Assembly (NCBI RefSeq): GCF_026914185.1
Contig: NC_070573.1
Location: forward strand, 2,349,501-2,413,500
Direction of reading: 5' to 3'
Source of the DNA: Puccinia triticina
Lineage: Eukaryota > Basidiomycota > Pucciniomycetes > Pucciniales > Pucciniaceae
Length of the DNA stretch: 64,000 nt
Made by a program: the position numbers and the translations under genes. Each line of letters starts with the position of its first letter. Position 1 is the stretch's first letter. The notes below the pieces were generated by a model. That model saw only the letters and a list, made by a program, of their open reading frames with translations, searched no databases and was not told where the DNA came from. Positions 1-64,000 of this stretch are shown here, piece after piece.

Positions 1-861
1 GGGCAAACTCCAAATTTGGAGCATGTGGGAGATAAGAGGAGGTCGAGGAGGAGCAATACAATCAAGGTTTTTTCCACCTACAACAATTTCAAAAGGCCTT
101 ATATGCATGTAGCATACCAAGGATGATATGCAACATCTTCATGAAATTACGGCCACACCAAATGAACAACCCAGGAAGGATGGTATTGTGAGAGAGGTGA
201 GGGGTCAATGTTTCCCTTTTTTGACAAAAAGTAGATTTTGAGACTTCTCATAACATTAACGGTCAAAGTAAAAAAAACAATTAAAAATTTCTGAAACCCC
301 TCAGCCACCCTGGATTAATCCTAAAACTTGCAATATCTTTTTTTCAGGAAGAACAGAATGGTGTATGTAGAAATTCATGAATTTTATCAGGGAAAAAAAA
401 GAAAATATTCCTGTGGCTTGAAGCTAACAAAAGGGGAAGTTGAGAGATTATAGAACGGTATTAAGGCAACATGGAACACAGACAAAGGTATCAAGAGGAA
501 TAAAAAAAAATTAATCAATATAATTTGATCAATATACACTATACTGATCAATATACAACATTGCAAATTCATCCATGTTGGTAGTGCTGATAGTTCTTCT
601 GCAGATCCAATACAACCGGGGTGAGGCCAAGGGAAGCAAGAGCTGAGTGGAGCAACACATCCGGCTCATCAATGGGTGCTGCCTTTCCTTTGGCAAGGGC
701 TTGAACACAGAAGATGAAGATATTGTGATTGCATTGGCTTTTGATTTTTTTGCAGGGGTTGTTTCCGGCCCCATCCCAGAAGGCACAAAAGCGGATTTGG
801 AGAGGGGTTTTTGCCATAAGGTGGCGCGGAGTTTAGACCATTCATCCGCGGTATCCAGAAG
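1..861. other. Flank with no recognisable gene
   Basis: AT-rich sequence upstream of the Copia fragment. A minus-strand open frame around 529-870 and a short plus frame around 647-865 exist, but I recognise no domain in either. They may be decayed transposon sequence. I see no RNA gene, tandem repeat or terminal repeat here. Confidence 0.4.
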
Positions 862-1173
862 GTGAGTCACATCCGGCTTGACGTCTTCCTCCTCAAACGG
901 GTAGCCCTCCTTAGGTTACTCATATTGTTTGCAGTGAACAACGGGCTCCAGATTCATCAAACCGACGTCAGGAGCGCATTCCTCACGTGTCTGCTGGAGG
1001 AAAAAGTGACTTTCCTGCCCCCCAAACTCAGTACTCCAGCTCAAGGAAGCGATTTACGGCTTGCACCAGGCTCCCCTGGTCTGGTACAAGCACCTGACAG
1101 CCTACCTCAAAACCCTTGGATTCAACATTGCACTTTTGGACCCGTGCGTATTCTGGAGACGGGAAACAAACAG
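862..1173 (+). pseudogene. Ty1/Copia reverse transcriptase, 5' fragment
   Basis: Degenerate Copia-type reverse transcriptase. The frame from 862 reads through the conserved stretch IHQTDVRSAFL (Copia consensus is close to IHQMDVKSAFLNG) and a LEEKV motif. A frameshift follows near 1050. The next frame carries HQAPLVWYKHL and LGFNIALLDPCVFW, which correspond to the LHQAPRAWY and DPCVF blocks of Copia RT. The coding sequence stops dead at 1173, where the LTR of R1 begins. The next expected block, the YVDD active-site region, is found 60 kb away at 61755, so this is the left half of one gene interrupted by R1. It cannot encode a functional enzyme. Confidence 0.8.
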
Positions 1174-2263
1174 TGTGAGACTCCAAAAGTGGGTTGCACT
1201 CCTTTTGGCTGAATTTAGAGAAGTATGTGTGGGGAAACCCCTGCCTCTCTGAAAATCAGACTGACAACACCCCCAAGCTAAGCTTGGAAGAAGAAGATGT
1301 GGACAGTGTAGTTGTTAATAGCCTTGCAAGGAATTATTTGGGACTCTTCTGGCAAAGTATTGGTTATTTGTAAGGTGTAACTGGTATATATATTGTGTAG
1401 TAAATATGTGCTGTTGTTTTTACAATTTTTTGTTGGCTAGGTACTCTGTGTACTTTTGCATGAGGAACCAGAAGAACAGTGGAGGAGAGCCTCCTTTTAT
1501 AGATAAGAGTGAGGGAGTTTTGCCCCCCGGAGGATTACACTTTCCCTGCAAAAAGTGCAGGTAGCGCAGCAATACAAGTATGGAATATTCTAGTAACTAT
1601 AGAGACAGCAGAGGCTGTGCAACAATACATGAAAACAAGAAGAAATAGAATGTTCCAAAATGGTCTATCAACTGTAATGGAAGTTTTGCCTTAGAAACAA
1701 GAAGGATTGGAATATTCTAGAGAAAAAAATAGTTGTCATGTTCAAAGAAGTGCCCAATAGCAACGAGATAAGGATCTGTACTTACTTCTTATCAGGTTTT
1801 GGGGGTCAAAGCCTCTACTTGGACTTGGACTTTCATCCCTCCACTAATTAACTCCTGATCTCTGGTTATTCAAATATAGTGTAAAAGATGGTACTATAAC
1901 ACTGCATACATTAGGAGTATGCAACAGGAAATGACTGTAAATATGCATGTATATGTAAAAATTACTATAAGGGTGTTCAAAGTTGAAATCATAAAATTTT
2001 CAATGCAAAAAATCATAAAATTATAAAACTTTCAAGTGATGATTTCATATATACCATTCTAGAAATGTTGCTCTAATTTGAGTGCTTAGGCGCAACTTAT
2101 TTTTTTCAGTTTAGAATTTTATGATTTTATGGTGTTATGATTTTATGCAAGTCAACTTTGAACACCCTATATGTAGACTTGTTATGTATATGTAACTGTG
2201 AAACTTGTGTGTAATCTAAAAAAAAAATGAATTTTTCCTTCCTATGCAAGAGCGTTGACCACA
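1174..2263 (-). repeat. R1 3' LTR, uninterrupted apart from one MITE
   Basis: About 890 bp once the MITE at 1968-2169 is removed. It matches, in order, 30218-30269, 48236-48704 and 61351-61754, the three pieces of the other LTR. This copy is therefore the reference empty site for Helitron Hc (between 1225 and 1226) and for the 12.6-kb TIR element. It is followed at 2264 by a purine-rich tract on the minus strand, as expected of a 3' LTR. Confidence 0.88.
1968..2169. mobile_element. MITE 1, about 200 bp, TIR GGGTGTTCAAAGTTGA
   Basis: Short AT-rich element with inverted ends GGGTGTTCAAAGTTGA / TCAACTTTGAACACCC. It is absent from the matching position of the other R1 LTR (after 61650), where the sequence runs straight through. 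The flanks are consistent with a TA target duplication, which suggests a Tc1/mariner-type MITE. A second copy is at 30505-30544 plus 35023-35184. Confidence 0.85.
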
Positions 2264-2305
2264 TCCTCCCCCAACGTATTGTCTGTCCCCAGACAATTGC
2301 TGAAT
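2264..2305 (-). promoter_or_regulatory. R1 polypurine tract with upstream hairpin
   Basis: On the minus strand the sequence reads hairpin ATTGTCTG-GGGA-CAGACAAT, then ACGTTGGGGGAGGA, then the LTR start TGTGGTCAACG. The purine run directly against the LTR is the plus-strand primer position of LTR retrotransposons. The perfect 8-bp stem just upstream is repeated, with different bases, at 16447-16490. Confidence 0.7.
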
Positions 2306-2447
2306 TTGAATGCTGAATTAAGTGTGTATCTCTTCCTCGACGTTGGTTGAGAAATTCAACAGAATGTACTGGTTCAATTTCCTCTCAACAGATGTTCTTC
2401 TGAAAATAGAAATTTTCTGTCATGATTATGTGTCATTTGAATAGTTA

Positions 2448-2477
2448 CTAGAGTCCAAGGTGGCTTCGCCGCTGCAG
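2448..2477 (-). other. Helitron H1 3' terminus (hairpin plus CTAG)
   Basis: The sequence CTAGAGTCCAAGGTGG on the + strand is the reverse complement of the Helitron end. The stem has one mismatch compared with Ha. The other four termini are at 19129, 24039, 30270 and 35022. Confidence 0.8.
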
Positions 2478-3686
2478 GGCCCAAAACCCTGTGTCAACTT
2501 CCTAAGGGCCCACCCACCATTTCTCCCTTGGCATAGTCATTCCCTTCCAGGCGCCCCCAAATTTGGCTTAAGATTATCTCATACACATTCATAAATTTTG
2601 ATTGGAGGACTTCTGGTTGGCTAAAATTCTTAATCTGGAGGGAATAGCTTATAAATCTGACTGGCTTTTTGAAACTTATCAAGATCAAGTTTTCACCAGC
2701 AGACAAGTTATATCGTCTTTCTCTCATGATATTCATTAGGAAATGGTAAGTCTGACAAGGATGAGTTCAGTAAATAAATATTCAAAATTGTGAATAGATT
2801 TCCAAAAAGAAAAGAGCCTCCCCCTCCACAACATCTTGCTTTATATTGTGAATAATCCACAAACAATAATTTATCATAAACAAGGTGAGACCAACTTGTC
2901 ACATATTTACATATATAATTCACTTGATGTTACAGTGGGAAATCTCAGAAGGTCCTTCATTAAGCAACTACAATTTCTGACTCAGGGTGGTCCTTCAGCA
3001 TCACATCAACTCAAAAACGTACTTCAATCAAAAATTTCAGGGATCCTCCATGAAGAGCCATACAAATCAACATTTAATTTGGTATTTAGAATGTTACATA
3101 CATCCTGTGAAGAAATAATTCCAAGTCAGTCCAGTTGAAGTCTAAGTCAGTCCGGTTGATTTTGAGCTCCAGAAATCATTAATTCACCTAGGTACCAAGC
3201 TTGATGCCAACTCCCTGTAATAAAATCCCCAGTCAATAGTCTTTTCTCATTTGTACCTGAATTACTTACTTCCACAGTAATTTTTTTGCTATCTGCAATG
3301 TCACTAGTGAAAACATTTCCTATTGCACAAATCTTTCTTTCAAAACAATCAAAAGCCCTCTAATTATGTGAGCCCTCTGGCCTAACAGAGACCAAGCACC
3401 CAACCCTTACACAAGCTGCAGGGAAAATGAAGGTTGTGGGATACTTTGGCCAGAAATCAATCTGGTAAGTTAGAATAAATCCATAAAACAAAAGAACAAA
3501 AATTTGAAACGGTCCAACGTACTTGGCAAAGACAATACATTCAAATTACTATTCTGTTTGATGCCATGTTGGAAAAGTCAACGAGATTAGCGGTGTATGC
3601 AATATTTATGGCCACAATGACACAATTATTACAGGGGCCAACTGAATTTTGTGTTAATACATACAAAGAACAATTGTGGGGGTGGT

Positions 3687-4760
3687 CTACTTCCTGCGAG
3701 ACTTTCGGACTTCGAGAAAGTTGTCTAGGATAGAAGGGTTGAGTTTTTTGCGTTTGATCAAGGGGAGAGAAGAAGATTGACTGGAGACATGAGCGTGGGG
3801 AGTGGCTGACTGAATAGTGGATCGAGGATGAAGATTTGGGGGTTTAACGGTGGATAGGGGGGACGGGGCAGGAGGCAGAGAGGTGGGAAGCGTTTGGCAA
3901 AAGCCGAGGACTCCAAGCAGTTTCCATATTTCTTGGAATAAGCGCAATCGGATTGGTTGATTTGGAAAAAGAACGGCCCGCCGGCTGGGACTTTGTCATG
4001 CTTATGCTGGCTCAGCAGCTTATTCAATCGCTTGGGTGGCTCCAAGGTTCGTGAGAACAGCTTGAGCTCGTCTTCTGATCGCGCAGGCCGGAAGGGGGAC
4101 TGCGTGTGATGGGCCGCCTGCGGTCTGTTCAAGATGAGCGGCGTTGTGTCTGTACACAATGTGCCGGTGAGTTCTGATGGACCAGTGCGTGCAGCACCTG
4201 ATGATTAGTAGAACAAGAGATAGTCACGCCAACCGCAAAATCCGCCAAACTCACCTATGGATAACAGGTTTGATACCGACTCAGGTGTTTCGCGGAGCGG
4301 TCAGTCACACAATGCAAGCCCCTCAAAATAATTGACCTGAGATCTCTAAACGGCTCGTTGGAGGGAAGTTTGCTGGGCCGGTCTGAGGACTCTTGCAGAG
4401 TGGTTGAGAGCAAGCGAGCAAGATGGGCAATGCCGAGGTCAGTGACAGAGGTATGGTTGAGGACAATGGATATGACTGAATTGCCAAAGAGATTGTGCAT
4501 TTCCAGGGCGCACTGGTGCTCGGGTCCAGTGCAAGAAGAAGGAATGAGGGCGGTGCACGCGTTGAGGTAGAGGCAACAGTTGCGGGGAAATTGTGAGGGA
4601 TATTCTGAATGGCGAGGCGGCTGAGGCTTGCAAAAACCTGTACGGAGGGTAGTGTTTCAGTTGCGGTGCAATTGTGAGGGATATTCTTAATGGCGAGGCG
4701 GCTGAGGCTTGCAAAAACCTGTACGGCAGTGTTTATCACCGTCTACGGCTCAGACAACAG
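3687..4760 (-). pseudogene. Captured leucine-rich-repeat protein fragment
   Basis: Several minus-strand frames carry LRR-like text. VFASLSRLAIKNIPHN is repeated once 79-80 bp further on, LNHTSVTDLGIAHLARLL is followed by DLRSIILRGLHCVTD, and a C-terminal part ends SRRK at 3687. The spacing of about 26 residues fits the LRR unit of fungal F-box/LRR or adenylate-cyclase-type proteins, but I see no F-box, so the exact family is open. Frames shift near 4160 and 4260, either introns or decay. It lies wholly inside Helitron H1 and has no visible promoter of its own, so I read it as a captured fragment. Confidence 0.55.
4575..4732. repeat. Tandem duplication of about 79 bp in the LRR fragment
   Basis: Two nearly identical units both contain AATTGTGAGGGATATTCT and GGCTGAGGCTTGCAAAAACC. 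The period is close to one LRR unit (26 codons), so the duplication adds a repeat to the protein. Confidence 0.75.
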
Positions 4761-4799
4761 TCAATATGGTGCTTGCCATAGTGAAGCCAAAAATTTTCA

Positions 4800-5162
4800 A
4801 GGTACATACATGAGGTGGGCCGAGTACTTAAAGAGGTGGATGCTGGAGCTGTTTCCCCCCAGGGGATCCAGTGGTGTCCTACCCCCTCCCTGGAGGCCCC
4901 CTAAATCGTTTGATTAGGCCCCTCCTTGATTTGAAATTTGACCAACACTTTTTTGCGTGTTGCTGCGGCACAGGCTGGAGGGTCATTCAAAGGTGCTTCT
5001 CATGAAGTGTTTGTGGAATATTTTCAACGGTTTTTTGGGTTTTGTGAGATCATTGACTTACATTGTGGTCTGGGGAGGTGTTTTGGAGGGTTTTTTGCTA
5101 AAGAACACACGCCAAAACTTAGATCTGAGGCACCAGGATTGTGTGAATTCAATAAACTTGGA
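4800..5162 (-). repeat. 5' segment shared by Helitrons H1 and H2
   Basis: It matches 22080-22400: both contain CCCCCAGGGGATCC, CCTACCCCCTCCCTGG and CCCAAAACTTAGATCTG. It is the Helitron-specific 5' region upstream of the captured genes. No coding potential was recognised. Confidence 0.75.
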
Positions 5163-6245
5163 TTCCACAAGTTATTCTCTTTGCAGAATGAAGATTTGTT
5201 GCTCTCTGATCTTCAATGATCAGGGCTAAAAAATCAATTGTCTAGCAAAATTTGTGCCTTTGCACCATATAAAATAGGGTTATCCGGGTAAGTCAACCCC
5301 CCCCCCCCCCCATTTGGATGATAATAAAATCATTGAAACATTTTTAATGCTTGGTATTGGACCTTCAGATTGACCCCTGATATTCCCTTTTTGGAATCTT
5401 TGTTCAGTGATCCAGTCCTCAAAACATTCAATAAAGTTGTTCAGCAACAAACCCAATCCTACAAAGGAACAGGCTTGTGGTTTTCCCAGTCAAGTGTGGC
5501 ATTTTTCAATCTAAAAAAAACTATATCACCAGGAAGTCTGTGAGAAAAGAGTGCATCAGCACATGCTTCAGAATTACTTACCTCTGTTGATGAACAGATA
5601 TCACCTCTCAATCCATGTTTTCACTTTGTGTATTTTCCGGATTGTTCTTACTTTTTGTCCATGTGTCTTGAATGGTATGCGTGTGTCTTGAACTACTAGT
5701 AGATTGGTGTTTGGATGTTTTTGTTTGCATAAGATGTGTTGAGGTGTTCCTTCTCTTAAATTGAGGAATCCTCTCCGGGTGATTTGTGATGAGAATGTGT
5801 GTCAACAATTCAGAATTTTTGTAGTGCAACTTGCTGATCATCCTCTGCTGCTTGAGTTTCATGTAACCTCCTGTATTCCTGGAAGTGATGTGTCTTCTGT
5901 GGCTGAGACTGTACTGTGGAGTTGGGCAGTGCTACCCCTTCTTGCACGTGTTTCAAACTTTATTCTTTTCAACTTCGAGATGTAGTACAGGCACTAGTAG
6001 ATCTGCAAGCCTGGTCAATATATTTTCTTCCTTTCTGTTCCATTAACACAAATGTGATTGAGAATTACTATGTGTCAGCCAAACTGCCTGGAAGTTGGGG
6101 GTCTCAGGCTCTCTCAATGTCTCAGTTTGTCCCTCCATCAAAAAATGTGAGATGGATCCCTGATGGGTATAAAAGAAGACCCTTTGGTGAGTCTCTTCCC
6201 TCCTCATCAGCTCCTGTTTCTTGAGGTTTTGAACATTCCTCCCCT
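5163..6245. other. R1 internal region upstream of the + strand ORF
   Basis: Non-coding apart from small frames I do not recognise. It contains a poly-C run at about 5297-5311. The segment 5760-5985 stays open on the + strand and could be an upstream exon of the ORF at 6246, but I cannot support a splice model for it. Confidence 0.4.
6168..6174 (+). promoter_or_regulatory. TATA box candidate for the + strand ORF
   Basis: TATAAAA lies 72 bp upstream of the ATG at 6246 in a GGG-TATAAAAG context. This is a sequence match only. Confidence 0.4.
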
Positions 6246-7291
6246 GTGTTCCAATCTGTTGTTGGTACCCAGTGCGTGTGTCCGCTATTCATGTCTTATC
6301 CCATATCCTTGAAGAAGTCCATTTGTCCATCCAACCCTTCCGAGGAGGTATGTATCCCTTCTTCATCCAAAACCCCAATGAATATTAGTTTAACTCAATT
6401 ATTCCATCCGTTCTCCCTGCAGGACATGCTTGCAAACTCTCCAAGTGAGCCTCGGGCTCCTACCTTTGCCTCCGTACCGGGTTGTAGCACCCTTCAAACC
6501 AACCCAGAAATCCTTGAAGGTCCATCCAAAGCCTTGGCCGCTGAGGTCGAGAATCCCTGGATGTGCATGAAAAGAAATGCCATCCACAGCTTTTTACAAG
6601 CTCCACCGGGCTACTTCAGAAGCCTCCCCAACTTCATGCCATCTCCTGAATTCATCTTGCCCATTGATCCCAAAGGCAAAGCAGTCAATATTGTCCCCAA
6701 TATTCCTGTTCCGGTCTTTGAAACTGCTCCCAAAAAAGTGTATGTACTGATTTCCTTCCTCCTCCTATTTGAACTCCATACTTACCTTGCTTCTATTTTA
6801 TTTTTTTATTTTTACTTCTTACTCATGTAGGCTCTGTTTCAAGCGCCCAGCTCCAAAGGAAGAAGATCAGCAGGCTGTTTGATCCCTTACATCAAGTCTC
6901 AGCCTGGTCCACTCTACAAAAGTCCCTACAAGGGCAGCCTGGAAGTGGCGTCCAGCACGGTCTATCCTTCATCAACTCAAAGCTCGGATGCTCCGCCCGC
7001 CTTCAAGAGAATTTGTTCGGAATCCGTGGAATCTGCGTCGCCATTTGATGGTGTCAGCTACCTGGAGATGTCTCTGGATCAAGTTGCAGCTCTCCTTCGT
7101 CGTGGCAGAGAGTTTCCCACCCGGTTTGTTTACAACAACGAACAACTCAAGGAGATCGCGCCATGTATCCTGCTTGATGTTTTTGATTACTTCAATTTTT
7201 ATGCCCCCAGTCCTCCTCAAGAGGCCTCCGCTTGGATCTATATCATTACTTGTATTCAAAAGCACTTCAACGTTTTCCTTGAAGCCTCTCA
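6246..7291 (+). CDS. Opposite-strand ORF inside R1, unknown function
   Basis: A consistent three-exon model runs 6246-6347, 6423-6737 and 6831-7291, with its last 7 bases (15637-15643, stop TAG) beyond the second Gypsy element. The introns are GT-AG (6348-6422 and 6738-6830) and all junctions keep frame, giving 294 residues. The N-terminal half is Pro/Ser-rich. The C-terminal half is hydrophobic/helical and contains SYLEMSLDQVAALLRRG and CILLDVFDYFNFYAP. I recognise no family. It runs opposite to R1 gag-pol, between pol and the 3' LTR, like the antisense ORFs of some plant Gypsy lineages. The Gypsy insertion removed only the last codons (TSD TCTCA), so the ORF was open at that time. It could also be a captured host gene. 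Confidence 0.55.
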
Positions 7292-8019
7292 TGTCAGGGC
7301 GGGTCTCTAATGTGACAACGCCCAACTATGCAACGACACTAAGTGTCTACGGATACACGCTTGCAGAGCGGAGAACACCCTGTAAGGGAGGACCGAAGTC
7401 CGTCTCAACTCTACCGACTAGGCGGGAGGAGGAGCCACTCCTCCAAGATGGAGAGGCCTGGGTAGAGCAGAGTCGTACCGCAATCAAAGAATCCACTCAA
7501 ATACAGCAAGGAAGAACTAAAGATGGGATCCAGCAAGCTTACCTTGTCGGAGACTGTAGAGGATCCAATAAGCAAAGCTGGAGCCGGAGATAAGTAGTGG
7601 AGAGGAGGTTGGTCGAGAGAAGTGGGAGTGTTTGAGTTTGAGAGCTAAGAAAAAAGGAAAAGAAGCTGTTGTCAAGTTTTCAAGAATAAAAGCCCCAATC
7701 GTTGATTATGCTCAACAATATAGGCGGGCTTGGTACCAAAAAACTCTGGGGAACAACTCTCCTGAAGAGAGTCCCCCTACTATATGGGAAAAGTGGGCTC
7801 CGATCCCGGAAGCTCTTCTTCCCCCAACTTCCTGCCCGCTGTTAAGTGGACATACTATTCAACAAGCGCACTATTGTGCTACTCAACACCGCAACAAGGT
7901 CAGTGCGGTGCTGAGGTATCTATTGCTGCGCCCCATTCCGGCGGCAGAAGTCATTCTTGCGGCAAAAGGAGCGGTCCTTTGCAATCCTCTGTGCTGTCGG
8001 GACTAACAGAGGGTTGACA
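7292..8019 (-). repeat. G2 3' LTR
   Basis: 728 bp. It is followed on the minus-strand side by the purine tract TTTTTTGGGGGCAAG (8020-8036), the plus-strand primer site. The integrase frame runs into this LTR and ends at 7951. Confidence 0.92.
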
Positions 8020-9456
8020 CTTGCCCCCAAAAAAAAGGATGGCTCGGATACAAGCCTCCGGTGTTCTTTTATGAGCTCGAAACCTACGGAGTAGGGCGTC
8101 TGCATTGGCTATCGCCGTCTTGGGTAGCCACCTGTCCTCGTCCGCAGATTTGTTTTTAAAGCGCGTGAGGTAGAGTTGACAATCCTGCCCATGGACACGC
8201 GTCAGCTTCTTGTCTAAAATTTTGGAGGGGGAGCCGACTGCGCTCCCGTCTCCTACGTCTGCTGGAACAACTGCAGGCGGTATAACACGATCTTTCTCCG
8301 GCGTGACATACTTTTTCAAGAGGCTAACTGGAAAGGTAGGGTGCTTGGGGTCAAAGCCCTTGGTAAGTATAACCTCAACCGTGTTGCGGCCATGTAAAGC
8401 TTTGACAAAAAACGGCCCCACAAACGCATCTCTCAGCTTCCTATTTCCTTCCAGGTTTTGGAAGTTGAGCGTGGAAATCAACACCCGGTCTCCTACCATA
8501 ATGTCATGATCTCGATGGGTTTTGTCCCATTGTTCCTTCTTGTAAGCAACAGCCTCCTCCACACATTTACTGGCGTGTTTCTCGGCACTCAGCATCATTT
8601 GTTGGAACCTCTTGGCCAAAGGGTGTAGGGTGACCACTCTGGATAGAAGTAAATCTTGGGGCATATGTGGCACCCACCCTTTTTCTAACTCAAATGGTGT
8701 CTTGCCAGTTGACGCGTGTACGCTGGAATTATACGCGTACTCCAGTGCCGGCAGCAGCAATACCCAGTCATGGGGGTATCCTTCGCCATCCTTGAATTGC
8801 AGGCCAAAAGCACAGTACCGCCTGATCATGTCCTCCAGAGTTTGGATCATGTGCTCAGCAAGACCATCTGTCTGCAGGTGGTAGGTGGTGGAAAATGAGA
8901 GCTTTGTACCCAGTAAGTCAAAAGGATTCTGCCAGAATTCCGAGGTGAATTTTGGGTCGCGGTCACTAATAATGACCTTGGGACACCCCACATCATTTAT
9001 TATGGACGTCCAGAACAGTAGTGCAGTATCCATTGCCGTACTATCTTTATAGCAAGGTAGAAATCTGGCCCTCTTTGAGAAGCGGTCTACCACAACTAAA
9101 ACCGCATTAAAACTATCCTTCCCTCCGGGCGGCAGGGCAGTCACAAAGTCCATATTTATGACTTCCCACCTCTGCTTAGGTTTGTCAATGGCTTGGAGAA
9201 GCTCGAAACGCTTCCCAGTAGCTCTGTTAGCCTTTTGACACCAGTCACAGCTACTACAATACTGCTCAACCCTAGCGGTCCAACCAGGCCACCAGGCCAG
9301 CACTCTAAGTCGTCCAACTGTGCGATCTTTTGAGAAGTGACCTGCAGCTACGGCATCGTAACACTTGTGGAGTACTGTCTTGATGTGGTCTTCCAGAACT
9401 AGGACTAGTGCACAATGATTCCCTGAGCGGTGGTAAAGCAGCCCATCTAACAGCAC
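7951..9456 (-). CDS. G2 integrase and C-terminal chromo-like domain
   Basis: Opens in the same frame as the RT part, just after a TGA (9460-9462). The N-terminal zinc-binding part includes HKCYDAVAAGHFSKDRT and YCSSCDWCQK (HHCC). The catalytic core shows INMDFVTALP (first Asp), ISDRDPKFTSEFW (second Asp) and the region around DGLAEHMIQTLEDMIR, which carries the Glu in the family. The C-terminal part contains LDKKLTRVHGQDCQLYLTRF and DRWLP, which resemble the chromodomain of chromoviruses. Such integrases join element cDNA to the chromosome and read histone marks. The last residues come from LTR sequence. Confidence 0.88.
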   Translation of the reverse strand: MLLDGLLYHRSGNHCALVLVLEDHIKTVLHKCYDAVAAGHFSKDRTVGRLRVLAWWPGWTARVEQYCSSCDWCQKANRATGKRFELLQAIDKPKQRWEVINMDFVTALPPGGKDSFNAVLVVVDRFSKRARFLPCYKDSTAMDTALLFWTSIINDVGCPKVIISDRDPKFTSEFWQNPFDLLGTKLSFSTTYHLQTDGLAEHMIQTLEDMIRRYCAFGLQFKDGEGYPHDWVLLLPALEYAYNSSVHASTGKTPFELEKGWVPHMPQDLLLSRVVTLHPLAKRFQQMMLSAEKHASKCVEEAVAYKKEQWDKTHRDHDIMVGDRVLISTLNFQNLEGNRKLRDAFVGPFFVKALHGRNTVEVILTKGFDPKHPTFPVSLLKKYVTPEKDRVIPPAVVPADVGDGSAVGSPSKILDKKLTRVHGQDCQLYLTRFKNKSADEDRWLPKTAIANADALLRRFRAHKRTPEACIRAILFFGGKCQPSVSPDSTEDCKGPLLLPQE

Positions 9457-9459
9457 GAA

Positions 9460-11223
9460 TCAACCCACTGCAAACTTACCTTTCCACGGTTTGTCTAACT
9501 GGGCTACCAGGTCTTGCTGGACGTGCTTTGAACTCAAGATACTAATCAAACACACCGTATTTTTATCAGACTGATAACTGGATTCAACAGAATCCCAGAA
9601 GTCCTCAGCAAGACCACTGATTGCAATGGCCATTATAGGCAACTCGTGGACAGCCTCCTCGAGGTCGGCGGCCAGGTTATTGGCAATGTTTGGTAGAGCC
9701 CAACGCAAAAGCCCATCCGCATTCTTATTAATCAAGCCGTCTTGATGGACAATAGTCATAGAGCCCCGCCAATCCTGCACAGATATCTGCCACCGCAGCA
9801 TATGCCTACTGGGTGGCTTCATATTCATCAGTGACTTCAGTGCAATACAGTCGGTGATAACTTCAAAAACGCAGCCGTCCAAATAGTAGTACAACTTGTC
9901 CAGTGCCCAAACCAAACACAAGCACTCCAACTGGGAAGCACCATATCTCTTCTTGGATTCTTTCAGCTGCCGCGAAATGAAACAAATAGGACCCTCTTGC
10001 TTGCAATCACCCACCATTTGAACCTGATGAAGCGCGGCGCCAAGGCCATCCATACAGGCGTCCACATAGAGCCGGTACGGCCTTTTTAGGTCCAGATGAA
10101 ACAATAACAGAGCCGTAGTAAGTGCCACGTGCAGCGCCTTATAGGCCTCAAGCCTATCCTGAGTCATTTTGCAAGCCACATTAGGACTACGTAATTTGTA
10201 GAGGCAGGACGCCATTTTGTTGAAATCTTTGATATGCAGTCTATAGTAGCCAGCAAATCCCAGAAAGGATTGAAGCTCCTTCACCGTAACTGGGATAGGT
10301 TTCATCAAGACCGCCGCTACCCAACCTTGATTCACACCCAATGTCAGCCTGTTGACAATGTGACCCAAAGCCTTCAGCTCTGCAAAACCAAATGAGCATT
10401 TTGTGAGGGAAATTTTCATTCCCATTGCGCAAATTTTCTTCAAAACCAGGGACAATTTTTCAATGTGATCTTCCCAAGTTTCGGTGAAAATGATGAGGTC
10501 ATCAATATAGACTATTAGCCATAGCTGACTGAGTTCTTTGTTGAACTCTCCATCCATCATTCTCTGAAAATGTGATGGCGCGTTTTTGATTCCAAGCGGC
10601 ATCCGCAAATATTTGTGAACTCCCATGTGGGAGATAATTTGGTGATACTTGCAACTATCGACTTTCACTACATTCTGGTGAAAGCCCTTTAGGACATCCA
10701 TGCAAGTGATGAACCTCGCGCCGTGCAACTTTGTCAGGGACTCTGTGATTTCCGGCATTGGGTAGCGGTCCAGCACAGTGTATGTGTTTAGCGCCCAAAA
10801 GTCTCCGACAAGTCGTGATTTATCCTTATTCCAGGCAATGATCACAGGAGTAGTGATCTTGACACCCTCATTGGATCCTACCTTCCTGAGAATTCCCATC
10901 CTCGTCAACATATTTATGTGCTCCTCAATCGCCGCTTGGGTACAAGGACTCGCCGGACAAGGAGCCTTCCTTAATGCTGGCGGGTAAGGCCTTTCGACCG
11001 TGAGTGTAACCTCTACCTGGTGACCCTTAATTGCGCCGAATGCAGGCTGGTCCACCGTTGCAAACGCGCCCCTGAAATTTCCCAACGACTCAATGAGATT
11101 GGCTCTCTGCCTTGCCAACAGTTTGGGAGAAATCTTAGCGTCACGGCCAACTTCTTCAGCAAAGGAAGTGGCAGGAGCGCTTTCCGGAATCACTGCATTA
11201 ATGGACTCGTCAAAATCAAACAC
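9460..11223 (-). CDS. G2 reverse transcriptase and RNase H
   Basis: RT with GILRKVGSNEGVKITTPVII, SRLVGDFWALNTYT, MPLGIKNAPSHFQRMMD and the active site IVYIDDLIIF (both Asp present). RNase H follows with LYVDACMDGLGAALHQ and QLECLCLVWALDKLYYYLDG. The frame is continuous with gag-protease upstream except for the TAG at 11275-11277. The coding part in fact starts directly after that stop, and the ATG at 11223 is only the first Met. A single stop might be read through or might be a mutation. Confidence 0.92.
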   Translation of the reverse strand: MFDFDESINAVIPESAPATSFAEEVGRDAKISPKLLARQRANLIESLGNFRGAFATVDQPAFGAIKGHQVEVTLTVERPYPPALRKAPCPASPCTQAAIEEHINMLTRMGILRKVGSNEGVKITTPVIIAWNKDKSRLVGDFWALNTYTVLDRYPMPEITESLTKLHGARFITCMDVLKGFHQNVVKVDSCKYHQIISHMGVHKYLRMPLGIKNAPSHFQRMMDGEFNKELSQLWLIVYIDDLIIFTETWEDHIEKLSLVLKKICAMGMKISLTKCSFGFAELKALGHIVNRLTLGVNQGWVAAVLMKPIPVTVKELQSFLGFAGYYRLHIKDFNKMASCLYKLRSPNVACKMTQDRLEAYKALHVALTTALLLFHLDLKRPYRLYVDACMDGLGAALHQVQMVGDCKQEGPICFISRQLKESKKRYGASQLECLCLVWALDKLYYYLDGCVFEVITDCIALKSLMNMKPPSRHMLRWQISVQDWRGSMTIVHQDGLINKNADGLLRWALPNIANNLAADLEEAVHELPIMAIAISGLAEDFWDSVESSYQSDKNTVCLISILSSKHVQQDLVAQLDKPWKGKFAVG

Positions 11224-11274
11224 TCGTTTACCAATTGTGAACTGGCAAAGGTCACCATTGATAAGGGAAATTTT

Positions 11275-14076
11275 CTAGTGAGCAAGGTAATTGTTTCCCA
11301 CAATAAAATATCTTGAGCTCATGTTTTCCATTACTACAAATCGAATGTCCTTCATTTGCAGTTTAATGTTCACTATACCAAGCGGAAGCAGAGTGCCTGA
11401 CGCGCTATGGAAATTCCCAGTCTCAATGGGTAGAATGAACTTCTCCCACCCAGGGCAAAAACGTCTAAGGTAATGTTTTCCCACTACCGATCTCACTGCC
11501 CCACTATCCAGCAGGACCATACAGTCCAGCTCACAGCATTGCATGCGTACCAGGTTATTCTTTCCTGACAACAGACTGATTGCAAAAGCTCCGTGCGACG
11601 TCTCGCCAATGATGGGACCCTTGGGATCATAGACGCTGGCCTCCTCTTCCTTGTGGACCGGCGGATCCTCCCCAGCAACAAGATTTATGTTCTTGGGGCA
11701 CTTCCTTGAAGTGTGCCCGGTCTCCTTGCAAGTGTAGCAGGTAATTGGTCCTGTCATGGCGGGCGCTCTGGGCTGAGCACTTGGGACTGTTGGCGTCTTG
11801 TTGGCAGTTGCCACTCTCGGGGTGAAGCGCCTTCTACCTAACTTAGTCTTTTCGCAAATATCTTCAAGTACGTTAGTAAACTCGCTAAGATCTGCGGCTG
11901 GGTTTCTCATAGCTGTCTTGACGGCAAACTCCACTTCGCTGTCCATGAGGCGCAGCAACTTGAAGTTTATTGACTCCTGAGAAATGTCCGGAGCAAAACA
12001 CTTAAGCCGATCATACTGCTTCGTGACCCAATCGGAAGGAACCGAGTCACCAGCAATGAACTTATCCGCGTCAAAGTCATCCTCCTTCATGCGCTTCCAA
12101 CTTGAGGTGCCATATTTCTTACAAATCTCTTCTCGCCAAAATCTCCATTTCTTGTTTTGATGGATAGCTTCCATGGTTTTGAACCAAGAGCAAGCTCCAT
12201 CAGTTAGAATGGTGAGCAACTTGAGTACTATCACCCCATTGTTAAGATGACTGTGGCGTTTAGCAGAGTCAATCCAATGAATGAAATCCATGTGGTCATA
12301 CTCTCCCTTGCCGGAGAACGTAGGCCAGTGTGACTTCGCTATGGCGTTAGTCAATTGCTTCTGGACCTCTAGGCTCACAGCTTCCTGCTCATCATGGGAA
12401 CCTTCGACATCTGCTCCATTTCCAGGCCGACGGGGAGTGGGCTCCGCCACAGTCGCAGCTCTCACCAAGTTAGCTAGCTCTGTAACTTCGGCTCTCAACC
12501 TGGCTCCTTCCGAGCGGTTTTGACTTATCATGGTGTCAAAGGGCTCATTAAGCTTAAGAAAGTCTTTTCTCTGTCCCTCGCTGGCCTCCTCAATATGGGC
12601 GTTCAAATCTTCCATAGTCTCGCTGGTTGCATTCTCATGTTCTGCGGGTTTTGCACGGCTAGCAAGAACGCGGTCCAATTTATCACTAAAATTTCCCATG
12701 GCTTCCGTTACCGCGGAGGCCACCTGTGCTTTGATATCAACCGCTGCAGGCCGCGCGGAAAAATCATCTGCCAGTGACTTATCCAAACGGCTTGTTACCT
12801 TAGTCATTGTAGCTTCGATGGCCGTCGCCACGCTTTTCCCATTGTCTAAGGGGCGTGACTTGGCCTCAATAAGTTTCTCCAGGCGCTCCAGTCGACCCAC
12901 TATGTCCGCTTCAAACTTCTTGTTATCTGAAATAAGAGGCTTGAGCTCAATAGCCGCCTCCATGTGATGCACCTTAGCATCAAATTCCTGAACAACTTGT
13001 ACTACCTTAGCCGAATCACACTGGGGGCGGGAGTCCAATGCCATCAGTATAGACTCATTGGCGCTACTAAGGGAAACGGCAAGAAGCTCCTCAAAGCCAG
13101 TCTTGTTCTGCACCGCTCCGGTCACAGACAACGACTGCAGAGCGCTCACGGACTTTCTCAACAGCTTAAGGTCTTCAGCTATTCTATCTAATTTTTTAAC
13201 AGCCGATTGCGCGGCTGCAGAGGTTGTATTACCCATAGCCATCAAGTTAGTTAGAGAAAATGTGGATGACTTAGAGTTAGCCACAACTAGATCCTGTAAA
13301 TAGGATATTTTGTTGGACAAAAGGGTGGAGACTTTGGTAGAAAGAGTAGAAAAAAGCTTTGTCATAGATTTATCATGGTGGGAAACAACTATCTTAGAGT
13401 TCTCATCCACCACCTTTTCCACCTCCTGAAACATGTAAGAAAGAAGTCCGGTGGCCTCTTTCAAGGTAAGTCCCGCTGGTTCCCTCGGTTCCAGCTTTGC
13501 AAGTGATTGATCGCTTGGTAACCCCCTTGGATCGTGCGGCTCATTCGAAAGAGCTCCCCGTACACTTGGTTCCGGTATTGCTGGTGGCCGCGCATCCAAC
13601 CCTGCCCGCGCTGATTCACCGGTGGCTGGTTTACCTGTCTCGCCCCTGGAGCCGGTTGGCCCTGCTGCCGAGGACGTCGGTTCCTGGCATTGGGACAAGT
13701 CTTCCCCGGTTGGTTGTTTGGACCTCCTGGGTTTGGGGCTGCCTGTTGGTCGACTCTGGAACGTGTGTTGTGAGGGCTCCATCCCTCTGCAATGTGGGCT
13801 AATGCCTCCGCTCCGATTAGTCTCACTAGCGTGTCGTGAGTCGAGACTGCCAGATCCCAAAACAACACCGCCTGCTCGTAGTTCGAGGCCGCCAACGCCT
13901 GGAGGCACTCCTCCCTGAATCGCAGGTGGGTCCCGATTACCAGCTCCGTTGCTGGACTGAACTGGACGTCCTCCTCCTCGCTTGAATTCTCCGGGTCCAA
14001 CAAGTTCGGGTTTGGAGGCCCTAGTTGAGGAAGATTTAGGACCAGGGTTAGTGGTGGCATTCTTTGGTGGAGCCAT
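11275..14076 (-). CDS. G2 Gag and protease polyprotein, 933 aa
   Basis: Long Pro/Ser-rich N-terminus (about residues 1-200), then predicted helical coiled segments (200-600). The retrotransposon gag domain is at about 590-720 (HWPTFSGKGEYDHMDFIHWI, then WFKTMEAIHQNKKWRFWREE). A CCHC zinc knuckle CYTCKETGHTSRKCPK is near residue 800. The aspartic protease motif VLLDSGAVRSVVG lies near 870. Length and order match chromovirus Gag-Pro. The frame ends with TAG exactly where RT continues in the same frame. Confidence 0.9.
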   Translation of the reverse strand: MAPPKNATTNPGPKSSSTRASKPELVGPGEFKRGGGRPVQSSNGAGNRDPPAIQGGVPPGVGGLELRAGGVVLGSGSLDSRHASETNRSGGISPHCRGMEPSQHTFQSRPTGSPKPRRSKQPTGEDLSQCQEPTSSAAGPTGSRGETGKPATGESARAGLDARPPAIPEPSVRGALSNEPHDPRGLPSDQSLAKLEPREPAGLTLKEATGLLSYMFQEVEKVVDENSKIVVSHHDKSMTKLFSTLSTKVSTLLSNKISYLQDLVVANSKSSTFSLTNLMAMGNTTSAAAQSAVKKLDRIAEDLKLLRKSVSALQSLSVTGAVQNKTGFEELLAVSLSSANESILMALDSRPQCDSAKVVQVVQEFDAKVHHMEAAIELKPLISDNKKFEADIVGRLERLEKLIEAKSRPLDNGKSVATAIEATMTKVTSRLDKSLADDFSARPAAVDIKAQVASAVTEAMGNFSDKLDRVLASRAKPAEHENATSETMEDLNAHIEEASEGQRKDFLKLNEPFDTMISQNRSEGARLRAEVTELANLVRAATVAEPTPRRPGNGADVEGSHDEQEAVSLEVQKQLTNAIAKSHWPTFSGKGEYDHMDFIHWIDSAKRHSHLNNGVIVLKLLTILTDGACSWFKTMEAIHQNKKWRFWREEICKKYGTSSWKRMKEDDFDADKFIAGDSVPSDWVTKQYDRLKCFAPDISQESINFKLLRLMDSEVEFAVKTAMRNPAADLSEFTNVLEDICEKTKLGRRRFTPRVATANKTPTVPSAQPRAPAMTGPITCYTCKETGHTSRKCPKNINLVAGEDPPVHKEEEASVYDPKGPIIGETSHGAFAISLLSGKNNLVRMQCCELDCMVLLDSGAVRSVVGKHYLRRFCPGWEKFILPIETGNFHSASGTLLPLGIVNIKLQMKDIRFVVMENMSSRYFIVGNNYLAH

Positions 14077-14903
14077 TATATAGGATGATAGGCCCTTTTT
14101 AACTAACCGTCAACGATAATCTCCGTATCGGCCCTTGAAGCCGGGCAAGGTTGAACGGATCTCGCAGGATCAGCACCACTAGTAGGATTGCCGCGCAACT
14201 CCCGCTCGACTAGTTCAGTTGAAGCTGCAGAATGCGGATGAGCCTGCGTGAACGAAGTTGACTGAGGTGCTGGTGGGGCTTAGTCGTGGATGCTGTCGAT
14301 GAAACAACGCAAGATTGGGTTCACAGCTGGAACGGCTGGGGCTCTCACAGTTGTAGAACCTGTTGCTGACAATGCCGGGTCTATTTTAGTCGCGATTAAC
14401 CCTGTATCCGCGCCACCTGTACCGTTGTTGGGCTCGGTAGCTTGATTTGCCTGGGGAACTGCGCGGTCCGACTGAGCTCTGGCTGTATTGCCGGTAGGGC
14501 GGAACAACGAGTTGAAAAGAGCCGCTACTCCGTTATCAGTTGGTGCTGGGTTGACCGTCGACCGGACAGGCTCACTAGAGCTTGAGTTTACGTTGGCTGG
14601 TGTCGGATTGGGTCTGTCCAACAAAAAGAAACTGTGTAGGGACTATTGTCCGACGGGACAAGGCAGTTGACATCACTTGCTTACTGATACTTATAGGCTC
14701 TGCAAAGGACTATGACGCCGCAAAGATTCAAACAGAGCAAGTATGGCTGATCGTCCTAAGCAACACGGACTGATAGAAATAAGATAGAGAAGAACAAGAC
14801 GCAAATCAGTTCTTCAGGAACTGGACTCAATGATCAGAGTGACAAGGAAAAATGAGGGTGTGATAAACCTCAGGTCTGGGAAAAAGGAGATGAGGCCCCC
14901 AAA
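14077..14903 (-). other. G2 leader with small ORF
   Basis: Untranslated leader between the 5' LTR and gag. A minus-strand frame at 14280-14624 (114 codons, Asn/Pro/Thr-rich) has no recognisable domain. It may be a leader ORF or a decayed gag extension. Confidence 0.5.
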
Positions 14904-15631
14904 TGTCAGGGCGGGTCTCTAATGTGACAACGCCCGACTATGCAATGACACTAAGTGTCTACGGATACACGCTTGCAGAGCGGAGAACACCCTGTAAGGG
15001 AGGACCGAAGTCCGTCTCAACTCTACCGACTAGGCGGGAGGAGGAGCCACTCCTCCAAGATGGAGGGGCCTGGGTAGAGCGGAGTCGTACCAGGATCAAA
15101 GGATCCACTCAAATACAGCAAGGAAAAAATAAGGATGGGATCCGGTGAGCTTACCTTATCGGAGACTGTAGAGGATCCAATAAGCAAAGCTGGAGCCGGA
15201 GATAAGTAGTGGAGAGGAGGTTGGTCGAGAGAAGCGGGAGTGTTTGAGTTCAAGAGCTAAGAAAAAAGGAAAAGAAGCTGTTGTCGAGTTTTCAAGGATA
15301 AAAGCCCCAATGGTTGAGTATGCTCAACAATATAGGCGGGCTTGGTACCAAAAAACTCTGGGGAACAACACTCCTGAAGAGAGTCCCCCTAATATATGGG
15401 AAAAGTGGGCTCCGATCCCGGAAGCTCTTCTTCCCCCAACTTCCTGCCCGCTGTTAAGCGGACATACTATTCAACAAGCGCACTATTGTGCTACTCAACA
15501 CCGCAACGAGGTCAGTGCGTTGCTGAGGTATCTATTGCTGCGCCCCATTCCGGCGGCAGAAGTCATTCTTGCGGCAAAAGGGGCGGTCCTTTGCAATCCT
15601 CTGTGCTGTCGGGACTAACAGAGGGTTGACA
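14904..15631 (-). repeat. G2 5' LTR
   Basis: 728 bp, the same length as the 3' LTR. On the minus strand it is followed directly by TTTGGGGGCCTCATC (14903 downward), the position of the tRNA primer-binding site. I cannot assign the tRNA. Confidence 0.9.
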
Positions 15632-15643
15632 TCTCATCACTAG

Positions 15644-16446
15644 TCTGCCGTTGTTTGTGCTTGGTCCTTCTCCTGATCTCTTTGTTGTAAATAGTCTCCT
15701 CTATCTGATCCCTTCATGACCACTCTGTTTGATTGATACACGAAGTCCTTATTGTCATCTACTGTCTTTCTTCTAACAATCAATCCGAAAAAACATGAAT
15801 TTACGGCCTCTTTTTCTCACATATGTTGTATAGCTGTATATAGTCTATTGCGTTAAGTATCCTTGCCTCCAATGATCAGCATCTTCCAGTTGTCCATTTT
15901 GGCTGTGATTCTTCTTGGTTTTGTCTGTGAGATTTTAAGAGTGTTGTCCTCCTTTTGCACATGACCTCGCTATTCCAACTGATTGAGAAGAGAGACCAAG
16001 TCGTCCCTCCAAAAAAAAAAAGAAACCAATCCAGTCGGAGCACTCCCTCGCTCCATACACACTACAAGCCCATCAGGATACTCAAACCTCGCTCCGTACG
16101 CTCTCTTCAACGCTACTGCATGTAACCTCAATGTTTCCGTGCTGGCGCTTCCCATGCGTTCTCCTTCTTGACAAAACTCTTGTACACGGTTGTTCCATCT
16201 ACAACCTGTTCAACTCGACCTCCCTCTGTACCTGCTTCAGTACACTCACTTTAATTGTTACTACAACCTCATTGATGTGTCGCAAAGCTCGCGCGTCCCA
16301 TACGTTCACCTTGTTGAGTAAGACTGCAAAAAAAACAATCCATACTTATCCTATACTTGACTGATTCCTAAAAAAAAAAAAACCTGTATCTAAAATTCTG
16401 AAATTTTACACCTCCCTATCTAAACAAAAGATCAGCTATTTGAGAC
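15644..16446. other. 3' region of the + strand ORF inside R1, no gene
   Basis: AT-rich sequence following the TAG at 15641-15643. It holds only short frames, plus A-runs at 16008-16022 and about 16369-16382. I see no RNA gene or repeat pair. Confidence 0.4.
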
Positions 16447-16492
16447 AACCCTCTCCCCCAAATTATTGGTTGTCCTCAACCAATTCTAAGTG
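16447..16492 (-). promoter_or_regulatory. Second hairpin and PPT-like block of R1
   Basis: On the minus strand the block is hairpin ATTGGTTG-AGGA-CAACCAAT, then AATTTGGGGGAGAGGGT, then TGTCTC. The arrangement equals that at 2264-2305 (8-bp stem, NGGA loop, short spacer, G-rich purine run) but the stem bases differ in compensating pairs. It lies about 540 bp downstream of the pol stop. Confidence 0.6.
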
Positions 16493-17011
16493 TGAGAAAA
16501 AATCAGTCAGAAACAAAACTTAATCAACAACCAATCACAACTCAATAATAGAAAAAATGAATACAAAACAAGATCATATTGGAAAACATAGTGCCTAATC
16601 CCCTATGTAGCACAGAAAAAGTGAATAATCCAAATAGTTAATATAACAAAACAGTGCATAGAACAAAAGGAGTGAATATAACCAAAGTGCCCACCCATAC
16701 CCTCAGAAAACATAATTCAATTTTTTACTGAACTGAAGAGATATCTCTTCCTAGAAAAAAAATAATACAATGTGACTCATCTGATGGAAAAAAACATGAT
16801 GCTAGGAAAAAAAAACCAAACTCATCAAAATTCTCAGTAAACTCAACTCTTGTGGGACTCCTCCCTCAACTTTTAAGTCTAAAACTATCATAAAAACTAA
16901 GAAAAAGTACTACTACATATATCATACCTTAAAAAAAAATCACCAACCTATATACAGAGCAACAAAAAAATATAAGCAGTTTACCCTCCTACTCAGGAGC
17001 TTGACAAAAAT
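16493..17011 (-). other. R1 3' non-coding region after pol
   Basis: A-rich on the + strand, with many poly-A runs and no open frame of note. Confidence 0.5.
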
Positions 17012-17152
17012 CTAGTCTTCCTCTTCTAAGACACCCTCTTGATCATCAATATCCATTTCATCTGACATTAAATCTTTAAGAGGTTTGCCTCTCACAAAAT
17101 ATCTTTTGATATGAGAAGCTGCATACTTTCTTTTGAGTTCAACACCATCTAA
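17012..17152 (-). CDS. R1 Pol C-terminus (split off by Helitron Ha)
   Basis: The minus strand reads LDGVELKRKYAASHIKRYF and then an acidic tail ending LEEED-stop (TAG at 17014-17012). This is the C-terminal end of Gypsy integrases of the xYILEELDGVxLKRxYAxxxxKxF type. The preceding residues (GAYILEE) are at 24040-24060, so Ha inserted between adjacent codons. Removing Ha restores the frame. Confidence 0.8.
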   Translation of the reverse strand, partial: LDGVELKRKYAASHIKRYFVRGKPLKDLMSDEMDIDDQEGVLEEED

Positions 17153-18150
17153 TCCAAGTATATTAAAGCCTCAGGTTTACAGAAAAAAAAATCAAGGGTT
17201 CCCCCTTACAAAATGCAAAAATACAAAAAAAAAAAATCAAGGGTCCCCCCTTTACAAAACAAGCAATCAGAGGGCCAAAACCATCCTACAATTCCAGCAA
17301 AATACAAAAAAAAAACATCCTACATAAAAAATGACAAAAAAATCCACTCCCAGCCACCCAGCACAGCAAGCTGACACACCGTGGCCCAACACCCATCCCT
17401 GTCTAGCAGGGTTAAAAAGCGTTGGGAAGAGGACCCCCAGCCCAAAAGCACAGGGGGGCCCCCAAATATCCCCCGCCGGACTGCGCAAATGCAACAGCGG
17501 ACAAGGGTGGGACAACCCTCAAGCTGGAATTACAGCCCAAGAGTCGCCTGAGGAATCAATCTGGCCTCCAACCCCCCCCCTACTTATACCCGTCACAACC
17601 CGCCGCCCAACGACTCCAGGCCACGCCCACTGTGAGACCCCCCTTGAGGCCTCACAAGCAGGGATTACATAATCCACTCGTCAGACTCTTAGACTCGGAA
17701 TCCCCGCGCCCTCCTAGCTCAGCAGAGAGAAGCTAACCTCTCTCCTGGGCTAGGTGAGCATTTTTCCTTCTTCCTTATCTTCAGTTGTATTAGAGAGAGA
17801 AGCTAACCTCTCTCCTGGGCTAGCTCTTGCAATATAAGTGGTTCCTAGAAAAGTCTCTCCTTGGCTTCGAGCCAACGTGCCAACCCTGATAAGCGCCCAG
17901 TGAAGAGTCCCAGAGCGGACTCTTACACCCACTTGCTCGCCTGAAGCCACCTACACCACCTCAAACCAACGCCACGCAACGCCAACCCTATGCAACTACC
18001 GCGGTATTTCCCCGCTGGGCACCTGAAACGTACGTCAACACTCATACATCCTTCCCCTAGGCAATACACGCAACCCACCTCAACCCTTACCGCCACACCC
18101 CTGATGTGTATTTTACCTGTGTGGTACTGACTACAACTCAACAAACTTCA
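17153..18150 (+). repeat. 5' carrier segment shared by Ha, Hb and Hc
   Basis: Homologous to 30545-31060 (Hb) and, inverted, to 48235-47750 (Hc). Shared blocks include ATCAAGGGTTCCCCC, CCCTGTCTAGCAGGG, the GC-rich GGGGGGCC stretch and CTGACTACAACTCAACA. Near the 5' end a stem CCCAAC (17385-17390) / GTTGGG (17421-17426) encloses an inner stem CCCTG-TCTAG-CAGGG. The tandem block TAGAGAGAGAAGCTAACCTC occurs twice (about 17725 and 17790). Confidence 0.75.
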
Positions 18151-19128
18151 CCTTTGAACAACTTGGCCCATGCGACCGCAGGCAGGCACGATAAGTTTGA
18201 TCTTTGCTTTTCGTAACTCGCACTTCCAATCCTCCGATTACAACTTGGGGAACGTTCAAAAGTATTGCTTTGTATTTAGCGGCAATGGATTTTGCAGCCA
18301 CCACTTTGGTCGACTTATCAACGGACTCAATTGATCCTGGGATCTCTGATAAACCACAACCATCGATGCATGAAATCAATATGTAAGCATTTTGCTTTGT
18401 CTAGTCATTGCCACCCTTCAACACAGAGGGCTAACCTTTAAAAGCTTCGCTATTGTCACTATCAGACGCTTCGTTTCCAGTCTGTCGTGCTGCTTCACAA
18501 TTATCCTGACTAACGTGTTTGTCTGTCACAAATAATGATAACTATATTAACACCTTGCCAACAAATTAGGCTGGTCTGTTATGAGAGCAACTAACCGTTC
18601 AAAACAGCTCCAAAACTTTGCATGCTCCTATCCTGAAGGGCCTCGATCTCACAATTACTCCCGGAACCTCGCTTGCTATTGCCAGCCATTCTGAAAGTGG
18701 CAAAAGTACGCTTGCTTCCTGATTTTTTCTCTATTTTCTCTTCAAACAAAGACAAGGGATTGAACAATTTTTCTTTTGATGATCAACAAAGCCTCCTGTG
18801 GTTCTTTGATTCACAATTGGGCGGGATACTGTATGGCGACAAGCCAATTGGGAGCTTCAGGTCTTGCAAGATCCGGCGTTACCGAGCAGGACGGTAGGCA
18901 CAAACTTCAGCTACGGTGCCCTGGGAATCGTGTTGGAGAGGACGATGGTCGAGGCGGTGCAAAGGCCATGATGGACTGGACCCTTGACCCGAGTCCCGCT
19001 ATCTATAGTGAAGATTTAGGCTCCGGGCAAGAAAATATCACCGCGCAAGACTCCTCCAATGTGCCCATCATCCTTTGTTATCCTGCCGATAGCTTGGCTA
19101 CTCTGAAACAGGTGTATTTGTTATAGGA
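18150..19128 (+). pseudogene. Captured ABC transporter NBD, Walker A part
   Basis: In one frame 18646-18720 reads DLTITPGTSLAIA followed by SHSESGKSTLAS. This is the beta strand plus Walker A P-loop of an ABC ATPase (consensus GxSGSGKST, with the first Gly replaced by Ser). A stop follows at once, and further fragments such as GDKPIGSFRS (18830-18870) resemble the next NBD segment. The gene is interrupted by H2 at 19128 and resumes at 22401 with the signature region. Frameshifts make it non-functional. The family is probably an ABCB/MDL-type exporter, by analogy with the membrane half in Hb. Confidence 0.6.
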
Positions 19129-19158
19129 CTAGAGGCCAAGGCGGCTTCGCCGCTGCAG

Positions 19159-20234
19159 GGGGTGTGTTAGGCCATTGTAACCCCCCTTCAGTTCAAATTC
19201 AATCTAGAAGCATTTCCCAGCTCCCCCTCCCACCCTGTGCCAATGAACAACAAAGTGTGGGCCTGGGTGCCAGGATGTGGGGCAGGAAAATGTAAAAGTC
19301 TGACAAGACTCTTCACTCAAGATTAAGGATGAAGATCTTTCAACATTTGGACTCAAGGAAACAAATTACAAAGACTGATTCTTCAAAGAAGCTTGCCAGA
19401 AACCAAAAGCAATTGTATTCCTAGTGCAGCAGAAGAGGCTGAACCCCGCAGGAAATGCAGGGCTTCACACAGGGCCCCAGGCCAAAAAAGATGATTTTGT
19501 TGTGTGGCCCAAACTAAGGCGGAGATGGGCTGTCTAGTACAAGCGCCCTGCCAGGATAAAATCCAATGGCATCCAACTGAGCAGAGAAAAAGAAGAAGAC
19601 GGAGAGTGCCAGACCGTCTTTGTGAAAAAGGCGCATGTGAGACAGAGAGGCAGAGGGAGACCAGCGGCGATGGGGTTATACGAGCAGAGAAGCGCCTCCG
19701 TCAGATATATATATATGTGTGTGTATAAGTAAAGCAATCTAGAAGGCGCCAGGGCCCGAGTCCGAAAGCGACGCGGGCGTTTTGGGCAACGAGAAGGGGT
19801 AAGGGTGTCAGGAGTCTTCAAGGCGGTAGCGCAGCGGCGGCTGCGGGTCGCGGGAGGAGGTGATGGGGGAGGCGGATCTAGACCGCGGGTCGGGATCGCG
19901 GGGGGCGGTGCCGAAGGAAGAGGCGGAGGTCGGGAGGGTGTTGAGGTGGTGCGCATGATGGTGGTGGTGGAGGGGGGTGTATTCGGGGACGAAGCCGAGG
20001 GGCGAGCCGCGCGCAGAGGGCGGGCGGATAGCGGGGTTGGGGCACTTCGGCTCTCCGAGCCCGCTGAGGCTGGGGGGCTCGTCCTCACAGCCCTGGTCGA
20101 GGATGAGCCCGACCTCGTCCGCATGGACGGTGGAGTGCCCCGTGCCGTCAACGCTTGAGCACCCGTCGTTGACCGGGTACAGGCACCGGCGGCGGCGCCA
20201 CCTCCGTCGTGTCGTAGTTCCCAATCGCTAGGCC
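19159..20234 (-). other. H2 3' half: unassigned GC-rich sequence
   Basis: Several overlapping GC-rich frames occur on both strands (for example about 19534-20238 and 19805-20158) with Arg/Pro-rich low-complexity translations. They probably reflect base composition. The part next to 20235 may include the low-complexity tail of the chitin synthase, but no domain is visible. Confidence 0.4.
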
Positions 20235-21590
20235 TCACCGGTCGTCCTCCGACGACACCATTGACTCCGTGTCCCTCCCGCCGCCCGCTGTTGACAGATG
20301 GAAGCCTTGCGGCCCAAACGTCCGCTCGAACTCCCGCCGGCGCCGCTCCTCGCGCTTGATCTTCTTCAACCTTGACCTTACAAAATCCAAAAAAATTGGC
20401 CTTTTTTCCAGTCGGCTTCTATCTCTCTCTCTAGGCTGCTCACCTTTCCCACTCTTCCCATCGTCGATGGGGGATCGTGTTCGCGTCAAACGTCGTCTTG
20501 GAGCCTGAATCGTGGCCTTGGCTCTTCGCCTCGCCCTGCACTTTGCGCGTCTTGCCCCAGGAGAAGTCGCCGACTGCGGCGGGGAGACAACAAAATCAGC
20601 ACCACATTGCGATCAAGAAGGGGGTGGGGGCTGACAATGCCAGAAAGCGTAGAGCGGGAGGACGAAGTTCCAGACGGGGAGGGCGATGAGGTAGATGAGC
20701 ATCCAGAAGACGTAGGAGACCTCGCGGGAGGTGGCGAGGATGAGGACGGCGGGCAGGCCAAGGATGGAGGCGAGGAGGATGAGCGGGATGGCGTCGGAGA
20801 AGCTCTTGGGGGGGTGGAGGAAGGAGTTGATGACGAGGGAGTAGGTGAGGGTGATGGCGATGGGCAGGATGATGGTGCCAATGAGCTCCATGAAAACGAC
20901 GAACTGCATGGAGAAGCAGAACGTCCCGCAGAGGTTGGGCACCCGGACAAGCTCCATGAGGTTGTGGATGGTCGAGTTGATCCAGCAACGGCGCTGGGAG
21001 ACCAGGACGGCGAACTCGTCCGGGACGAGCGTGCGACACTTCGCCTGGGGACAGAACATCATCTTGCGCGCGGGGAAGGTGCGGATCATCAGTGTCGTCA
21101 GGAAGCGGTCCTCCCCCCAAAAGGAGCAGGTTCTTCTGGTGGAGGGTGGTGACGACCGACTGGGAGTATTCGCGGCAGATCTCGGGCTGGGCGAGGATGG
21201 GGACCCAGTCGCCGTCGTTGAGTCTGCGCGCCTTGAGGCGGTACATTGAGAAGCAGCCGGGCAGACAGGTGACGCCGCCAAAGACGGACTCGGAGGCCTT
21301 GGTGAGGTGGTGGGAGATGTAGTACTCGAAGACCTGGATGGCGGTCACCCAGCTCTGGCGCTTGTTTGTGATCCGCGTCTCGCCACACACCCCCATGATC
21401 ACGGGTTGTGGTGCATGCAGTTCACCAGATGGGACACCGAGTCCCGCTGCACCGTTGTGTCCGCATCCACCATCAAACACACCTCGAAAAAGTCCGGCGT
21501 CACGCCCATCAGCGCTTGCATCTTCCGGAACAGGTCGTAGTCTAGGGGCGACATCCGGTCGTTGTACGTCACCCAGGAGCAGAAATTCAT
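20235..21590 (-). pseudogene. Captured chitin synthase, C-terminal catalytic part (class IV-like)
   Basis: The blocks, in order from 21590 downward, are: MVDADT (donor-sugar and metal binding), [21 protein letters not shown] sequence, [17 protein letters not shown], then [11 protein letters not shown] (catalytic EDR), [52 protein letters not shown] and several membrane segments. A charged tail RLKKIKREERRRREFER ends at about 20235. Chitin synthases polymerise GlcNAc from UDP-GlcNAc at the plasma membrane, and the [11 protein letters not shown] block fits class IV (Chs3-like). The conserved QRRRW is QRRCW here, there is a frameshift at the G-run near 21115, and the N-terminal half is missing. 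It is a dead captured fragment. Confidence 0.85.
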
Positions 21591-22079
21591 CAGGATTGCA
21601 AGTCGCGTCCAGCCAGGATGTCCTGCGGCTCGGGCGAGTATTTCTGTCTTAGTTTGCTGGTGAGGGACGAGGCGGATGGTGAGGCTGGGAGTCTATAGGT
21701 ACATGTGTACCTGCATGTAGGTGAGATTGGGCGGGCGTTGAAAACACCAAGGTGGCGTGAATTTTGGAACAACGGAAAGACCGACGTGGTGGCGGCCATA
21801 GTTGCCAAGGCGTGGCGGAGTCGCACCAAAGACTGAGGCTGCTGACAGATGTTGGACCATGGAAGACCGCGTATCTATGGATTTTTTATGGTGGACTTAA
21901 GCGCTCATCAGCCAAGTTGCGGGGGGTGAGGTGGATCCAGCAGGGCAGAACGTACAGCGGGCGTGTGCAGGGAGTTAACGGTTACACCTGGATTGGGCGT
22001 GGGAAGAACGGTGACGGTAGCGGTGGCAAATGGTAACAATCAAGGCGGTGGCGATGTCCGGTACAGTCTTTGGCAGCAA

Positions 22080-22400
22080 GTGGTGGGTGGAATTGGCAAG
22101 TATTTAAGGGAGGGAGTCCAAGGCATTTGTCCCCCCAGGGGATCCGGTTTCGTCCTACCCCCTCCCTGGGAGCCCCCTAACTGATTGGTTAGGCCCTCCC
22201 TGGACACCTTTAACAACCGGCCCCTTTTTGCTTGTTGCTTTGGCACAGCTGGGGGGTCATCTATAGGGCCTCCGGGCCTTTGGGGATTTTCAACGTGCGC
22301 AGTGAGACAGAACAGCAATTTTTGGACAATTTTTTGAGAAAAATACAACCCAAAACTTAGATCTGCAGATCTAGGATTTTGTGGATTTAAGAAAGTGGGA
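22080..22400 (-). repeat. 5' segment of H2 shared with H1
   Basis: Matches 4800-5162. The terminal TCCCACTTTC differs from the TCCAAGTTTATT of the other four Helitrons. Confidence 0.75.
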
Positions 22401-22848
22401 TTTGATTCAGGAAGCCGCTGTTGAGTTTGATCTGGATCCGAGCTCAATATGCCAACAACTCGCTATTGCCCATGCGCTCGCCCGGAACCCTAAACTGCTC
22501 ATCCTCAACGAGACCACCTCTGCCCTTGTTACCGGGCCAAGAACAAGGTGAATCTGGTGATCCAGAGTTTCATGAACTCGTGCAGTCTGACCACTGTCAT
22601 CATTGCCCACCGACTCAGCACGCTCAAGACAACCAAAAAGTTTGACTAGTCAGTCCCGTCCTTCCTATTCTGTTTTCAACTCTACTCTGATTTTTGACTC
22701 TTTTTCTTGGTTCTATTCTTCTGCTTTATGTAGTATGGAGGATGGGAAGATGGTCGAGGCTGACACCTTCAATGAGCTGGCGCGCAAAGGGACAGTGTTC
22801 AATATCATGATCAGGTCCCAACTGTTGGCCGGCGGGGTCTGCATGTGA
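22401..22848 (+). pseudogene. Captured ABC transporter NBD, signature to C-terminus
   Basis: Reads QQLAIAHALARNPKLLIL then NETTSAL (Walker B region, where the consensus DEATSAL has lost the Asp-Glu pair), then FMNSCSLTTVIIAHRLSTL (H-loop His present). A probable GT-AG intron of about 85 bp ending TTTATGTAG at about 22730 follows, then MEDGKMVEADTFNELARKG and a stop at 22846-22848. A frameshift separates the first two blocks. It is the continuation of 18150-19128 after removal of H2. The LSGG signature itself is not visible. Confidence 0.78.
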
Positions 22849-24010
22849 TATACTTACTCAAACTGTCTTTTCTATGTCTTTCTTTCTCTTTATGAGATTG
22901 CTTGTCAATGCTGCTGCTGCATTGAAGATACATACATAGATTAATTAATAGAGCAGGTTTATTGTGATCTACGTGACACCTGACCCTGGGTGCAAGCAAA
23001 ATTTCCTGAGTGATTGCTCCCCGCCCTCTGCATACCATCAAATGTGAGGGACACGGACTTGCTGATCAGCTTGAGCACCTTTTCTCCCATCACCACTCTG
23101 GAACCAGACCTTCCAGGTCCTATCACCCCATGCATTGTTTTAATCATAGAACTAATCCAATCATTACACATGTTCATAGATCTCTTTATTTTCCTCAGAG
23201 AGCCTAGATTAGATCACTTGCTTCTCCCACTATCTTTCAGTCTCTCTTGTGTGTGCCACTGCTGGTGTTGTTTTTTAGGCTGTGGTACACTCAAATAGGG
23301 AAATAAGAAATAAACTTGAATAGATATCAGAGAGCCTAGATTAGATCACTTTCTTCTCCCACTATGCTTCAGTCTCTCTTGTGTGTGCCACTGCTGGTGT
23401 TTTTTTAAGCTGTCATATACTCAAATAGGGAAATAAAAATAAACTCATAAACTTTCCTTACATGATTTTTGCCATTGATTCAATTCTGAATGTCACCTAT
23501 GATTTGAGTAGCCAAAATTGATTATAAAATCCCTTACAGGTTGGGAAATGCACACTGGCCAGCTGTTTCTCAAATTATTGGCTGATCAGCGTGAGGAGTG
23601 AAGCCCCTGAAAAGATTCCACAGGATCTGATTACAATTCAATGAATTTCTGCTACATCTGGTTACTCCCCAAGTCAGCTTGTTTTATTTAATGCAACTAA
23701 ATTTCAACCATTGATCAATCAGCCGTTCCATAAAACTATTTCTGTCTCTACTCTCTGAATGAGAGTGGTAGAATGATGGATAGTTTGGGTGTATCACCCT
23801 TGTTGATTTTTTTCACTCTTGATATCTTGCTCACAAATCCCATGTCATCAGAATTAAAATTTATTTGTCCTTCCCCTCTTTTTTCATCTAATCTTGTAAT
23901 TATCATTCAAATAAATTGTGCTGATAATGCCATATCTGGACTCTTACTACATAGGCCAATTGACATAGAAGATCAGGAACAGGAGAGGCCACACAACTAA
24001 ACCTGGGTTT
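22849..24010. other. Ha 3' part, no gene
   Basis: AT-rich non-coding sequence between the ABC fragment and the Helitron 3' hairpin. It includes a tandem duplication (23197-23460). Confidence 0.5.
23197..23460. repeat. Two tandem units of about 132 bp
   Basis: Both units begin AGAGCCTAGATTAGATCACT and contain TCTCTTGTGTGTGCCACTGC and CTCAAATAGGGAAATAA. They differ by scattered substitutions. Confidence 0.85.
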
Positions 24011-24039
24011 TGCAGCGGCGAAGCCGCCTTGGCCTCTAG
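24011..24039 (+). other. Helitron Ha 3' terminus
   Basis: GCAGCGGCGAAGCCGCC forms a hairpin 11-12 nt before the terminal CTAG, the classic Helitron 3' signal. Confidence 0.85.
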
Positions 24040-25795
24040 TTCTTCTAAAATGTAAGCACCTTTCTCAACTTGCCTCTAGATTCTAAATGGACCATTCCAC
24101 CAATGTGAGAAGAGTTTCCCCCACTGATCTTCAAGACTTTTATTGTAGGTAAGAACTCATGTTCCAGGTTCCAGCGGATCCCTCAATTTTGACGCCAGCT
24201 TCCAATCCCAATATCTAACTGAATTTTCTCTTGATTTGAGTAACTTCTGGTGATCTTCTTCTAACATCTTGTATCGCTGTTCCAATTGCCTGGTTCTTGC
24301 TACCAATAGTTCATCAGTGGTTTTCACGTCCATCCAATCTATAGCAAGATATGTTTCTGCTTCCAAATCAACAGGTAAAACAGCCTTCTGTCCAAATACC
24401 ATCTCATATGGTGAGTACCCAGTTGATTGTTTTGTTGAAATCCTGTCTGCAAATAAAACTAATGGTAAAAAATCCTTCCATGTACCCCCAGATTCTCCAC
24501 ACATGTTGACAAGAGCATCTTTGATGGGTTTGTGACCCCTCTCAATCATCCCGTTTCCTTCCGGATAGTATGGTGTAGTTGGTCGTAAAGTTGCTCCAAT
24601 TTTCTGAACTGCTTGAATAAACTCGTCCTTGAATTCCGCACCATTGTCTGTGGTTATTATTTTGATTGATCCAAACTTGTAAGCCCAATTTTCCAAAAGA
24701 AACGTACCTACAGATGCTGAAGTGAGGTTTACTAAAGCAGCTGCTTCTACCCATCCTGAAAGATTGTTCCGGGCCACTATCAAATATTTGAATTTCCCTG
24801 CTTTAATATAACAGGCATCTAATGCTACTCTCCCAAAAGAAAACTTTCTCCTGTTGGGTTGCGTACTTCACATGGTATGGTTGTATCACTCTTTTGGCAA
24901 GAAACACAGCTTTTGACCCAGTTACGTACATGTTTCTTCAAACTTGGCCACCAAAATCTACATACTAAGCACTGATATGTTTCTTCCACTCCGCCGTGGC
25001 CTAGATCTTCATGAACCATCTGAAGGAGTTTTTCGTGGAATTCAGGATTGGAGATAACTAATTTTGCTGTTGGGGTATGCCTTCTCATGAGTTTTGAATT
25101 CTTGACAAAATAATTTATTGACTTCCTTTTTAATTTTTGAAACTCTTCAGGATCCATGGAATCAGGTTTCTTCAATTTTTGCAGGTAATTTTTCATATCC
25201 ATCCAATATCCTGGGCTCTCCCATTCCTTCAACTGTTCCGCACTGATTTGACTTGAGTATATCTGAAAGCAGGGTTGAATTAGTGGTTCATCCTCATTAA
25301 AATCTGGTGTATCCTCATAATATTCTTCTTCATCTTCCCCAATCGGTCTTTGTGATAATCTGTCCGGCATTGTGAATGTTTTTCCAGGCTTATGAACCAT
25401 ATCAAATGAAAAAAACTGAATGAAAGCTACCCATCTTGTCATTGGGGCATTGGGTAATGATGGCAAGTTTATCATTTGAATTAGCGACTTGGCATCAACC
25501 TGAAGCTCAAAAAGTTGACCCCAAAGAATTGTTTGAAGCTTCTTGAGAACTCTTGCGACTCCACATAATTCTAATTTTGGCTGAGAGTATCGAGATTCCA
25601 CTGGTGAAAATACTATAGATTCATAAAGGACTGGCCTGTTCATTCCAGTATCCAACTCTTCTTGACTGAGCACCGCACCTGCAGCTATAAAACTTGAATC
25701 CACTGCTAATATTATTCGTCCGGCATCTGCTGAATATTCCAGCTTCTTCACAACAATATCCTCACCTACTTTTTGCTTGAGGTCTTCAAAGGCAA
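24040..25795 (-). CDS. R1 Pol: RNase H and integrase (degenerate)
   Basis: Two long frames (25751-24825 and 24783-24157) with a short break between. RNase H: LAVDSSFIAAGAVLSQEE then RYSQPKLELCGVARVLKKLQ and the tail DMVHKPGKTFTMPDRLSQRP. Integrase: zinc part MVHEDLGHGGVEETYQCL with CVSCQKSD, core IITTDNGAEFKDEF, and PYYPEGNGMIERGH with the catalytic Glu. The first catalytic position reads ARNNLSGWVEA where the family has Asp, so it looks lost. The last part (24156-24040) has a stop at LEPGT and continues into WNGPFRI and GAYILEE. It finishes at 17152-17012 beyond Helitron Ha. Confidence 0.85.
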
Positions 25796-25796
25796 T

Positions 25797-27185
25797 CTAG
25801 CACCCTTCAGTCCATATCCATTCTTCATCCTTCCAAGTGAGTTTCCTAACTGGTGCTGCAATTTCTGATAAATTCTTAATAAACATTCTAACATAAGTGA
25901 TTATTCCCAAAAATCCTCTCAGGTCTGTAACATTACTTGGTGTTGGCCAGGTCAAAACCTTGTTCTTCTTTTGCTGAGAAATCTTTCTTCCTTCTTTGCA
26001 GACTACATGCCCAACAATATCCAATGAAGGAACACAGCATGCAAACTTCTTTCCTGAAACTGTCAGTCCTGCCTCCTCAACACAAAATAAGACTTGTTCC
26101 AATAATATTTCATACTCCCAAATGAACCGTTGTATTCCGGGGTTCTGTTCTAAAAATTCGCCATTGTAATCTGTCCTAGGTCCCTTCATTCCTCCATTGT
26201 CAATGAATACTCCAAAATTTTCTGGGATATCATATTGAAGTATCTACATCATTTGAGCTTGATAAACTGCCACTGAGTTAGTTGCACCTTGTGGTAATTG
26301 AGTGAGCTGAAATCTTCCTATTGGTGTGTCAAAGGTAGTCATTGGTCTTGATTTGTGAGCTAATTCTCTTTTGTTGTATCCACCCATAATGTTGCCTAAA
26401 CCATAGCAAGTTCTTCCGGAAAAAGGTTCAACAAACTCCTCTGTTGCAGGCGGCAATCCGGCATCTCAAATTGTAACTTTGTTCATTGCTTGAAGATTGT
26501 GAACTATCCTTAATTTACCATCATGTTTTGCCACACAAATTACTGGACTGGAATAGATTGATGTAGACTGTTCATATAGAACGGTGTTAATTCGTTTCCT
26601 GACAAGCTCCGTAAATTCTTCTCTAATGGCCGCTGGGATTGGAATTGGTTTTTTCTGCCATGACTGGTGTTCTACTACTGGGATGACATAAGGTAAGCCA
26701 TATGAGTGTTTAAGAAGCCCTCTTTCTTGCGGACAGAAAGCAAATGCTTTTTCCCGCAGAACAATGACATGCTTAAACAATTTGAGTTCTTCTGTTAGTA
26801 GCCATCCTGGGGGTCCAAAATTCACAACTTTCAGTCTTTCTTCAGTTACTTTTAATGTTGGTTGAAATTCAGGGGGTGATGGCGTAAGTGGAGTTTGATA
26901 AGGATCTCTTGAAAGTGGTGGCCTCTGCAAAGGTGGATTGATCTTCTGAGGCATAGGTTCATTGACTGGTTTTACCTTCTTTCCCACAGGCTTATACTTG
27001 GTGAAGAACCACAGGTCTCCATTTGCCCAGCACTTGCACATATCTGCCTGAGTTCTAGATCCAATTCCATCTTCAAGTAAGTTCTTCATTTGCCGTTCTG
27101 GGTTGGAGCTCATATTGCCTTCTGCTGAAAAATCTGTAACCCTTGCTGAACTTGAGAATTGAATGTTATGACACTCCAATCCCAA
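25797..27185 (-). CDS. R1 Pol: reverse transcriptase (degenerate)
   Basis: Frames 27185-26466, 26456-26244 and 26189-25797 together give an RT. Visible blocks are RKRINTVLYEQSTSIYSSPV, KLRIVHNLQAMNKVTI, TTFDTPIGRFQLTQLPQGAT, then FIDNGG, followed by GLTVSGKKFACCVPSLDIVG and DLRGFLGIITYVRMFI. The active site reads FID-N where an Asp is needed (Asp to Asn), and stops separate the frames, so this copy is inactive. The LPQGATNSVAVYQAQM form is typical of a Gypsy group I associate with rust fungi. Confidence 0.85.
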
Positions 27186-28505
27186 GCTGGGGTTCCTTTG
27201 CTTGTATGATTTTTTTTTATAGGAAAAAAATTCATCAGTTCACGCAACCTTTCTAAACAGCTAGACACACCTTTTCTTCCATTTTGTTTGATTTCTCCTT
27301 TGACTTGGGAGTTAGCTGACTTTATAAGACATCCTGTGGTGAGTGGTTCTTCCAAACACTGTTTTGTCCTTTCCCAACCGTATCCTTCATATTCCCTAGC
27401 TAATGTGACTTGAACTCTTCTTCCATTATGGCCCTGAAACGTTAGTATTTCTCCCCGGCGGAAGTATTCCAGCATACACTGGTTGTCAAATAAAAATGGT
27501 CATCCTAGTATAGGCAATGTTGCTTTTATTGTGGTAAATAGATGAATTGGTCCTGTGAAGCTTCCAATTGTTAGAGGGCAAAACTCAACCACTCCTGTGA
27601 TGTTGCACTGCTTTCCTCCTACTCCTGAAAGAAGTATTTCAATGTGAGTTATTTCCAATCCCAGGTGAAAGGCTAATCATTCAGGGATCACATTTACCAT
27701 TGAACCAGAGTCAACCAGGAAATTCACTTCTTGGTCTTCCATGAATTTTTTCACAAGTCCCAGTGCGCAACTATAATAAGCTGTTCATTCCAATGCTTTC
27801 TTTTGCTCATTTATTTTCAGTGACGCTGAAATAATCTGTTCTTCTTCTGGGGACCTTGGGCTGGAGGCTATAAATGTGGTAGCTGATTCTTGTTGAGCTT
27901 GTGGCAGTTTTTTGGTAAGTTGCTTAATCATTTCTTCTGTGAACTGCGGAAAAGCTTTTGAAAGTTGAGAAAGGGTTAATGGCATGACTTACTTTTGAAA
28001 CTCATTTACCAATTCCAACTCTATGCTTTGAGATTCAGATTTTGCTTTCACTGGTTGTTGTATTGGGGGTATAACTGGTTCCTTGACATATATTTGATCA
28101 ATATCCATTGATGTTCTGGTTTTAATATCTTCATTTGTCTCAGTTTTCTCCTTTCTTCCTGAAAATCCACCGTTTTGTGCTTGCAAACCATACGTCTCTA
28201 GAGGAAGTTGCTTGAGGCCCTGGTGCATTCCAATTTATTATTCCTGCTGATAACACTACATCAGTACTTGCCTTCTTCATGATGCTGGTTGGTTCTGTCT
28301 TGATTTTCCCGGATTCTAAAGGAATGCTGTTAGGATATGTTGATGGTGGCTCCGCAAAAGCTAGTTGAGTTGATAATTTCTTCATCTTAGGATCTGCTGA
28401 GGCGCCTGCTACAACCGTTCGAATAGGTCTTGAGCGGTCAAAAGGTATCTTCTCTCCATTAAGTAAATAATACTGCTTTCCCATGCGTCTCACTAATCCC
28501 TCCTT
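27186..28505 (-). CDS. R1 protease region and linker (degenerate)
   Basis: At about 27740-27490 the minus strand reads LVDSGSMVNVIPE, an aspartic protease motif, then a stop, then LAFHLGLEI and GVVEFCPLTIG. Further short frames (28493-28140, 28228-27989, 27985-27785, 27475-27110) are parts of the same polyprotein broken by frameshifts and stops. Confidence 0.7.
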
Positions 28506-29771
28506 TTAATCATTTTCCAATGCAAAGCAGTTGAGAGTGCTGTGGCCTTCCTTTTGACAGTAATAGCAGATCCTTTCTTGTGGCTCATATAGTTTCCTCT
28601 GAGTTTCTGGTTGTCCTTGAGCATTTTCTTCCTTGGAGTTTGTTTGTGCCATTTGATTCTGGAGATTTTGCATGAATTTGGTAAGTTCATCCACTTTTCC
28701 TTCCAGTTTACCTACAGGGTTCTCATCTAGCATTTTCTCCCTTAATACTTTACCTTTATCACTCCCTTTTTTTACATCCAACAGCTTCTGCATGATTTTG
28801 TTTGACTCAGCAAAAGCCCTTCCGTATCCAAAGGTGTCTTCTGAACCAGCCTTCATCTCCATTTCCGCATAATTGATGAGATCCTTGATTTCCTGTGGTT
28901 TGCAGTATCCGTCCTTTCTGTATTTGATCTTCTCTCCTTTTATCAATTCACATTTGATATTCCTTTGTGATTCCTTGGAGAATGCTGCCAAAAACAAGTA
29001 GGCTACATCCTGTTGAGAGGTGATATGCTCATTTGTCACTAGATATTTGACAATCATCATGAACTTTGAGACAAATTCCCTATAATTGTGGATGTCTTTT
29101 AATCCACCCTTCTTTGCAATTCCCTCAGCCAGATCACGTAAATCTTGAACTGTATACTTTATCTGGTTATAGTAATCTCTCCAAACTTCTATCATACTCT
29201 CTTTCAAAAGATCCCAGTCCCGTTCTTTGTATCCTTCTAATGTTTCAAGTTCTTCTTTCAAGTCTTTGCCAATCACAAACCTGTTGATTTGCATAACCAT
29301 GTCCCAGTCACTGGCTTCACATGCCTCTGCTGCCTGTTCATATCTCAATAAAAATGTTTTCAACCTTTCACCTTCAAATTTGAGAGTATTGGTTTCAATC
29401 TTCACAACCTTCTGTCTTACTTCGCGTATTGGGGTGTTTTGACCCATATCAAGGTTTCTTGGATATGTGGATTGTGATGCTTCTTTCTGGTGCTTTGTGG
29501 GTGTTATTGTTTTGAAGATTTTTTCAGCTTGGTCGGCTGCAGAAGTTGAAGGTGCTCCAGCAGTTAGAGGTGCTCCAGAACCTGAAGCTACTCCTAATCC
29601 ACTTGCAGTTATTTTCCCAGTCTGGCCTAGTGCTCTTGTCTTGCTTGTTGAAGCTGTATTTTGTATCAGTAGGTTTGGTCTGACTTTTGGAAGGGGTGGA
29701 TTTTCCAGGTTCATACCGCTGTTTCCTTGTTCCGTTCCTGCTTCCAAATCCCCAGGTAAATTGAAAGACAT
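28506..29771 (-). CDS. R1 Gag, 421 aa
   Basis: Starts MSFNLPGDLEAG. Ser/Thr/Ala-rich residues 1-110 are followed by the retrotransposon gag domain (about 130-260: TLKFEGERLKTFLLRYEQAA, DLLKESMIEVWRDYYNQIKY), then a Lys/Glu-rich linker. A CCHC zinc knuckle CYYCQKEGHSTLNC is near residue 410. Gag forms the particle that packages element RNA. It is 430 bp downstream of the primer-binding site, so this is the first ORF of R1. Confidence 0.85.
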   Translation of the reverse strand: MSFNLPGDLEAGTEQGNSGMNLENPPLPKVRPNLLIQNTASTSKTRALGQTGKITASGLGVASGSGAPLTAGAPSTSAADQAEKIFKTITPTKHQKEASQSTYPRNLDMGQNTPIREVRQKVVKIETNTLKFEGERLKTFLLRYEQAAEACEASDWDMVMQINRFVIGKDLKEELETLEGYKERDWDLLKESMIEVWRDYYNQIKYTVQDLRDLAEGIAKKGGLKDIHNYREFVSKFMMIVKYLVTNEHITSQQDVAYLFLAAFSKESQRNIKCELIKGEKIKYRKDGYCKPQEIKDLINYAEMEMKAGSEDTFGYGRAFAESNKIMQKLLDVKKGSDKGKVLREKMLDENPVGKLEGKVDELTKFMQNLQNQMAQTNSKEENAQGQPETQRKLYEPQERICYYCQKEGHSTLNCFALEND

Positions 29772-30199
29772 GCCAGCTAAGTGATTTCTTTCCTACAAAC
29801 TTAAACAAAAAAACTGTGATCAGTACTAAAAATAGAAGCTGTGTTAGTTTATTCCTCTTTCAAAAAATAGGTTGGATCCAATTGATCCCTATAATATGAT
29901 TTCTCTGGTATTCTGTGACCAGGGCTTTCTCAATTCTCGATACTTTACTTACTAGTCTTATTCACCAACCCAAACTCGGATTCCGGATGAATAAGATTAA
30001 CTATAAAAATTCCTATCTGAGGTTCTTAAATCTTTGACAATTATTTTATGGCTGATTTTGGTTTCTGTTTTCCGTAATGTTGAAGGTTATCAATTGACCG
30101 ATGAATTCTGTTACTTGCTAGATTCAAATTTGCAGTGCTCCTCAAAAAACTTCAGGCCTCCTAATAATTCTTCTTAAAACTACTTCCAACTAACTGTGC
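29772..30199 (-). other. R1 5' leader
   Basis: Non-coding leader between the primer-binding site and gag. AT-rich, no motif recognised. Confidence 0.6.
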
Positions 30200-30217
30200 C
30201 ACTGTTGGGACACCAGT
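30200..30217 (-). promoter_or_regulatory. R1 primer-binding site
   Basis: Directly downstream of the 5' LTR on the minus strand: ACTGGTGTCCCAACAGTG. TGG at +3 is the usual start of a tRNA-primed PBS. The tRNA is not assigned. Confidence 0.65.
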
Positions 30218-30269
30218 TGTGAGACTCCAAAAGCGGGTTGCACCCCTTTTGGCTGAATTTAGAGAAGTA
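30218..30269 (-). repeat. R1 5' LTR, piece 1
   Basis: Identical in order to 1174-1225 (TGTGAGACTCCAAAAG ... GAATTTAGAGAAGTA) with a few substitutions. It is cut at A 30269 by Helitron Hc and continues at T 48236. Confidence 0.9.
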
Positions 30270-30504
30270 CTAGAGGCCAAGGCGGCTGTGCCGCTGCAGA
30301 GCCCACATGCCCAGCCCCACTTTGTTTAGTCAGCAACAGTAGCTTTTTCACTCAGCAGCAATGGGTTTTTTACTCAGCGGTGGTATTTTATGCGACCATG
30401 TTTTTGAATGCTGAATGTACACATTTCTTGAGGTGATACATATGTAATCACCCAGGTTAATGTTTCTGTTGGGCAAAAAAGACTGGCTTTGAAAATATTT
30501 ACAG

Positions 30505-30544
30505 TAAGGGTGTTCAAAGTTGAAATCATATTTTTTTCAAATCA
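30505..30544. mobile_element. MITE 2, left part
   Basis: Starts TAAGGGTGTTCAAAGTTGA. The right part is 35023-35184, ending TCAACTTTGAACACCCCTA. Helitron Hb is inserted between them at an A^T (AAATCA^TAAAAT, the sequence seen in MITE 1). Confidence 0.85.
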
Positions 30545-31060
30545 TCCAAGTTTATTAAAGCCAGAGAAACACAGAAACAAAGATCAAGGGTTCCCCCTAC
30601 AAATCAACCAAATTACAAAAAAAAAAAATGCAAGGGTTCCCTCTTTCAAAAAAACCAATTACAAAAACAAGCCTTCTAAACACAAAATCCAAACATCACA
30701 AACTGGACCCACTATCCATGCCTGTCTAGCAGGGGTTAAAATAGTGGGTGGATGGCCCCCAGCGCGCCGCATTGAAGGCATTATGCAAAGGGGGGCCACC
30801 GAGTAGAGCCCCTCAAACTGTGCAAGTGCAACAGCGGAGGGGGTTGAGGACGAACCGCACGCTGGAAGTACAGCGGCAGAGGACGCCTGGGGGATTATCC
30901 GAACACACAAGGGCACCCCCTTTTATATGCGTTCCACCAGCAAGCTTGCCTCAACTCCGCCCTGCATGCTTCTTGACAACAACGCCACCGCCACACCCCT
31001 GATGTATATCTGACGCGGCACTGACTACAACTCAACAGCTTCACCTTTTCCTTGATGTGA
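30545..31060 (+). repeat. Helitron 5' carrier segment (Hb copy)
   Basis: Homologous to the Ha and Hc carriers. It contains stem CCCACTAT (30708-30715) / ATAGTGGG (30741-30748) around CCTG-TCTAG-CAGG. On the opposite strand the terminus reads TTTAATAAACTTGGA-like sequence with an AATAAA box. Confidence 0.75.
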
Positions 31061-31165
31061 GTGCGGCGCGGCCATCCCACTCATTCAAAACTCACACCCT
31101 TCTGACCAGCAGCCAACCCCAAAAACCATCAGTAACAGCAACGACAGCAACACCCAAAAAAAGCC

Positions 31166-31590
31166 ATGATCTCGGACCTCCGGCGACTCAACCCACTGGC
31201 CAGGCCAGATTCACAGATGCTGTCAATCGCCGGCGGCCTCCTGGCCATCTCATCGACCGTCATTCTGTCAAAGTCCTTCCTGTGGGGCCGGTTCATCGAC
31301 ATGTTCACCAGCCCCAAACAGCTCAGCGCCTTCTTGAGCTCCCTGCCCACCGTCGTCGGCCTGCTCACCGGCCTGTTCCTTGTTGGCTCAGGCCCTAACA
31401 GTTTCCGAATCATCCTCATGCACATCACAGGCCAGCGGATCATCAACCGGCTCCACAGCGCCGCCTTTGCCTCTATCATGCGCGCCGACATCTCTTGGCA
31501 AGACCTTTGTGCCTCCTCCTCCTCCAACATAATCACCACCACCAGCAACAATAGCATTCTCATCTCTCATGGCACCGGAGACCTGGTATC
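31166..31590 (+). pseudogene. Captured ABC transporter, membrane-domain N-terminal piece
   Basis: Opens at ATG 31166: MISDLRRLNPLARPDSQMLS, then a hydrophobic helix (LLAISSTVILSKSFLWGRFI), FIDMF, a second helix, and MHITGQRIINRLHSAAFASI then MRADISWQ. This is the first coupling-helix region of ABCB-type half transporters (family pattern SGQRIVxRLRxxLFxxILRQE). GTGDLVS near the end also fits. No signal peptide is visible, and a mitochondrial MDL1/ABCB10-like relative is likely. It is cut off at about 31590, where the RRM-Pumilio exon begins in another frame. The complementary ATPase half of such a gene is carried by Ha. Confidence 0.7.
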
Positions 31591-34372
31591 AGCCCCATCG
31601 AGAGCCTGCGTCTGCTGCCGGACAAAGTAAGTCGCTTTCTTCCCCTTTCCCCTTCAACCAATACTAACTTCTTTATTTTGGGGTCACCAGGAATGCGGGT
31701 TCATCAACTTCCTGTCGATCCATGATGCAGTGCATGCCAAGGACCACATCGTGAACCAATTGGAGGACCAGATCAACCTCAAGAACGGGCCGACGTGCAT
31801 CCGGATCGGCTTTGGCAAGCCCGAATCAGCCCCGCAAAGGCCCGCAACCCTTCTGACGACGCCGATCGGGAGTGCCCGAGCCGGCAGCAGCAGCGGAGGA
31901 GCAGGAGCAGGAGGAGGCTTGGTGAACGGGCTCTCGCAAGCCATGATGATGCTCTCCCTCACCAACATCCCCGGGCCCAATGGCATCGTCTCCTCCACCC
32001 AGATCAACAACCTCTGTCCCAGCCCTGCAGGCTTCACTAGCGTCGGCGGCGTCATGCTCGGCCCTAACGGCGACCCCGTCCTCCAGTCTAGCCCCACCCG
32101 CGCCCTCTGGGTCGGCAGCATCCCCTCCCAAACTACTACTAATCTGCTCATGGACATCTTCTCTCCCTACGGCGCCATCGAATCAGTCCGTGTTCTGTTG
32201 CATAAGAATTGTGGATGTGAGTGCTCCCAACCTGCCAGCTGCTGTGTTTCTATCTCGTGCTGACTTGTTTTTCCAGTCATCAACTTTGAACATCTTGATG
32301 ATGCCGTCCGCGCCCGCAAAGCTCTCAGTGGACGAGGGATCCTTGGCAGTGAAGTGGGCGCAGTCAAGATTGGTTACGCCAACGTTCCGGTCAAAGCCCC
32401 TGGCACCTTCTCGCCCTCGGGCCAACTCGACGGGCTGTCACAAGACCAGCAGCTGGCTCAGCAACAGCTTGCCTACGAGACCCTTGCCCGGATCAAAGGC
32501 GCCTCGGCCGTCTCGCTCGACCAGCAGATCTTGAGTGGCAGCATCCAGGACTACTGCTCCAACCTGGCCATGAGCTTCATTCCCAATGGGATCCATGCGC
32601 TCAACGGGCTTCCCCTGGGCGGGAGCATCCCGAACACGGCTGCCGGCTTCCCCCTGGTCCCCACCGCGATGGTCGCTAACGAGTCCGGCGGCACCTCGCT
32701 CGACCGCAAAGCCGGCTCGACAACATGCACAGCCCCTCTGCCTCCGATGACGGAGATGCAACTCCTGCTGAAAGAGCTCTCTCTTGAGCCGATGACGGAA
32801 GATGAGAAGCAGCACCAGCAGTACGAGGAGAAGGACCAGCAGCTGGCGGCGGCCGAGTTCCGTCCGCCAGTGACCTACTACACCACCGTCCCGCCGCCGA
32901 CCAACCAGCTGGACCCGCACCGAAGACTGGTCAGTGCGGTCTCCGACCCGGCCCGATTGAGAGAAATCCGCAAACGGTTCGACTCCAACACGCTCAGCCA
33001 GGAAGAGATGGGCCTGGGCCAGATCGCGAGCGAGCTGCTCGAGCAGATCATCTACCTCTCCCACGCTCAGCCAGGAAGAGATGGGCCTGGGCCAGATCGC
33101 GAGCGAGCTGCTCGAGCAGATCATCTACCTCTCCTCGGACTACATCGGCCCAGAAGCTCTTCGAGAATGCTCGGACCCGATCAAGATGCTCATGCTCGAA
33201 CGCTATGCGCCCCATCTGGCGATCATCGGCTGCCACAAGAACGGGACCAGGGCGGCGCAGAAGATGATCAAATGTGCGAGCAGCGCCGAGGAGATGCGGC
33301 TGATCTCCCAGAACCTGCGTCCCTTCGGCCCCCCGCTCCTGCTCGACTCTCTTGGCAACTGCGTGATGCAATGCTGTCTGCGCTTCGGCGCGCCCTACAT
33401 ACAACGACTTTGTGTTTAATGCGATCGTCCATCGGTGTTGGGAGGTCGCCCAGACCCGCTTCGGCGCCCGCTCCGTCCGCACCTCCAAGCACGCCTTGCC
33501 GCTCGAAATCAAACGAGTCGCGATCGTGGTGATCCTAAACTCGATCCCGCTGGCCACGAACCTGAACGGGACCTTACTGCTGACCTGGCTGCTCGACTCG
33601 TGGGGGCTCCCGGGGAGATATCGGCTGCTAGCCCCGCGCCTGCATCTCGCCCACCTGTGCACCCACAAACTCGCCCCCGTCACCGTGCTCAGGATCATCA
33701 ACCAGAACTTCGACCCCGCCGCCTCCACCATCCTGCTTGACGCCATCTTCTCCGGCCCCAGGAAACAAGTGCTCGAGGAGATCCTCGCAGACCAAGCCCA
33801 TGGCGTGGCCCTCATCTCCAAAACTCCCGCCGGACCCGCTTCCGCCCTCGAGGGCTCCCGGAGGCCCGCGATGGCCGAGAAGGTCAAAGACATGCTCGTC
33901 ACCTTGCGCTTCCAGCACATCCCTGGTACGCTTCCCTCTCCCAGCCCCCCTCTTTTTTTGTTGTTCTGGCTGACCCGTGGGTTCTGGGACAGCGTACAAG
34001 AAGCTGGCCGAGGAGGTCGGCCTGCCCCCGATGACCAGCGCGGGGCCCAGTAGCAGTAGCAACGTGATGACGAGTGCGGGCGCAGGGGGAAGCACGCCGG
34101 TGCGCAGCGGGTCGGGCGTCGGCATGGGCAGCAAGGGCCGGACTCCTACGGCGGCGGGAGGCGACGGCGCTGGCACCCTGTGGTCCTCTTCCTCCGGCAC
34201 GCCCTCGCCCAGCCCCGCGAAGACTATCAGAACCGCCGCTCGGACCCCCGTCGCTGCTGTCGGCCCCAAATCGCCCCTCCTCTCGCCCGCCAAACCCGCG
34301 GATCACTTCCTTGTCGCCACTCCGTCTCCTGCTCCCGCGGCATCGCGCTCCCCCGGCCGCAAGTCTTCTTGA
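31590..34372 (+). pseudogene. Captured RRM-Pumilio (Jsn1/Puf1-like) RNA-binding protein gene
   Basis: The model has introns at 31627-31690, 32217-32276 and 33926-33992 and ends at TGA 34370-34372. The first RRM remnant reads SPIESLRLLPDK then ECGFINFLSIHDA (RNP1). RRM2 covers RALWVGSIPS to CGFINFEHLDDAVRARKAL. A linker rich in Gln follows. Pumilio repeats start near RKRFDSNTLSQEEMGLG, with IGCHKNGTRAAQKMIKCA, LDSLGNCVMQCCLRFG, and the C-terminal TNLNGTLLLTWLLDSW. The combination of RRM and PUF repeats matches fungal Jsn1/Puf1-type proteins that bind 3' UTRs. It is broken by a 73-bp tandem duplication (32991-33136) and a 4-bp insertion at about 33400, giving a stop at 33418. Confidence 0.82.
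32991..33136 (+). repeat. 73-bp direct duplication in the Pumilio part
   Basis: CGCTCAGCCAGGAAGAGATG occurs at 32991 and again at 33064, followed by identical sequence for the whole unit. 73 is not a multiple of three, so the frame is broken. Confidence 0.9.
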
Positions 34373-34990
34373 CCTTCTCTCTCCCACTGCTTCCTCCCTT
34401 CTCCACTCGGTCCTCCGCTGTCATCGTTCATTACAAAAACTGCGCCTGGGATTTGTGATCCCGGTGGTGAATAAACTGGTCAACACATGTTCAATCATCA
34501 TTAAATTTGTTTTTTACTGCCGTCTAACTGAAAATGATCTATTGTCCTCAACAATTAATTAATTTAGAATTTTGTTATACCAATCCTCAAACACTTGCGT
34601 TCACTGATTTGTTGAAAATCAATAAAAAAATCAACCCGCCTTTCGTAGAATGAATGGATCAAGTGGACAATTGAGCTATGTCCCCCATCCTTTGCAAAAT
34701 CAATTCATTGATCCGTAGGTGGTGCTTGCATTGTGACCTGATTGAGATGAAGATGAGTGTGGGCTGTGCTCAATGTTTGTACAACTTTGAGTTTGAAGAA
34801 GCAAGTGGTGATAAGGAAAGGCTTGACATAATTTTTAATGACAGCAAACCATATAACTTTTTACATAAATACACAAACAACATGGGGAAAACTTCTTCAT
34901 TGATTGTGGAGATTGCAGAATTGATTCTGGGTTTCCCAGTGGTTTTGGCAATTATATACTGTTGCAGCAACACAACTATTTTTCTTGAGA
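34373..34990. other. Hb 3' part, no gene
   Basis: AT-rich sequence after the Pumilio fragment, up to the Helitron hairpin. Nothing recognisable. Confidence 0.5.
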
Positions 34991-35022
34991 CCCTGCAGCG
35001 GCGCAGCCGCCTTGGCCTCTAG

Positions 35023-35184
35023 TAAAATCATAAAATCATAACACTTTTGAGTGATCATTTTTTATGTACCATTTTAGAATTGTTGCTCTTTTTTGAGTGA
35101 TTGGGTGTTACACATTTTTTTCAGATTAAAATTTTATGAATTTATGGTGTTATAATTTTATACAGTCAACTTTGAACACCCCTA
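35023..35184. mobile_element. MITE 2, right part
   Basis: Continues MITE 2 after Helitron Hb, with about 80% identity by eye to the right three quarters of MITE 1, and ends AACTTTGAACACCCCTA. Confidence 0.85.
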
Positions 35185-36506
35185 GTTGTAAATTGTACAA
35201 CACACTCAACCACTTGAATAAGTTTATGTATAAAACAAGATCAAGAACCCCACAGATCTCATAATTGGATCAGCTTGAGCCTACATAGATTGTGTGACCC
35301 ACAGAGGATGATATGATATTCTGATTTTGCAGATTACAGGAAGCAGACCCATCTGAATGATACTGCATCCATTGCCCAACCTTTTAAGGGGGGGGGGGGG
35401 GGGAACATTGGCTAAAATGTGCATTTCTTTAATTGTTATTTAGATCAATACACAAGGTTCACCATAGACGGGACAGCACTGATCAGCATTGGGAATTTGT
35501 TTCCAACAACAGCAAAGGCAAATAGAATCAATGGGTACTTGGGCAGGTTGGGAAAATGCTGGGGAGGGCACAGGGATGCTTAGTAAGTTTGGTGTGGCGG
35601 CCAGGAACCTATGCAGCGGCCCCAACAATGAGTACCCTTCCTCTTCCCAATGCTGAAACAAATACAAGACATGGAGTGTCTCTGGTAAATGTTTATTCTT
35701 GAAGATGGAGACCTACATGTCCTATTTTTTGTTTTCAGTCATCATATACACAATAATAGCTAAAAACAAAAAAAATGGGACTTGTAGGTCTGCATCTTCA
35801 ATGAAAAACGTTTACCAAATACACTCCATGTGTCCTCTCCATGTGTTGTATTTGTTGAGTCCTCCCCCCCCCCCCCTTGGTTGATGTTTGGAGGTGCCAG
35901 GGAGGGGAGAAGGAAGCCCATGAAAGCCAGTATCAGGGTCTCTGTGGTAGGTTATGATATTTTTACTTGTGGGGGCTTTGAAACAGGGAACTGACACTGA
36001 GTCGTAAAACCCCCGCCTTGAGGACAAGCAGATACCTTGATTGAGCTGGGGAAATTTTCAATTGCAGGTCTCCTGTATGTGTTCAGGTTGGATACTTGGG
36101 GTTTGGCAGAAGCTAGATCTTGTCCTGGTTATCAGTAGTATCAGTGAGAGTATAACGGACCATTTGCCAATGGAAGTGTTGGGACAAGGCATGCTTTGAG
36201 TCTGACTATAAGAGCTACATTTGGGGCTAGCCTATACAAGCATTGATGTTGTTATACCAGTCGCGGTGTTGGTACGACTTACTGACATTTTGGTGCAGGT
36301 TTGTGATCCAAGAAATCACGCTCAACTTGAAAGGTTCAGGTTGAGAAAATTTGCCTATCAAGATACTGAAATATTTCAAGAAACTAAGAAGATATTTCTA
36401 GTTACATCTATAACATTCCCTCACTTTGATGGAAAGAACAATATGGGGGAAAGACGCACGCCGACGACGCCGGTCTTCTTCTTCCTGAGCACCTGTGGCA
36501 CTATAA
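35185..36506. other. Hc interior without recognised gene
   Basis: Contains a poly-G run (about 35391-35403) and a poly-C run (about 35866-35877). The near-repeat AAATGTTTATTCTTGAAGATG / ACGTTTACCAAATACACTCC around 35685-35830 suggests a small inverted or duplicated stretch. A plus-strand frame (36221-36610) has no recognisable domain. Confidence 0.4.
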
Positions 36507-36639
36507 TTCTTCGGATTTTAGCCGAAGAAAATGTGCATTTTTCTTTGGCTAAAAGCCGAAGGAGCGCTGGAGCTGGCCGGGCTGGCAGAGCTGAGTTCAT
36601 AGGAACCTAGCCACAAAACCTGGGCAGCGCACCCAATGG

Positions 36640-36712
36640 TTGTTAGCCTAGTGGTTTGCAGCGCAGCTGCAAACCTCCTTACAGCAAGGTTGCCGGTTCA
36701 ATTCCGACTGCC
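36640..36712 (+). ncRNA. tRNA-like (pol III promoter-like) segment
   Basis: TTAGCCTAGTGG fits the A-box (TRGCNNAGTGG) and GGTTCAATTCC, about 50 bp later, fits the B-box with one mismatch. Between them GGTTTGCAGC-GCA-GCTGCAAACC is a perfect 10-bp stem, unlike a normal anticodon arm, and the acceptor stem does not pair. It is likely the head of a SINE or a tRNA-derived repeat, not a working tRNA. Confidence 0.5.
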
Positions 36713-36719
36713 CCCATGC

Positions 36720-36816
36720 CCCATTTGGGGGTTAGGGGGCAGGTTAGGGGGCGGGTTTTTGGGGGTCGGGTTTTAGGGGGTCGGGTTTTAGGGGTTAGGG
36801 GTTAGGGGTTAGGGCA
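36720..36816 (+). repeat. Telomere-like G-rich tract
   Basis: Variants of TTAGGGG and TTTTAGGGGG follow each other (for example GGGGTTAGGGGTTAGGG). Fungal telomeres are commonly TTAGGG, so this is an interstitial, degenerate telomere-like tract. A second short block is at 36988-37008. Confidence 0.65.
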
Positions 36817-37185
36817 GTTTTTTTTAAAAAAAACGTGGCAAGGTGTATAGTACATTGTATTGGTATGTATCGGATACGTATCGGTATGTACCGGATACGT
36901 ATCGGTATGTATCGGATACGTATCAATATGTATTTTTAGTACACTGTACAGGTATGTATTGGATATGTATTGGATACGTATCGGTATTTAGGGGTTAGGG
37001 GTTAGGGCAGTTTTTTTTAAAAAAAACGTGGCAAGGTGTATAGTACATTGTATTGGTATGTATCGGATACGTATCGGTATGTACCGGATACGTATCGGTA
37101 TGTATCGGATACGTATCAATATGTATTTTTAGTACACTGTACAGGTATGTATTGGATATGTATCGGATACGTATCGCTATGTATT
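36798..37185 (+). repeat. Two tandem units of 193 bp
   Basis: The landmark AGGGCAGTTTTTTTTAAAA occurs at 36811 and 37004. Each unit continues with GTGGCAAGGTGTATAGTACA and a run of GGTATGTATCGGATACGTAT sub-repeats (about 20 bp, near palindromic around GTATCGGATAC). Confidence 0.88.
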
Positions 37186-37378
37186 TGTATCGGATACAGT
37201 AATGTATCCAATACATACCAATACCAGCTCATCCAGCGCCAGCCAGCGCGCCAGCTCCAGCGCTAGCCAGCGCCAGCCAGCGCGCCAGCTCCAGTGGAGC
37301 TGGCCCGGCCAGCTCTGCTGTCCTTCGGCTTTTAGCCAAAGAAAAATACATTATTTCCTTCGGCTACTAGCCGAAGAA

Positions 37379-38411
37379 AAAAAGGGACAAAACTCTTCCT
37401 GAGAGCCCAAGAACTTGGAGACGGGCGAGAGGTGATCGTGGCGTTTGCGGATAGCGTCGAGACGGGCATTGAAGGCGAGGATGATCTTGACGACTTCCCT
37501 AGCCTTGGGGGTCCTGGGCCCGGCGGCGGCGGCGTTGAGCCGGCTGAGGCGCCAGACGAGCAGCCGCATGTAGTAGCCGCGGGCGCCCGAGTTCCAGTGC
37601 AGGAAGAGGTGCTGGAAGACGAGCGGGTCGAGCGGCAGGTCGAGACATAGCGCTTTCAGCGTCTCCGGCTGCGTCGTCAACCTATCCCAAGAAACCCCCT
37701 CGTCAGTTACAAGAAAGAGAGAGAGAAGGGGAAGACGCACGCCTCGAACTGGGAGTAAATGAAGGCGATGGTGCGCATGACGCAGACGGTGTTGTCGGCG
37801 GTGAGGAGGATCCTGCGAGGACGTCAAGGATGAAGGGGAGGTTGAAGAGGGCGAGGGAGGGTCGGCCAAGGACGGGGGGGCTGGGGAGGTCGTTGAGGAG
37901 GAGCGGGGGGGCGGGGGCGGTGTAGAGGACGGTGTAGAAGAGGCCGTCGAGGAAGTCGAGGAGGAGGAAGACGGAGCGGGTGTTCCACATGGAGGTGCGT
38001 TTGGTGATGGCGCGGATCCAGAGGCTGAGCAGGCCGCTTAAGAACTGGCGCCGGCGCGCGCTGTCGTCCAGTTCTCCCTCCTCCTCCTCCTGCTGCTCCT
38101 GGGGGGAGGAGGGAGGCCTGGGCGAGCCGCCGACGATGTTGAGGGCGGTGGAGACCAGCCGACGGTGGGCGAACTCGAGCACCTTGGGCTTGGCGCCCAT
38201 CGCCAGGTTGGCCGACTCGCCCGCATTGAAGCTGCTCGTCGTCGGGCCCAGCGTGGTGACCGAGCGCAGGCTGCGGTGCACCAGCGAGTCGCACTTGTCC
38301 AGGAAGGACGCCGAGACCAGCAGGAAGCCCGGCATCGAGATCAGCGTCGACGGGTGCACCACCGGCCGCGCATGGGGACGCAGGTAGGTCGCCAGCTGGC
38401 GATGGTAGGCC
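37379..38411 (-). pseudogene. Captured DUF1765-like gene, C-terminal portion
   Basis: From the KDZ boundary downward the minus strand reads YHRQLATYL, HPSTLISMPGFLLVSAS, SLWIRAITKRTSMWNTRSVF and LLDFLDGLFYTVLY. Then come DNTVCVMRTIAFIYSQFE, a short intron (about 37690-37742), and RLTTQPETLKALCLDL followed by HLFLHWNSGARGYYMRLLVW. The blocks (D)NTxxxMRxxxFIYSxxE and FxHWxxxxRxYYMRLLxWR are what I know from the fungal DUF1765 family, whose function is unknown. The N-terminal continuation is at 47538-47710, beyond the KDZ transposon. The 3' end is lost at the 872-bp TIR element. The GC content is much higher than the surroundings. Confidence 0.6.
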
Positions 38412-38694
38412 CCACCTGTGGCCACTACATACTAGTATAGTATACCGAGGCATGTAGGGGTGGTTTAATACATGCTAGAGGGTGATTTTCAGTGTGTTAA
38501 TACAGCAACTCCAAAATCCCCAGAACTCCCGCAAACTCCAAAAATCGGGCCACTCATTTTTTTTACAAGTCGGCAGCCGACCATCCCGTCATATGACCCC
38601 CCTACTCCAGCGAGCCCACAGCACATCACACCCACCTCCGCCCGGCACTTTGTCCGGCAGAACACACTACACGGATCACCCGGACTGCCAACCA
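38412..38694 (+). repeat. KDZ left TIR
   Basis: About 283 bp, inverted relative to 47249-47537. Shared blocks include AACTCCAAAATCCCCAGA, CGGGCCACTCATTTTTTT, GCCCACAGCACATCAC and CACTTTGTCCGGCAGA. Confidence 0.92.
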
Positions 38695-39107
38695 CCACGG
38701 TGGCACACATCACCGGTTGATATATACATGTATGAAAACCCCCACATGCACTACTGCCTGTCAATGCAACACAAACACTCTAACCCACCTTCCAAACCCT
38801 CCTTTGCAACAAATACAAGTCTTCAATCTTAAGTTCCAATTTTTGTTTTGCTTGGTCTTTAATCGCGCATAATATTTATGATGAAATTACAAGACACTTC
38901 ATTCACTATTCTGTCTCAGAGAACAAAGTGAAAACTATGGGGAATTGAAATAATTAGTGTGGCAAAAGCACAAATAAATTGAAAGTAAAAAAAGGATGAA
39001 TGAAATTTTTGTCAAGAAGACGCATGTATATTGAAATGTTTTAACCAGGCAAAGAAAGTCAAGGGAGTCAAAATGAGTTGTTGGCCGGCAATAGTGATAT
39101 CAACCTC

Positions 39108-42100
39108 CTAATCATCATCAGTGCCGTCATCCTCCGCGTCGGTATTAAGAAACATATCTTCTTCAGCATCCTCCCCATCGTCCGCTCCCACTTCGAGTAT
39201 TGCCTCCTCCAACTCAACATCTACTTCAGGCAGGTTTGATGAGCTTGCATATTCTGGTAAGCCCATTTTAGTCCGCATGTTGTCCCAATTGCGGAGCATT
39301 GATGTGCGGTATTCACTTGGCTGACAATGATTTGCAAGCCATGGGACATGTGAATGCCACTCTTCAACCAAGGCTGCGTGAAGAGTCTGTCGACAACGTA
39401 GCTCTTTACAAATTACTCGGAGTCGATCTCTTCGATCCAAGCCGTGAAGAACTAAGCTGTCAAAACGATCCACATCTACATTTTCCGGTTGGTTTCCGAG
39501 CAGAGTGATACCTATAAAAAGAATGTAAAAGATCAGATAATGTATCCAACAGCAAATGTACATTCTAACACACGTTTACCCATTTCTGTTATTACATCCT
39601 CCACATGAGTATAGTAACTGATTGCCCAACCTACTGCCCTCGCTAACTCTTGAGAAATGAGTTCAAACTCTTCTTGGACTCTGTCCAAGATAAGAACACA
39701 GTTTATACCCGCTCGCACATTTGGCTCGATTGCCCAAGGGGCCTTTGACTGAAAATACAACCCGTCATTCCAGAATTGGTGATCAAGGGGCCAGCTGGAG
39801 AAAGTGTTGTAATCAAGAGGATAGTGGGATGAGTCGGTTGATTGCTGATTCGGAAATTTCTGCAAGTATTCAGCAAACAGTTTGTTATACTTGTCGAGTA
39901 ATCGTTTGACTGCTGGGCGGCGATTCCCCATTGCTTTGAGGATTTTTTCTTTGAGCTCAGTCCCCACACGAGTCCCAAGTTTTTTCGCATCCAATAAGGG
40001 TTGGCGTTCTGCTCGGAGTTGGACAGCTTGGGTGTATAATTCATTTTTCGAATTCCATAACAGCAGGAGCAGCCGTTGCTCATCGCTTGTCAGAAAAAAC
40101 AGAAATCAATTTCAAGCTGCTTCCTGCAATCAAATGAAACGTACTATTTTCCTCCCCGGAAGGCAAATCAATACCCAATGCCTCAGCTTCCGCAGCATCT
40201 TTGTTGAGTTTCTTGGACACCTTTTCGATCTTATCAGAAATCTTCTTGACCTCCGCATCCGATAAAAGATCAAGGTCCGGATCCGTCAGGCGCTCTCTGC
40301 ATTGATTTTGCTCAGCAGTAACTCTAGAATTGGGAGTTTAAGGAAATACTTGCCTTAGGAGTTCAAGATTTGCTCGATGTTCATAAATCTTGACCAGCTT
40401 TTCCCTTCGCTCCTGCTCTTCATCTGTGTGATCTGCTCGAAACGTTCGCTGGTGGTTCCATTGCTTCCTGAAATATGATACTGTATACTTGCGGCCTGCC
40501 TTGAAAGGATTGTCGAGCAATAAGATCTTTTCTAGCTCTTTACGGATCTCCCTGCGTCGAATTGATGCTAATTTGAACTTCCTGGACAGCCAATAGACTG
40601 AAAAATGTCTGGTCAGAGGGTCACTAATCCCAAATAAAAGAGAGAAACTCACGGAGTTTTTTCATCCCTCTTTTGTTGTGGTATTTTAATCGATGCCCGA
40701 GTGCGGAAAATCGGTGATTGCGACTTGCGTATCTCAGAGAACTGACCAGCGTTGACAGATAGGACCACATTTGCTCCAACCCTTCACCGTCAGATAGCCC
40801 CCACCCCTTGTTCAAGCGAGGATTATAATCCAACTGGCACGTCCAATTGTGGACATACGAGTGCAATATTGAAGTTCCAAACGTTGCGCCCTTGATCAAA
40901 TCCGGTAGAAGACCACGCTATTTGGTAGATGAGAGATGTAGTGCATCATTTTTAGTTCAAGTTTGAAATGAATCAGAATTGGAAGGGAGCGAGCGAATCA
41001 AGCTCACCAACTTGATATATTTATCAAGGGAGCATCCAATATCGTATAAAATTTCTACCGGTCGATCCGGATCCACACCAAGCAACTTCTTCAGCAATGC
41101 TAAAGGGAGGGCTCTTAGCTCGCCAGACTTATAGATATTTGCCAAGGAGATTGCTGCATCATGTCGACAGCAACATCCCATGAGCCCGGTGTCGTCGCAC
41201 CCCTTCCAAGTGGATTCATTCCTCTTATCGTCGGCAGCCTTATGAGCATCTGCACATCGATCCGCCTAGTAATACCATGGCCAGTGCAAGTCAGAGAAGT
41301 TCATATGCCAAGCAAACACGTCATCACAAACACACACACCTGAGCTGGCGGCTTATTAACAAGCTCCATATGCCGGATTTCTTCGGTCATTTTTTTGACT
41401 GAACCTTTGGATAGGAAAATGTTGGGCATGTAAAGAGTCTCAGAATCGCGGCTTGCCTTCGCGTGGTGTCGGTGTTGAAAATTTCCATCCAAGCATACGA
41501 CAAGACGATTCCGTGTGGACGCGGGGTAATCAGCGTCGTTAGATGGCTTCGGACCAAAGCAAGCTGGGCATGATTGATTTGCCAATTTGTCGTGCTCAGT
41601 CAGGTTAAGCGCCTCGTCCATCAAGTCGTCTGTCCTCCTTTCTAGTGAACGGAATAGATCAACTGCGGCTGAGAAGGGCTTTCGCATATCTCGGGCCTAC
41701 CAAAGGGTTTTTCTATGATTTAGTTTCCCATCTTTTTTTATCAGTGTAATCATCACTTACGTGTTTTTTGCCCTTGACACATAGTCGCTCCGAGCGCGGC
41801 TCGAGGAACTCAGTGAGTGCAACTGTGAAAGGCAACATCCCAATGTTGCAGTTGTTCCAAAGCGAGTTGTGGAAGATCAGCAGAGGGAGCGAGAACGCCG
41901 TTTGAGGTTTCAGCGGGGAGCCGGCCAGATAACCGAGCCGCAATAGACGGACTGCGTCATATGTACATTTACAAAATTCAACCGGCCTCCGCCTTTGTGC
42001 TGATAAAAGTGAAGGGAGGTGTCAAGATGGTCATCATAACTGGGCATGATCTTGCTGATTAGGAAAAAACAAAGGCACATACCGTATATGTCCACCATGT

Positions 42101-42602
42101 CAATGGGGCGAGTCGTCTTCTGCTGAGCTGTGCATTTACATGCGTCTGACTTGTATTCTTCATATGCGTTCGTGCCCGACCAGTTCTTCGTGTGCAACTT
42201 GAGCGTAAGGTACCAGGTGTGAAGTTGTTTCATCAAGCATGACCAGTTGAGTTCTCTAGCTCGTCGACGATATTCCTCTTGAATGGAATGGATGGAGGGG
42301 TCAATGCCTTCTTCTTGTTCTTCTTCTTCGGCGAAAGTTAACCATCTCGAAGTAGTGTCTTCTTCCTCATCTTCGGACTCGGAATCTTCATGCTGCCGCT
42401 GAGACTCGTTGTTTGGATCGTAAGGAATCTGCATTGTTTCTGAGTTTTCAATCTTGTCTGGTTCTTCTGAAGCAATTATTTCTCTCCTGCGTAGTCGAGA
42501 CCATGCGCTTGCGTTCAGGGCGGCATTCTGCGAGCGTCTGAGTCGTTGGGAGCGAGCTTCGCGTGGATTTTTTATCTTTGTGCGCCTGGCCATTTCTCTC
42601 AC
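39108..42602 (-). CDS. KDZ transposase with CxC cysteine cluster, multi-exon
   Basis: N-terminus MARRTKIKNPREARSQRLRR, a Glu/Asp-rich stretch, then the cysteine-containing segment CKC twice (about 42140 and 41966), the second followed by DAVRLLRLGYLAGSP. The KDZ core contains CPACFG, LVVCLDGNFQHRHH (first Asp), a CCRHD segment, VEILYDIGCSLDKY (second Asp), FGTSILHSYVHNW, and LNKGWGLSDGEGLEQMWSYL (acidic Glu motif). The C-terminus is acidic and ends DDD-stop at 39108. KDZ (Kyakuja-Dileera-Zisupton) enzymes are RNase H-fold transposases. At least seven exons are implied. I did not fix every splice site, but the first donor GTATGTG is at 42082. No inactivating stop is obvious in the core exons. 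Confidence 0.88.
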
Positions 42603-43099
42603 CGGTTTGGAAGCTGAGTACCTGAAGCTGGCTGGATAAGTAAGTTGCGAGAGGTGTCAAGAATATTGGTGACCAAGGCGGAAAAATCGAGATAAACGAT
42701 ACTGATGAAGCCCGGGGAAATTGCAGACAAGCGATGTTGATCAAGCCGAGGGCTGTGCCAGTTAGTTGAGACCGATGAAGCCAGCGGCAGAGAAGCCGAG
42801 AAAGCAAAAAGACGGCAAAGTAATCTGATAGACACGGCGAGGAGGATCCGGATGGGCGAGGGAGCTGAGGGCGATGAAGGTAAGAGAGGATAATTGTCAA
42901 AACCCAGCCCAAGTTAAACGCGCAATAATCCCATCCTTGTACACTATGATCAGCTACATACATAAACCAAATATCAACAATGGTACTCTCCTGGATCTTC
43001 TGAACTGAATACATTGCACCAGTTATGTATCCTGGAATTCTCAAAGATAATTGCTCAATTTTGTTTGCTTGCCAGAGCTATACCAAGCAGAAATGGATA

Positions 43100-43776
43100 A
43101 TTTCTAATCAAATTTTCACTGTGGGGAAAGGAGCAATCTGAATGACTTGTACATCAGTCCCAACAGCTTTGAAGTTAAAAGCAACTGGGTATCATGACTA
43201 ATTCTATTCAAAATTTTGAATTTTATTCCTTAGGCTACATAGGACGGCAGAGATTTGCTTAGATTGAGCAAGAGGTTTTGCCAAAAACCCTTGTTATTAG
43301 GGAAAGGGTGTACTTGGATATTGTGATCCCTTTTGTGTTTGATTTCCAACTGAACTGACAATTGGATGGATTAGTCTTTGATAAATTAATTTAATGTGCA
43401 TGAACAAAGAAATCATGTGTTGACTGGAGCAAGAAAAGATTAATAATAATTGACATACACTGCTATTTTGACTGGAAAATATACACTTTAAATTCTTGAA
43501 TCGGACAGGACACATTTTATGGTGTTTAACAGTTTTTTCTGATGTGGTAGCATTGGCGGACTGTTATTGCTGCTATACTAACAGTACACTGTGTTGCATC
43601 ACATTTAGTAGGAATATAATAATTATTTTATAGATGGCACTTCACAAAAACCATTATTAGATTGATTTGGACAAATGCAGGCAGGACAGGGATTTATCTG
43701 TTAGGATGGTTTATGTCTGAGGTTTTAGCAACTTTGCTGATACTCCTCCAGATTGGCTGAAATTTCAAAAAAACTC
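43100..43776. other. KDZ element spacer upstream of the transposase
   Basis: AT-rich, no recognised gene. The transposase promoter should be in this interval or nearer to 42602. Confidence 0.4.
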
Positions 43777-44195
43777 ACTGGAGGACCTATTAACTGTGTC
43801 AGAGACACTGTTAACTGTGCCAGAGGCAAGGCACTATTAACTGTGTCAGAGACACTGTTTACTGTGCCGGAGGCACTATTAAGGGGTTTCAAAGTAGAAC
43901 CGCACATGCAACTTGCAAGGCAAGGCAAACCGGTGTTCAACTCAAATGTTGAACGCCGACTTGCAGTCTCCCCGCAAAACCGGGTTATGCAAAGTGACCT
44001 GCATGCATGCGCGGGTCTACTTTGAAACCCCCTATTAACTGTGTCAGAGACACTGTTTACTGTGCCGGAGCCACTATTAACTGTGTCAGAGACACTGTTT
44101 ACTGTGCCGGAGCCACTATTAACTGTGTCAGAGACACTGTTTATTGTGCCAGAGGCACTATTAACTGTGTCAGAGACACTGTTAATCACTGTGAA
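43777..44195 (+). repeat. 42-bp tandem repeat array
   Basis: The unit CTATTAACTGTGTCAGAGAC + ACTGTTTACTGTGCCGGAG recurs with period 42 (44041, 44083, 44125 and so on), about six to seven copies. It is interrupted by a 149-bp MITE at 43883-44031. Confidence 0.9.
43883..44031. mobile_element. 149-bp MITE in the tandem array
   Basis: Inverted ends GGGGTTTCAAAGTAGA / TCTACTTTGAAACCCC. CTATTAA occurs directly on both sides (43876-43882 and 44032-44038), a 7-bp or slightly imperfect 8-bp target duplication, as expected for a hAT-type MITE. Confidence 0.8.
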
Positions 44196-44203
44196 AAAAG
44201 TCA

Positions 44204-44280
44204 AGAGACTGCTGCCAGTTGAGATGCAATATTACAAAAGCGCCTTTATAATATTGCATGTCAACTGGCAGCAGTTTCTT
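44204..44280. other. 30-bp stem hairpin
   Basis: The left arm (44204-44234, GACTGCTGCCAGTTGAGATG...) pairs with the right arm (44249-44280, CATGTCAACTGGCAGCAGT...) with few mismatches and a 14-nt loop. It could be a tiny MITE remnant or a small-RNA precursor-like fold. Confidence 0.6.
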
Positions 44281-44775
44281 GAAATTTCTTGATTTTTTTC
44301 CACAGCAAATAGTGCCTTTAAAAGTGCCTCTGCAATAGTCTTTTTTTACAGCAATATGCCCCGCAAAACTGTGGACTTGTCAAGATCATCACTGCTGTCA
44401 AGCAGATCCCTTCTTTCCACACTGCCCAGACTGAGCCCATACCAGATCTGCTCAATCTACAATTTAGAATTTGTTTTTTTTTGGGAGAAGTGGTCAACAT
44501 TATGTCTGAGGAAAAAAATGTATAGTTGGGTTGTTCTATCTCTATCTAATATTCTTTATAGAAGTATAAAAATTATTGAATTGGAGGAAAAAGACCATTA
44601 TGTTTTGCTAGTCAGTTGTGTATATATAGTGATATTTAGAATGCAAGCCTTGGACAGAGGAAGGAATATTAGAAAAAAATTGACTACAAAAGAACAACCC
44701 TTGCACTAAGGAAGGTTAAAAATGCCTTACACAGTGCAAAGACTATCTAAGAATAAAAAGACAGGTTACAACTAC

Positions 44776-46932
44776 TTATTCCATATTATCACTGTCCTCC
44801 TCCTCAAAACCTTTTTCCGCTTGTTCTACCTCATCTTCATCCTCCTCCTCACTGCTTTCGCCAGATTTCTCCAAGTCAGAAGTGGTGGAAGAACCAAGCT
44901 TGCGTTTTTTCTTTGGGGCCGCTTTTTGTTTCCTCTTTGACTTCAGCGGTTTCAGGACCACATCACATTTACCTACAGAAACTATGGTTGGTGAAGTGTC
45001 ACCCTCAAGAGTTTGACCATCAACGTGGAATCCTAGAGCGTTATTTTTGGGAGCGGGTGGGCCAATGAGCTGGACCCAATCTTCCTCTAATGCTTCAACA
45101 ACAAGTTGGGCATGTTTATCTCCCATGTCCCCTGGTCGCTTACAGAAGTGCTGGGGGGTAACACCGCAATCATTGTCCTTCACCTGCAAACTGACTTTGA
45201 GTTTCGAAAGTCGCCATTGAGTGCGAGTACCAGGCCATCCTTTGATCCATTGACCATGCGTTGCCTTTTCTGGATAGAAGCAGAGTGGATTTGATAAAAA
45301 TTTTCTTACATACATACACGGTTTCAAAAGAAGAAGCTTACCGATCGCAGAATTGAGTTTGGCTCGGATGAAATCAATGTTGGCTTCTTTTTCTCCTTTG
45401 TCGTGTTTTGTGAACAATTGATGGGGCTTGTTCTGTGTGCGGGGTCTCTTCTTTGTTACAACTGGTGTAGATTCTTTGCCGGTGATCTTCTTGATGACAT
45501 GTTGACCTCTAAGAAAATCAACAAAGTTGAAAACCGGATCGTCCTCAGTTGAGTACATATCCAGAAAAAATTCGCCTAGATGACTGCCCCCGCTGAACTT
45601 TAGAGTGGCATCTTTGCCTCGCGATCCAACAACCAGAAAGCCTTCAGTACCAAACCTTCGGCTGAGCTGTTTCAACTTTCTTAATGAGAAAAGGGACAAT
45701 CAGATGCAACACACCAAACAAACAGAATTAAATCAAGGCATCACTTACGTCAGCAACGACCTTGCGAGCCCAGCGATCCGAATCAAAGGTTGCTGATTTG
45801 TGCTTTTTAAGTAAAGATGTGGAGGCGTTTTCGTTGTTGGTTGCAATATCGATGCCATCAGTTGGATCGTCTTGTCCCAAAAAGGATTCTAAGAAGTCAG
45901 GATCCTTCCACTTCTTCTGAGTCGCAGGATCTACTAGCTTCCAAAGTCTACTGCATTCACGCTTACGATCATCGGGATGCATGTTTGCTGCAATTAAAAA
46001 AATATTACCGGTGAATTTCCGAACTCAATAATTCAAGGAAGATACCAAGAAAGCGCACAATCATTAAAAGCCTTCCTAGCAACTGGATCGTACTTGCAGA
46101 AAGTGTTATAGGTGGTCGAGCCTCTGGGATTTGCCCCCTCGCCAACATATCGTAAACACGGTCCGATTTCAAGCTTGTTCTTGTACGCTATCAAGTAAAG
46201 CTTCCGCTGATACTCCTTGTACGCAGAGTTAAGCTCAAGCTTGTCTTCACTTGTAAGACGAGCATATTGAGCATTTTGAGCAACAAGTTTCATGAGCTGG
46301 TCGAGTTCCATATGATCGGCTTTCTCAACTAGGCTGGCTGCAGTCTTAGCACGTGGAGGGGGCTTTAGTTTGGCGATTTCAGGGTTGGATTCGTGGCTGG
46401 TGGTACACGAGTGTACTGAGTTTGAGTGGGCTGCCAAGTTTGTGGGGTTTGCAGCGCTAGTGGTGGCTGGAGGACGATGTGCAGATAAATCAGGTTGTCC
46501 AGTATGGTACATAGGCTGGCCGTCCTGAGGTAACGGAGCTGGTCCTGGCGGCTTAAAGTGGGCTGGCACTGTCAGACCATTCGTTGGATCCAACGGTATT
46601 TCAAAGGTACCTCGGGGGTTCACCTGACTGAGGGGCCTTCCATACTGCAGGTTTGGGTTGGGGTTCGATGGCTGGTATGGGTCTGGATAGTAGTGAGACA
46701 GATCATTTGACTGATTAACAACAGTTTCGAATGGATCGGAAGCGCTATATTCACGGTGCAAGAGTTCAAATGGTTCAAATCTGTCATCTAGACAAAGCAA
46801 GGACGGGCACTGAGACATGTATCCAAATAAGTCCATTTGGGATGGCGGAGGCAAGTGGAAGATGTGTGAGTGCGGCTTGAGTTCTTGGAGGTGTGATTGA
46901 TCGTTTGGCTTGAAGATAATCTGTGTGTTCAA
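44776..46932 (-). CDS. KDZ-associated accessory protein, HMG-like
   Basis: The three exons suggested are 46932-46055, about 45974-45750, and 45680-44776, with stop ...SDNME at 44776. Exon 1 is Pro/Ser-rich, then LVEKADHMELDQLMKLVAQN and YKEYQRKLYLIAYKN. The segment across exons 1-2 (TTYNTFCKYDPVARKAF, then MHPDDRKRECSRLWKLVDPA then TQKKWKD) has the layout of an HMG-box-like helical domain. Exon 3 contains LSRRFGTEGFLVVGSRGKDA and HLGEFFLDMYSTEDD, and ends in basic (KSRKRQKAAPKKKR-like) and acidic tails. I do not recognise a named family. Its position in the same orientation within the TIRs suggests a DNA-binding partner of the transposase. Confidence 0.6.
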
Positions 46933-47248
46933 TCTGGATGGAAGCGGAAAAGAAATTTATTTTCATTCAGTCAAAATTTGCCTTATTTGGGGTGCTGGTG
47001 GGATCATAAAACATGAAGCAATATTCTACCGGTGTTGCTTGTGAGTCAGCAATATGTGGTGTAAGGTTGTTTGATCTGAAGAAAAGCAGAAAATTGTGTG
47101 GGTTTAAATCAACTACAGTTCCTTTTTGGTTAAATTATTGGGAGGATATGACTTACGCTAATGTTGGACTTGGCACGGTTCTGATTTATGAGAGTTGAAT
47201 TAGAACGGTGGATAGACTGTAGACTGGGCACTGTAAATATTACAATCG

Positions 47249-47537
47249 GTTGGAAATCCGGGTGATCCGATGGGGTGTGGTCTGCCGGACAAAGTGCCGA
47301 GTGGAGGTGTGATGACGGGGGTGATGTGCTGTGGGCTGGCTGCAGTAGGGGGATCATATGACCGGTAGGCCGGCCGCCGACTTGTAAAAAAATGAGTGGC
47401 CCGACTTTTGGAGTTTGCGGGAGGTCTGGGGATTTTGGAGTTGCTGGAATCGCACACTAAAAAACACCCTCTAGCATGTATTAAACCGCCCCTACATACC
47501 TCGGTACAGTATGTTAGTATGTAGTGGCCACAGGTGG
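47249..47537 (-). repeat. KDZ right TIR
   Basis: About 289 bp, the inverted partner of 38412-38694. Confidence 0.92.
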
Positions 47538-47710
47538 TAGGCCCGGTAGAACGCAAACGGGAGGTTGGATTCCGACGCCTTGAATCAACCTATCCCAAAA
47601 CACTCAATCAGTCATGCGCGGGGGGCAGGGAGAACGGGAGACGGACCAATTGCCGCTCATCTCAACCTGGATGTCGCCCTCCTGGACGAGCAGATTGTCT
47701 GAGTCGGAGT
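47538..47710 (-). pseudogene. Captured DUF1765-like gene, N-terminal side of the KDZ insertion
   Basis: The minus strand reads DNLLVQEGDIQVEMSGNWS, then a probable intron ending GATTCAAG, then ASESNLPFAFYRA. This joins in frame to YHRQLATYL at 38411. The fragment starts at the Helitron carrier near 47710, so the gene's N-terminal region was never captured or has been lost. Confidence 0.6.
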
Positions 47711-47739
47711 GTATACTGTTCTTGTTGACAACGCCTCGC

Positions 47740-48235
47740 CGGTCCAGGCACCGCCGCGGAGGTCAGCGTTACATGCAGGGGCGTGGCGGTGGCGTGGTAT
47801 TCATGGCTTGATGAATGTGGCGTCAATTTTGCTGAGGGCAATTCCCGATTGTCTATAAAAGAGGACTCCGGGTTGTGTCTTTGTGTCCCCCAGGGCGTCC
47901 TCTGCCGCTGTAATTCCAGCGTGCGGTTCGCCCTCACCCCTCCGCTGTTGCACTTGCGCAGTTTGAGGGGCTAAACTCGTTGGCCCCCCTTTGCATAATG
48001 CCTTCAATGCGGCGCGCTGGGGGCCATCCACCCACTATTTTAACCCCTGCTAGACAGGGATGGATAGTGGGTCTAGTTTGTGGTGTTTAGATTTTTTGTT
48101 AAGAACACTTTTTTTGTGATTTGCTTTTTTTTGGAAGGGGGAACCCTTGCATTTTTTTTTTTTGTAATTTTGTTGATTTGTAGGGGGAACCCTTGATCTT
48201 TCTTTCCGTGTTTCTCTGTCTTTAATAAACTTGGA
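47740..48235 (-). repeat. Helitron 5' carrier segment (Hc copy)
   Basis: Inverted homologue of 30545-31060. It contains stem CCCACTAT (48031-48038) / ATAGTGGG (48064-48071). Confidence 0.78.
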
Positions 48236-48704
48236 TGTGTGGGGAAACACCTGCCTCTCTGAAAATCAGACTGACAACACCCCCAAGCTAAGCTTGGAAG
48301 AAGAAGATGTGGACAGTGTAGTTGCTAATAGCCTTGCAAGGAATTATTTGGGACTCTTCTGGCGAAGTATTGGCTATTTGTAGGGTGTAACTGGTATATA
48401 TATTGCGTAGTAAATATGTGCTGTTGTTTTTACAATTTTTTGTTGGCTAGGTACTCTGTGTACTTTTGCATGAGGAACCAGAAAAACAGTGGAGGAGAGC
48501 CTCCTTTTATAGACAAGAGTGAGGGATTTTTGCCCCCTGGAGGATTACAATTTCCCTCCAAAAAGTGCAGGTAGCACAGCAATACAAGTATGGAATATTC
48601 TAGTAACTATGGAGACAGCAGAGGCTGTGCAACAATAAAGCAGAGGCTGTGCAACAATACATGAAACCAAGAAGAAATAGAATGTTCCAAAATGGTCTAT
48701 CAAC
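48236..48704 (-). repeat. R1 5' LTR, piece 2
   Basis: Matches 1226-1671 and ends at ATGGTCTATCAAC, where the 12.6-kb element begins. It has an extra 22-bp duplication (AGCAGAGGCTGTGCAACAAT repeated near 48620-48660). Confidence 0.9.
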
Positions 48705-49065
48705 CACCACAGACGTTTTCTCAGCACCTGTTTACAAGTGCCTTTGCACAATCCATGCCAAGGTTTGGTCCAATCCTTGTAAGGTACTGGTTCAAAGTTG
48801 GTTTGATGTTGGTCTGATCTTTGTTCAAAGAATGGTTGATTTCAGGTGCAATCTAACCGGATCCTAACTGGAATTGTATGAGATGTATTGTGGAAGGTAC
48901 ATGTAGAACATACACCATACCTATGCTGAAACTAAGCCCAACTGTGATCAGGTGGACTTGATCCACAATATTGACCAAATATATGAATGTTTTGACCTGA
49001 TTTTTTACCTCTGTGTATACCCATGCCCTGTAGATTGCTCTAATGCATGTTTTTGTAGTTTTTTG

Positions 49066-50560
49066 GGTCAGCCTAAATGCACCCCAAAAAAATCCCAAAA
49101 GCACTCTAAACGTGTGTGTATGGAGTGTGCACTCCAATGATTGTTGGAGTACAGAGTAGAATACTCCAAGTCGGCTGGAGTGCAGAAGTGGGGACTCAAG
49201 AGTCTTTGGAGTGCACAAAGAACTTCAGTGGCCAGCAAATGTAATGAGTGCCCATGAGTCTCACTCCATAAGATTGGAGTGCATATCCCCAGCACTCCAT
49301 TCATGCATGATATTTCTCCTCCCCAAAAGAGGAGTGCAGAGCTGGGAACACCAGCCAGAGCTGGAGTGCATACACTTGAACCCCAGTCAAGCAGGGTACA
49401 TATAAACACCCTGTCTGGCCATCCCGTGGGCTATGTACATACACATCCTGACACCTCTTGATCACCAGAACACCACAGGGGCATGGGGGAAATAAATATT
49501 TCTGGATTCAAATTTTGAGAGGATTCACATCCTCTCAATGACCGGTCTGAGCTGTTCATTGAAGGGGCTCACTCCTCTTGATGACATGTACACGCTGGTC
49601 ATTGAGATGTGTGACTCTCCTCAATGACTGGTACAGACCACTATCGAGGAGATTCAAAACTCCTCTCAATGACTGGTCCGGGCCAGTCATCAAGGGGAGT
49701 CTCTTGATGACCGGTGTGCACAGGTCATCGAGAGGAGTGAATCCCTCCAATGACCGACCGGTAAAGACCGGCATCGAGGAGATTCATATCTTCTCTCAAT
49801 GACTGGTCCGTGCAGGTCATTGAGGGAACTCCCACCTCTCAATGTCCGGATTGTGCCGGTCATCGAGGGGACTCACACCTCTCGATGAACGGTACAGACC
49901 GTTCATCAAGAAGAGGTGTTACTCCTCATTCCCCTCGATGTTTGTCCAGGTCATTGAGAGGAGTAACACCTCCCCTTGATGACCAGTCTGTGCTGGTCAT
50001 TGAGGGGACTTCCACCTCTTGATGACCGGTCTAAACGGGAGGAGTAACACCTCCCCTTGATGATCATCAGTCTGTGATGGTCATTGAGGGGACTTACACC
50101 TCTTGATGACCTTTCAATACAGGTCATCAAGGGGAATAATTCCTCTCAATGACCGGTCTGTACCGGACATCGAGGGGAGTAACATCTCCTCTTGATGACC
50201 GGTCTGTGCAGGTCATCGAGGGGAGCCTTGTGCCAGGCCTCTCGATGACCGGTACAGACAGGTCATCAAGGAGGGAGCACTCGGCATTGAGTGGGGTATG
50301 TACTCCACTCAATGGCCATTGAGCAGCATCAAACTCCAGTACGCCGCTCGATGGCCGGTCATCGAGTGGTGTGCACAGGACTCAATGACCGGTCATCACT
50401 AGTGGAGTACACACCCCAGTTGATGGCCAGTCATCGGGTGGGATGTACACTCCACTCAATGGCCGTTCATCGAGCAGAGTGTGTATTCCACCCGGTGGTC
50501 GGCCATGGATTGGAGTGGGGGTTGAAGAGATGTTCCACGGGTAGGGCCAGGTGAGCAGCT
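49066..50560. repeat. Palindromic satellite array 1 with TGCACTCC motifs
   Basis: Starts GGTCAGCCTAAATGCACC, like the TIR of the element at 58596. TGCACTCC/GGAGTGCA boxes recur to 49400. From 49520 to 50510 there are dozens of degenerate units of about 30-45 bp built on ATGACCGGT...ACCGGTCAT and TTGAGGGGA/TCCCCTCAA, so most units can fold back. No right-hand GGTCAGCC end is present, so this copy looks truncated. Confidence 0.8.
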
Positions 50561-51956
50561 TATATAAGCCTCTCCGCCCATTTGATCCCTGTTGTCACAC
50601 AAACGTACGGGCGTACGTTAGTGTGACACGCGCCTATTCAAGTCAACAGCTTCAAAACCAAAATAAGTCAAAAAATTAATTCAAAAAATCACTCTATTTT
50701 TACAATAGAAAGAAGTCTGAAGAGGAAAAAAATAGTAACACAACTTGGGAAGACAGCAATTCCCAAATTCCAGACCAATCAACAGTACTTCAGAATCAAA
50801 CATTTGGAGCAATGTTGATTGTAAGTCAGAAATGTAATTTTTTTTATTTAAAAATATTTCTTGAATCAGGGAAACAAAAATGATGGAGTAAACCATAAAT
50901 AATGTGAAAAAATGTGATCCTTCTGGAAAGACAGTTTTTTATAAACTTGGCATCTAATTCACTACAAAACAACTCACCAAACCAGAATTCACGCCTTGAG
51001 TATCTTGAAGATTGTGAATCATCATTCTGAATTGAATCAATCCATTTTTTTTTTCTGAAAGATCCATGTGCAGTGGAAGTTGGAATTCAGGGTGATTAAA
51101 CATGCCCCAATTCACTTGTGCATGGCTTGCCCTTAAATCCCCACCAAAAAAACAAAATTTGGAAAATTTGCTTCAGGGAGCTAGTTACGGCACACAAAAA
51201 GAATTTGCAACTATATTCCAAGGTGGCTACACCACCCACTTCCAAGGGTGTAAATTTTATATGTTGCCATCTCAAGAATCAACCAGCCAATGGCGGAGCC
51301 ACTCCACCTCATATCCAAGGCCCATTTCTGCCAAAAAATTAGAAGAGAAATCTCACATCCCTGATAATTTTAAATGGACTGAATTGGGTATTGGCAATAC
51401 ATGCATTAACAACTTCTACATCATTCTCAGTTGGAACTTAACTATGAAATTTAAATATGGTCTGCTTCAATTTGAACACAGGTTCAGCCACTACCAGCCA
51501 GATAAAAAAGGATACTCTCTTTAAACATCAGCACCATTCAAAGACCCCATTCCGCCAGACACACTTGAAGTAAAAATTGGAATTTGAAATCAACTTGCAT
51601 GTCAACTCCCTCTTCTTTTTAAATCAATCACAACCAGATTTTTGAGTCTTGGGCAAATTCTTTCCATAAATACAAGTGAACATAATGATTTGAGCCTGAG
51701 GCGTAAATATGATTCTTCTTTTCATAAATTTCCAGAGACATATCATGCTATATGTTTATTCAACCCTTGAAAATCTCAAAAATGGTGGGCTAGAACACTT
51801 CTGGGAGGTTGATTTTGACAATGACTCACAGCTTGTTTGCTTCCATGAATTGTTTTGTAAAGATTTCAGTCACCTTATTTTCATCCTTCATAAGTGTTAC
51901 CCAATTGGATCTAAGCCTTGTGATATTTTTCTATGATCTGTTCATGTAACAGCTAA
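50561..51956. other. E12 internal region, no recognised gene
   Basis: AT-rich. A near-perfect hairpin GTCACACAAACGTAC-GGGC-GTACGTTAGTGTGAC lies at about 50592-50625. The plus frame 51102-51524 (140 codons) and 51709-51936 have no recognisable domain. Confidence 0.4.
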
Positions 51957-52112
51957 GAGCATCTCCAGCAGAGCGGGGATGGGACCCGCGAGCTATAGCC
52001 GGCCGGGACCACCTTTCACACCACTGTCTCAGCTGTTTCACAGCAGCTCCACAGCAGACTGGCAATCACACCGGGGGTGGATAGCCAGATTGCCCTGCAA
52101 AACAGCACCAGG

Positions 52113-53455
52113 ATGAATTCGGTCAAGTTACTCAACTTCAAGGACGACAGCAGCGACTTCGTGGCCTACCACACATTTGATTGGATTATCTCAGGCGAGC
52201 GCGATGAACCTTGAAGGGGAGGAGGATCCACTGTTGGCCGACAAACAATCAATTGTGAACTTCAGCTTCACAAAGATTATTTTTCTGATAACCCGTCATA
52301 TCCGGAAGAAATTTTTTGCCGACAATTCCGAATGCACCAAAGCTTATTTGTCCAAATTCTCAATGAAGTTGTGGCATACAATCAATATTTTGTCCAGAAG
52401 CAGAACGCCGCTGGTCAGCTTGGGTTTTCGCCATATCAAGAGATATCATGCGCCATGAGGATGCTTGCTTATGGCTGCAGTGCAGATTCTCTTGATGAGT
52501 ATTTCAGAATGGGTAAGTAAAGCTTTTTGTATATGTTGCTTGGCTTTTTTTTGATAAACCCTTGGCTTGTTTTTGATAAACCCTACCTTGATACTGTTTA
52601 GGTGAATCAACGTCCCTTGAAAGTCTCAAGAGATTCTGTCGGGCGATGGTGAATTTTTTCTCCGAAGAATATCTGCGCAGTCCAAACCAGGAGGACGTTT
52701 CGCGCCTACTCCACATTGCAAAGAAGCAAGGCTTTCCAGGCATGTTAGGCTCGCTAGCCTGCATGCATTGGTCGTGGAAAAACTGTCCAACGGCTTATGC
52801 AGGTCAATATACTGGAAAAGAAAAAGAGCCGACGATCATACTGGAAGCTGTTGCCTTGTACAATACATGGATCTGGCATGCTTTTTTTGGCTTGCCCGGA
52901 ACTCTAAACAACGTCAATGTTCTGGATTGATCACCTGTATTCCAAAAACTTCAAGACGGAATTGGACCCAAGGTTAATTTTAAGATAGGCGCGAACAAGT
53001 ACTCCATGGGATACTACTTATCCGACGGAATCCACCCCAAATGGGCGACTCTGGTTCAAACAATTAGCTTCCCAATGGGGAAGAAGGAAAAAAACTTTGC
53101 CAAACATCAAGAAGCTTATCGAAAAGATGTCAAGCGGGCATTTGGGATCTTGCAGGCTTGTTGGGCAATTGTCAAGCAGCCCGGCCGGCTTTGGAAGCAT
53201 GAGGATCTCACTTACATCATGAAGGCCTGTATTATTCTTCACAATATGATTGTTGAAGACAAACGCGATACACCTGACGAAGACAATCATGAGTATGAAC
53301 AGCCTAGTAATTATACTCAGGCAACTCCGACCAAGACCAGCAAATCCGACTTCAATCAGTTCCTCCAGCAATATCAAGCTATTCGGAACCAATCAACACA
53401 CACTCAGATGAAAGCTGACCTCATTGAGCTCCAATGGACTCCACATGAGAAGTGA
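52113..53455 (+). pseudogene. Harbinger transposase (DDE_Tnp_4 type), inactivated
   Basis: Begins MNSVKLLNFKDDSSDF. A helix-turn-helix-like part YQEISCAMRMLAYGCSADSL is followed by an intron (about 52513-52601). The nuclease core reads FPGMLGSLACMHWSWKNCP, TIILEAVALYNTWIWHAFFG, NNVNVLD and HQEAYRKDVKRAFGILQACW. In the family the first motif has Asp (SxDCMHW) and the last Glu (VERAFG). Here they are Ala and Lys, and stops follow ERDEP and NVLD, so the enzyme is dead. The C-terminus is at about 53455. Confidence 0.85.
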
Positions 53456-53813
53456 GTCAGGCTACGTCGTGCGCTAGGAAATGTTCCGGTCAACCTAAGC
53501 TCTGGCAGCTCTGATGAGTCCAATCAAGATTAAACTTGGCCCTATATCTATTTATAGTTTATCTTTCATGTATTTTCCTTATCTTTCTCTTTGTTGACTT
53601 GATAGATCAACTCCTTGTTTTTATCTCTCTCTCTCAGTTGTTATTCTCTTTGTTTGTTTTCATTTTTTCTCCAACTCACAATCAATTTAAGTCTTTGTGG
53701 CATAATATAAAATCAACTTAAATATAATATTTCAGCGCCAGAGAAAAGATAAAAGTTATTCAGAAGCAACAGGAGGACTACTTGAGAGTGCGACTGAAGC
53801 AATGAGAGGACTA

Positions 53814-54444
53814 CTATGAGCTGGAGGGAAGCAAGCCATTACGTTTGGCAATCTCTTCCTTTTTTGCGGTGTAAAAAGCACGCGAGATAGGATCCATGTG
53901 GCTCATGTTTTTAGACATAATTACGTTGTAGGCGACCGTCTGCATAGCAGCAGCTTTTTCACGCGATATCTTGATGAGCTCTTTTTGTGCCTCAAGAGCT
54001 TCGCCTTCTTCAAATTTTCTTCTTTTCGCCGCTTTCCGTCCTTTGGGTCGAGAAGAGCCAAGTGACTCGAATTCATTATCGTTGTCCTCGTCATCGGCAT
54101 CTCCGCCTTTGACACTAGTAGCCTCGGAGGCTGGGAGAGAGCTCGGAGGTCGTTTCTCTTTCTTTGATTGTACCGTGAGTTCATCCATAGTGTCTTGCCA
54201 CTTTGGCGAGTGATGAAGAATCAACCAGCAGTGATCAAGGTTGAATGCAAACCCCATCTCAAATTTGAACATCTCCTTAGCATCAACGGCCTGAGATTAA
54301 AAAATACAGGATCATTAGAAATGATCAGATCAATGAAGAGCAATGAAAACTTACAATCTCGTCACAGGTCTTTCCACTTCCGAGTCGGCATTCCGCTTGT
54401 AAAAAGAATCCACAGTATTTGTTGACTCGATGGAGGATAATACC
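53814..54444 (-). pseudogene. Harbinger second ORF (SANT/NAM-like), C-terminal part
   Basis: The minus strand reads FNLDHCWLILHHSPKWQDTM, then Ser-rich sequence, RPKGRKAAKRRKFEEGEALE and a helical end with KKEEIAKRNG. This matches the C-terminal region of the NAM-associated / Myb-SANT proteins encoded by PIF/Harbinger elements, which help the transposase bind DNA. An intron separates it from the stretch by 54360. The upstream part is at 57200-57712, beyond the hAT insertion. Confidence 0.75.
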
Positions 54445-57199
54445 TAGGGCTGGGCCCCGGGTGATATCCGAGGCCTAGCGGGCACCCCGCGCTGGTCCCC
54501 TGTGGGTATACCCGAGCTTGGGTATCAAATTTGCTAATCCCGGGCACTATCCAACGGATATCGGGTAGCACCCGCGGGGACCGGCAGTTGCACTGCTCCA
54601 GGGCGTGTAGAAAGATTGATACCAGCAACACAATGTCGAAAAAACGCTCCGCTCCAGAAGATAACCCGCCGTCCCCTCCGAAAGCACCTCAAACTTCCCA
54701 GCCAACCCGCAAGTCATGGGTGTGGAAGTATTTTGTTGATGATCCGAAGGAGGATAAAGTACGCTGTACAGCTATTTTGAAGAAAAATGGTTGATTGTGC
54801 AACACTTTGCTGGCCCGTGACAAAAGCTCTAGCACCAAATCTATGAGTGAGCATTTATTCCAGAAACATCAGATACTCGACCCCAGTAAAGTGGAAGCTG
54901 GTCTGCAAAACATTGGAGCAATGATAAAAAAGCAGAAAAATGAAACGGTAAGTAAGATATTCTAACCTTCAAGGCCCAGATATTATGTTTAATTAAGATT
55001 GATTTTTTTTTCTAGAATTCCGACAACAATCTCACATCAAACTCTCTAAAGAAAGCACTTGCTTATCTTGTTGCGGATGCCGACTTGCCATTTTTGTTCG
55101 TTGAACGACAATCTTTCCGGGATCTAATGTCTCTTTTGAATCCAATGGTAAGGCCTGGTAACATGATGTTTTCCCGGAAAACAATTGCAATGGAGGTGCA
55201 CTACTTGCACAAGTCTCACACCTCTCATCTGGTCAACATTTTCGAAAATGTCAAACATATTGGAGTTACTCTCAATGCTTGGACTTCGCCAAATACCACT
55301 GCGTTCCTGGGAATCACGGCTCATGCGATTACGGCGAACTGGGAATTGGTTGATGTTGTGGTAGCCATGCCTGAAGTCCAGGGTAAGTCCACAATCAAAA
55401 TGGAACAAAAAATTTCACAGCTTGAATAAGTGTGATTTTCTACCCATTATAATCCAGGTTCTCATACTGGAGTCAACTTTGCCAAAGTCCTTATTGATGT
55501 CCTGGACAAGTACGAAATCACAGAAAAGCTAGTAAGCATCACCGCTGATAATGCAAGCAATAATTCCACCCTTGCAACGAGAATTGAAGAACTACTAGGC
55601 GGTGGATTCTATGCATCTGAACATCTGTTGGGATGCATGGCTCATGTCATCAATCTCGCTGCAAAGGACGGACTTGAGGCGTTTGGTCTTGAGCCTGAAG
55701 AGGCCAAAGCTGAGATAACGCTGGATCAGATGGACAATCCTCGCAGTCAGGCTGTAACTCCTCGCATGGCCGAAGGAAGCAATGTCAATCTCAAAACCGT
55801 TATTTCACGTGTTCATGGTCTAACCGTCTTTGTCCGAGCTACTCCGCAACGTTGTCAGCAGTTTAAAGGAATCATGGCCTCAGTTGGTACTCGACACATG
55901 GATCCATCAAAGTACAAGCGTCTCTCATCCTCAAAAGGAAATACCAAAACTAGTATGACAGCCCCCAAAGTGCAAACGAAAAGCAGCTCAAAAACCCTTG
56001 TCCTCGATGTGAAGACACGGTGGAACTCAACCTATCTCATGCTTGAGCGTGCTCTCGAACTCAAAGATGTCTACAACATGTTCTGTCAGCAACCGGAAGA
56101 AGCTAAATTTTCACTCTCATTGCTTGAGTGGGAGAAAGTCTCCCAAATGATAGAATTCTTGAAACCACTGAACGAAGCAACGGAATTCCTTTGCTCCTCA
56201 CAATACCCAACCCTCAACATCTCTGTTCCAATCTACATATCATTGATGAAGCAAATCAAGCTCGCGCGATCGGCCTACAATGCTCGCCAGCTCTTGCCAT
56301 CTGCAGAGCAGATGATTGAGAAACTCAAGAAATATCTACGACTTGCTCTGGAGAAAACGGCCCCGCTATGTGCAATGATACTTGATCCGCGCATCAAAAT
56401 GTTGTACATTGAGAAGAACTCAGATTTTATTTGAGAGGAAATTGCCTTGGATTTTGATCCTGCTATCGTTCTCAGGGATTTCAAGACCGAGGCCCGCCGT
56501 TTCGATTGCAGTCCAGCAAAATTTGGTGCAACACAGCCCCAACAGATTCAGAGCTCCATCATGTCTGACATCTTTGGTTCGGAACAAGCAGCAAACAACT
56601 TGGACACTGAAATTCGGAACTACTTCCGTGCAACTACCGAGTCGGGAAACACCAAGGTTCTTGAATTTTGGCGGAGCAACAAAGCTATCTATCCATCACT
56701 GGCAGCGATGGCAAAATGTTATCTTGCCATCCCTACCACCAGCGCTCCCCCGGAGCGAGTTTTTTCAAGATCCAAATCTATAGTTGGTCCTCAACGGAGC
56801 AGTCTCAGTCCAACCTCCGTTGAGCACCTCCTCTGCCTGAAGGACTGGTACCGCGCAATTGGAACGCTCGACCCCGCTCCTTATGATGAAACCAACATAT
56901 TCGAGGATTCTCAAGTCACACCAACTCAATGATGCTAGTTTTTTTTTCTCAACTTTTCTTTCTGTTTTTATTTACATGTTTATCTTCTACAAATTTGAAC
57001 TTGTCAAGTCGCCTCAGCATTCTGTTTAAACTTTAAATGTAATGAAATGTTGGTCTCCAACCCTTCGCAAGACTCCTCCCGAGTCCTTTACCCAAGATAT
57101 CCGATCAGATAAAAAGCTCAAAAATTCCGCCCGCGCTCCGAGCGACCGGGTCGGGTAGTCGGGTATACCCAAAGGAGCTTGGGTTGGGGCCCAGCCCTA
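54445..57199 (+). mobile_element. hAT DNA transposon (2,755 bp)
   Basis: Inverted ends TAGGGCTGGGCCCC / GGGGCCCAGCCCTA and a perfect 8-bp duplication ATAATACC (54437-54444 and 57200-57207). It contains one transposase gene in + orientation. Confidence 0.96.
54634..56932 (+). pseudogene. hAT transposase with BED finger, two in-frame stops
   Basis: Starts MSKKRSAPEDNPPSPPKAPQ. BED zinc finger: WVWKYFVDD, KVRC, then a stop at KKNG, and LCNTLL with SEHLFQKHQ in the next stretch. Introns lie at about 54951-55016 and 55384-55457. The RNase H-like core includes FENVKHIGVTLNAWTSPNTT, TADNASNNST, MGCMAHVINLAAKDGL and VLDVKTRWNSTYLMLERALE. A stop falls at NSDFI (56434). The hAT dimerisation domain is at the end: LEFWRSNKAIYPSLAAMAKC, YLAIPTTSAPPERVFSRSKS and VGPQRSSLSPTSVEHLLCLK. 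Two stops suggest it is inactive, though little other decay is visible. Confidence 0.9.
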
Positions 57200-57712
57200 A
57201 TAATACCCCATCTAATTTCAAGGGCCCCTTGAAGTCGGATCGGAAAAGGCTTGAAGTTCTTGTCTTTCTGATGATCATCGATGTGTTCTTTCATCATGTT
57301 GAGGAAGCAGTGGTGGATTCGTTCCCAAAAGCCCGAGAGTTTCTGACCCGTTCCGATATCAGCATCCTTGCTTGTGTTGAGCCAAGAGATGCATAAGATC
57401 TTATCTTCTTTGATTTGCCAGTTTGGATTCTTGGTTCGTTTTTCCTTCTCTTTAATGTCTTCTTTTTTTCAGAATTGCCAGTAGAAGTAGCAGTCGTAGC
57501 GGCAGTAGAAGTAGCAGTCGTAGCGCCAGTAGAAGTAGCAGTGGATTTTCTTTGGTCTTTGGTGTTTTTTTGTTTGCAGGCTTGTTGGCTTTCTTTCCTT
57601 GAGTGGGTTGATGATTTTCAACTTGTGGAGACGGTGTTCTCATTGGAGGGCTAGGAGCAGGATCTTGCAGAGTTGGATCAATCATGTTGTTGGCGTGGGT
57701 GATGACTGGCAA
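57200..57712 (-). pseudogene. Harbinger second ORF, SANT part
   Basis: The minus strand begins with a Pro/Lys-rich N-terminus (MPVITHANNMIDPTLQDPAP, then KKANKPANKKTPKTKE), passes a degenerate trinucleotide run (57475-57545), and reads NWQIKEDKILCISWLNTSKD, then GFWERIHHCFLNMMKEH. This is the Myb/SANT-like trihelix. It is split from 53814-54444 by the hAT element. Confidence 0.75.
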
Positions 57713-57908
57713 GTGAGCAATGTCTGGTGTGTAGCAGCCTGGGTCCCGGGTGGCGATGGGATGGGGTTTGTAGCCAGCCGCGGTCTGGGATGGGATGGAC
57801 CTGGATTGATCACAGGTCGTTTAATGGGTCTGCTGAACCCCCAAAATGTGGAGTGACCTGCCAAACGAGTCCAAAACTCGCGCGGTCCAAGCTCTGCTGG
57901 AGATGCTC

Positions 57909-58595
57909 TAACCTTGAAGAATCAGACATCCACCTTGCCAGCAAAAAATATTGTGGGTTTACCCTGTTAACCAAGGTGATCTTCTATTCTTCTTCAATTC
58001 CCTTGTGGAATAAAGCATGTCTGCTAGTTGCAACCTGATGGTAAATTTTCTGCTTGCATCTTTTTCATTTCTTCTTGCTACCAAGCTCCTGAGAAACCTT
58101 GTCATGTTTGCTCTTGTTTTGGGTAGGCTCCTTCAAATGTTGAATTTCGGCCAAAGAAAACTCCAGCTGTGGTTCTTGGAATTCTTGCAGAGGTGATTTA
58201 TTGCAGGCCATTTACGCAAAATGTCAAGCAGAACCAATATAGAATCTGCAGGTGGGACAACTGGCATGGGAAATGATGCACATTCAATTAATAGCAAATA
58301 TTTCAAAAAACTACTCCCCACATCATTCCTGAAACAATCAAAGGGGACCAATCTAGAATATGATGATTCAATATAAAATCAGTCCAGAGAGCAAAATAAC
58401 TTGGAGTAAGATTAAAATGTTGAGATTTAAATTGATACAAGATTATCCACTCAACCTGTCAAGCAGACCCAACCTGGGAAATGCATACATACCAGAAAGC
58501 TGGCACAGAGAATAATGAAGATTCAATATAAAAGAACTGGTAGAGGAATTTAATTTTAGAGAAAGCACACCAAAAATTCACTGTTAAATATTTGG
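57909..58595. other. E12 internal region, no gene
   Basis: AT-rich, only short frames, no motif recognised. Confidence 0.5.
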
Positions 58596-60479
58596 GGTCA
58601 GCCTAAATGCACTCCAAAAAAATCCCAAAAGCACTCCAAAAGTGAGTGTATGGAGTGTGCACTCCAATGATTGTTGGGGTACAGACTAGAGTACTCCAAG
58701 TCAATTGGAGTGCAGAACCGGGGACTCAAGACTCTTTGGAGTGCACCACAAAGAACTCCAGTGGCCAGGAAATGTAATGAGTGCCCATGAGTCTCACTCC
58801 ATCAGATTTGAGTGCATTCCCCCAGCACTCCATTCCTGATATTTCTCCTCCTCAAAAGGGGAGTGCAGTACTGTGCACTCCAGCCAGAGCTGGAGTGCCT
58901 ACAACTTCAACCGGGATATGTACAATCACACCCCACTTGATCCTCCTGATATCCATGACCGGTACAGACCGGCATTGAGCTGATTAACATCTCCTCTCAA
59001 TGACCGGTCTGTACCGGACCGCCGGTCATTGAGGGAAATCACACCTCTTGATGACTGGTCTGTGCCAGTCATTGAGGGGAGTAACATCTCCTCTTGATGA
59101 CCGGTCTGTGCCGGTCACCGAGGGGACTCACACCTCTCAATGACCGGCGCGGAACGGTCACACCTCCCGATGACCGGCACAGACCGGTCATTGAGGGGAC
59201 TCACACCTCAATGATCGGTCACAACGGTCATCAAGGCTAATAACACCTCCTCTCAATGACCGGTGATGACCGGTCATTGAGAGGGCTCACACCTCTTGAT
59301 GATTGGTCAGTCCGGTCATCGAGGGTAATAACACCTCTCAATGACCGGCCATCACCGGTCATCGAGGTGAGTCACATCCCTCAATGACCGGTCAGACCGG
59401 TCATTGAGGGGAATAACACCTCCTCTGGATGACCGGTGTGTACCAGTCATTGAGGGTAGGTGCTACTCTCAATGACCAGTCGGTCTGACCGGTCATCAAG
59501 AGGAGGTGCTACTCCCCTTGGTGACCAGCACAGACCGGTCATTGAGGGGACTCACACCTCTCGATGACCGGTCATCACCGGTCATCAAGAGGGCTCACAC
59601 CAGCTCACACCACTCCATGACCGGTCAGACCAGTCATTGAGGGTAATAACACTTGATGACCGGTGATGATCGGTCATCGAGGTGAGTCACATCTCTCGAT
59701 GACCGGTCTGTGCCGGTCATTGAGGGGAGTAAAATCTCCTCTCAATGACCGGTCAGACCGACCGGTCATCAAGAGTAGCACCTCCCCTCAATGACTGGTA
59801 CGCACCGGTCATCGAGAGGTGTTATTACCCTTGATGACCGGTCTGACCGGTCATCAAGACATGTGACTCACCTCAATGACCGGTGATGACCGGTCATCGA
59901 GAGGTGTGACTGATGACCAGTCCGCGCCGGTCATTGAGAGGTGGGAGTCCCCTCGATGACCGTTAAAGACCCGTCATCAAGAGTAGCACCTCCCCTTGTT
60001 GACCGGTACACACCGGTCATTGAGAGGTGTGACTGATGACTGGTCCGCGCCGGTCATCGAGAGGTGTGAGTCCTCTGGATGACCGGTCGTGTGAGTCCCC
60101 TCAATGACCGGTCCAGACCGGTCATCGAGAGGTGTGATTGCTGTGGGCACTCCAAAAAAAAGGAGACTTGGAGTGCACCCCAATGCACTCCATTTCGTAT
60201 TTGCTAGCTGGAGTGCAAAGCCAAAATCCTTCACTGAAAAGGTGGAGTGCTTGGGCTTGCACTCCATTTTTTTTGGAGTGCATCTAGCTGCGCTCCCCTA
60301 TTTTGGTCAATTTTGGAGTACCTAGTTGTGTACTCCAATAAACATGGAGTGCCCATCTGGGGACTCCATGTTTTGGGAGTACAAAATCAAGGCACTCCAA
60401 CTTTTTTGGAGTGCTGGCCCCCCAAAGCCAAAAATGTGGAGTGCATGAAGTAAAAGTTTGGAGTGCATTTAGGCTGACC
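58596..60479. mobile_element. TIR element with palindromic satellite core (1.9 kb)
   Basis: Inverted ends GGTCAGCCTAAATGCACTCC / GGAGTGCATTTAGGCTGACC. Subterminal zones are dense in TGCACTCC/GGAGTGCA boxes on both sides (58610-58900 and 60150-60480). The centre (58950-60140) is packed with degenerate ATGACCGGTC...GACCGGTCAT fold-back units separated by GAGGGGACTCACACCTC-like spacers. No ORF of note and no clear target duplication. It is non-autonomous. The repeated boxes look like transposase-binding sites. Confidence 0.8.
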
Positions 60480-61305
60480 GCATCCAACTGTTTTCAAATT
60501 TACTACAAAATCTTTGTGTTCAGACTGAAATTCATTTTAGATAGACACTAGATAAATCAGGAATTCTGCCAGTTTGTTATCAGAATCCTCTTTTCCAAGC
60601 TCACATATCAAGTCTATCAACAGCTTGGCGTATTTTGTATGAAAAGACTCTCTGTAAGCTCCAAGGATTTATCTTGAGCAATTTCTGAATCTCAGAAGGA
60701 TGAATCTCACTCTTTTGCAAGAAGTTGAGGAATACCTCCCAAACATTTGGGCATTCAAGTTGACAAGATGTTCTCATGGAAAAGTTTCTTTTATCTTCAG
60801 GAGAGCCTTTGAATTCAATCTCACACCAGCTTGAACACATTTCAAACTTGCCTTGAGCTAAATTCAGCATTGATTCAACAATAATTCAGCATGAATTGAC
60901 CCCAAGTTAATTGAGTGGAAATTGAGTGTACATTGCTGATAGTGTTCCAGCAGAAATTTCAAAAGGTTAAAAAAATCATTGAATGATTGGAATTGCATGC
61001 AACTGCTGAACAAGCTCCCCTGGTATAACCCCATGATTAATCAAAATATATTATATAGTAGTAATAGAAGAAACTATTTTTTCTGCCAAGCAGTTGACAA
61101 TTCCTTGCAGTGTGGTTGTACATCTGTTTTTAAATAGTTAAAGTAATTTATATGGTCAAGTTGCAGTTGGTATCAATATTATATCAGACCCTTTCCAACA
61201 TGACTTCATAAACATTCAGCATAACTTCAGCAAAAATTCAGCACAAAATTACACATCACTTGGAGCCAAGTCCTTAACAAGATTTTAAAGGGTTCCTAAA
61301 GAGAG
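60480..61305. other. E12 right interior, no gene
   Basis: AT-rich with frequent ATTCAGCA/AATTCAGC words. One minus frame (60601-60870) has no recognisable domain. Confidence 0.5.
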
Positions 61306-61350
61306 GGGTGAAGGCACTTGCACGCAAGTTCTGAGCAAACATCCGTGGTG

Positions 61351-61754
61351 AACTGTAATGGAAGTTTTGCCTTAGCAACAAGAAGGATTGGAATATTCTA
61401 GAGAAAAAAATAGTTGTCATGTTCAAAGAAGTGCCCAATAGCAACAAGATAAGGATCTGTACATACTTCTTATCAGGTTTTGGGGGTCAAAGCCTCTACT
61501 TGGACTTGGACTTTCATCCCTCCACTAATTAACTCCTGATCTCTGGTTATTCAAATATAGTGTAAAAGATGGTACTGTAACACTGCATACATAATTAGGA
61601 GTATGCAACAGGAAATGACTGTAAATATGCATGTACATGTAAAAATTACTATGTAGACTTGTTATGTATCTGTAACTGAACTATGTAACTGTGAAACTTG
61701 TGTGTAATCTCAAAAAAATGAATTTTTCCTTCCTATACAAGAGCGTTGACCACA
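61351..61754 (-). repeat. R1 5' LTR, piece 3
   Basis: Matches 1669-2263 without MITE 1 and ends GAGCGTTGACCACA. It contains an 11-bp local duplication (GTAACTGAACTATGTAACTG) absent from the other LTR. Confidence 0.9.
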
Positions 61755-62320
61755 ACGGAAGAACTGCGATGTGGATGATATTGTCATCATCAGCAAGAAC
61801 CCAGAAGTCTTCAAAAAGGAAATGGAACAGGAATTCGACATCAAGTACCCCGGAGAAGCTGAATTCCTCTTAGGAATGAATATTCAGCGCTTCACCGACG
61901 GCCTCCAAATCAACCAAACTCAATACATCAAGCGCAAGCTGGTCGAGTTTGGCCTAGACACAGAATATCCATCCTTATGCCCGCTGAACCCAAGAGAGAA
62001 GATGACGAAGGCAAAGGCGCATGAAATGGCTCTCTTTGAAAAGCTGGGGGTGAATTACCGGGCGCTGGTACGATCTCTAAACTACCTGAGCGTTCTCACA
62101 AGGCCCAACATATCACTGGCAGTAAGCCCGCTGTCGCAGTACCTGGAGCACCCATCCAAGCGCTTGAAAGTGAGACCGACATGCCGTGTGCCGGATAGGT
62201 ACCGGAAGACTTGCACTGCTGCCTGGTAGTGCTTGATACCTGGCCAGGCAGCAGTGCAAGTCTTCCGGTACCTATCTGGCATGCGGCATGTCGGTCTCAC
62301 TTTCAAGCGCTCGGATATTA
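61755..62320 (+). pseudogene. Ty1/Copia reverse transcriptase, 3' fragment
   Basis: Resumes the Copia gene cut at 1173. VDDIVIISKNPEVFKKEMEQ carries the active-site Asp pair, followed by FDIKYPGEAEFLLGMNIQ, INQTQYIKRKLVEFGL, YRALVRSLNYLSVLTRPNIS and LSQYLEHPSK. A 71-bp inverted duplication (62156-62314) then interrupts the text, and AAVQVFRYLSGMRHVGLTFK follows in the original frame. RNase H is missing. Confidence 0.88.
62156..62314. repeat. Fold-back inverted duplication, arms 71 bp, spacer 17 bp
   Basis: The left arm 62156-62226 is the reverse complement of the right arm 62244-62314, with about four mismatches. The right arm is the original Copia coding text and the left arm is the extra inverted copy. 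Confidence 0.93.
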
Positions 62321-63970
62321 AAATAAAGAAACAAAACATTTCAGTTGCTTGAAATCTTTTAGAGCCCACATTGACTCACTTTGACCAACCCCAGATATCT
62401 TCTTTTTACCGCCCAAGCCGCCCCATTCCTTCCATAACACCAACACGTCTGAGGAATCCATTTTCATGTCTTCCCCCAAAGGACAACCCCATTTACTATA
62501 GTGAGCCGCATCAAAAACGCCACCACACCAAATACACATGCTCCTATCCACGCAAGCTTGTTGAAAAAGCTTGCATGAAAACCCTGAGTCCTTCATAGCC
62601 GCAGACACTTTGTCCAGATCCATAGGGTCACCGTCCGGAAGCTTAGGTTGAGTTGGCGTTTGACGCAAGGCAGAAGGATGAGGTTGTTGGTTTGACTGAG
62701 AAGGTTGAGTATTGTGCACATTGTGATGACGGTTCTCGGAAACTGGAGGCCCCTTTTGATGAGCACGGGGATCAAGGATCTTGCTGACACCTGTGATGTT
62801 CTTTGCCACCAACGCCGCAATTGTTTGTCTCTCTTCCAATCCCACGGACTCATCCCATGGGCCACAAAAAAGAGCCATCCTGATAATGTTTGGATCAATT
62901 GCCTTGTCGTAAGCAAGACACTTCGTGTTTTCCGCTAATTTCAAAGGTTGCAACAAAGCATTGAAAATAATGTTGAATTTGTCAATTGATTTAGAACCTT
63001 GACGGGCCAAGTTAAAAGCCGCTTCAGCTTGTTCAAGCTCATGATGATTTGCAAAATTAAGCTCAATGTTTTGGATAAGAGATTTGGAATTTAACATCTC
63101 AGGGATGACATAGTCCATTCTTGTTGAAGCTTGCAAGATTGGAAAATTCAAGGTTGACACGTTTTTCAACAAGAGACCGTGCCACCATATGTATGCCAGC
63201 ACCTCTGCATCCATTCTGCCTGACGCCGGCCGGGAGATCCACAGAATTTTCTGTTTTTCTGTATTGAAATGCTCCCCAATACGCTCAAAAGTATTTCGCA
63301 GATAGAAACAAAATCTGCTAGTTTTGTGAGGCATACCAGTAAAGTAGATGTGAGATTCATGCAAGGGTTCAATAAAGATTCTTGGACGCTCTACCACCGC
63401 TGGATGGGCTTGAGAAAACTCCAAATGACCCATTTGACCCGCTAATCCCTCATTAAAACCGTCCACCATACCACAACAATGCAATAACAACTGTTGATTC
63501 TCCAATTGAAACTTGAGTAATTCGGAATGGAAAACCAAATTGATATCCTTGGTCTACTTTTGTAAAGAAGCAATTGCCGTTTTATCTTGAAAAGCCTGAG
63601 AGTTAAGGAGATCTATTGCCGCAGCTTGAGATTCAATAAGGGTTGACTGAAGGGAGTTGTTGACTTGTAAATTAGAAAGGAGAAATGAGAGGTCCTTGTC
63701 TTGATTTCCCGCGATTCCGGATGGGCCTTGAGTTGGGGCTTGTTGAACTCTGGGAATTGGTCTAGGCAAAAAATTTATGAAGGAAGGTGAGTTATGATCA
63801 AATGGAGATGGTGTGTTGACCGAAAAAAATTGAGTCAGCTGAGGAGGAATTGGCATAGTTGGGTGAGATGAGCCGGGAACTGGGTCTTGAGGAGGAGAAG
63901 GAGTAAAACAAGGAGAGATTTGAACTGGTGTGATGGGAGACATAACCGCCAAAGATTGAGGTTGTGACAT
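62318..63970 (-). pseudogene. Gag-like polyprotein of a further Gypsy element
   Basis: Starts MSQPQSLAVMSPITPVQISP at 63970. A Pro/Ser/Gln-rich head is followed by an in-frame TAG at about 63554, then a region through 62318. The gag-type body includes KILWISRPASGRMDAEVLAY and LQPLKLAENTKCLAYDKAID. Near the end GDPMDLDKVSAAMKDSGFSC and CIWCGGVFDAAHYSKWGCPL form a zinc-knuckle-like segment typical of fungal Gypsy Gag. The rest of the element is not present to the left, where decayed Copia begins, so it is truncated. Whether the stop is a mutation cannot be told. Confidence 0.7.
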
Positions 63971-64000
63971 AATGTATGAACAAATGCAGAGAAAGCGGAA

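What the first reader, a model, noticed from the sequence alone, without database searches (positions are those of the whole stretch)
2448..48235. A family of five gene-capturing Helitrons in one nest
Five elements (2448-5162, 17153-24039, 19129-22400, 30270-48235, 30545-35022) share TCC at the 5' end and a GC hairpin followed by ...CTAG at the 3' end. Each sits between host A and host T without target duplication, which is the full Helitron signature. Each carries different host gene pieces: LRR, ABC ATPase, chitin synthase, ABC membrane part plus RRM-Pumilio, and DUF1765-like. In three cases the host sequence rejoins exactly (R1 LTR, MITE, R1 pol). A tight family of cargo-swapping Helitrons in a rust-like genome appears little described.
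Basis: partly seen in the sequence, partly recalled or inferred. Interest (0 to 1): 0.95.

Follow-up and report, generated by a model that had tools for sequence, protein, structure and literature searches.

The report
Gene-carrying Helitron family in rust fungus
Five jumping-DNA elements of the Helitron kind sit in this stretch of a rust fungus genome; they belong to a family with hundreds of copies, and three of the five carry recognisable pieces of ordinary fungal genes, as Helitrons do in maize.

Summary
The core observation is real. All five elements have TCC and CTAG ends between host A and host T. Genome-wide, the 17-base 3' end occurs 880 times (reversed control 0), followed by T in 871 of 880. 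The 16-base 5' end occurs 522 times (control 0), preceded by A in 34 of 34 distinct ends held. In 435 of 435 pairwise comparisons of 5' copies, homology begins at or within 35 bases before the TCC. This is canonical Helitron1; one Rep/helicase-carrying copy with near-identical ends was found.

Host gene pieces are recognised in E3 (chitin synthase), E4 (DUF1765) and E5 (ABC membrane part plus RRM-Pumilio), each with a donor-like locus elsewhere; only E4's was read, on one side. E2 is partly supported (same locus as E5's ABC part). E1 is not (no LRR found). E4 is a roughly 3.4 kb Helitron with three nested insertions, not 18 kb. Two of three claimed exact rejoinings were reproduced. Interiors begin at several points 345-565 bp from a shared 5' end. 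It is a large new member of a known kind, notable because fungal Helitrons are described as capturing little.

The parts
2448..5162 (-). Helitron E1 (5' end at 5162, 3' end at 2448). Cargo not identified. Carries a tandem duplication of 81-bp period at 4577-4726.
   Evidence: Ends; seven other loci with 94-96% identity, two of them interrupted; no Pfam match in three ORFs scanned and no PDB or protein match supporting an LRR for the one ORF tried
17153..24039 (+). Helitron E2 (5' end at 17153, 3' end at 24039), interrupted by E3; own length 3,615 bp. Its right half matches the same genomic locus as the ABC part of E5.
   Evidence: Ends; C5:1568096-1568741 matches 51-706 of the right half at 78%; Pfam found nothing in the four E2 ORFs scanned; in PDB one ORF matched pentatricopeptide-repeat designs (E 8.5e-08) better than ABC proteins (E 0.58 and 1.3)
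19129..22400 (-). Helitron E3 nested in E2 (5' end at 22400, 3' end at 19129); cargo is part of a chitin synthase gene, in sense
   Evidence: PF03142 E 1e-77 and 3.7e-22 on the - strand; donor-like C7:6301091-6302993 matches query 443-2374 (window about 21608-19677) at 88%; relatives on C15, C2, C11 and C6 at 90-96%, their Helitron ends not checked
30270..48235 (-). Helitron E4 (5' end at 48235, 3' end at 30270) with three nested insertions; own length about 3.4 kb; segments 48235-47535, 38412-37394, 36489 downward
   Evidence: Segment alignment to sister copy L047: element 1-702, 693-1711, 1702-1851 at 97-98%; unoccupied relative 1174-1672
37394..38412 (-). DUF1765 gene piece of E4, in sense
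   Evidence: PF08578 E 7.1e-12; seven sister Helitrons 95-98%, the piece starting 676-692 bp from the 5' end; donor-like locus C12:1683210-1684235, 95%, whose homology stops at element position 527-531
30545..35022 (+). Helitron E5 nested near the 3' end of E4 (5' end at 30545, 3' end at 35022), 4,478 bp
   Evidence: Ends; six uninterrupted sister copies at 99-100%; L068 99.3% identical over the first 1,850 bp; rejoining in a short repeat also present at 1962-2167
31136..31630 (+). ABC transporter membrane-domain piece in E5
   Evidence: PF00664 E 7.9e-08; C5:1570124-1570569 81% and C14:4061416-4061920 83%
31594..34427 (+). RRM-Pumilio gene piece in E5; about 34427 is taken as the junction with the Helitron 3' region
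   Evidence: PF00076 E 1.4e-06; PDB 6ny5 Pumilio protein E 8.9e-27; donor-like C7:5571457-5574236, 88-91% over query 545-3366; query 3378-3551 recurs without the rest at other loci
38413..47536 (.). TIR DNA transposon of about 9.1 kb inside E4 (not part of the Helitron)
   Evidence: Inverted arms 38412-38693 and 47248-47537, 86%; 8-bp duplication GTAGGCCC read by eye from the flanks printed; paired arm hits at nearly the same spacing on C10, C1 and C13, and a longer pair on C9
36490..37393 (.). 0.9 kb repeat inserted in E4, with a 193-bp tandem duplication and TTAGGG-like repeats
   Evidence: Segment gap against L047; TRF; its edge recurs at 22 listed loci (40 of 154 candidates scored)

Best explanation
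The five elements are non-autonomous canonical Helitrons (Helitron1) of one large family in a rust fungus, probably Puccinia triticina. A Rep/helicase encoded by relatives with the same ends (such as the copy at C3:3674921-3685578 or its kin) is inferred to nick at the ends, copy one strand by rolling circle and insert it between A and T. During copying or repair, pieces of host genes were taken up between the conserved 5' region (about 345-565 bp) and the conserved 3' tail; the product then multiplied as a new subfamily. Shown: ends, target site, lack of target duplication at two sites, copy numbers, shared 5' ends with different interiors, gene domains in three elements, donor-like loci for them, and one capture junction read on its 5' side. 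Inferred: the transposition chemistry, that this Rep/helicase group moves the family, that the donor-like loci are donors, and that uptake was internal (template switching or repair with filler DNA) rather than by reading past the 3' end.
For: Ends and A|T sites 5 of 5. 880 exact 3' ends and 522 exact 5' ends, controls 0. T follows in 871 of 880. A precedes 34 of 34 and T follows 17 of 17 distinct ends in the DNA held. Pairwise homology starts at or just before the TCC in 435 of 435 pairs. Two unoccupied relatives without duplication. Pairing of ends 25 of 63 against 4 and 7 of 63. 30 five-prime loci (E4 and 29 others) fall into 10 interior classes. Rep/helicase copy with the 16-base 5' end and 24 of 28 bases at the 3' end, followed by T. 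Domains: PF03142, PF08578, PF00664, PF00076, Pumilio. Donor-like loci.
Against: E1 has no identified host gene and a broken hairpin. E2's ABC identity rests on a shared locus with E5; no domain was found, and one ORF matched designed pentatricopeptide repeats better than ABC proteins. Of 21 Rep matches on the listed part of C1-C3 (counted by eye) only 1 lies in an element with this family's exact 5' end, and its coding part is split into several ORFs, so an active partner is not shown. 38 of 63 five-prime ends have no exact 3' end within 10 kb. The C7 and C5 donor-like loci were judged from hit coordinates only; the queries did not contain the Helitron's outermost ends, so Helitron ends there are not excluded. 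At C12 only 901 bases on one side were read; a Helitron copy that lost its 5' part is not excluded, and the match next to the junction is 85.7-91.5%, lower than the 95% further in. Four further Pumilio copies at mostly 92-96% (C10, C13, C14, C15) are more like E5 than the C7 locus and are unexplained. On checking this report the confidence was lowered from 0.92 to 0.9 because of the donor caveat.
Confidence: 0.9

Rival explanations
1. Capture by end bypass: the enzyme read past a weak 3' end into a neighbouring gene and stopped at a new or neighbouring terminator, so the gene was added downstream rather than taken up internally.
For: End bypass is the mechanism confirmed for the bat Helitron as summarised in PMC5148889 (passages), and a read-through model is said to fit HELPO1 in PMC4289320 section 14. 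With 880 three-prime ends in 122.8 Mb, read-through to the next family end could leave conserved ends on both sides.
Against: Next to the junction the C12 locus shows no Helitron 5' homology in 644 bp and no TCCAAG in the Helitron's orientation. Interiors begin at several positions inside the 5' region (about 345, 385, 510-530, 560 bp). Remnant 3' ends inside elements were not searched for systematically.
Confidence: 0.3
2. The gene pieces are ordinary pseudogenes or segmental duplications that Helitrons merely landed beside, not cargo.
For: E1's content is unidentified; four Pumilio copies (C10, C13, C14, C15) show no listed hit to E5's 3' region beside them.
Against: The DUF1765 piece starts 676-692 bp from the 5' end in seven dispersed sister elements, and E5's interior recurs whole at six other places at 99-100%. 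Homology of 5' copies stops at the TCC.
Confidence: 0.04
3. The captured pieces are kept by selection as working mobile genes.
For: The pooled dN/dS of the first part of the DUF1765 piece in its own frame is 0.47.
Against: With mutation type and CpG context controlled there is no significant excess of synonymous changes: first part, own frame, 19 seen against 16.8 expected (P 0.30); second part, own frame, 23 against 32.1 (P 0.99), dN/dS 1.17. Two of nine loci carry a stop in the scored stretch, and five of seven aligned copies have gaps of 10-23 bases.
Confidence: 0.06

Closest known systems
Gene-capturing (non-autonomous) Helitrons of maize (details recalled; capture in maize is stated in a passage of PMC5148889)
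   Same: TC..CTRR ends, hairpin, A|T sites, many copies with interchangeable host gene pieces; E5 combines pieces of two genes
   Different: Fungal host; about 880 exact ends in 122.8 Mb; no genome-wide cargo census done here
HELPO1 and HELPO2 of Pleurotus ostreatus (PMC4289320; passages and section 14 read)
   Same: Basidiomycete Helitrons, subterminal hairpin and 3' CT(A/T)G, no target duplication; HELPO1 carries captured genes of unknown origin
   Different: [quoted passage not shown] ostreatus gene fragments'; here donor-like loci are in the same genome. Four to twenty copies per family and strain there (PMC4905642 table passage), hundreds here
Helitron-N1_AN of Aspergillus nidulans (mentioned in PMC4289320 section 14; original not seen)
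   Same: Non-autonomous fungal Helitron with a fragment of a host gene (a dioxygenase)
   Different: A single reported capture with a terminator said to be formed anew; here many elements share one conserved tail
TET/JBP-carrying Helitron1 families of Puccinia graminis (PMC12730594; passages only)
   Same: Helitron1 in the genus Puccinia with an acquired gene
   Different: One gene type there; varied gene pieces here. TET/JBP was not searched for here
FoHeli of Fusarium oxysporum (PMC5148889; passages only)
   Same: Fungal Helitron superfamily with non-autonomous derivatives
   Different: Non-canonical by its title; 27 putative capture events listed there, but capture not thought to play an important role

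Membership tests
Helitron1 (canonical Helitron; definition recalled) | 5' TC and 3' CTRR ends | tested here: met
   5 of 5; 880 and 522 genomic ends
Helitron1 (canonical Helitron; definition recalled) | GC-rich hairpin about 10-12 nt before the 3' end | tested here: met
   4 of 5 with an intact 5-bp stem, E1 broken; energies not better than shuffles
Helitron1 (canonical Helitron; definition recalled) | Insertion between A and T without target duplication | tested here: met
   T after 871 of 880; A before 34 of 34; two unoccupied relatives
Helitron1 (canonical Helitron; definition recalled) | No terminal inverted repeats | tested here: inconclusive
   No inverted pair of 60 nt or more joins the two ends of one element; shorter ones not tested
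Helitron1 (canonical Helitron; definition recalled) | Rep/helicase-carrying relative with the same ends | tested here: met
   C3:3674921-3685578: PF14214 match, Rep and helicase parts by tblastn with other Rep-Hel ORFs, ends; coding part split
Helitron1 (canonical Helitron; definition recalled) | Catalytic HUH and tyrosine residues in Rep | not tested
   Not examined
Helitron1 (canonical Helitron; definition recalled) | Rolling-circle single-strand transposition | not testable with these tools
   Needs detection of circular intermediates
Gene-capturing Helitron | Host gene piece inside the ends, for E3, E4 and E5 | tested here: met
Gene-capturing Helitron | Donor of that piece elsewhere in the genome, without Helitron ends | tested here: inconclusive
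   Donor-like loci for all three; only C12 (for E4) was read, 901 bases on one side, and lacks the Helitron 5' region
Gene-capturing Helitron | Host gene piece, for E1 | tested here: not met
   No Pfam match in three ORFs; no supporting PDB or protein match for one ORF
Gene-capturing Helitron | Host gene piece, for E2 | tested here: inconclusive
   Shares locus C5:1568096-1570569 with E5's ABC piece, 78%; no domain hit
Helitron2 / Helentron | T-T target (definition recalled) | tested here: not met
   The target is A|T

The most novel reading that the evidence does not exclude
This rust carries a maize-like, recently active Helitron exon-shuffling system: hundreds of short Helitrons that take host gene pieces, mostly in sense, into the space between a fixed 5' region and a fixed 3' tail, at several distinct points 345-565 bp from the 5' end, by an internal uptake route that differs from end bypass, and that can add pieces one after another (E5: ABC plus RRM-Pumilio).
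Probability: 0.4. Interest if true: 0.7.

Novelty: new member of a known kind. Interest (0 to 1): 0.5.

Why it matters
[quoted passage not shown] A family with hundreds of copies, recognised gene pieces in several members and donor-like loci in the same genome would contradict that as a rule for fungi and offers a compact system for asking how Helitrons pick up genes. It also bears on rust gene annotation: sense gene pieces in many mobile copies can be miscounted as gene families. The published Helitron share for P. triticina haplotype A, 2.6% or 3.2 Mb (PMC12210899 passage), is close to 880 ends times a mean of 3.9 kb (25 paired elements), about 3.4 Mb; this is a rough inference.

Tried and rejected
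Selection on the DUF1765 cargo: the pooled ratio of 0.47 in the first part looked like constraint but vanished with a mutation-type control; rejected. 'Cargo without donor': the DUF1765 family search gave 11 matches at nine loci, which first looked all Helitron-borne; a 901-base look next to the C12 locus found no Helitron 5' region there, so it is taken as donor-like. Rep partners: three Rep matches had a family 5' end upstream within 10 kb on the same strand (by eye); two proved to lie beyond a separate complete Helitron (L072, L074), one is in the same element (L073 with L075). Of the three Rep loci read first, L069 and L070 have different 3' ends and so belong to other Helitron families; no end was recognised in L071. 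Hairpin stability as evidence: rejected. LRR in E1: rejected for lack of support. Unoccupied sites for E1, E2 and E3: none found. Short shared letters at the E4 junction: none clear in the letters printed.
Full report
What the window is. The window is G000:C16:2349501-2413500 of a genome of 122,823,596 bases in 18 contigs. That size fits Puccinia triticina (haplotypes of 123.9 and 121.6 Mb in a passage of PMC12210899); the name is my inference and no tool gave it.

The ends. At the stated coordinates all five elements begin TCC and end CTAG in their own orientation, with host A before and host T after. E2, E4 and E5 have nearly the same 5' end (TCCAAGTwTATTAAAG), and E4 and E5 share 355 bp at 92%. 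E1 and E3 form a second, more diverged group (76-77% over two short stretches, one of which reaches to within 2 nt of both 5' ends). The 3' tail is GCAGCGGCrmAGCCGCCTTGGCCTCTAG in four elements, with two changes in E1. The 5-bp stem is intact in four of five, but folds no better than shuffled sequence.

Genome-wide test. The 17-base 3' tail occurs 450 + 430 times and the 16-base 5' end 275 + 247 times, with none in the reversed controls. T follows the 3' end in 871 of 880. In all DNA held, A precedes 34 of 34 distinct 5' ends and T follows 17 of 17 distinct 3' ends. Thirty 5' loci (E4 itself and 29 others; the best 30 of 40 scored, from 1,038 candidates, so biased towards E4-like copies) were compared in all 435 pairs: alignments start between 35 and 1 bases before the TCC, and 388 start within four bases. 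On C1 and the first 3.29 Mb of C2, 25 of 63 listed 5' ends have a same-strand 3' end within 10 kb, against 4 of 63 and 7 of 63 in two controls; sizes are 1.5-7.3 kb, median 3.3 kb and mean 3.9 kb. The other 38 have none within 10 kb.

Unoccupied sites. E5's flanks are contiguous in a short repeat: 1962-2003 matches 30499-30540 and 2009-2167 matches 35024-35181, and the five bases between correspond in number to the four left and one right unmatched bases at E5. Neither shows a target duplication. No such relative was found for E1, E2 or E3 in the window or the loci held then.

The true shape of E4. Against sister element L047, E4 consists of window 48235-47535 (element 1-702), 38412-37394 (693-1711) and 36489 downward (from 1702) at 97-98%. 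The first gap holds a 9.1 kb transposon with inverted ends of about 290 bp and an 8-bp duplication read by eye; paired end hits at nearly the same spacing lie on C10, C1 and C13, and a longer pair on C9. The second gap holds a 0.9 kb repeat. E5 is the third insertion. The Helitron itself is about 3.4 kb, like its sister at C2:2599944-2603376 (3,433 bp).

Cargo. E5 holds a piece of an ABC transporter membrane domain (PF00664), then an RRM and Pumilio piece (PF00076; PDB 6ny5, E 8.9e-27). Six uninterrupted sister copies are 99-100% identical over the query, one more is interrupted and one has a deletion. A locus on C7 (5571457-5574236) matches query 545-3366 at 88-91%, with no listed hit to the Helitron part of the query beside it; I read it as the donor or a close relative of it. 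Four further Pumilio copies on C10, C13, C14 and C15 start at query 1334, match mostly at 92-96% and remain unexplained. E3 holds part of a chitin synthase gene (PF03142, E 1e-77); C7:6301091-6302993 matches query 443-2374 only, at 88%. The queries did not contain the outermost Helitron ends, so ends at those C7 loci are not excluded. E4 holds a DUF1765 piece, which starts 676-692 bp from the 5' end in seven sister elements. The genome's 11 DUF1765 matches fall at nine loci: E4, those seven, and C12:1683210-1684235. The 901 bases next to the C12 locus match the Helitrons only up to element position 527-531 (85.7-91.5%) and then stop, with no further match in 644 bases and no TCCAAG in the Helitron's orientation. 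Helitrons with other interiors share the 5' region with this group up to about 510-538, or less (345-390). The junction is therefore placed to within about 20 bases. A Helitron copy that lost its 5' part is not excluded. E2's right half and E5's ABC piece hit the same locus, C5:1568096-1570569, on the same strand, so two elements seem to hold parts of one gene; E2 itself gave no domain hit in four ORFs, and one of its ORFs matched designed pentatricopeptide repeats (E 8.5e-08) better than ABC proteins (E 0.58, 1.3) in PDB. E1 gave nothing that supports an LRR, though seven other loci hold most of the element. Where a domain shows the sense, the gene piece runs with the Helitron: ABC, RRM-Pumilio, DUF1765, chitin synthase, and a Tho1-like piece in L067; a NAM-associated ORF in L057 runs against it.

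Breadth. The thirty 5' loci fall into 10 classes by what lies beyond the shared 5' region; one of the 10 is E4, whose interior at that point is the TIR transposon. A Pfam scan of 116 ORFs from 21 of the 29 non-window 5' loci, the eight 3' loci and three further loci matched eight families, among them DUF1765, ABC_membrane, RRM, Tho1/MOS11 and SAP; each matched one to three ORFs. Most ORFs matched nothing, so the share of elements with gene cargo is not settled.

Partner enzyme. The search for the Helitron Rep domain scored 150 matches of 200 candidates. Of 21 on the listed part of C1, C2 and C3, three had this family's 5' end upstream within 10 kb on the same strand (counted by eye). In one (C3:3674921-3685578, 10,658 bp) the element runs from that end through Rep and helicase to ACAGCGGCAAAGCCGCCGTAGCCTCTAG followed by T, 24 of 28 bases like the family's tail. 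Its coding part is split into several ORFs; whether by introns or decay was not tested. L069 and L070, two of three other Rep loci read, have other 3' ends, so the genome holds several Helitron families.

Mechanism. Rolling-circle transposition by a Rep/helicase in trans is inferred from the family. For capture, the C12 locus shows no Helitron beside the junction, and the points where interiors begin differ (about 345, 385, 510-530, 560 bp), while the tail is conserved. That favours uptake between existing ends (template switching or filler repair) over reading past the 3' end, but only one junction was read, on one side.

Cargo fate. With mutation types controlled, DUF1765 copies show no significant excess of synonymous change in either part (P 0.30 and 0.99 in their own frames). 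This one cargo looks neutral; others were not tested.

Literature. Seven searches (listings only; 9, 47 and 64 list only part of the papers found) showed no title or abstract start describing host gene capture by a rust Helitron family; passages of PMC12730594 report five TET/JBP-carrying Helitron1 families of P. graminis. PMC4289320 (passages and section 14) holds that fungal Helitrons capture less, and mentions one host-gene capture in A. nidulans; PMC5148889 (passages) lists 27 putative captures but no important role. PMC12210899 gives 2.6% Helitron for P. triticina haplotype A (passage). The gapless P. triticina paper PMC9927501 has no occurrence of 'Helitron' in its main text.

Verdict. 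It is a large new member of a known kind, notable for fungi.

Noticed in passing
4577-4726, 23195-23445, 32989-33134: The window copies of E1, E2 and E5 each carry a tandem duplication (81, 132 and 73 bp) that the other well-covered copies listed lack, judged from overlapping hit coordinates. Could be biology or an assembly effect.
   Followed up: partly
38413-47536: A 9.1 kb TIR transposon with about 290-bp inverted ends and an 8-bp duplication; end hits at nearly the same spacing, 99-100% at one arm, on C10, C1 and C13. Superfamily not determined.
   Followed up: partly
36744-37180: TTAGGG-like and GTATCGGATAC repeats in and beside a 193-bp tandem duplication inside a 0.9 kb high-copy repeat.
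   Followed up: no
49515-50280 and 58950-60140: Two arrays of a degenerate unit of about 43 bp rich in GGTCATCGAG-like words.
   Followed up: no
G000:C1:5748588-5754066 and 5754078-5756831: Two family Helitrons head to tail, 11 bases apart.
   Followed up: no
G000:C1:5691478/5695303 and 5724359/5728184: Two pairs of 3' ends with the same spacing of 3,825 bases, suggesting a local segmental duplication.
   Followed up: no
L069 position 7809 and L070 position 7275 (oriented): 3' ends of two other Helitron families, with 9-bp hairpins and TCTAG or CCTAG followed by T.
   Followed up: partly
7291-8019 and 14903-15631: Direct repeats of 729 bp, 96% alike, around gag-pol-like ORFs: an LTR retrotransposon; family read by eye.
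   Followed up: no
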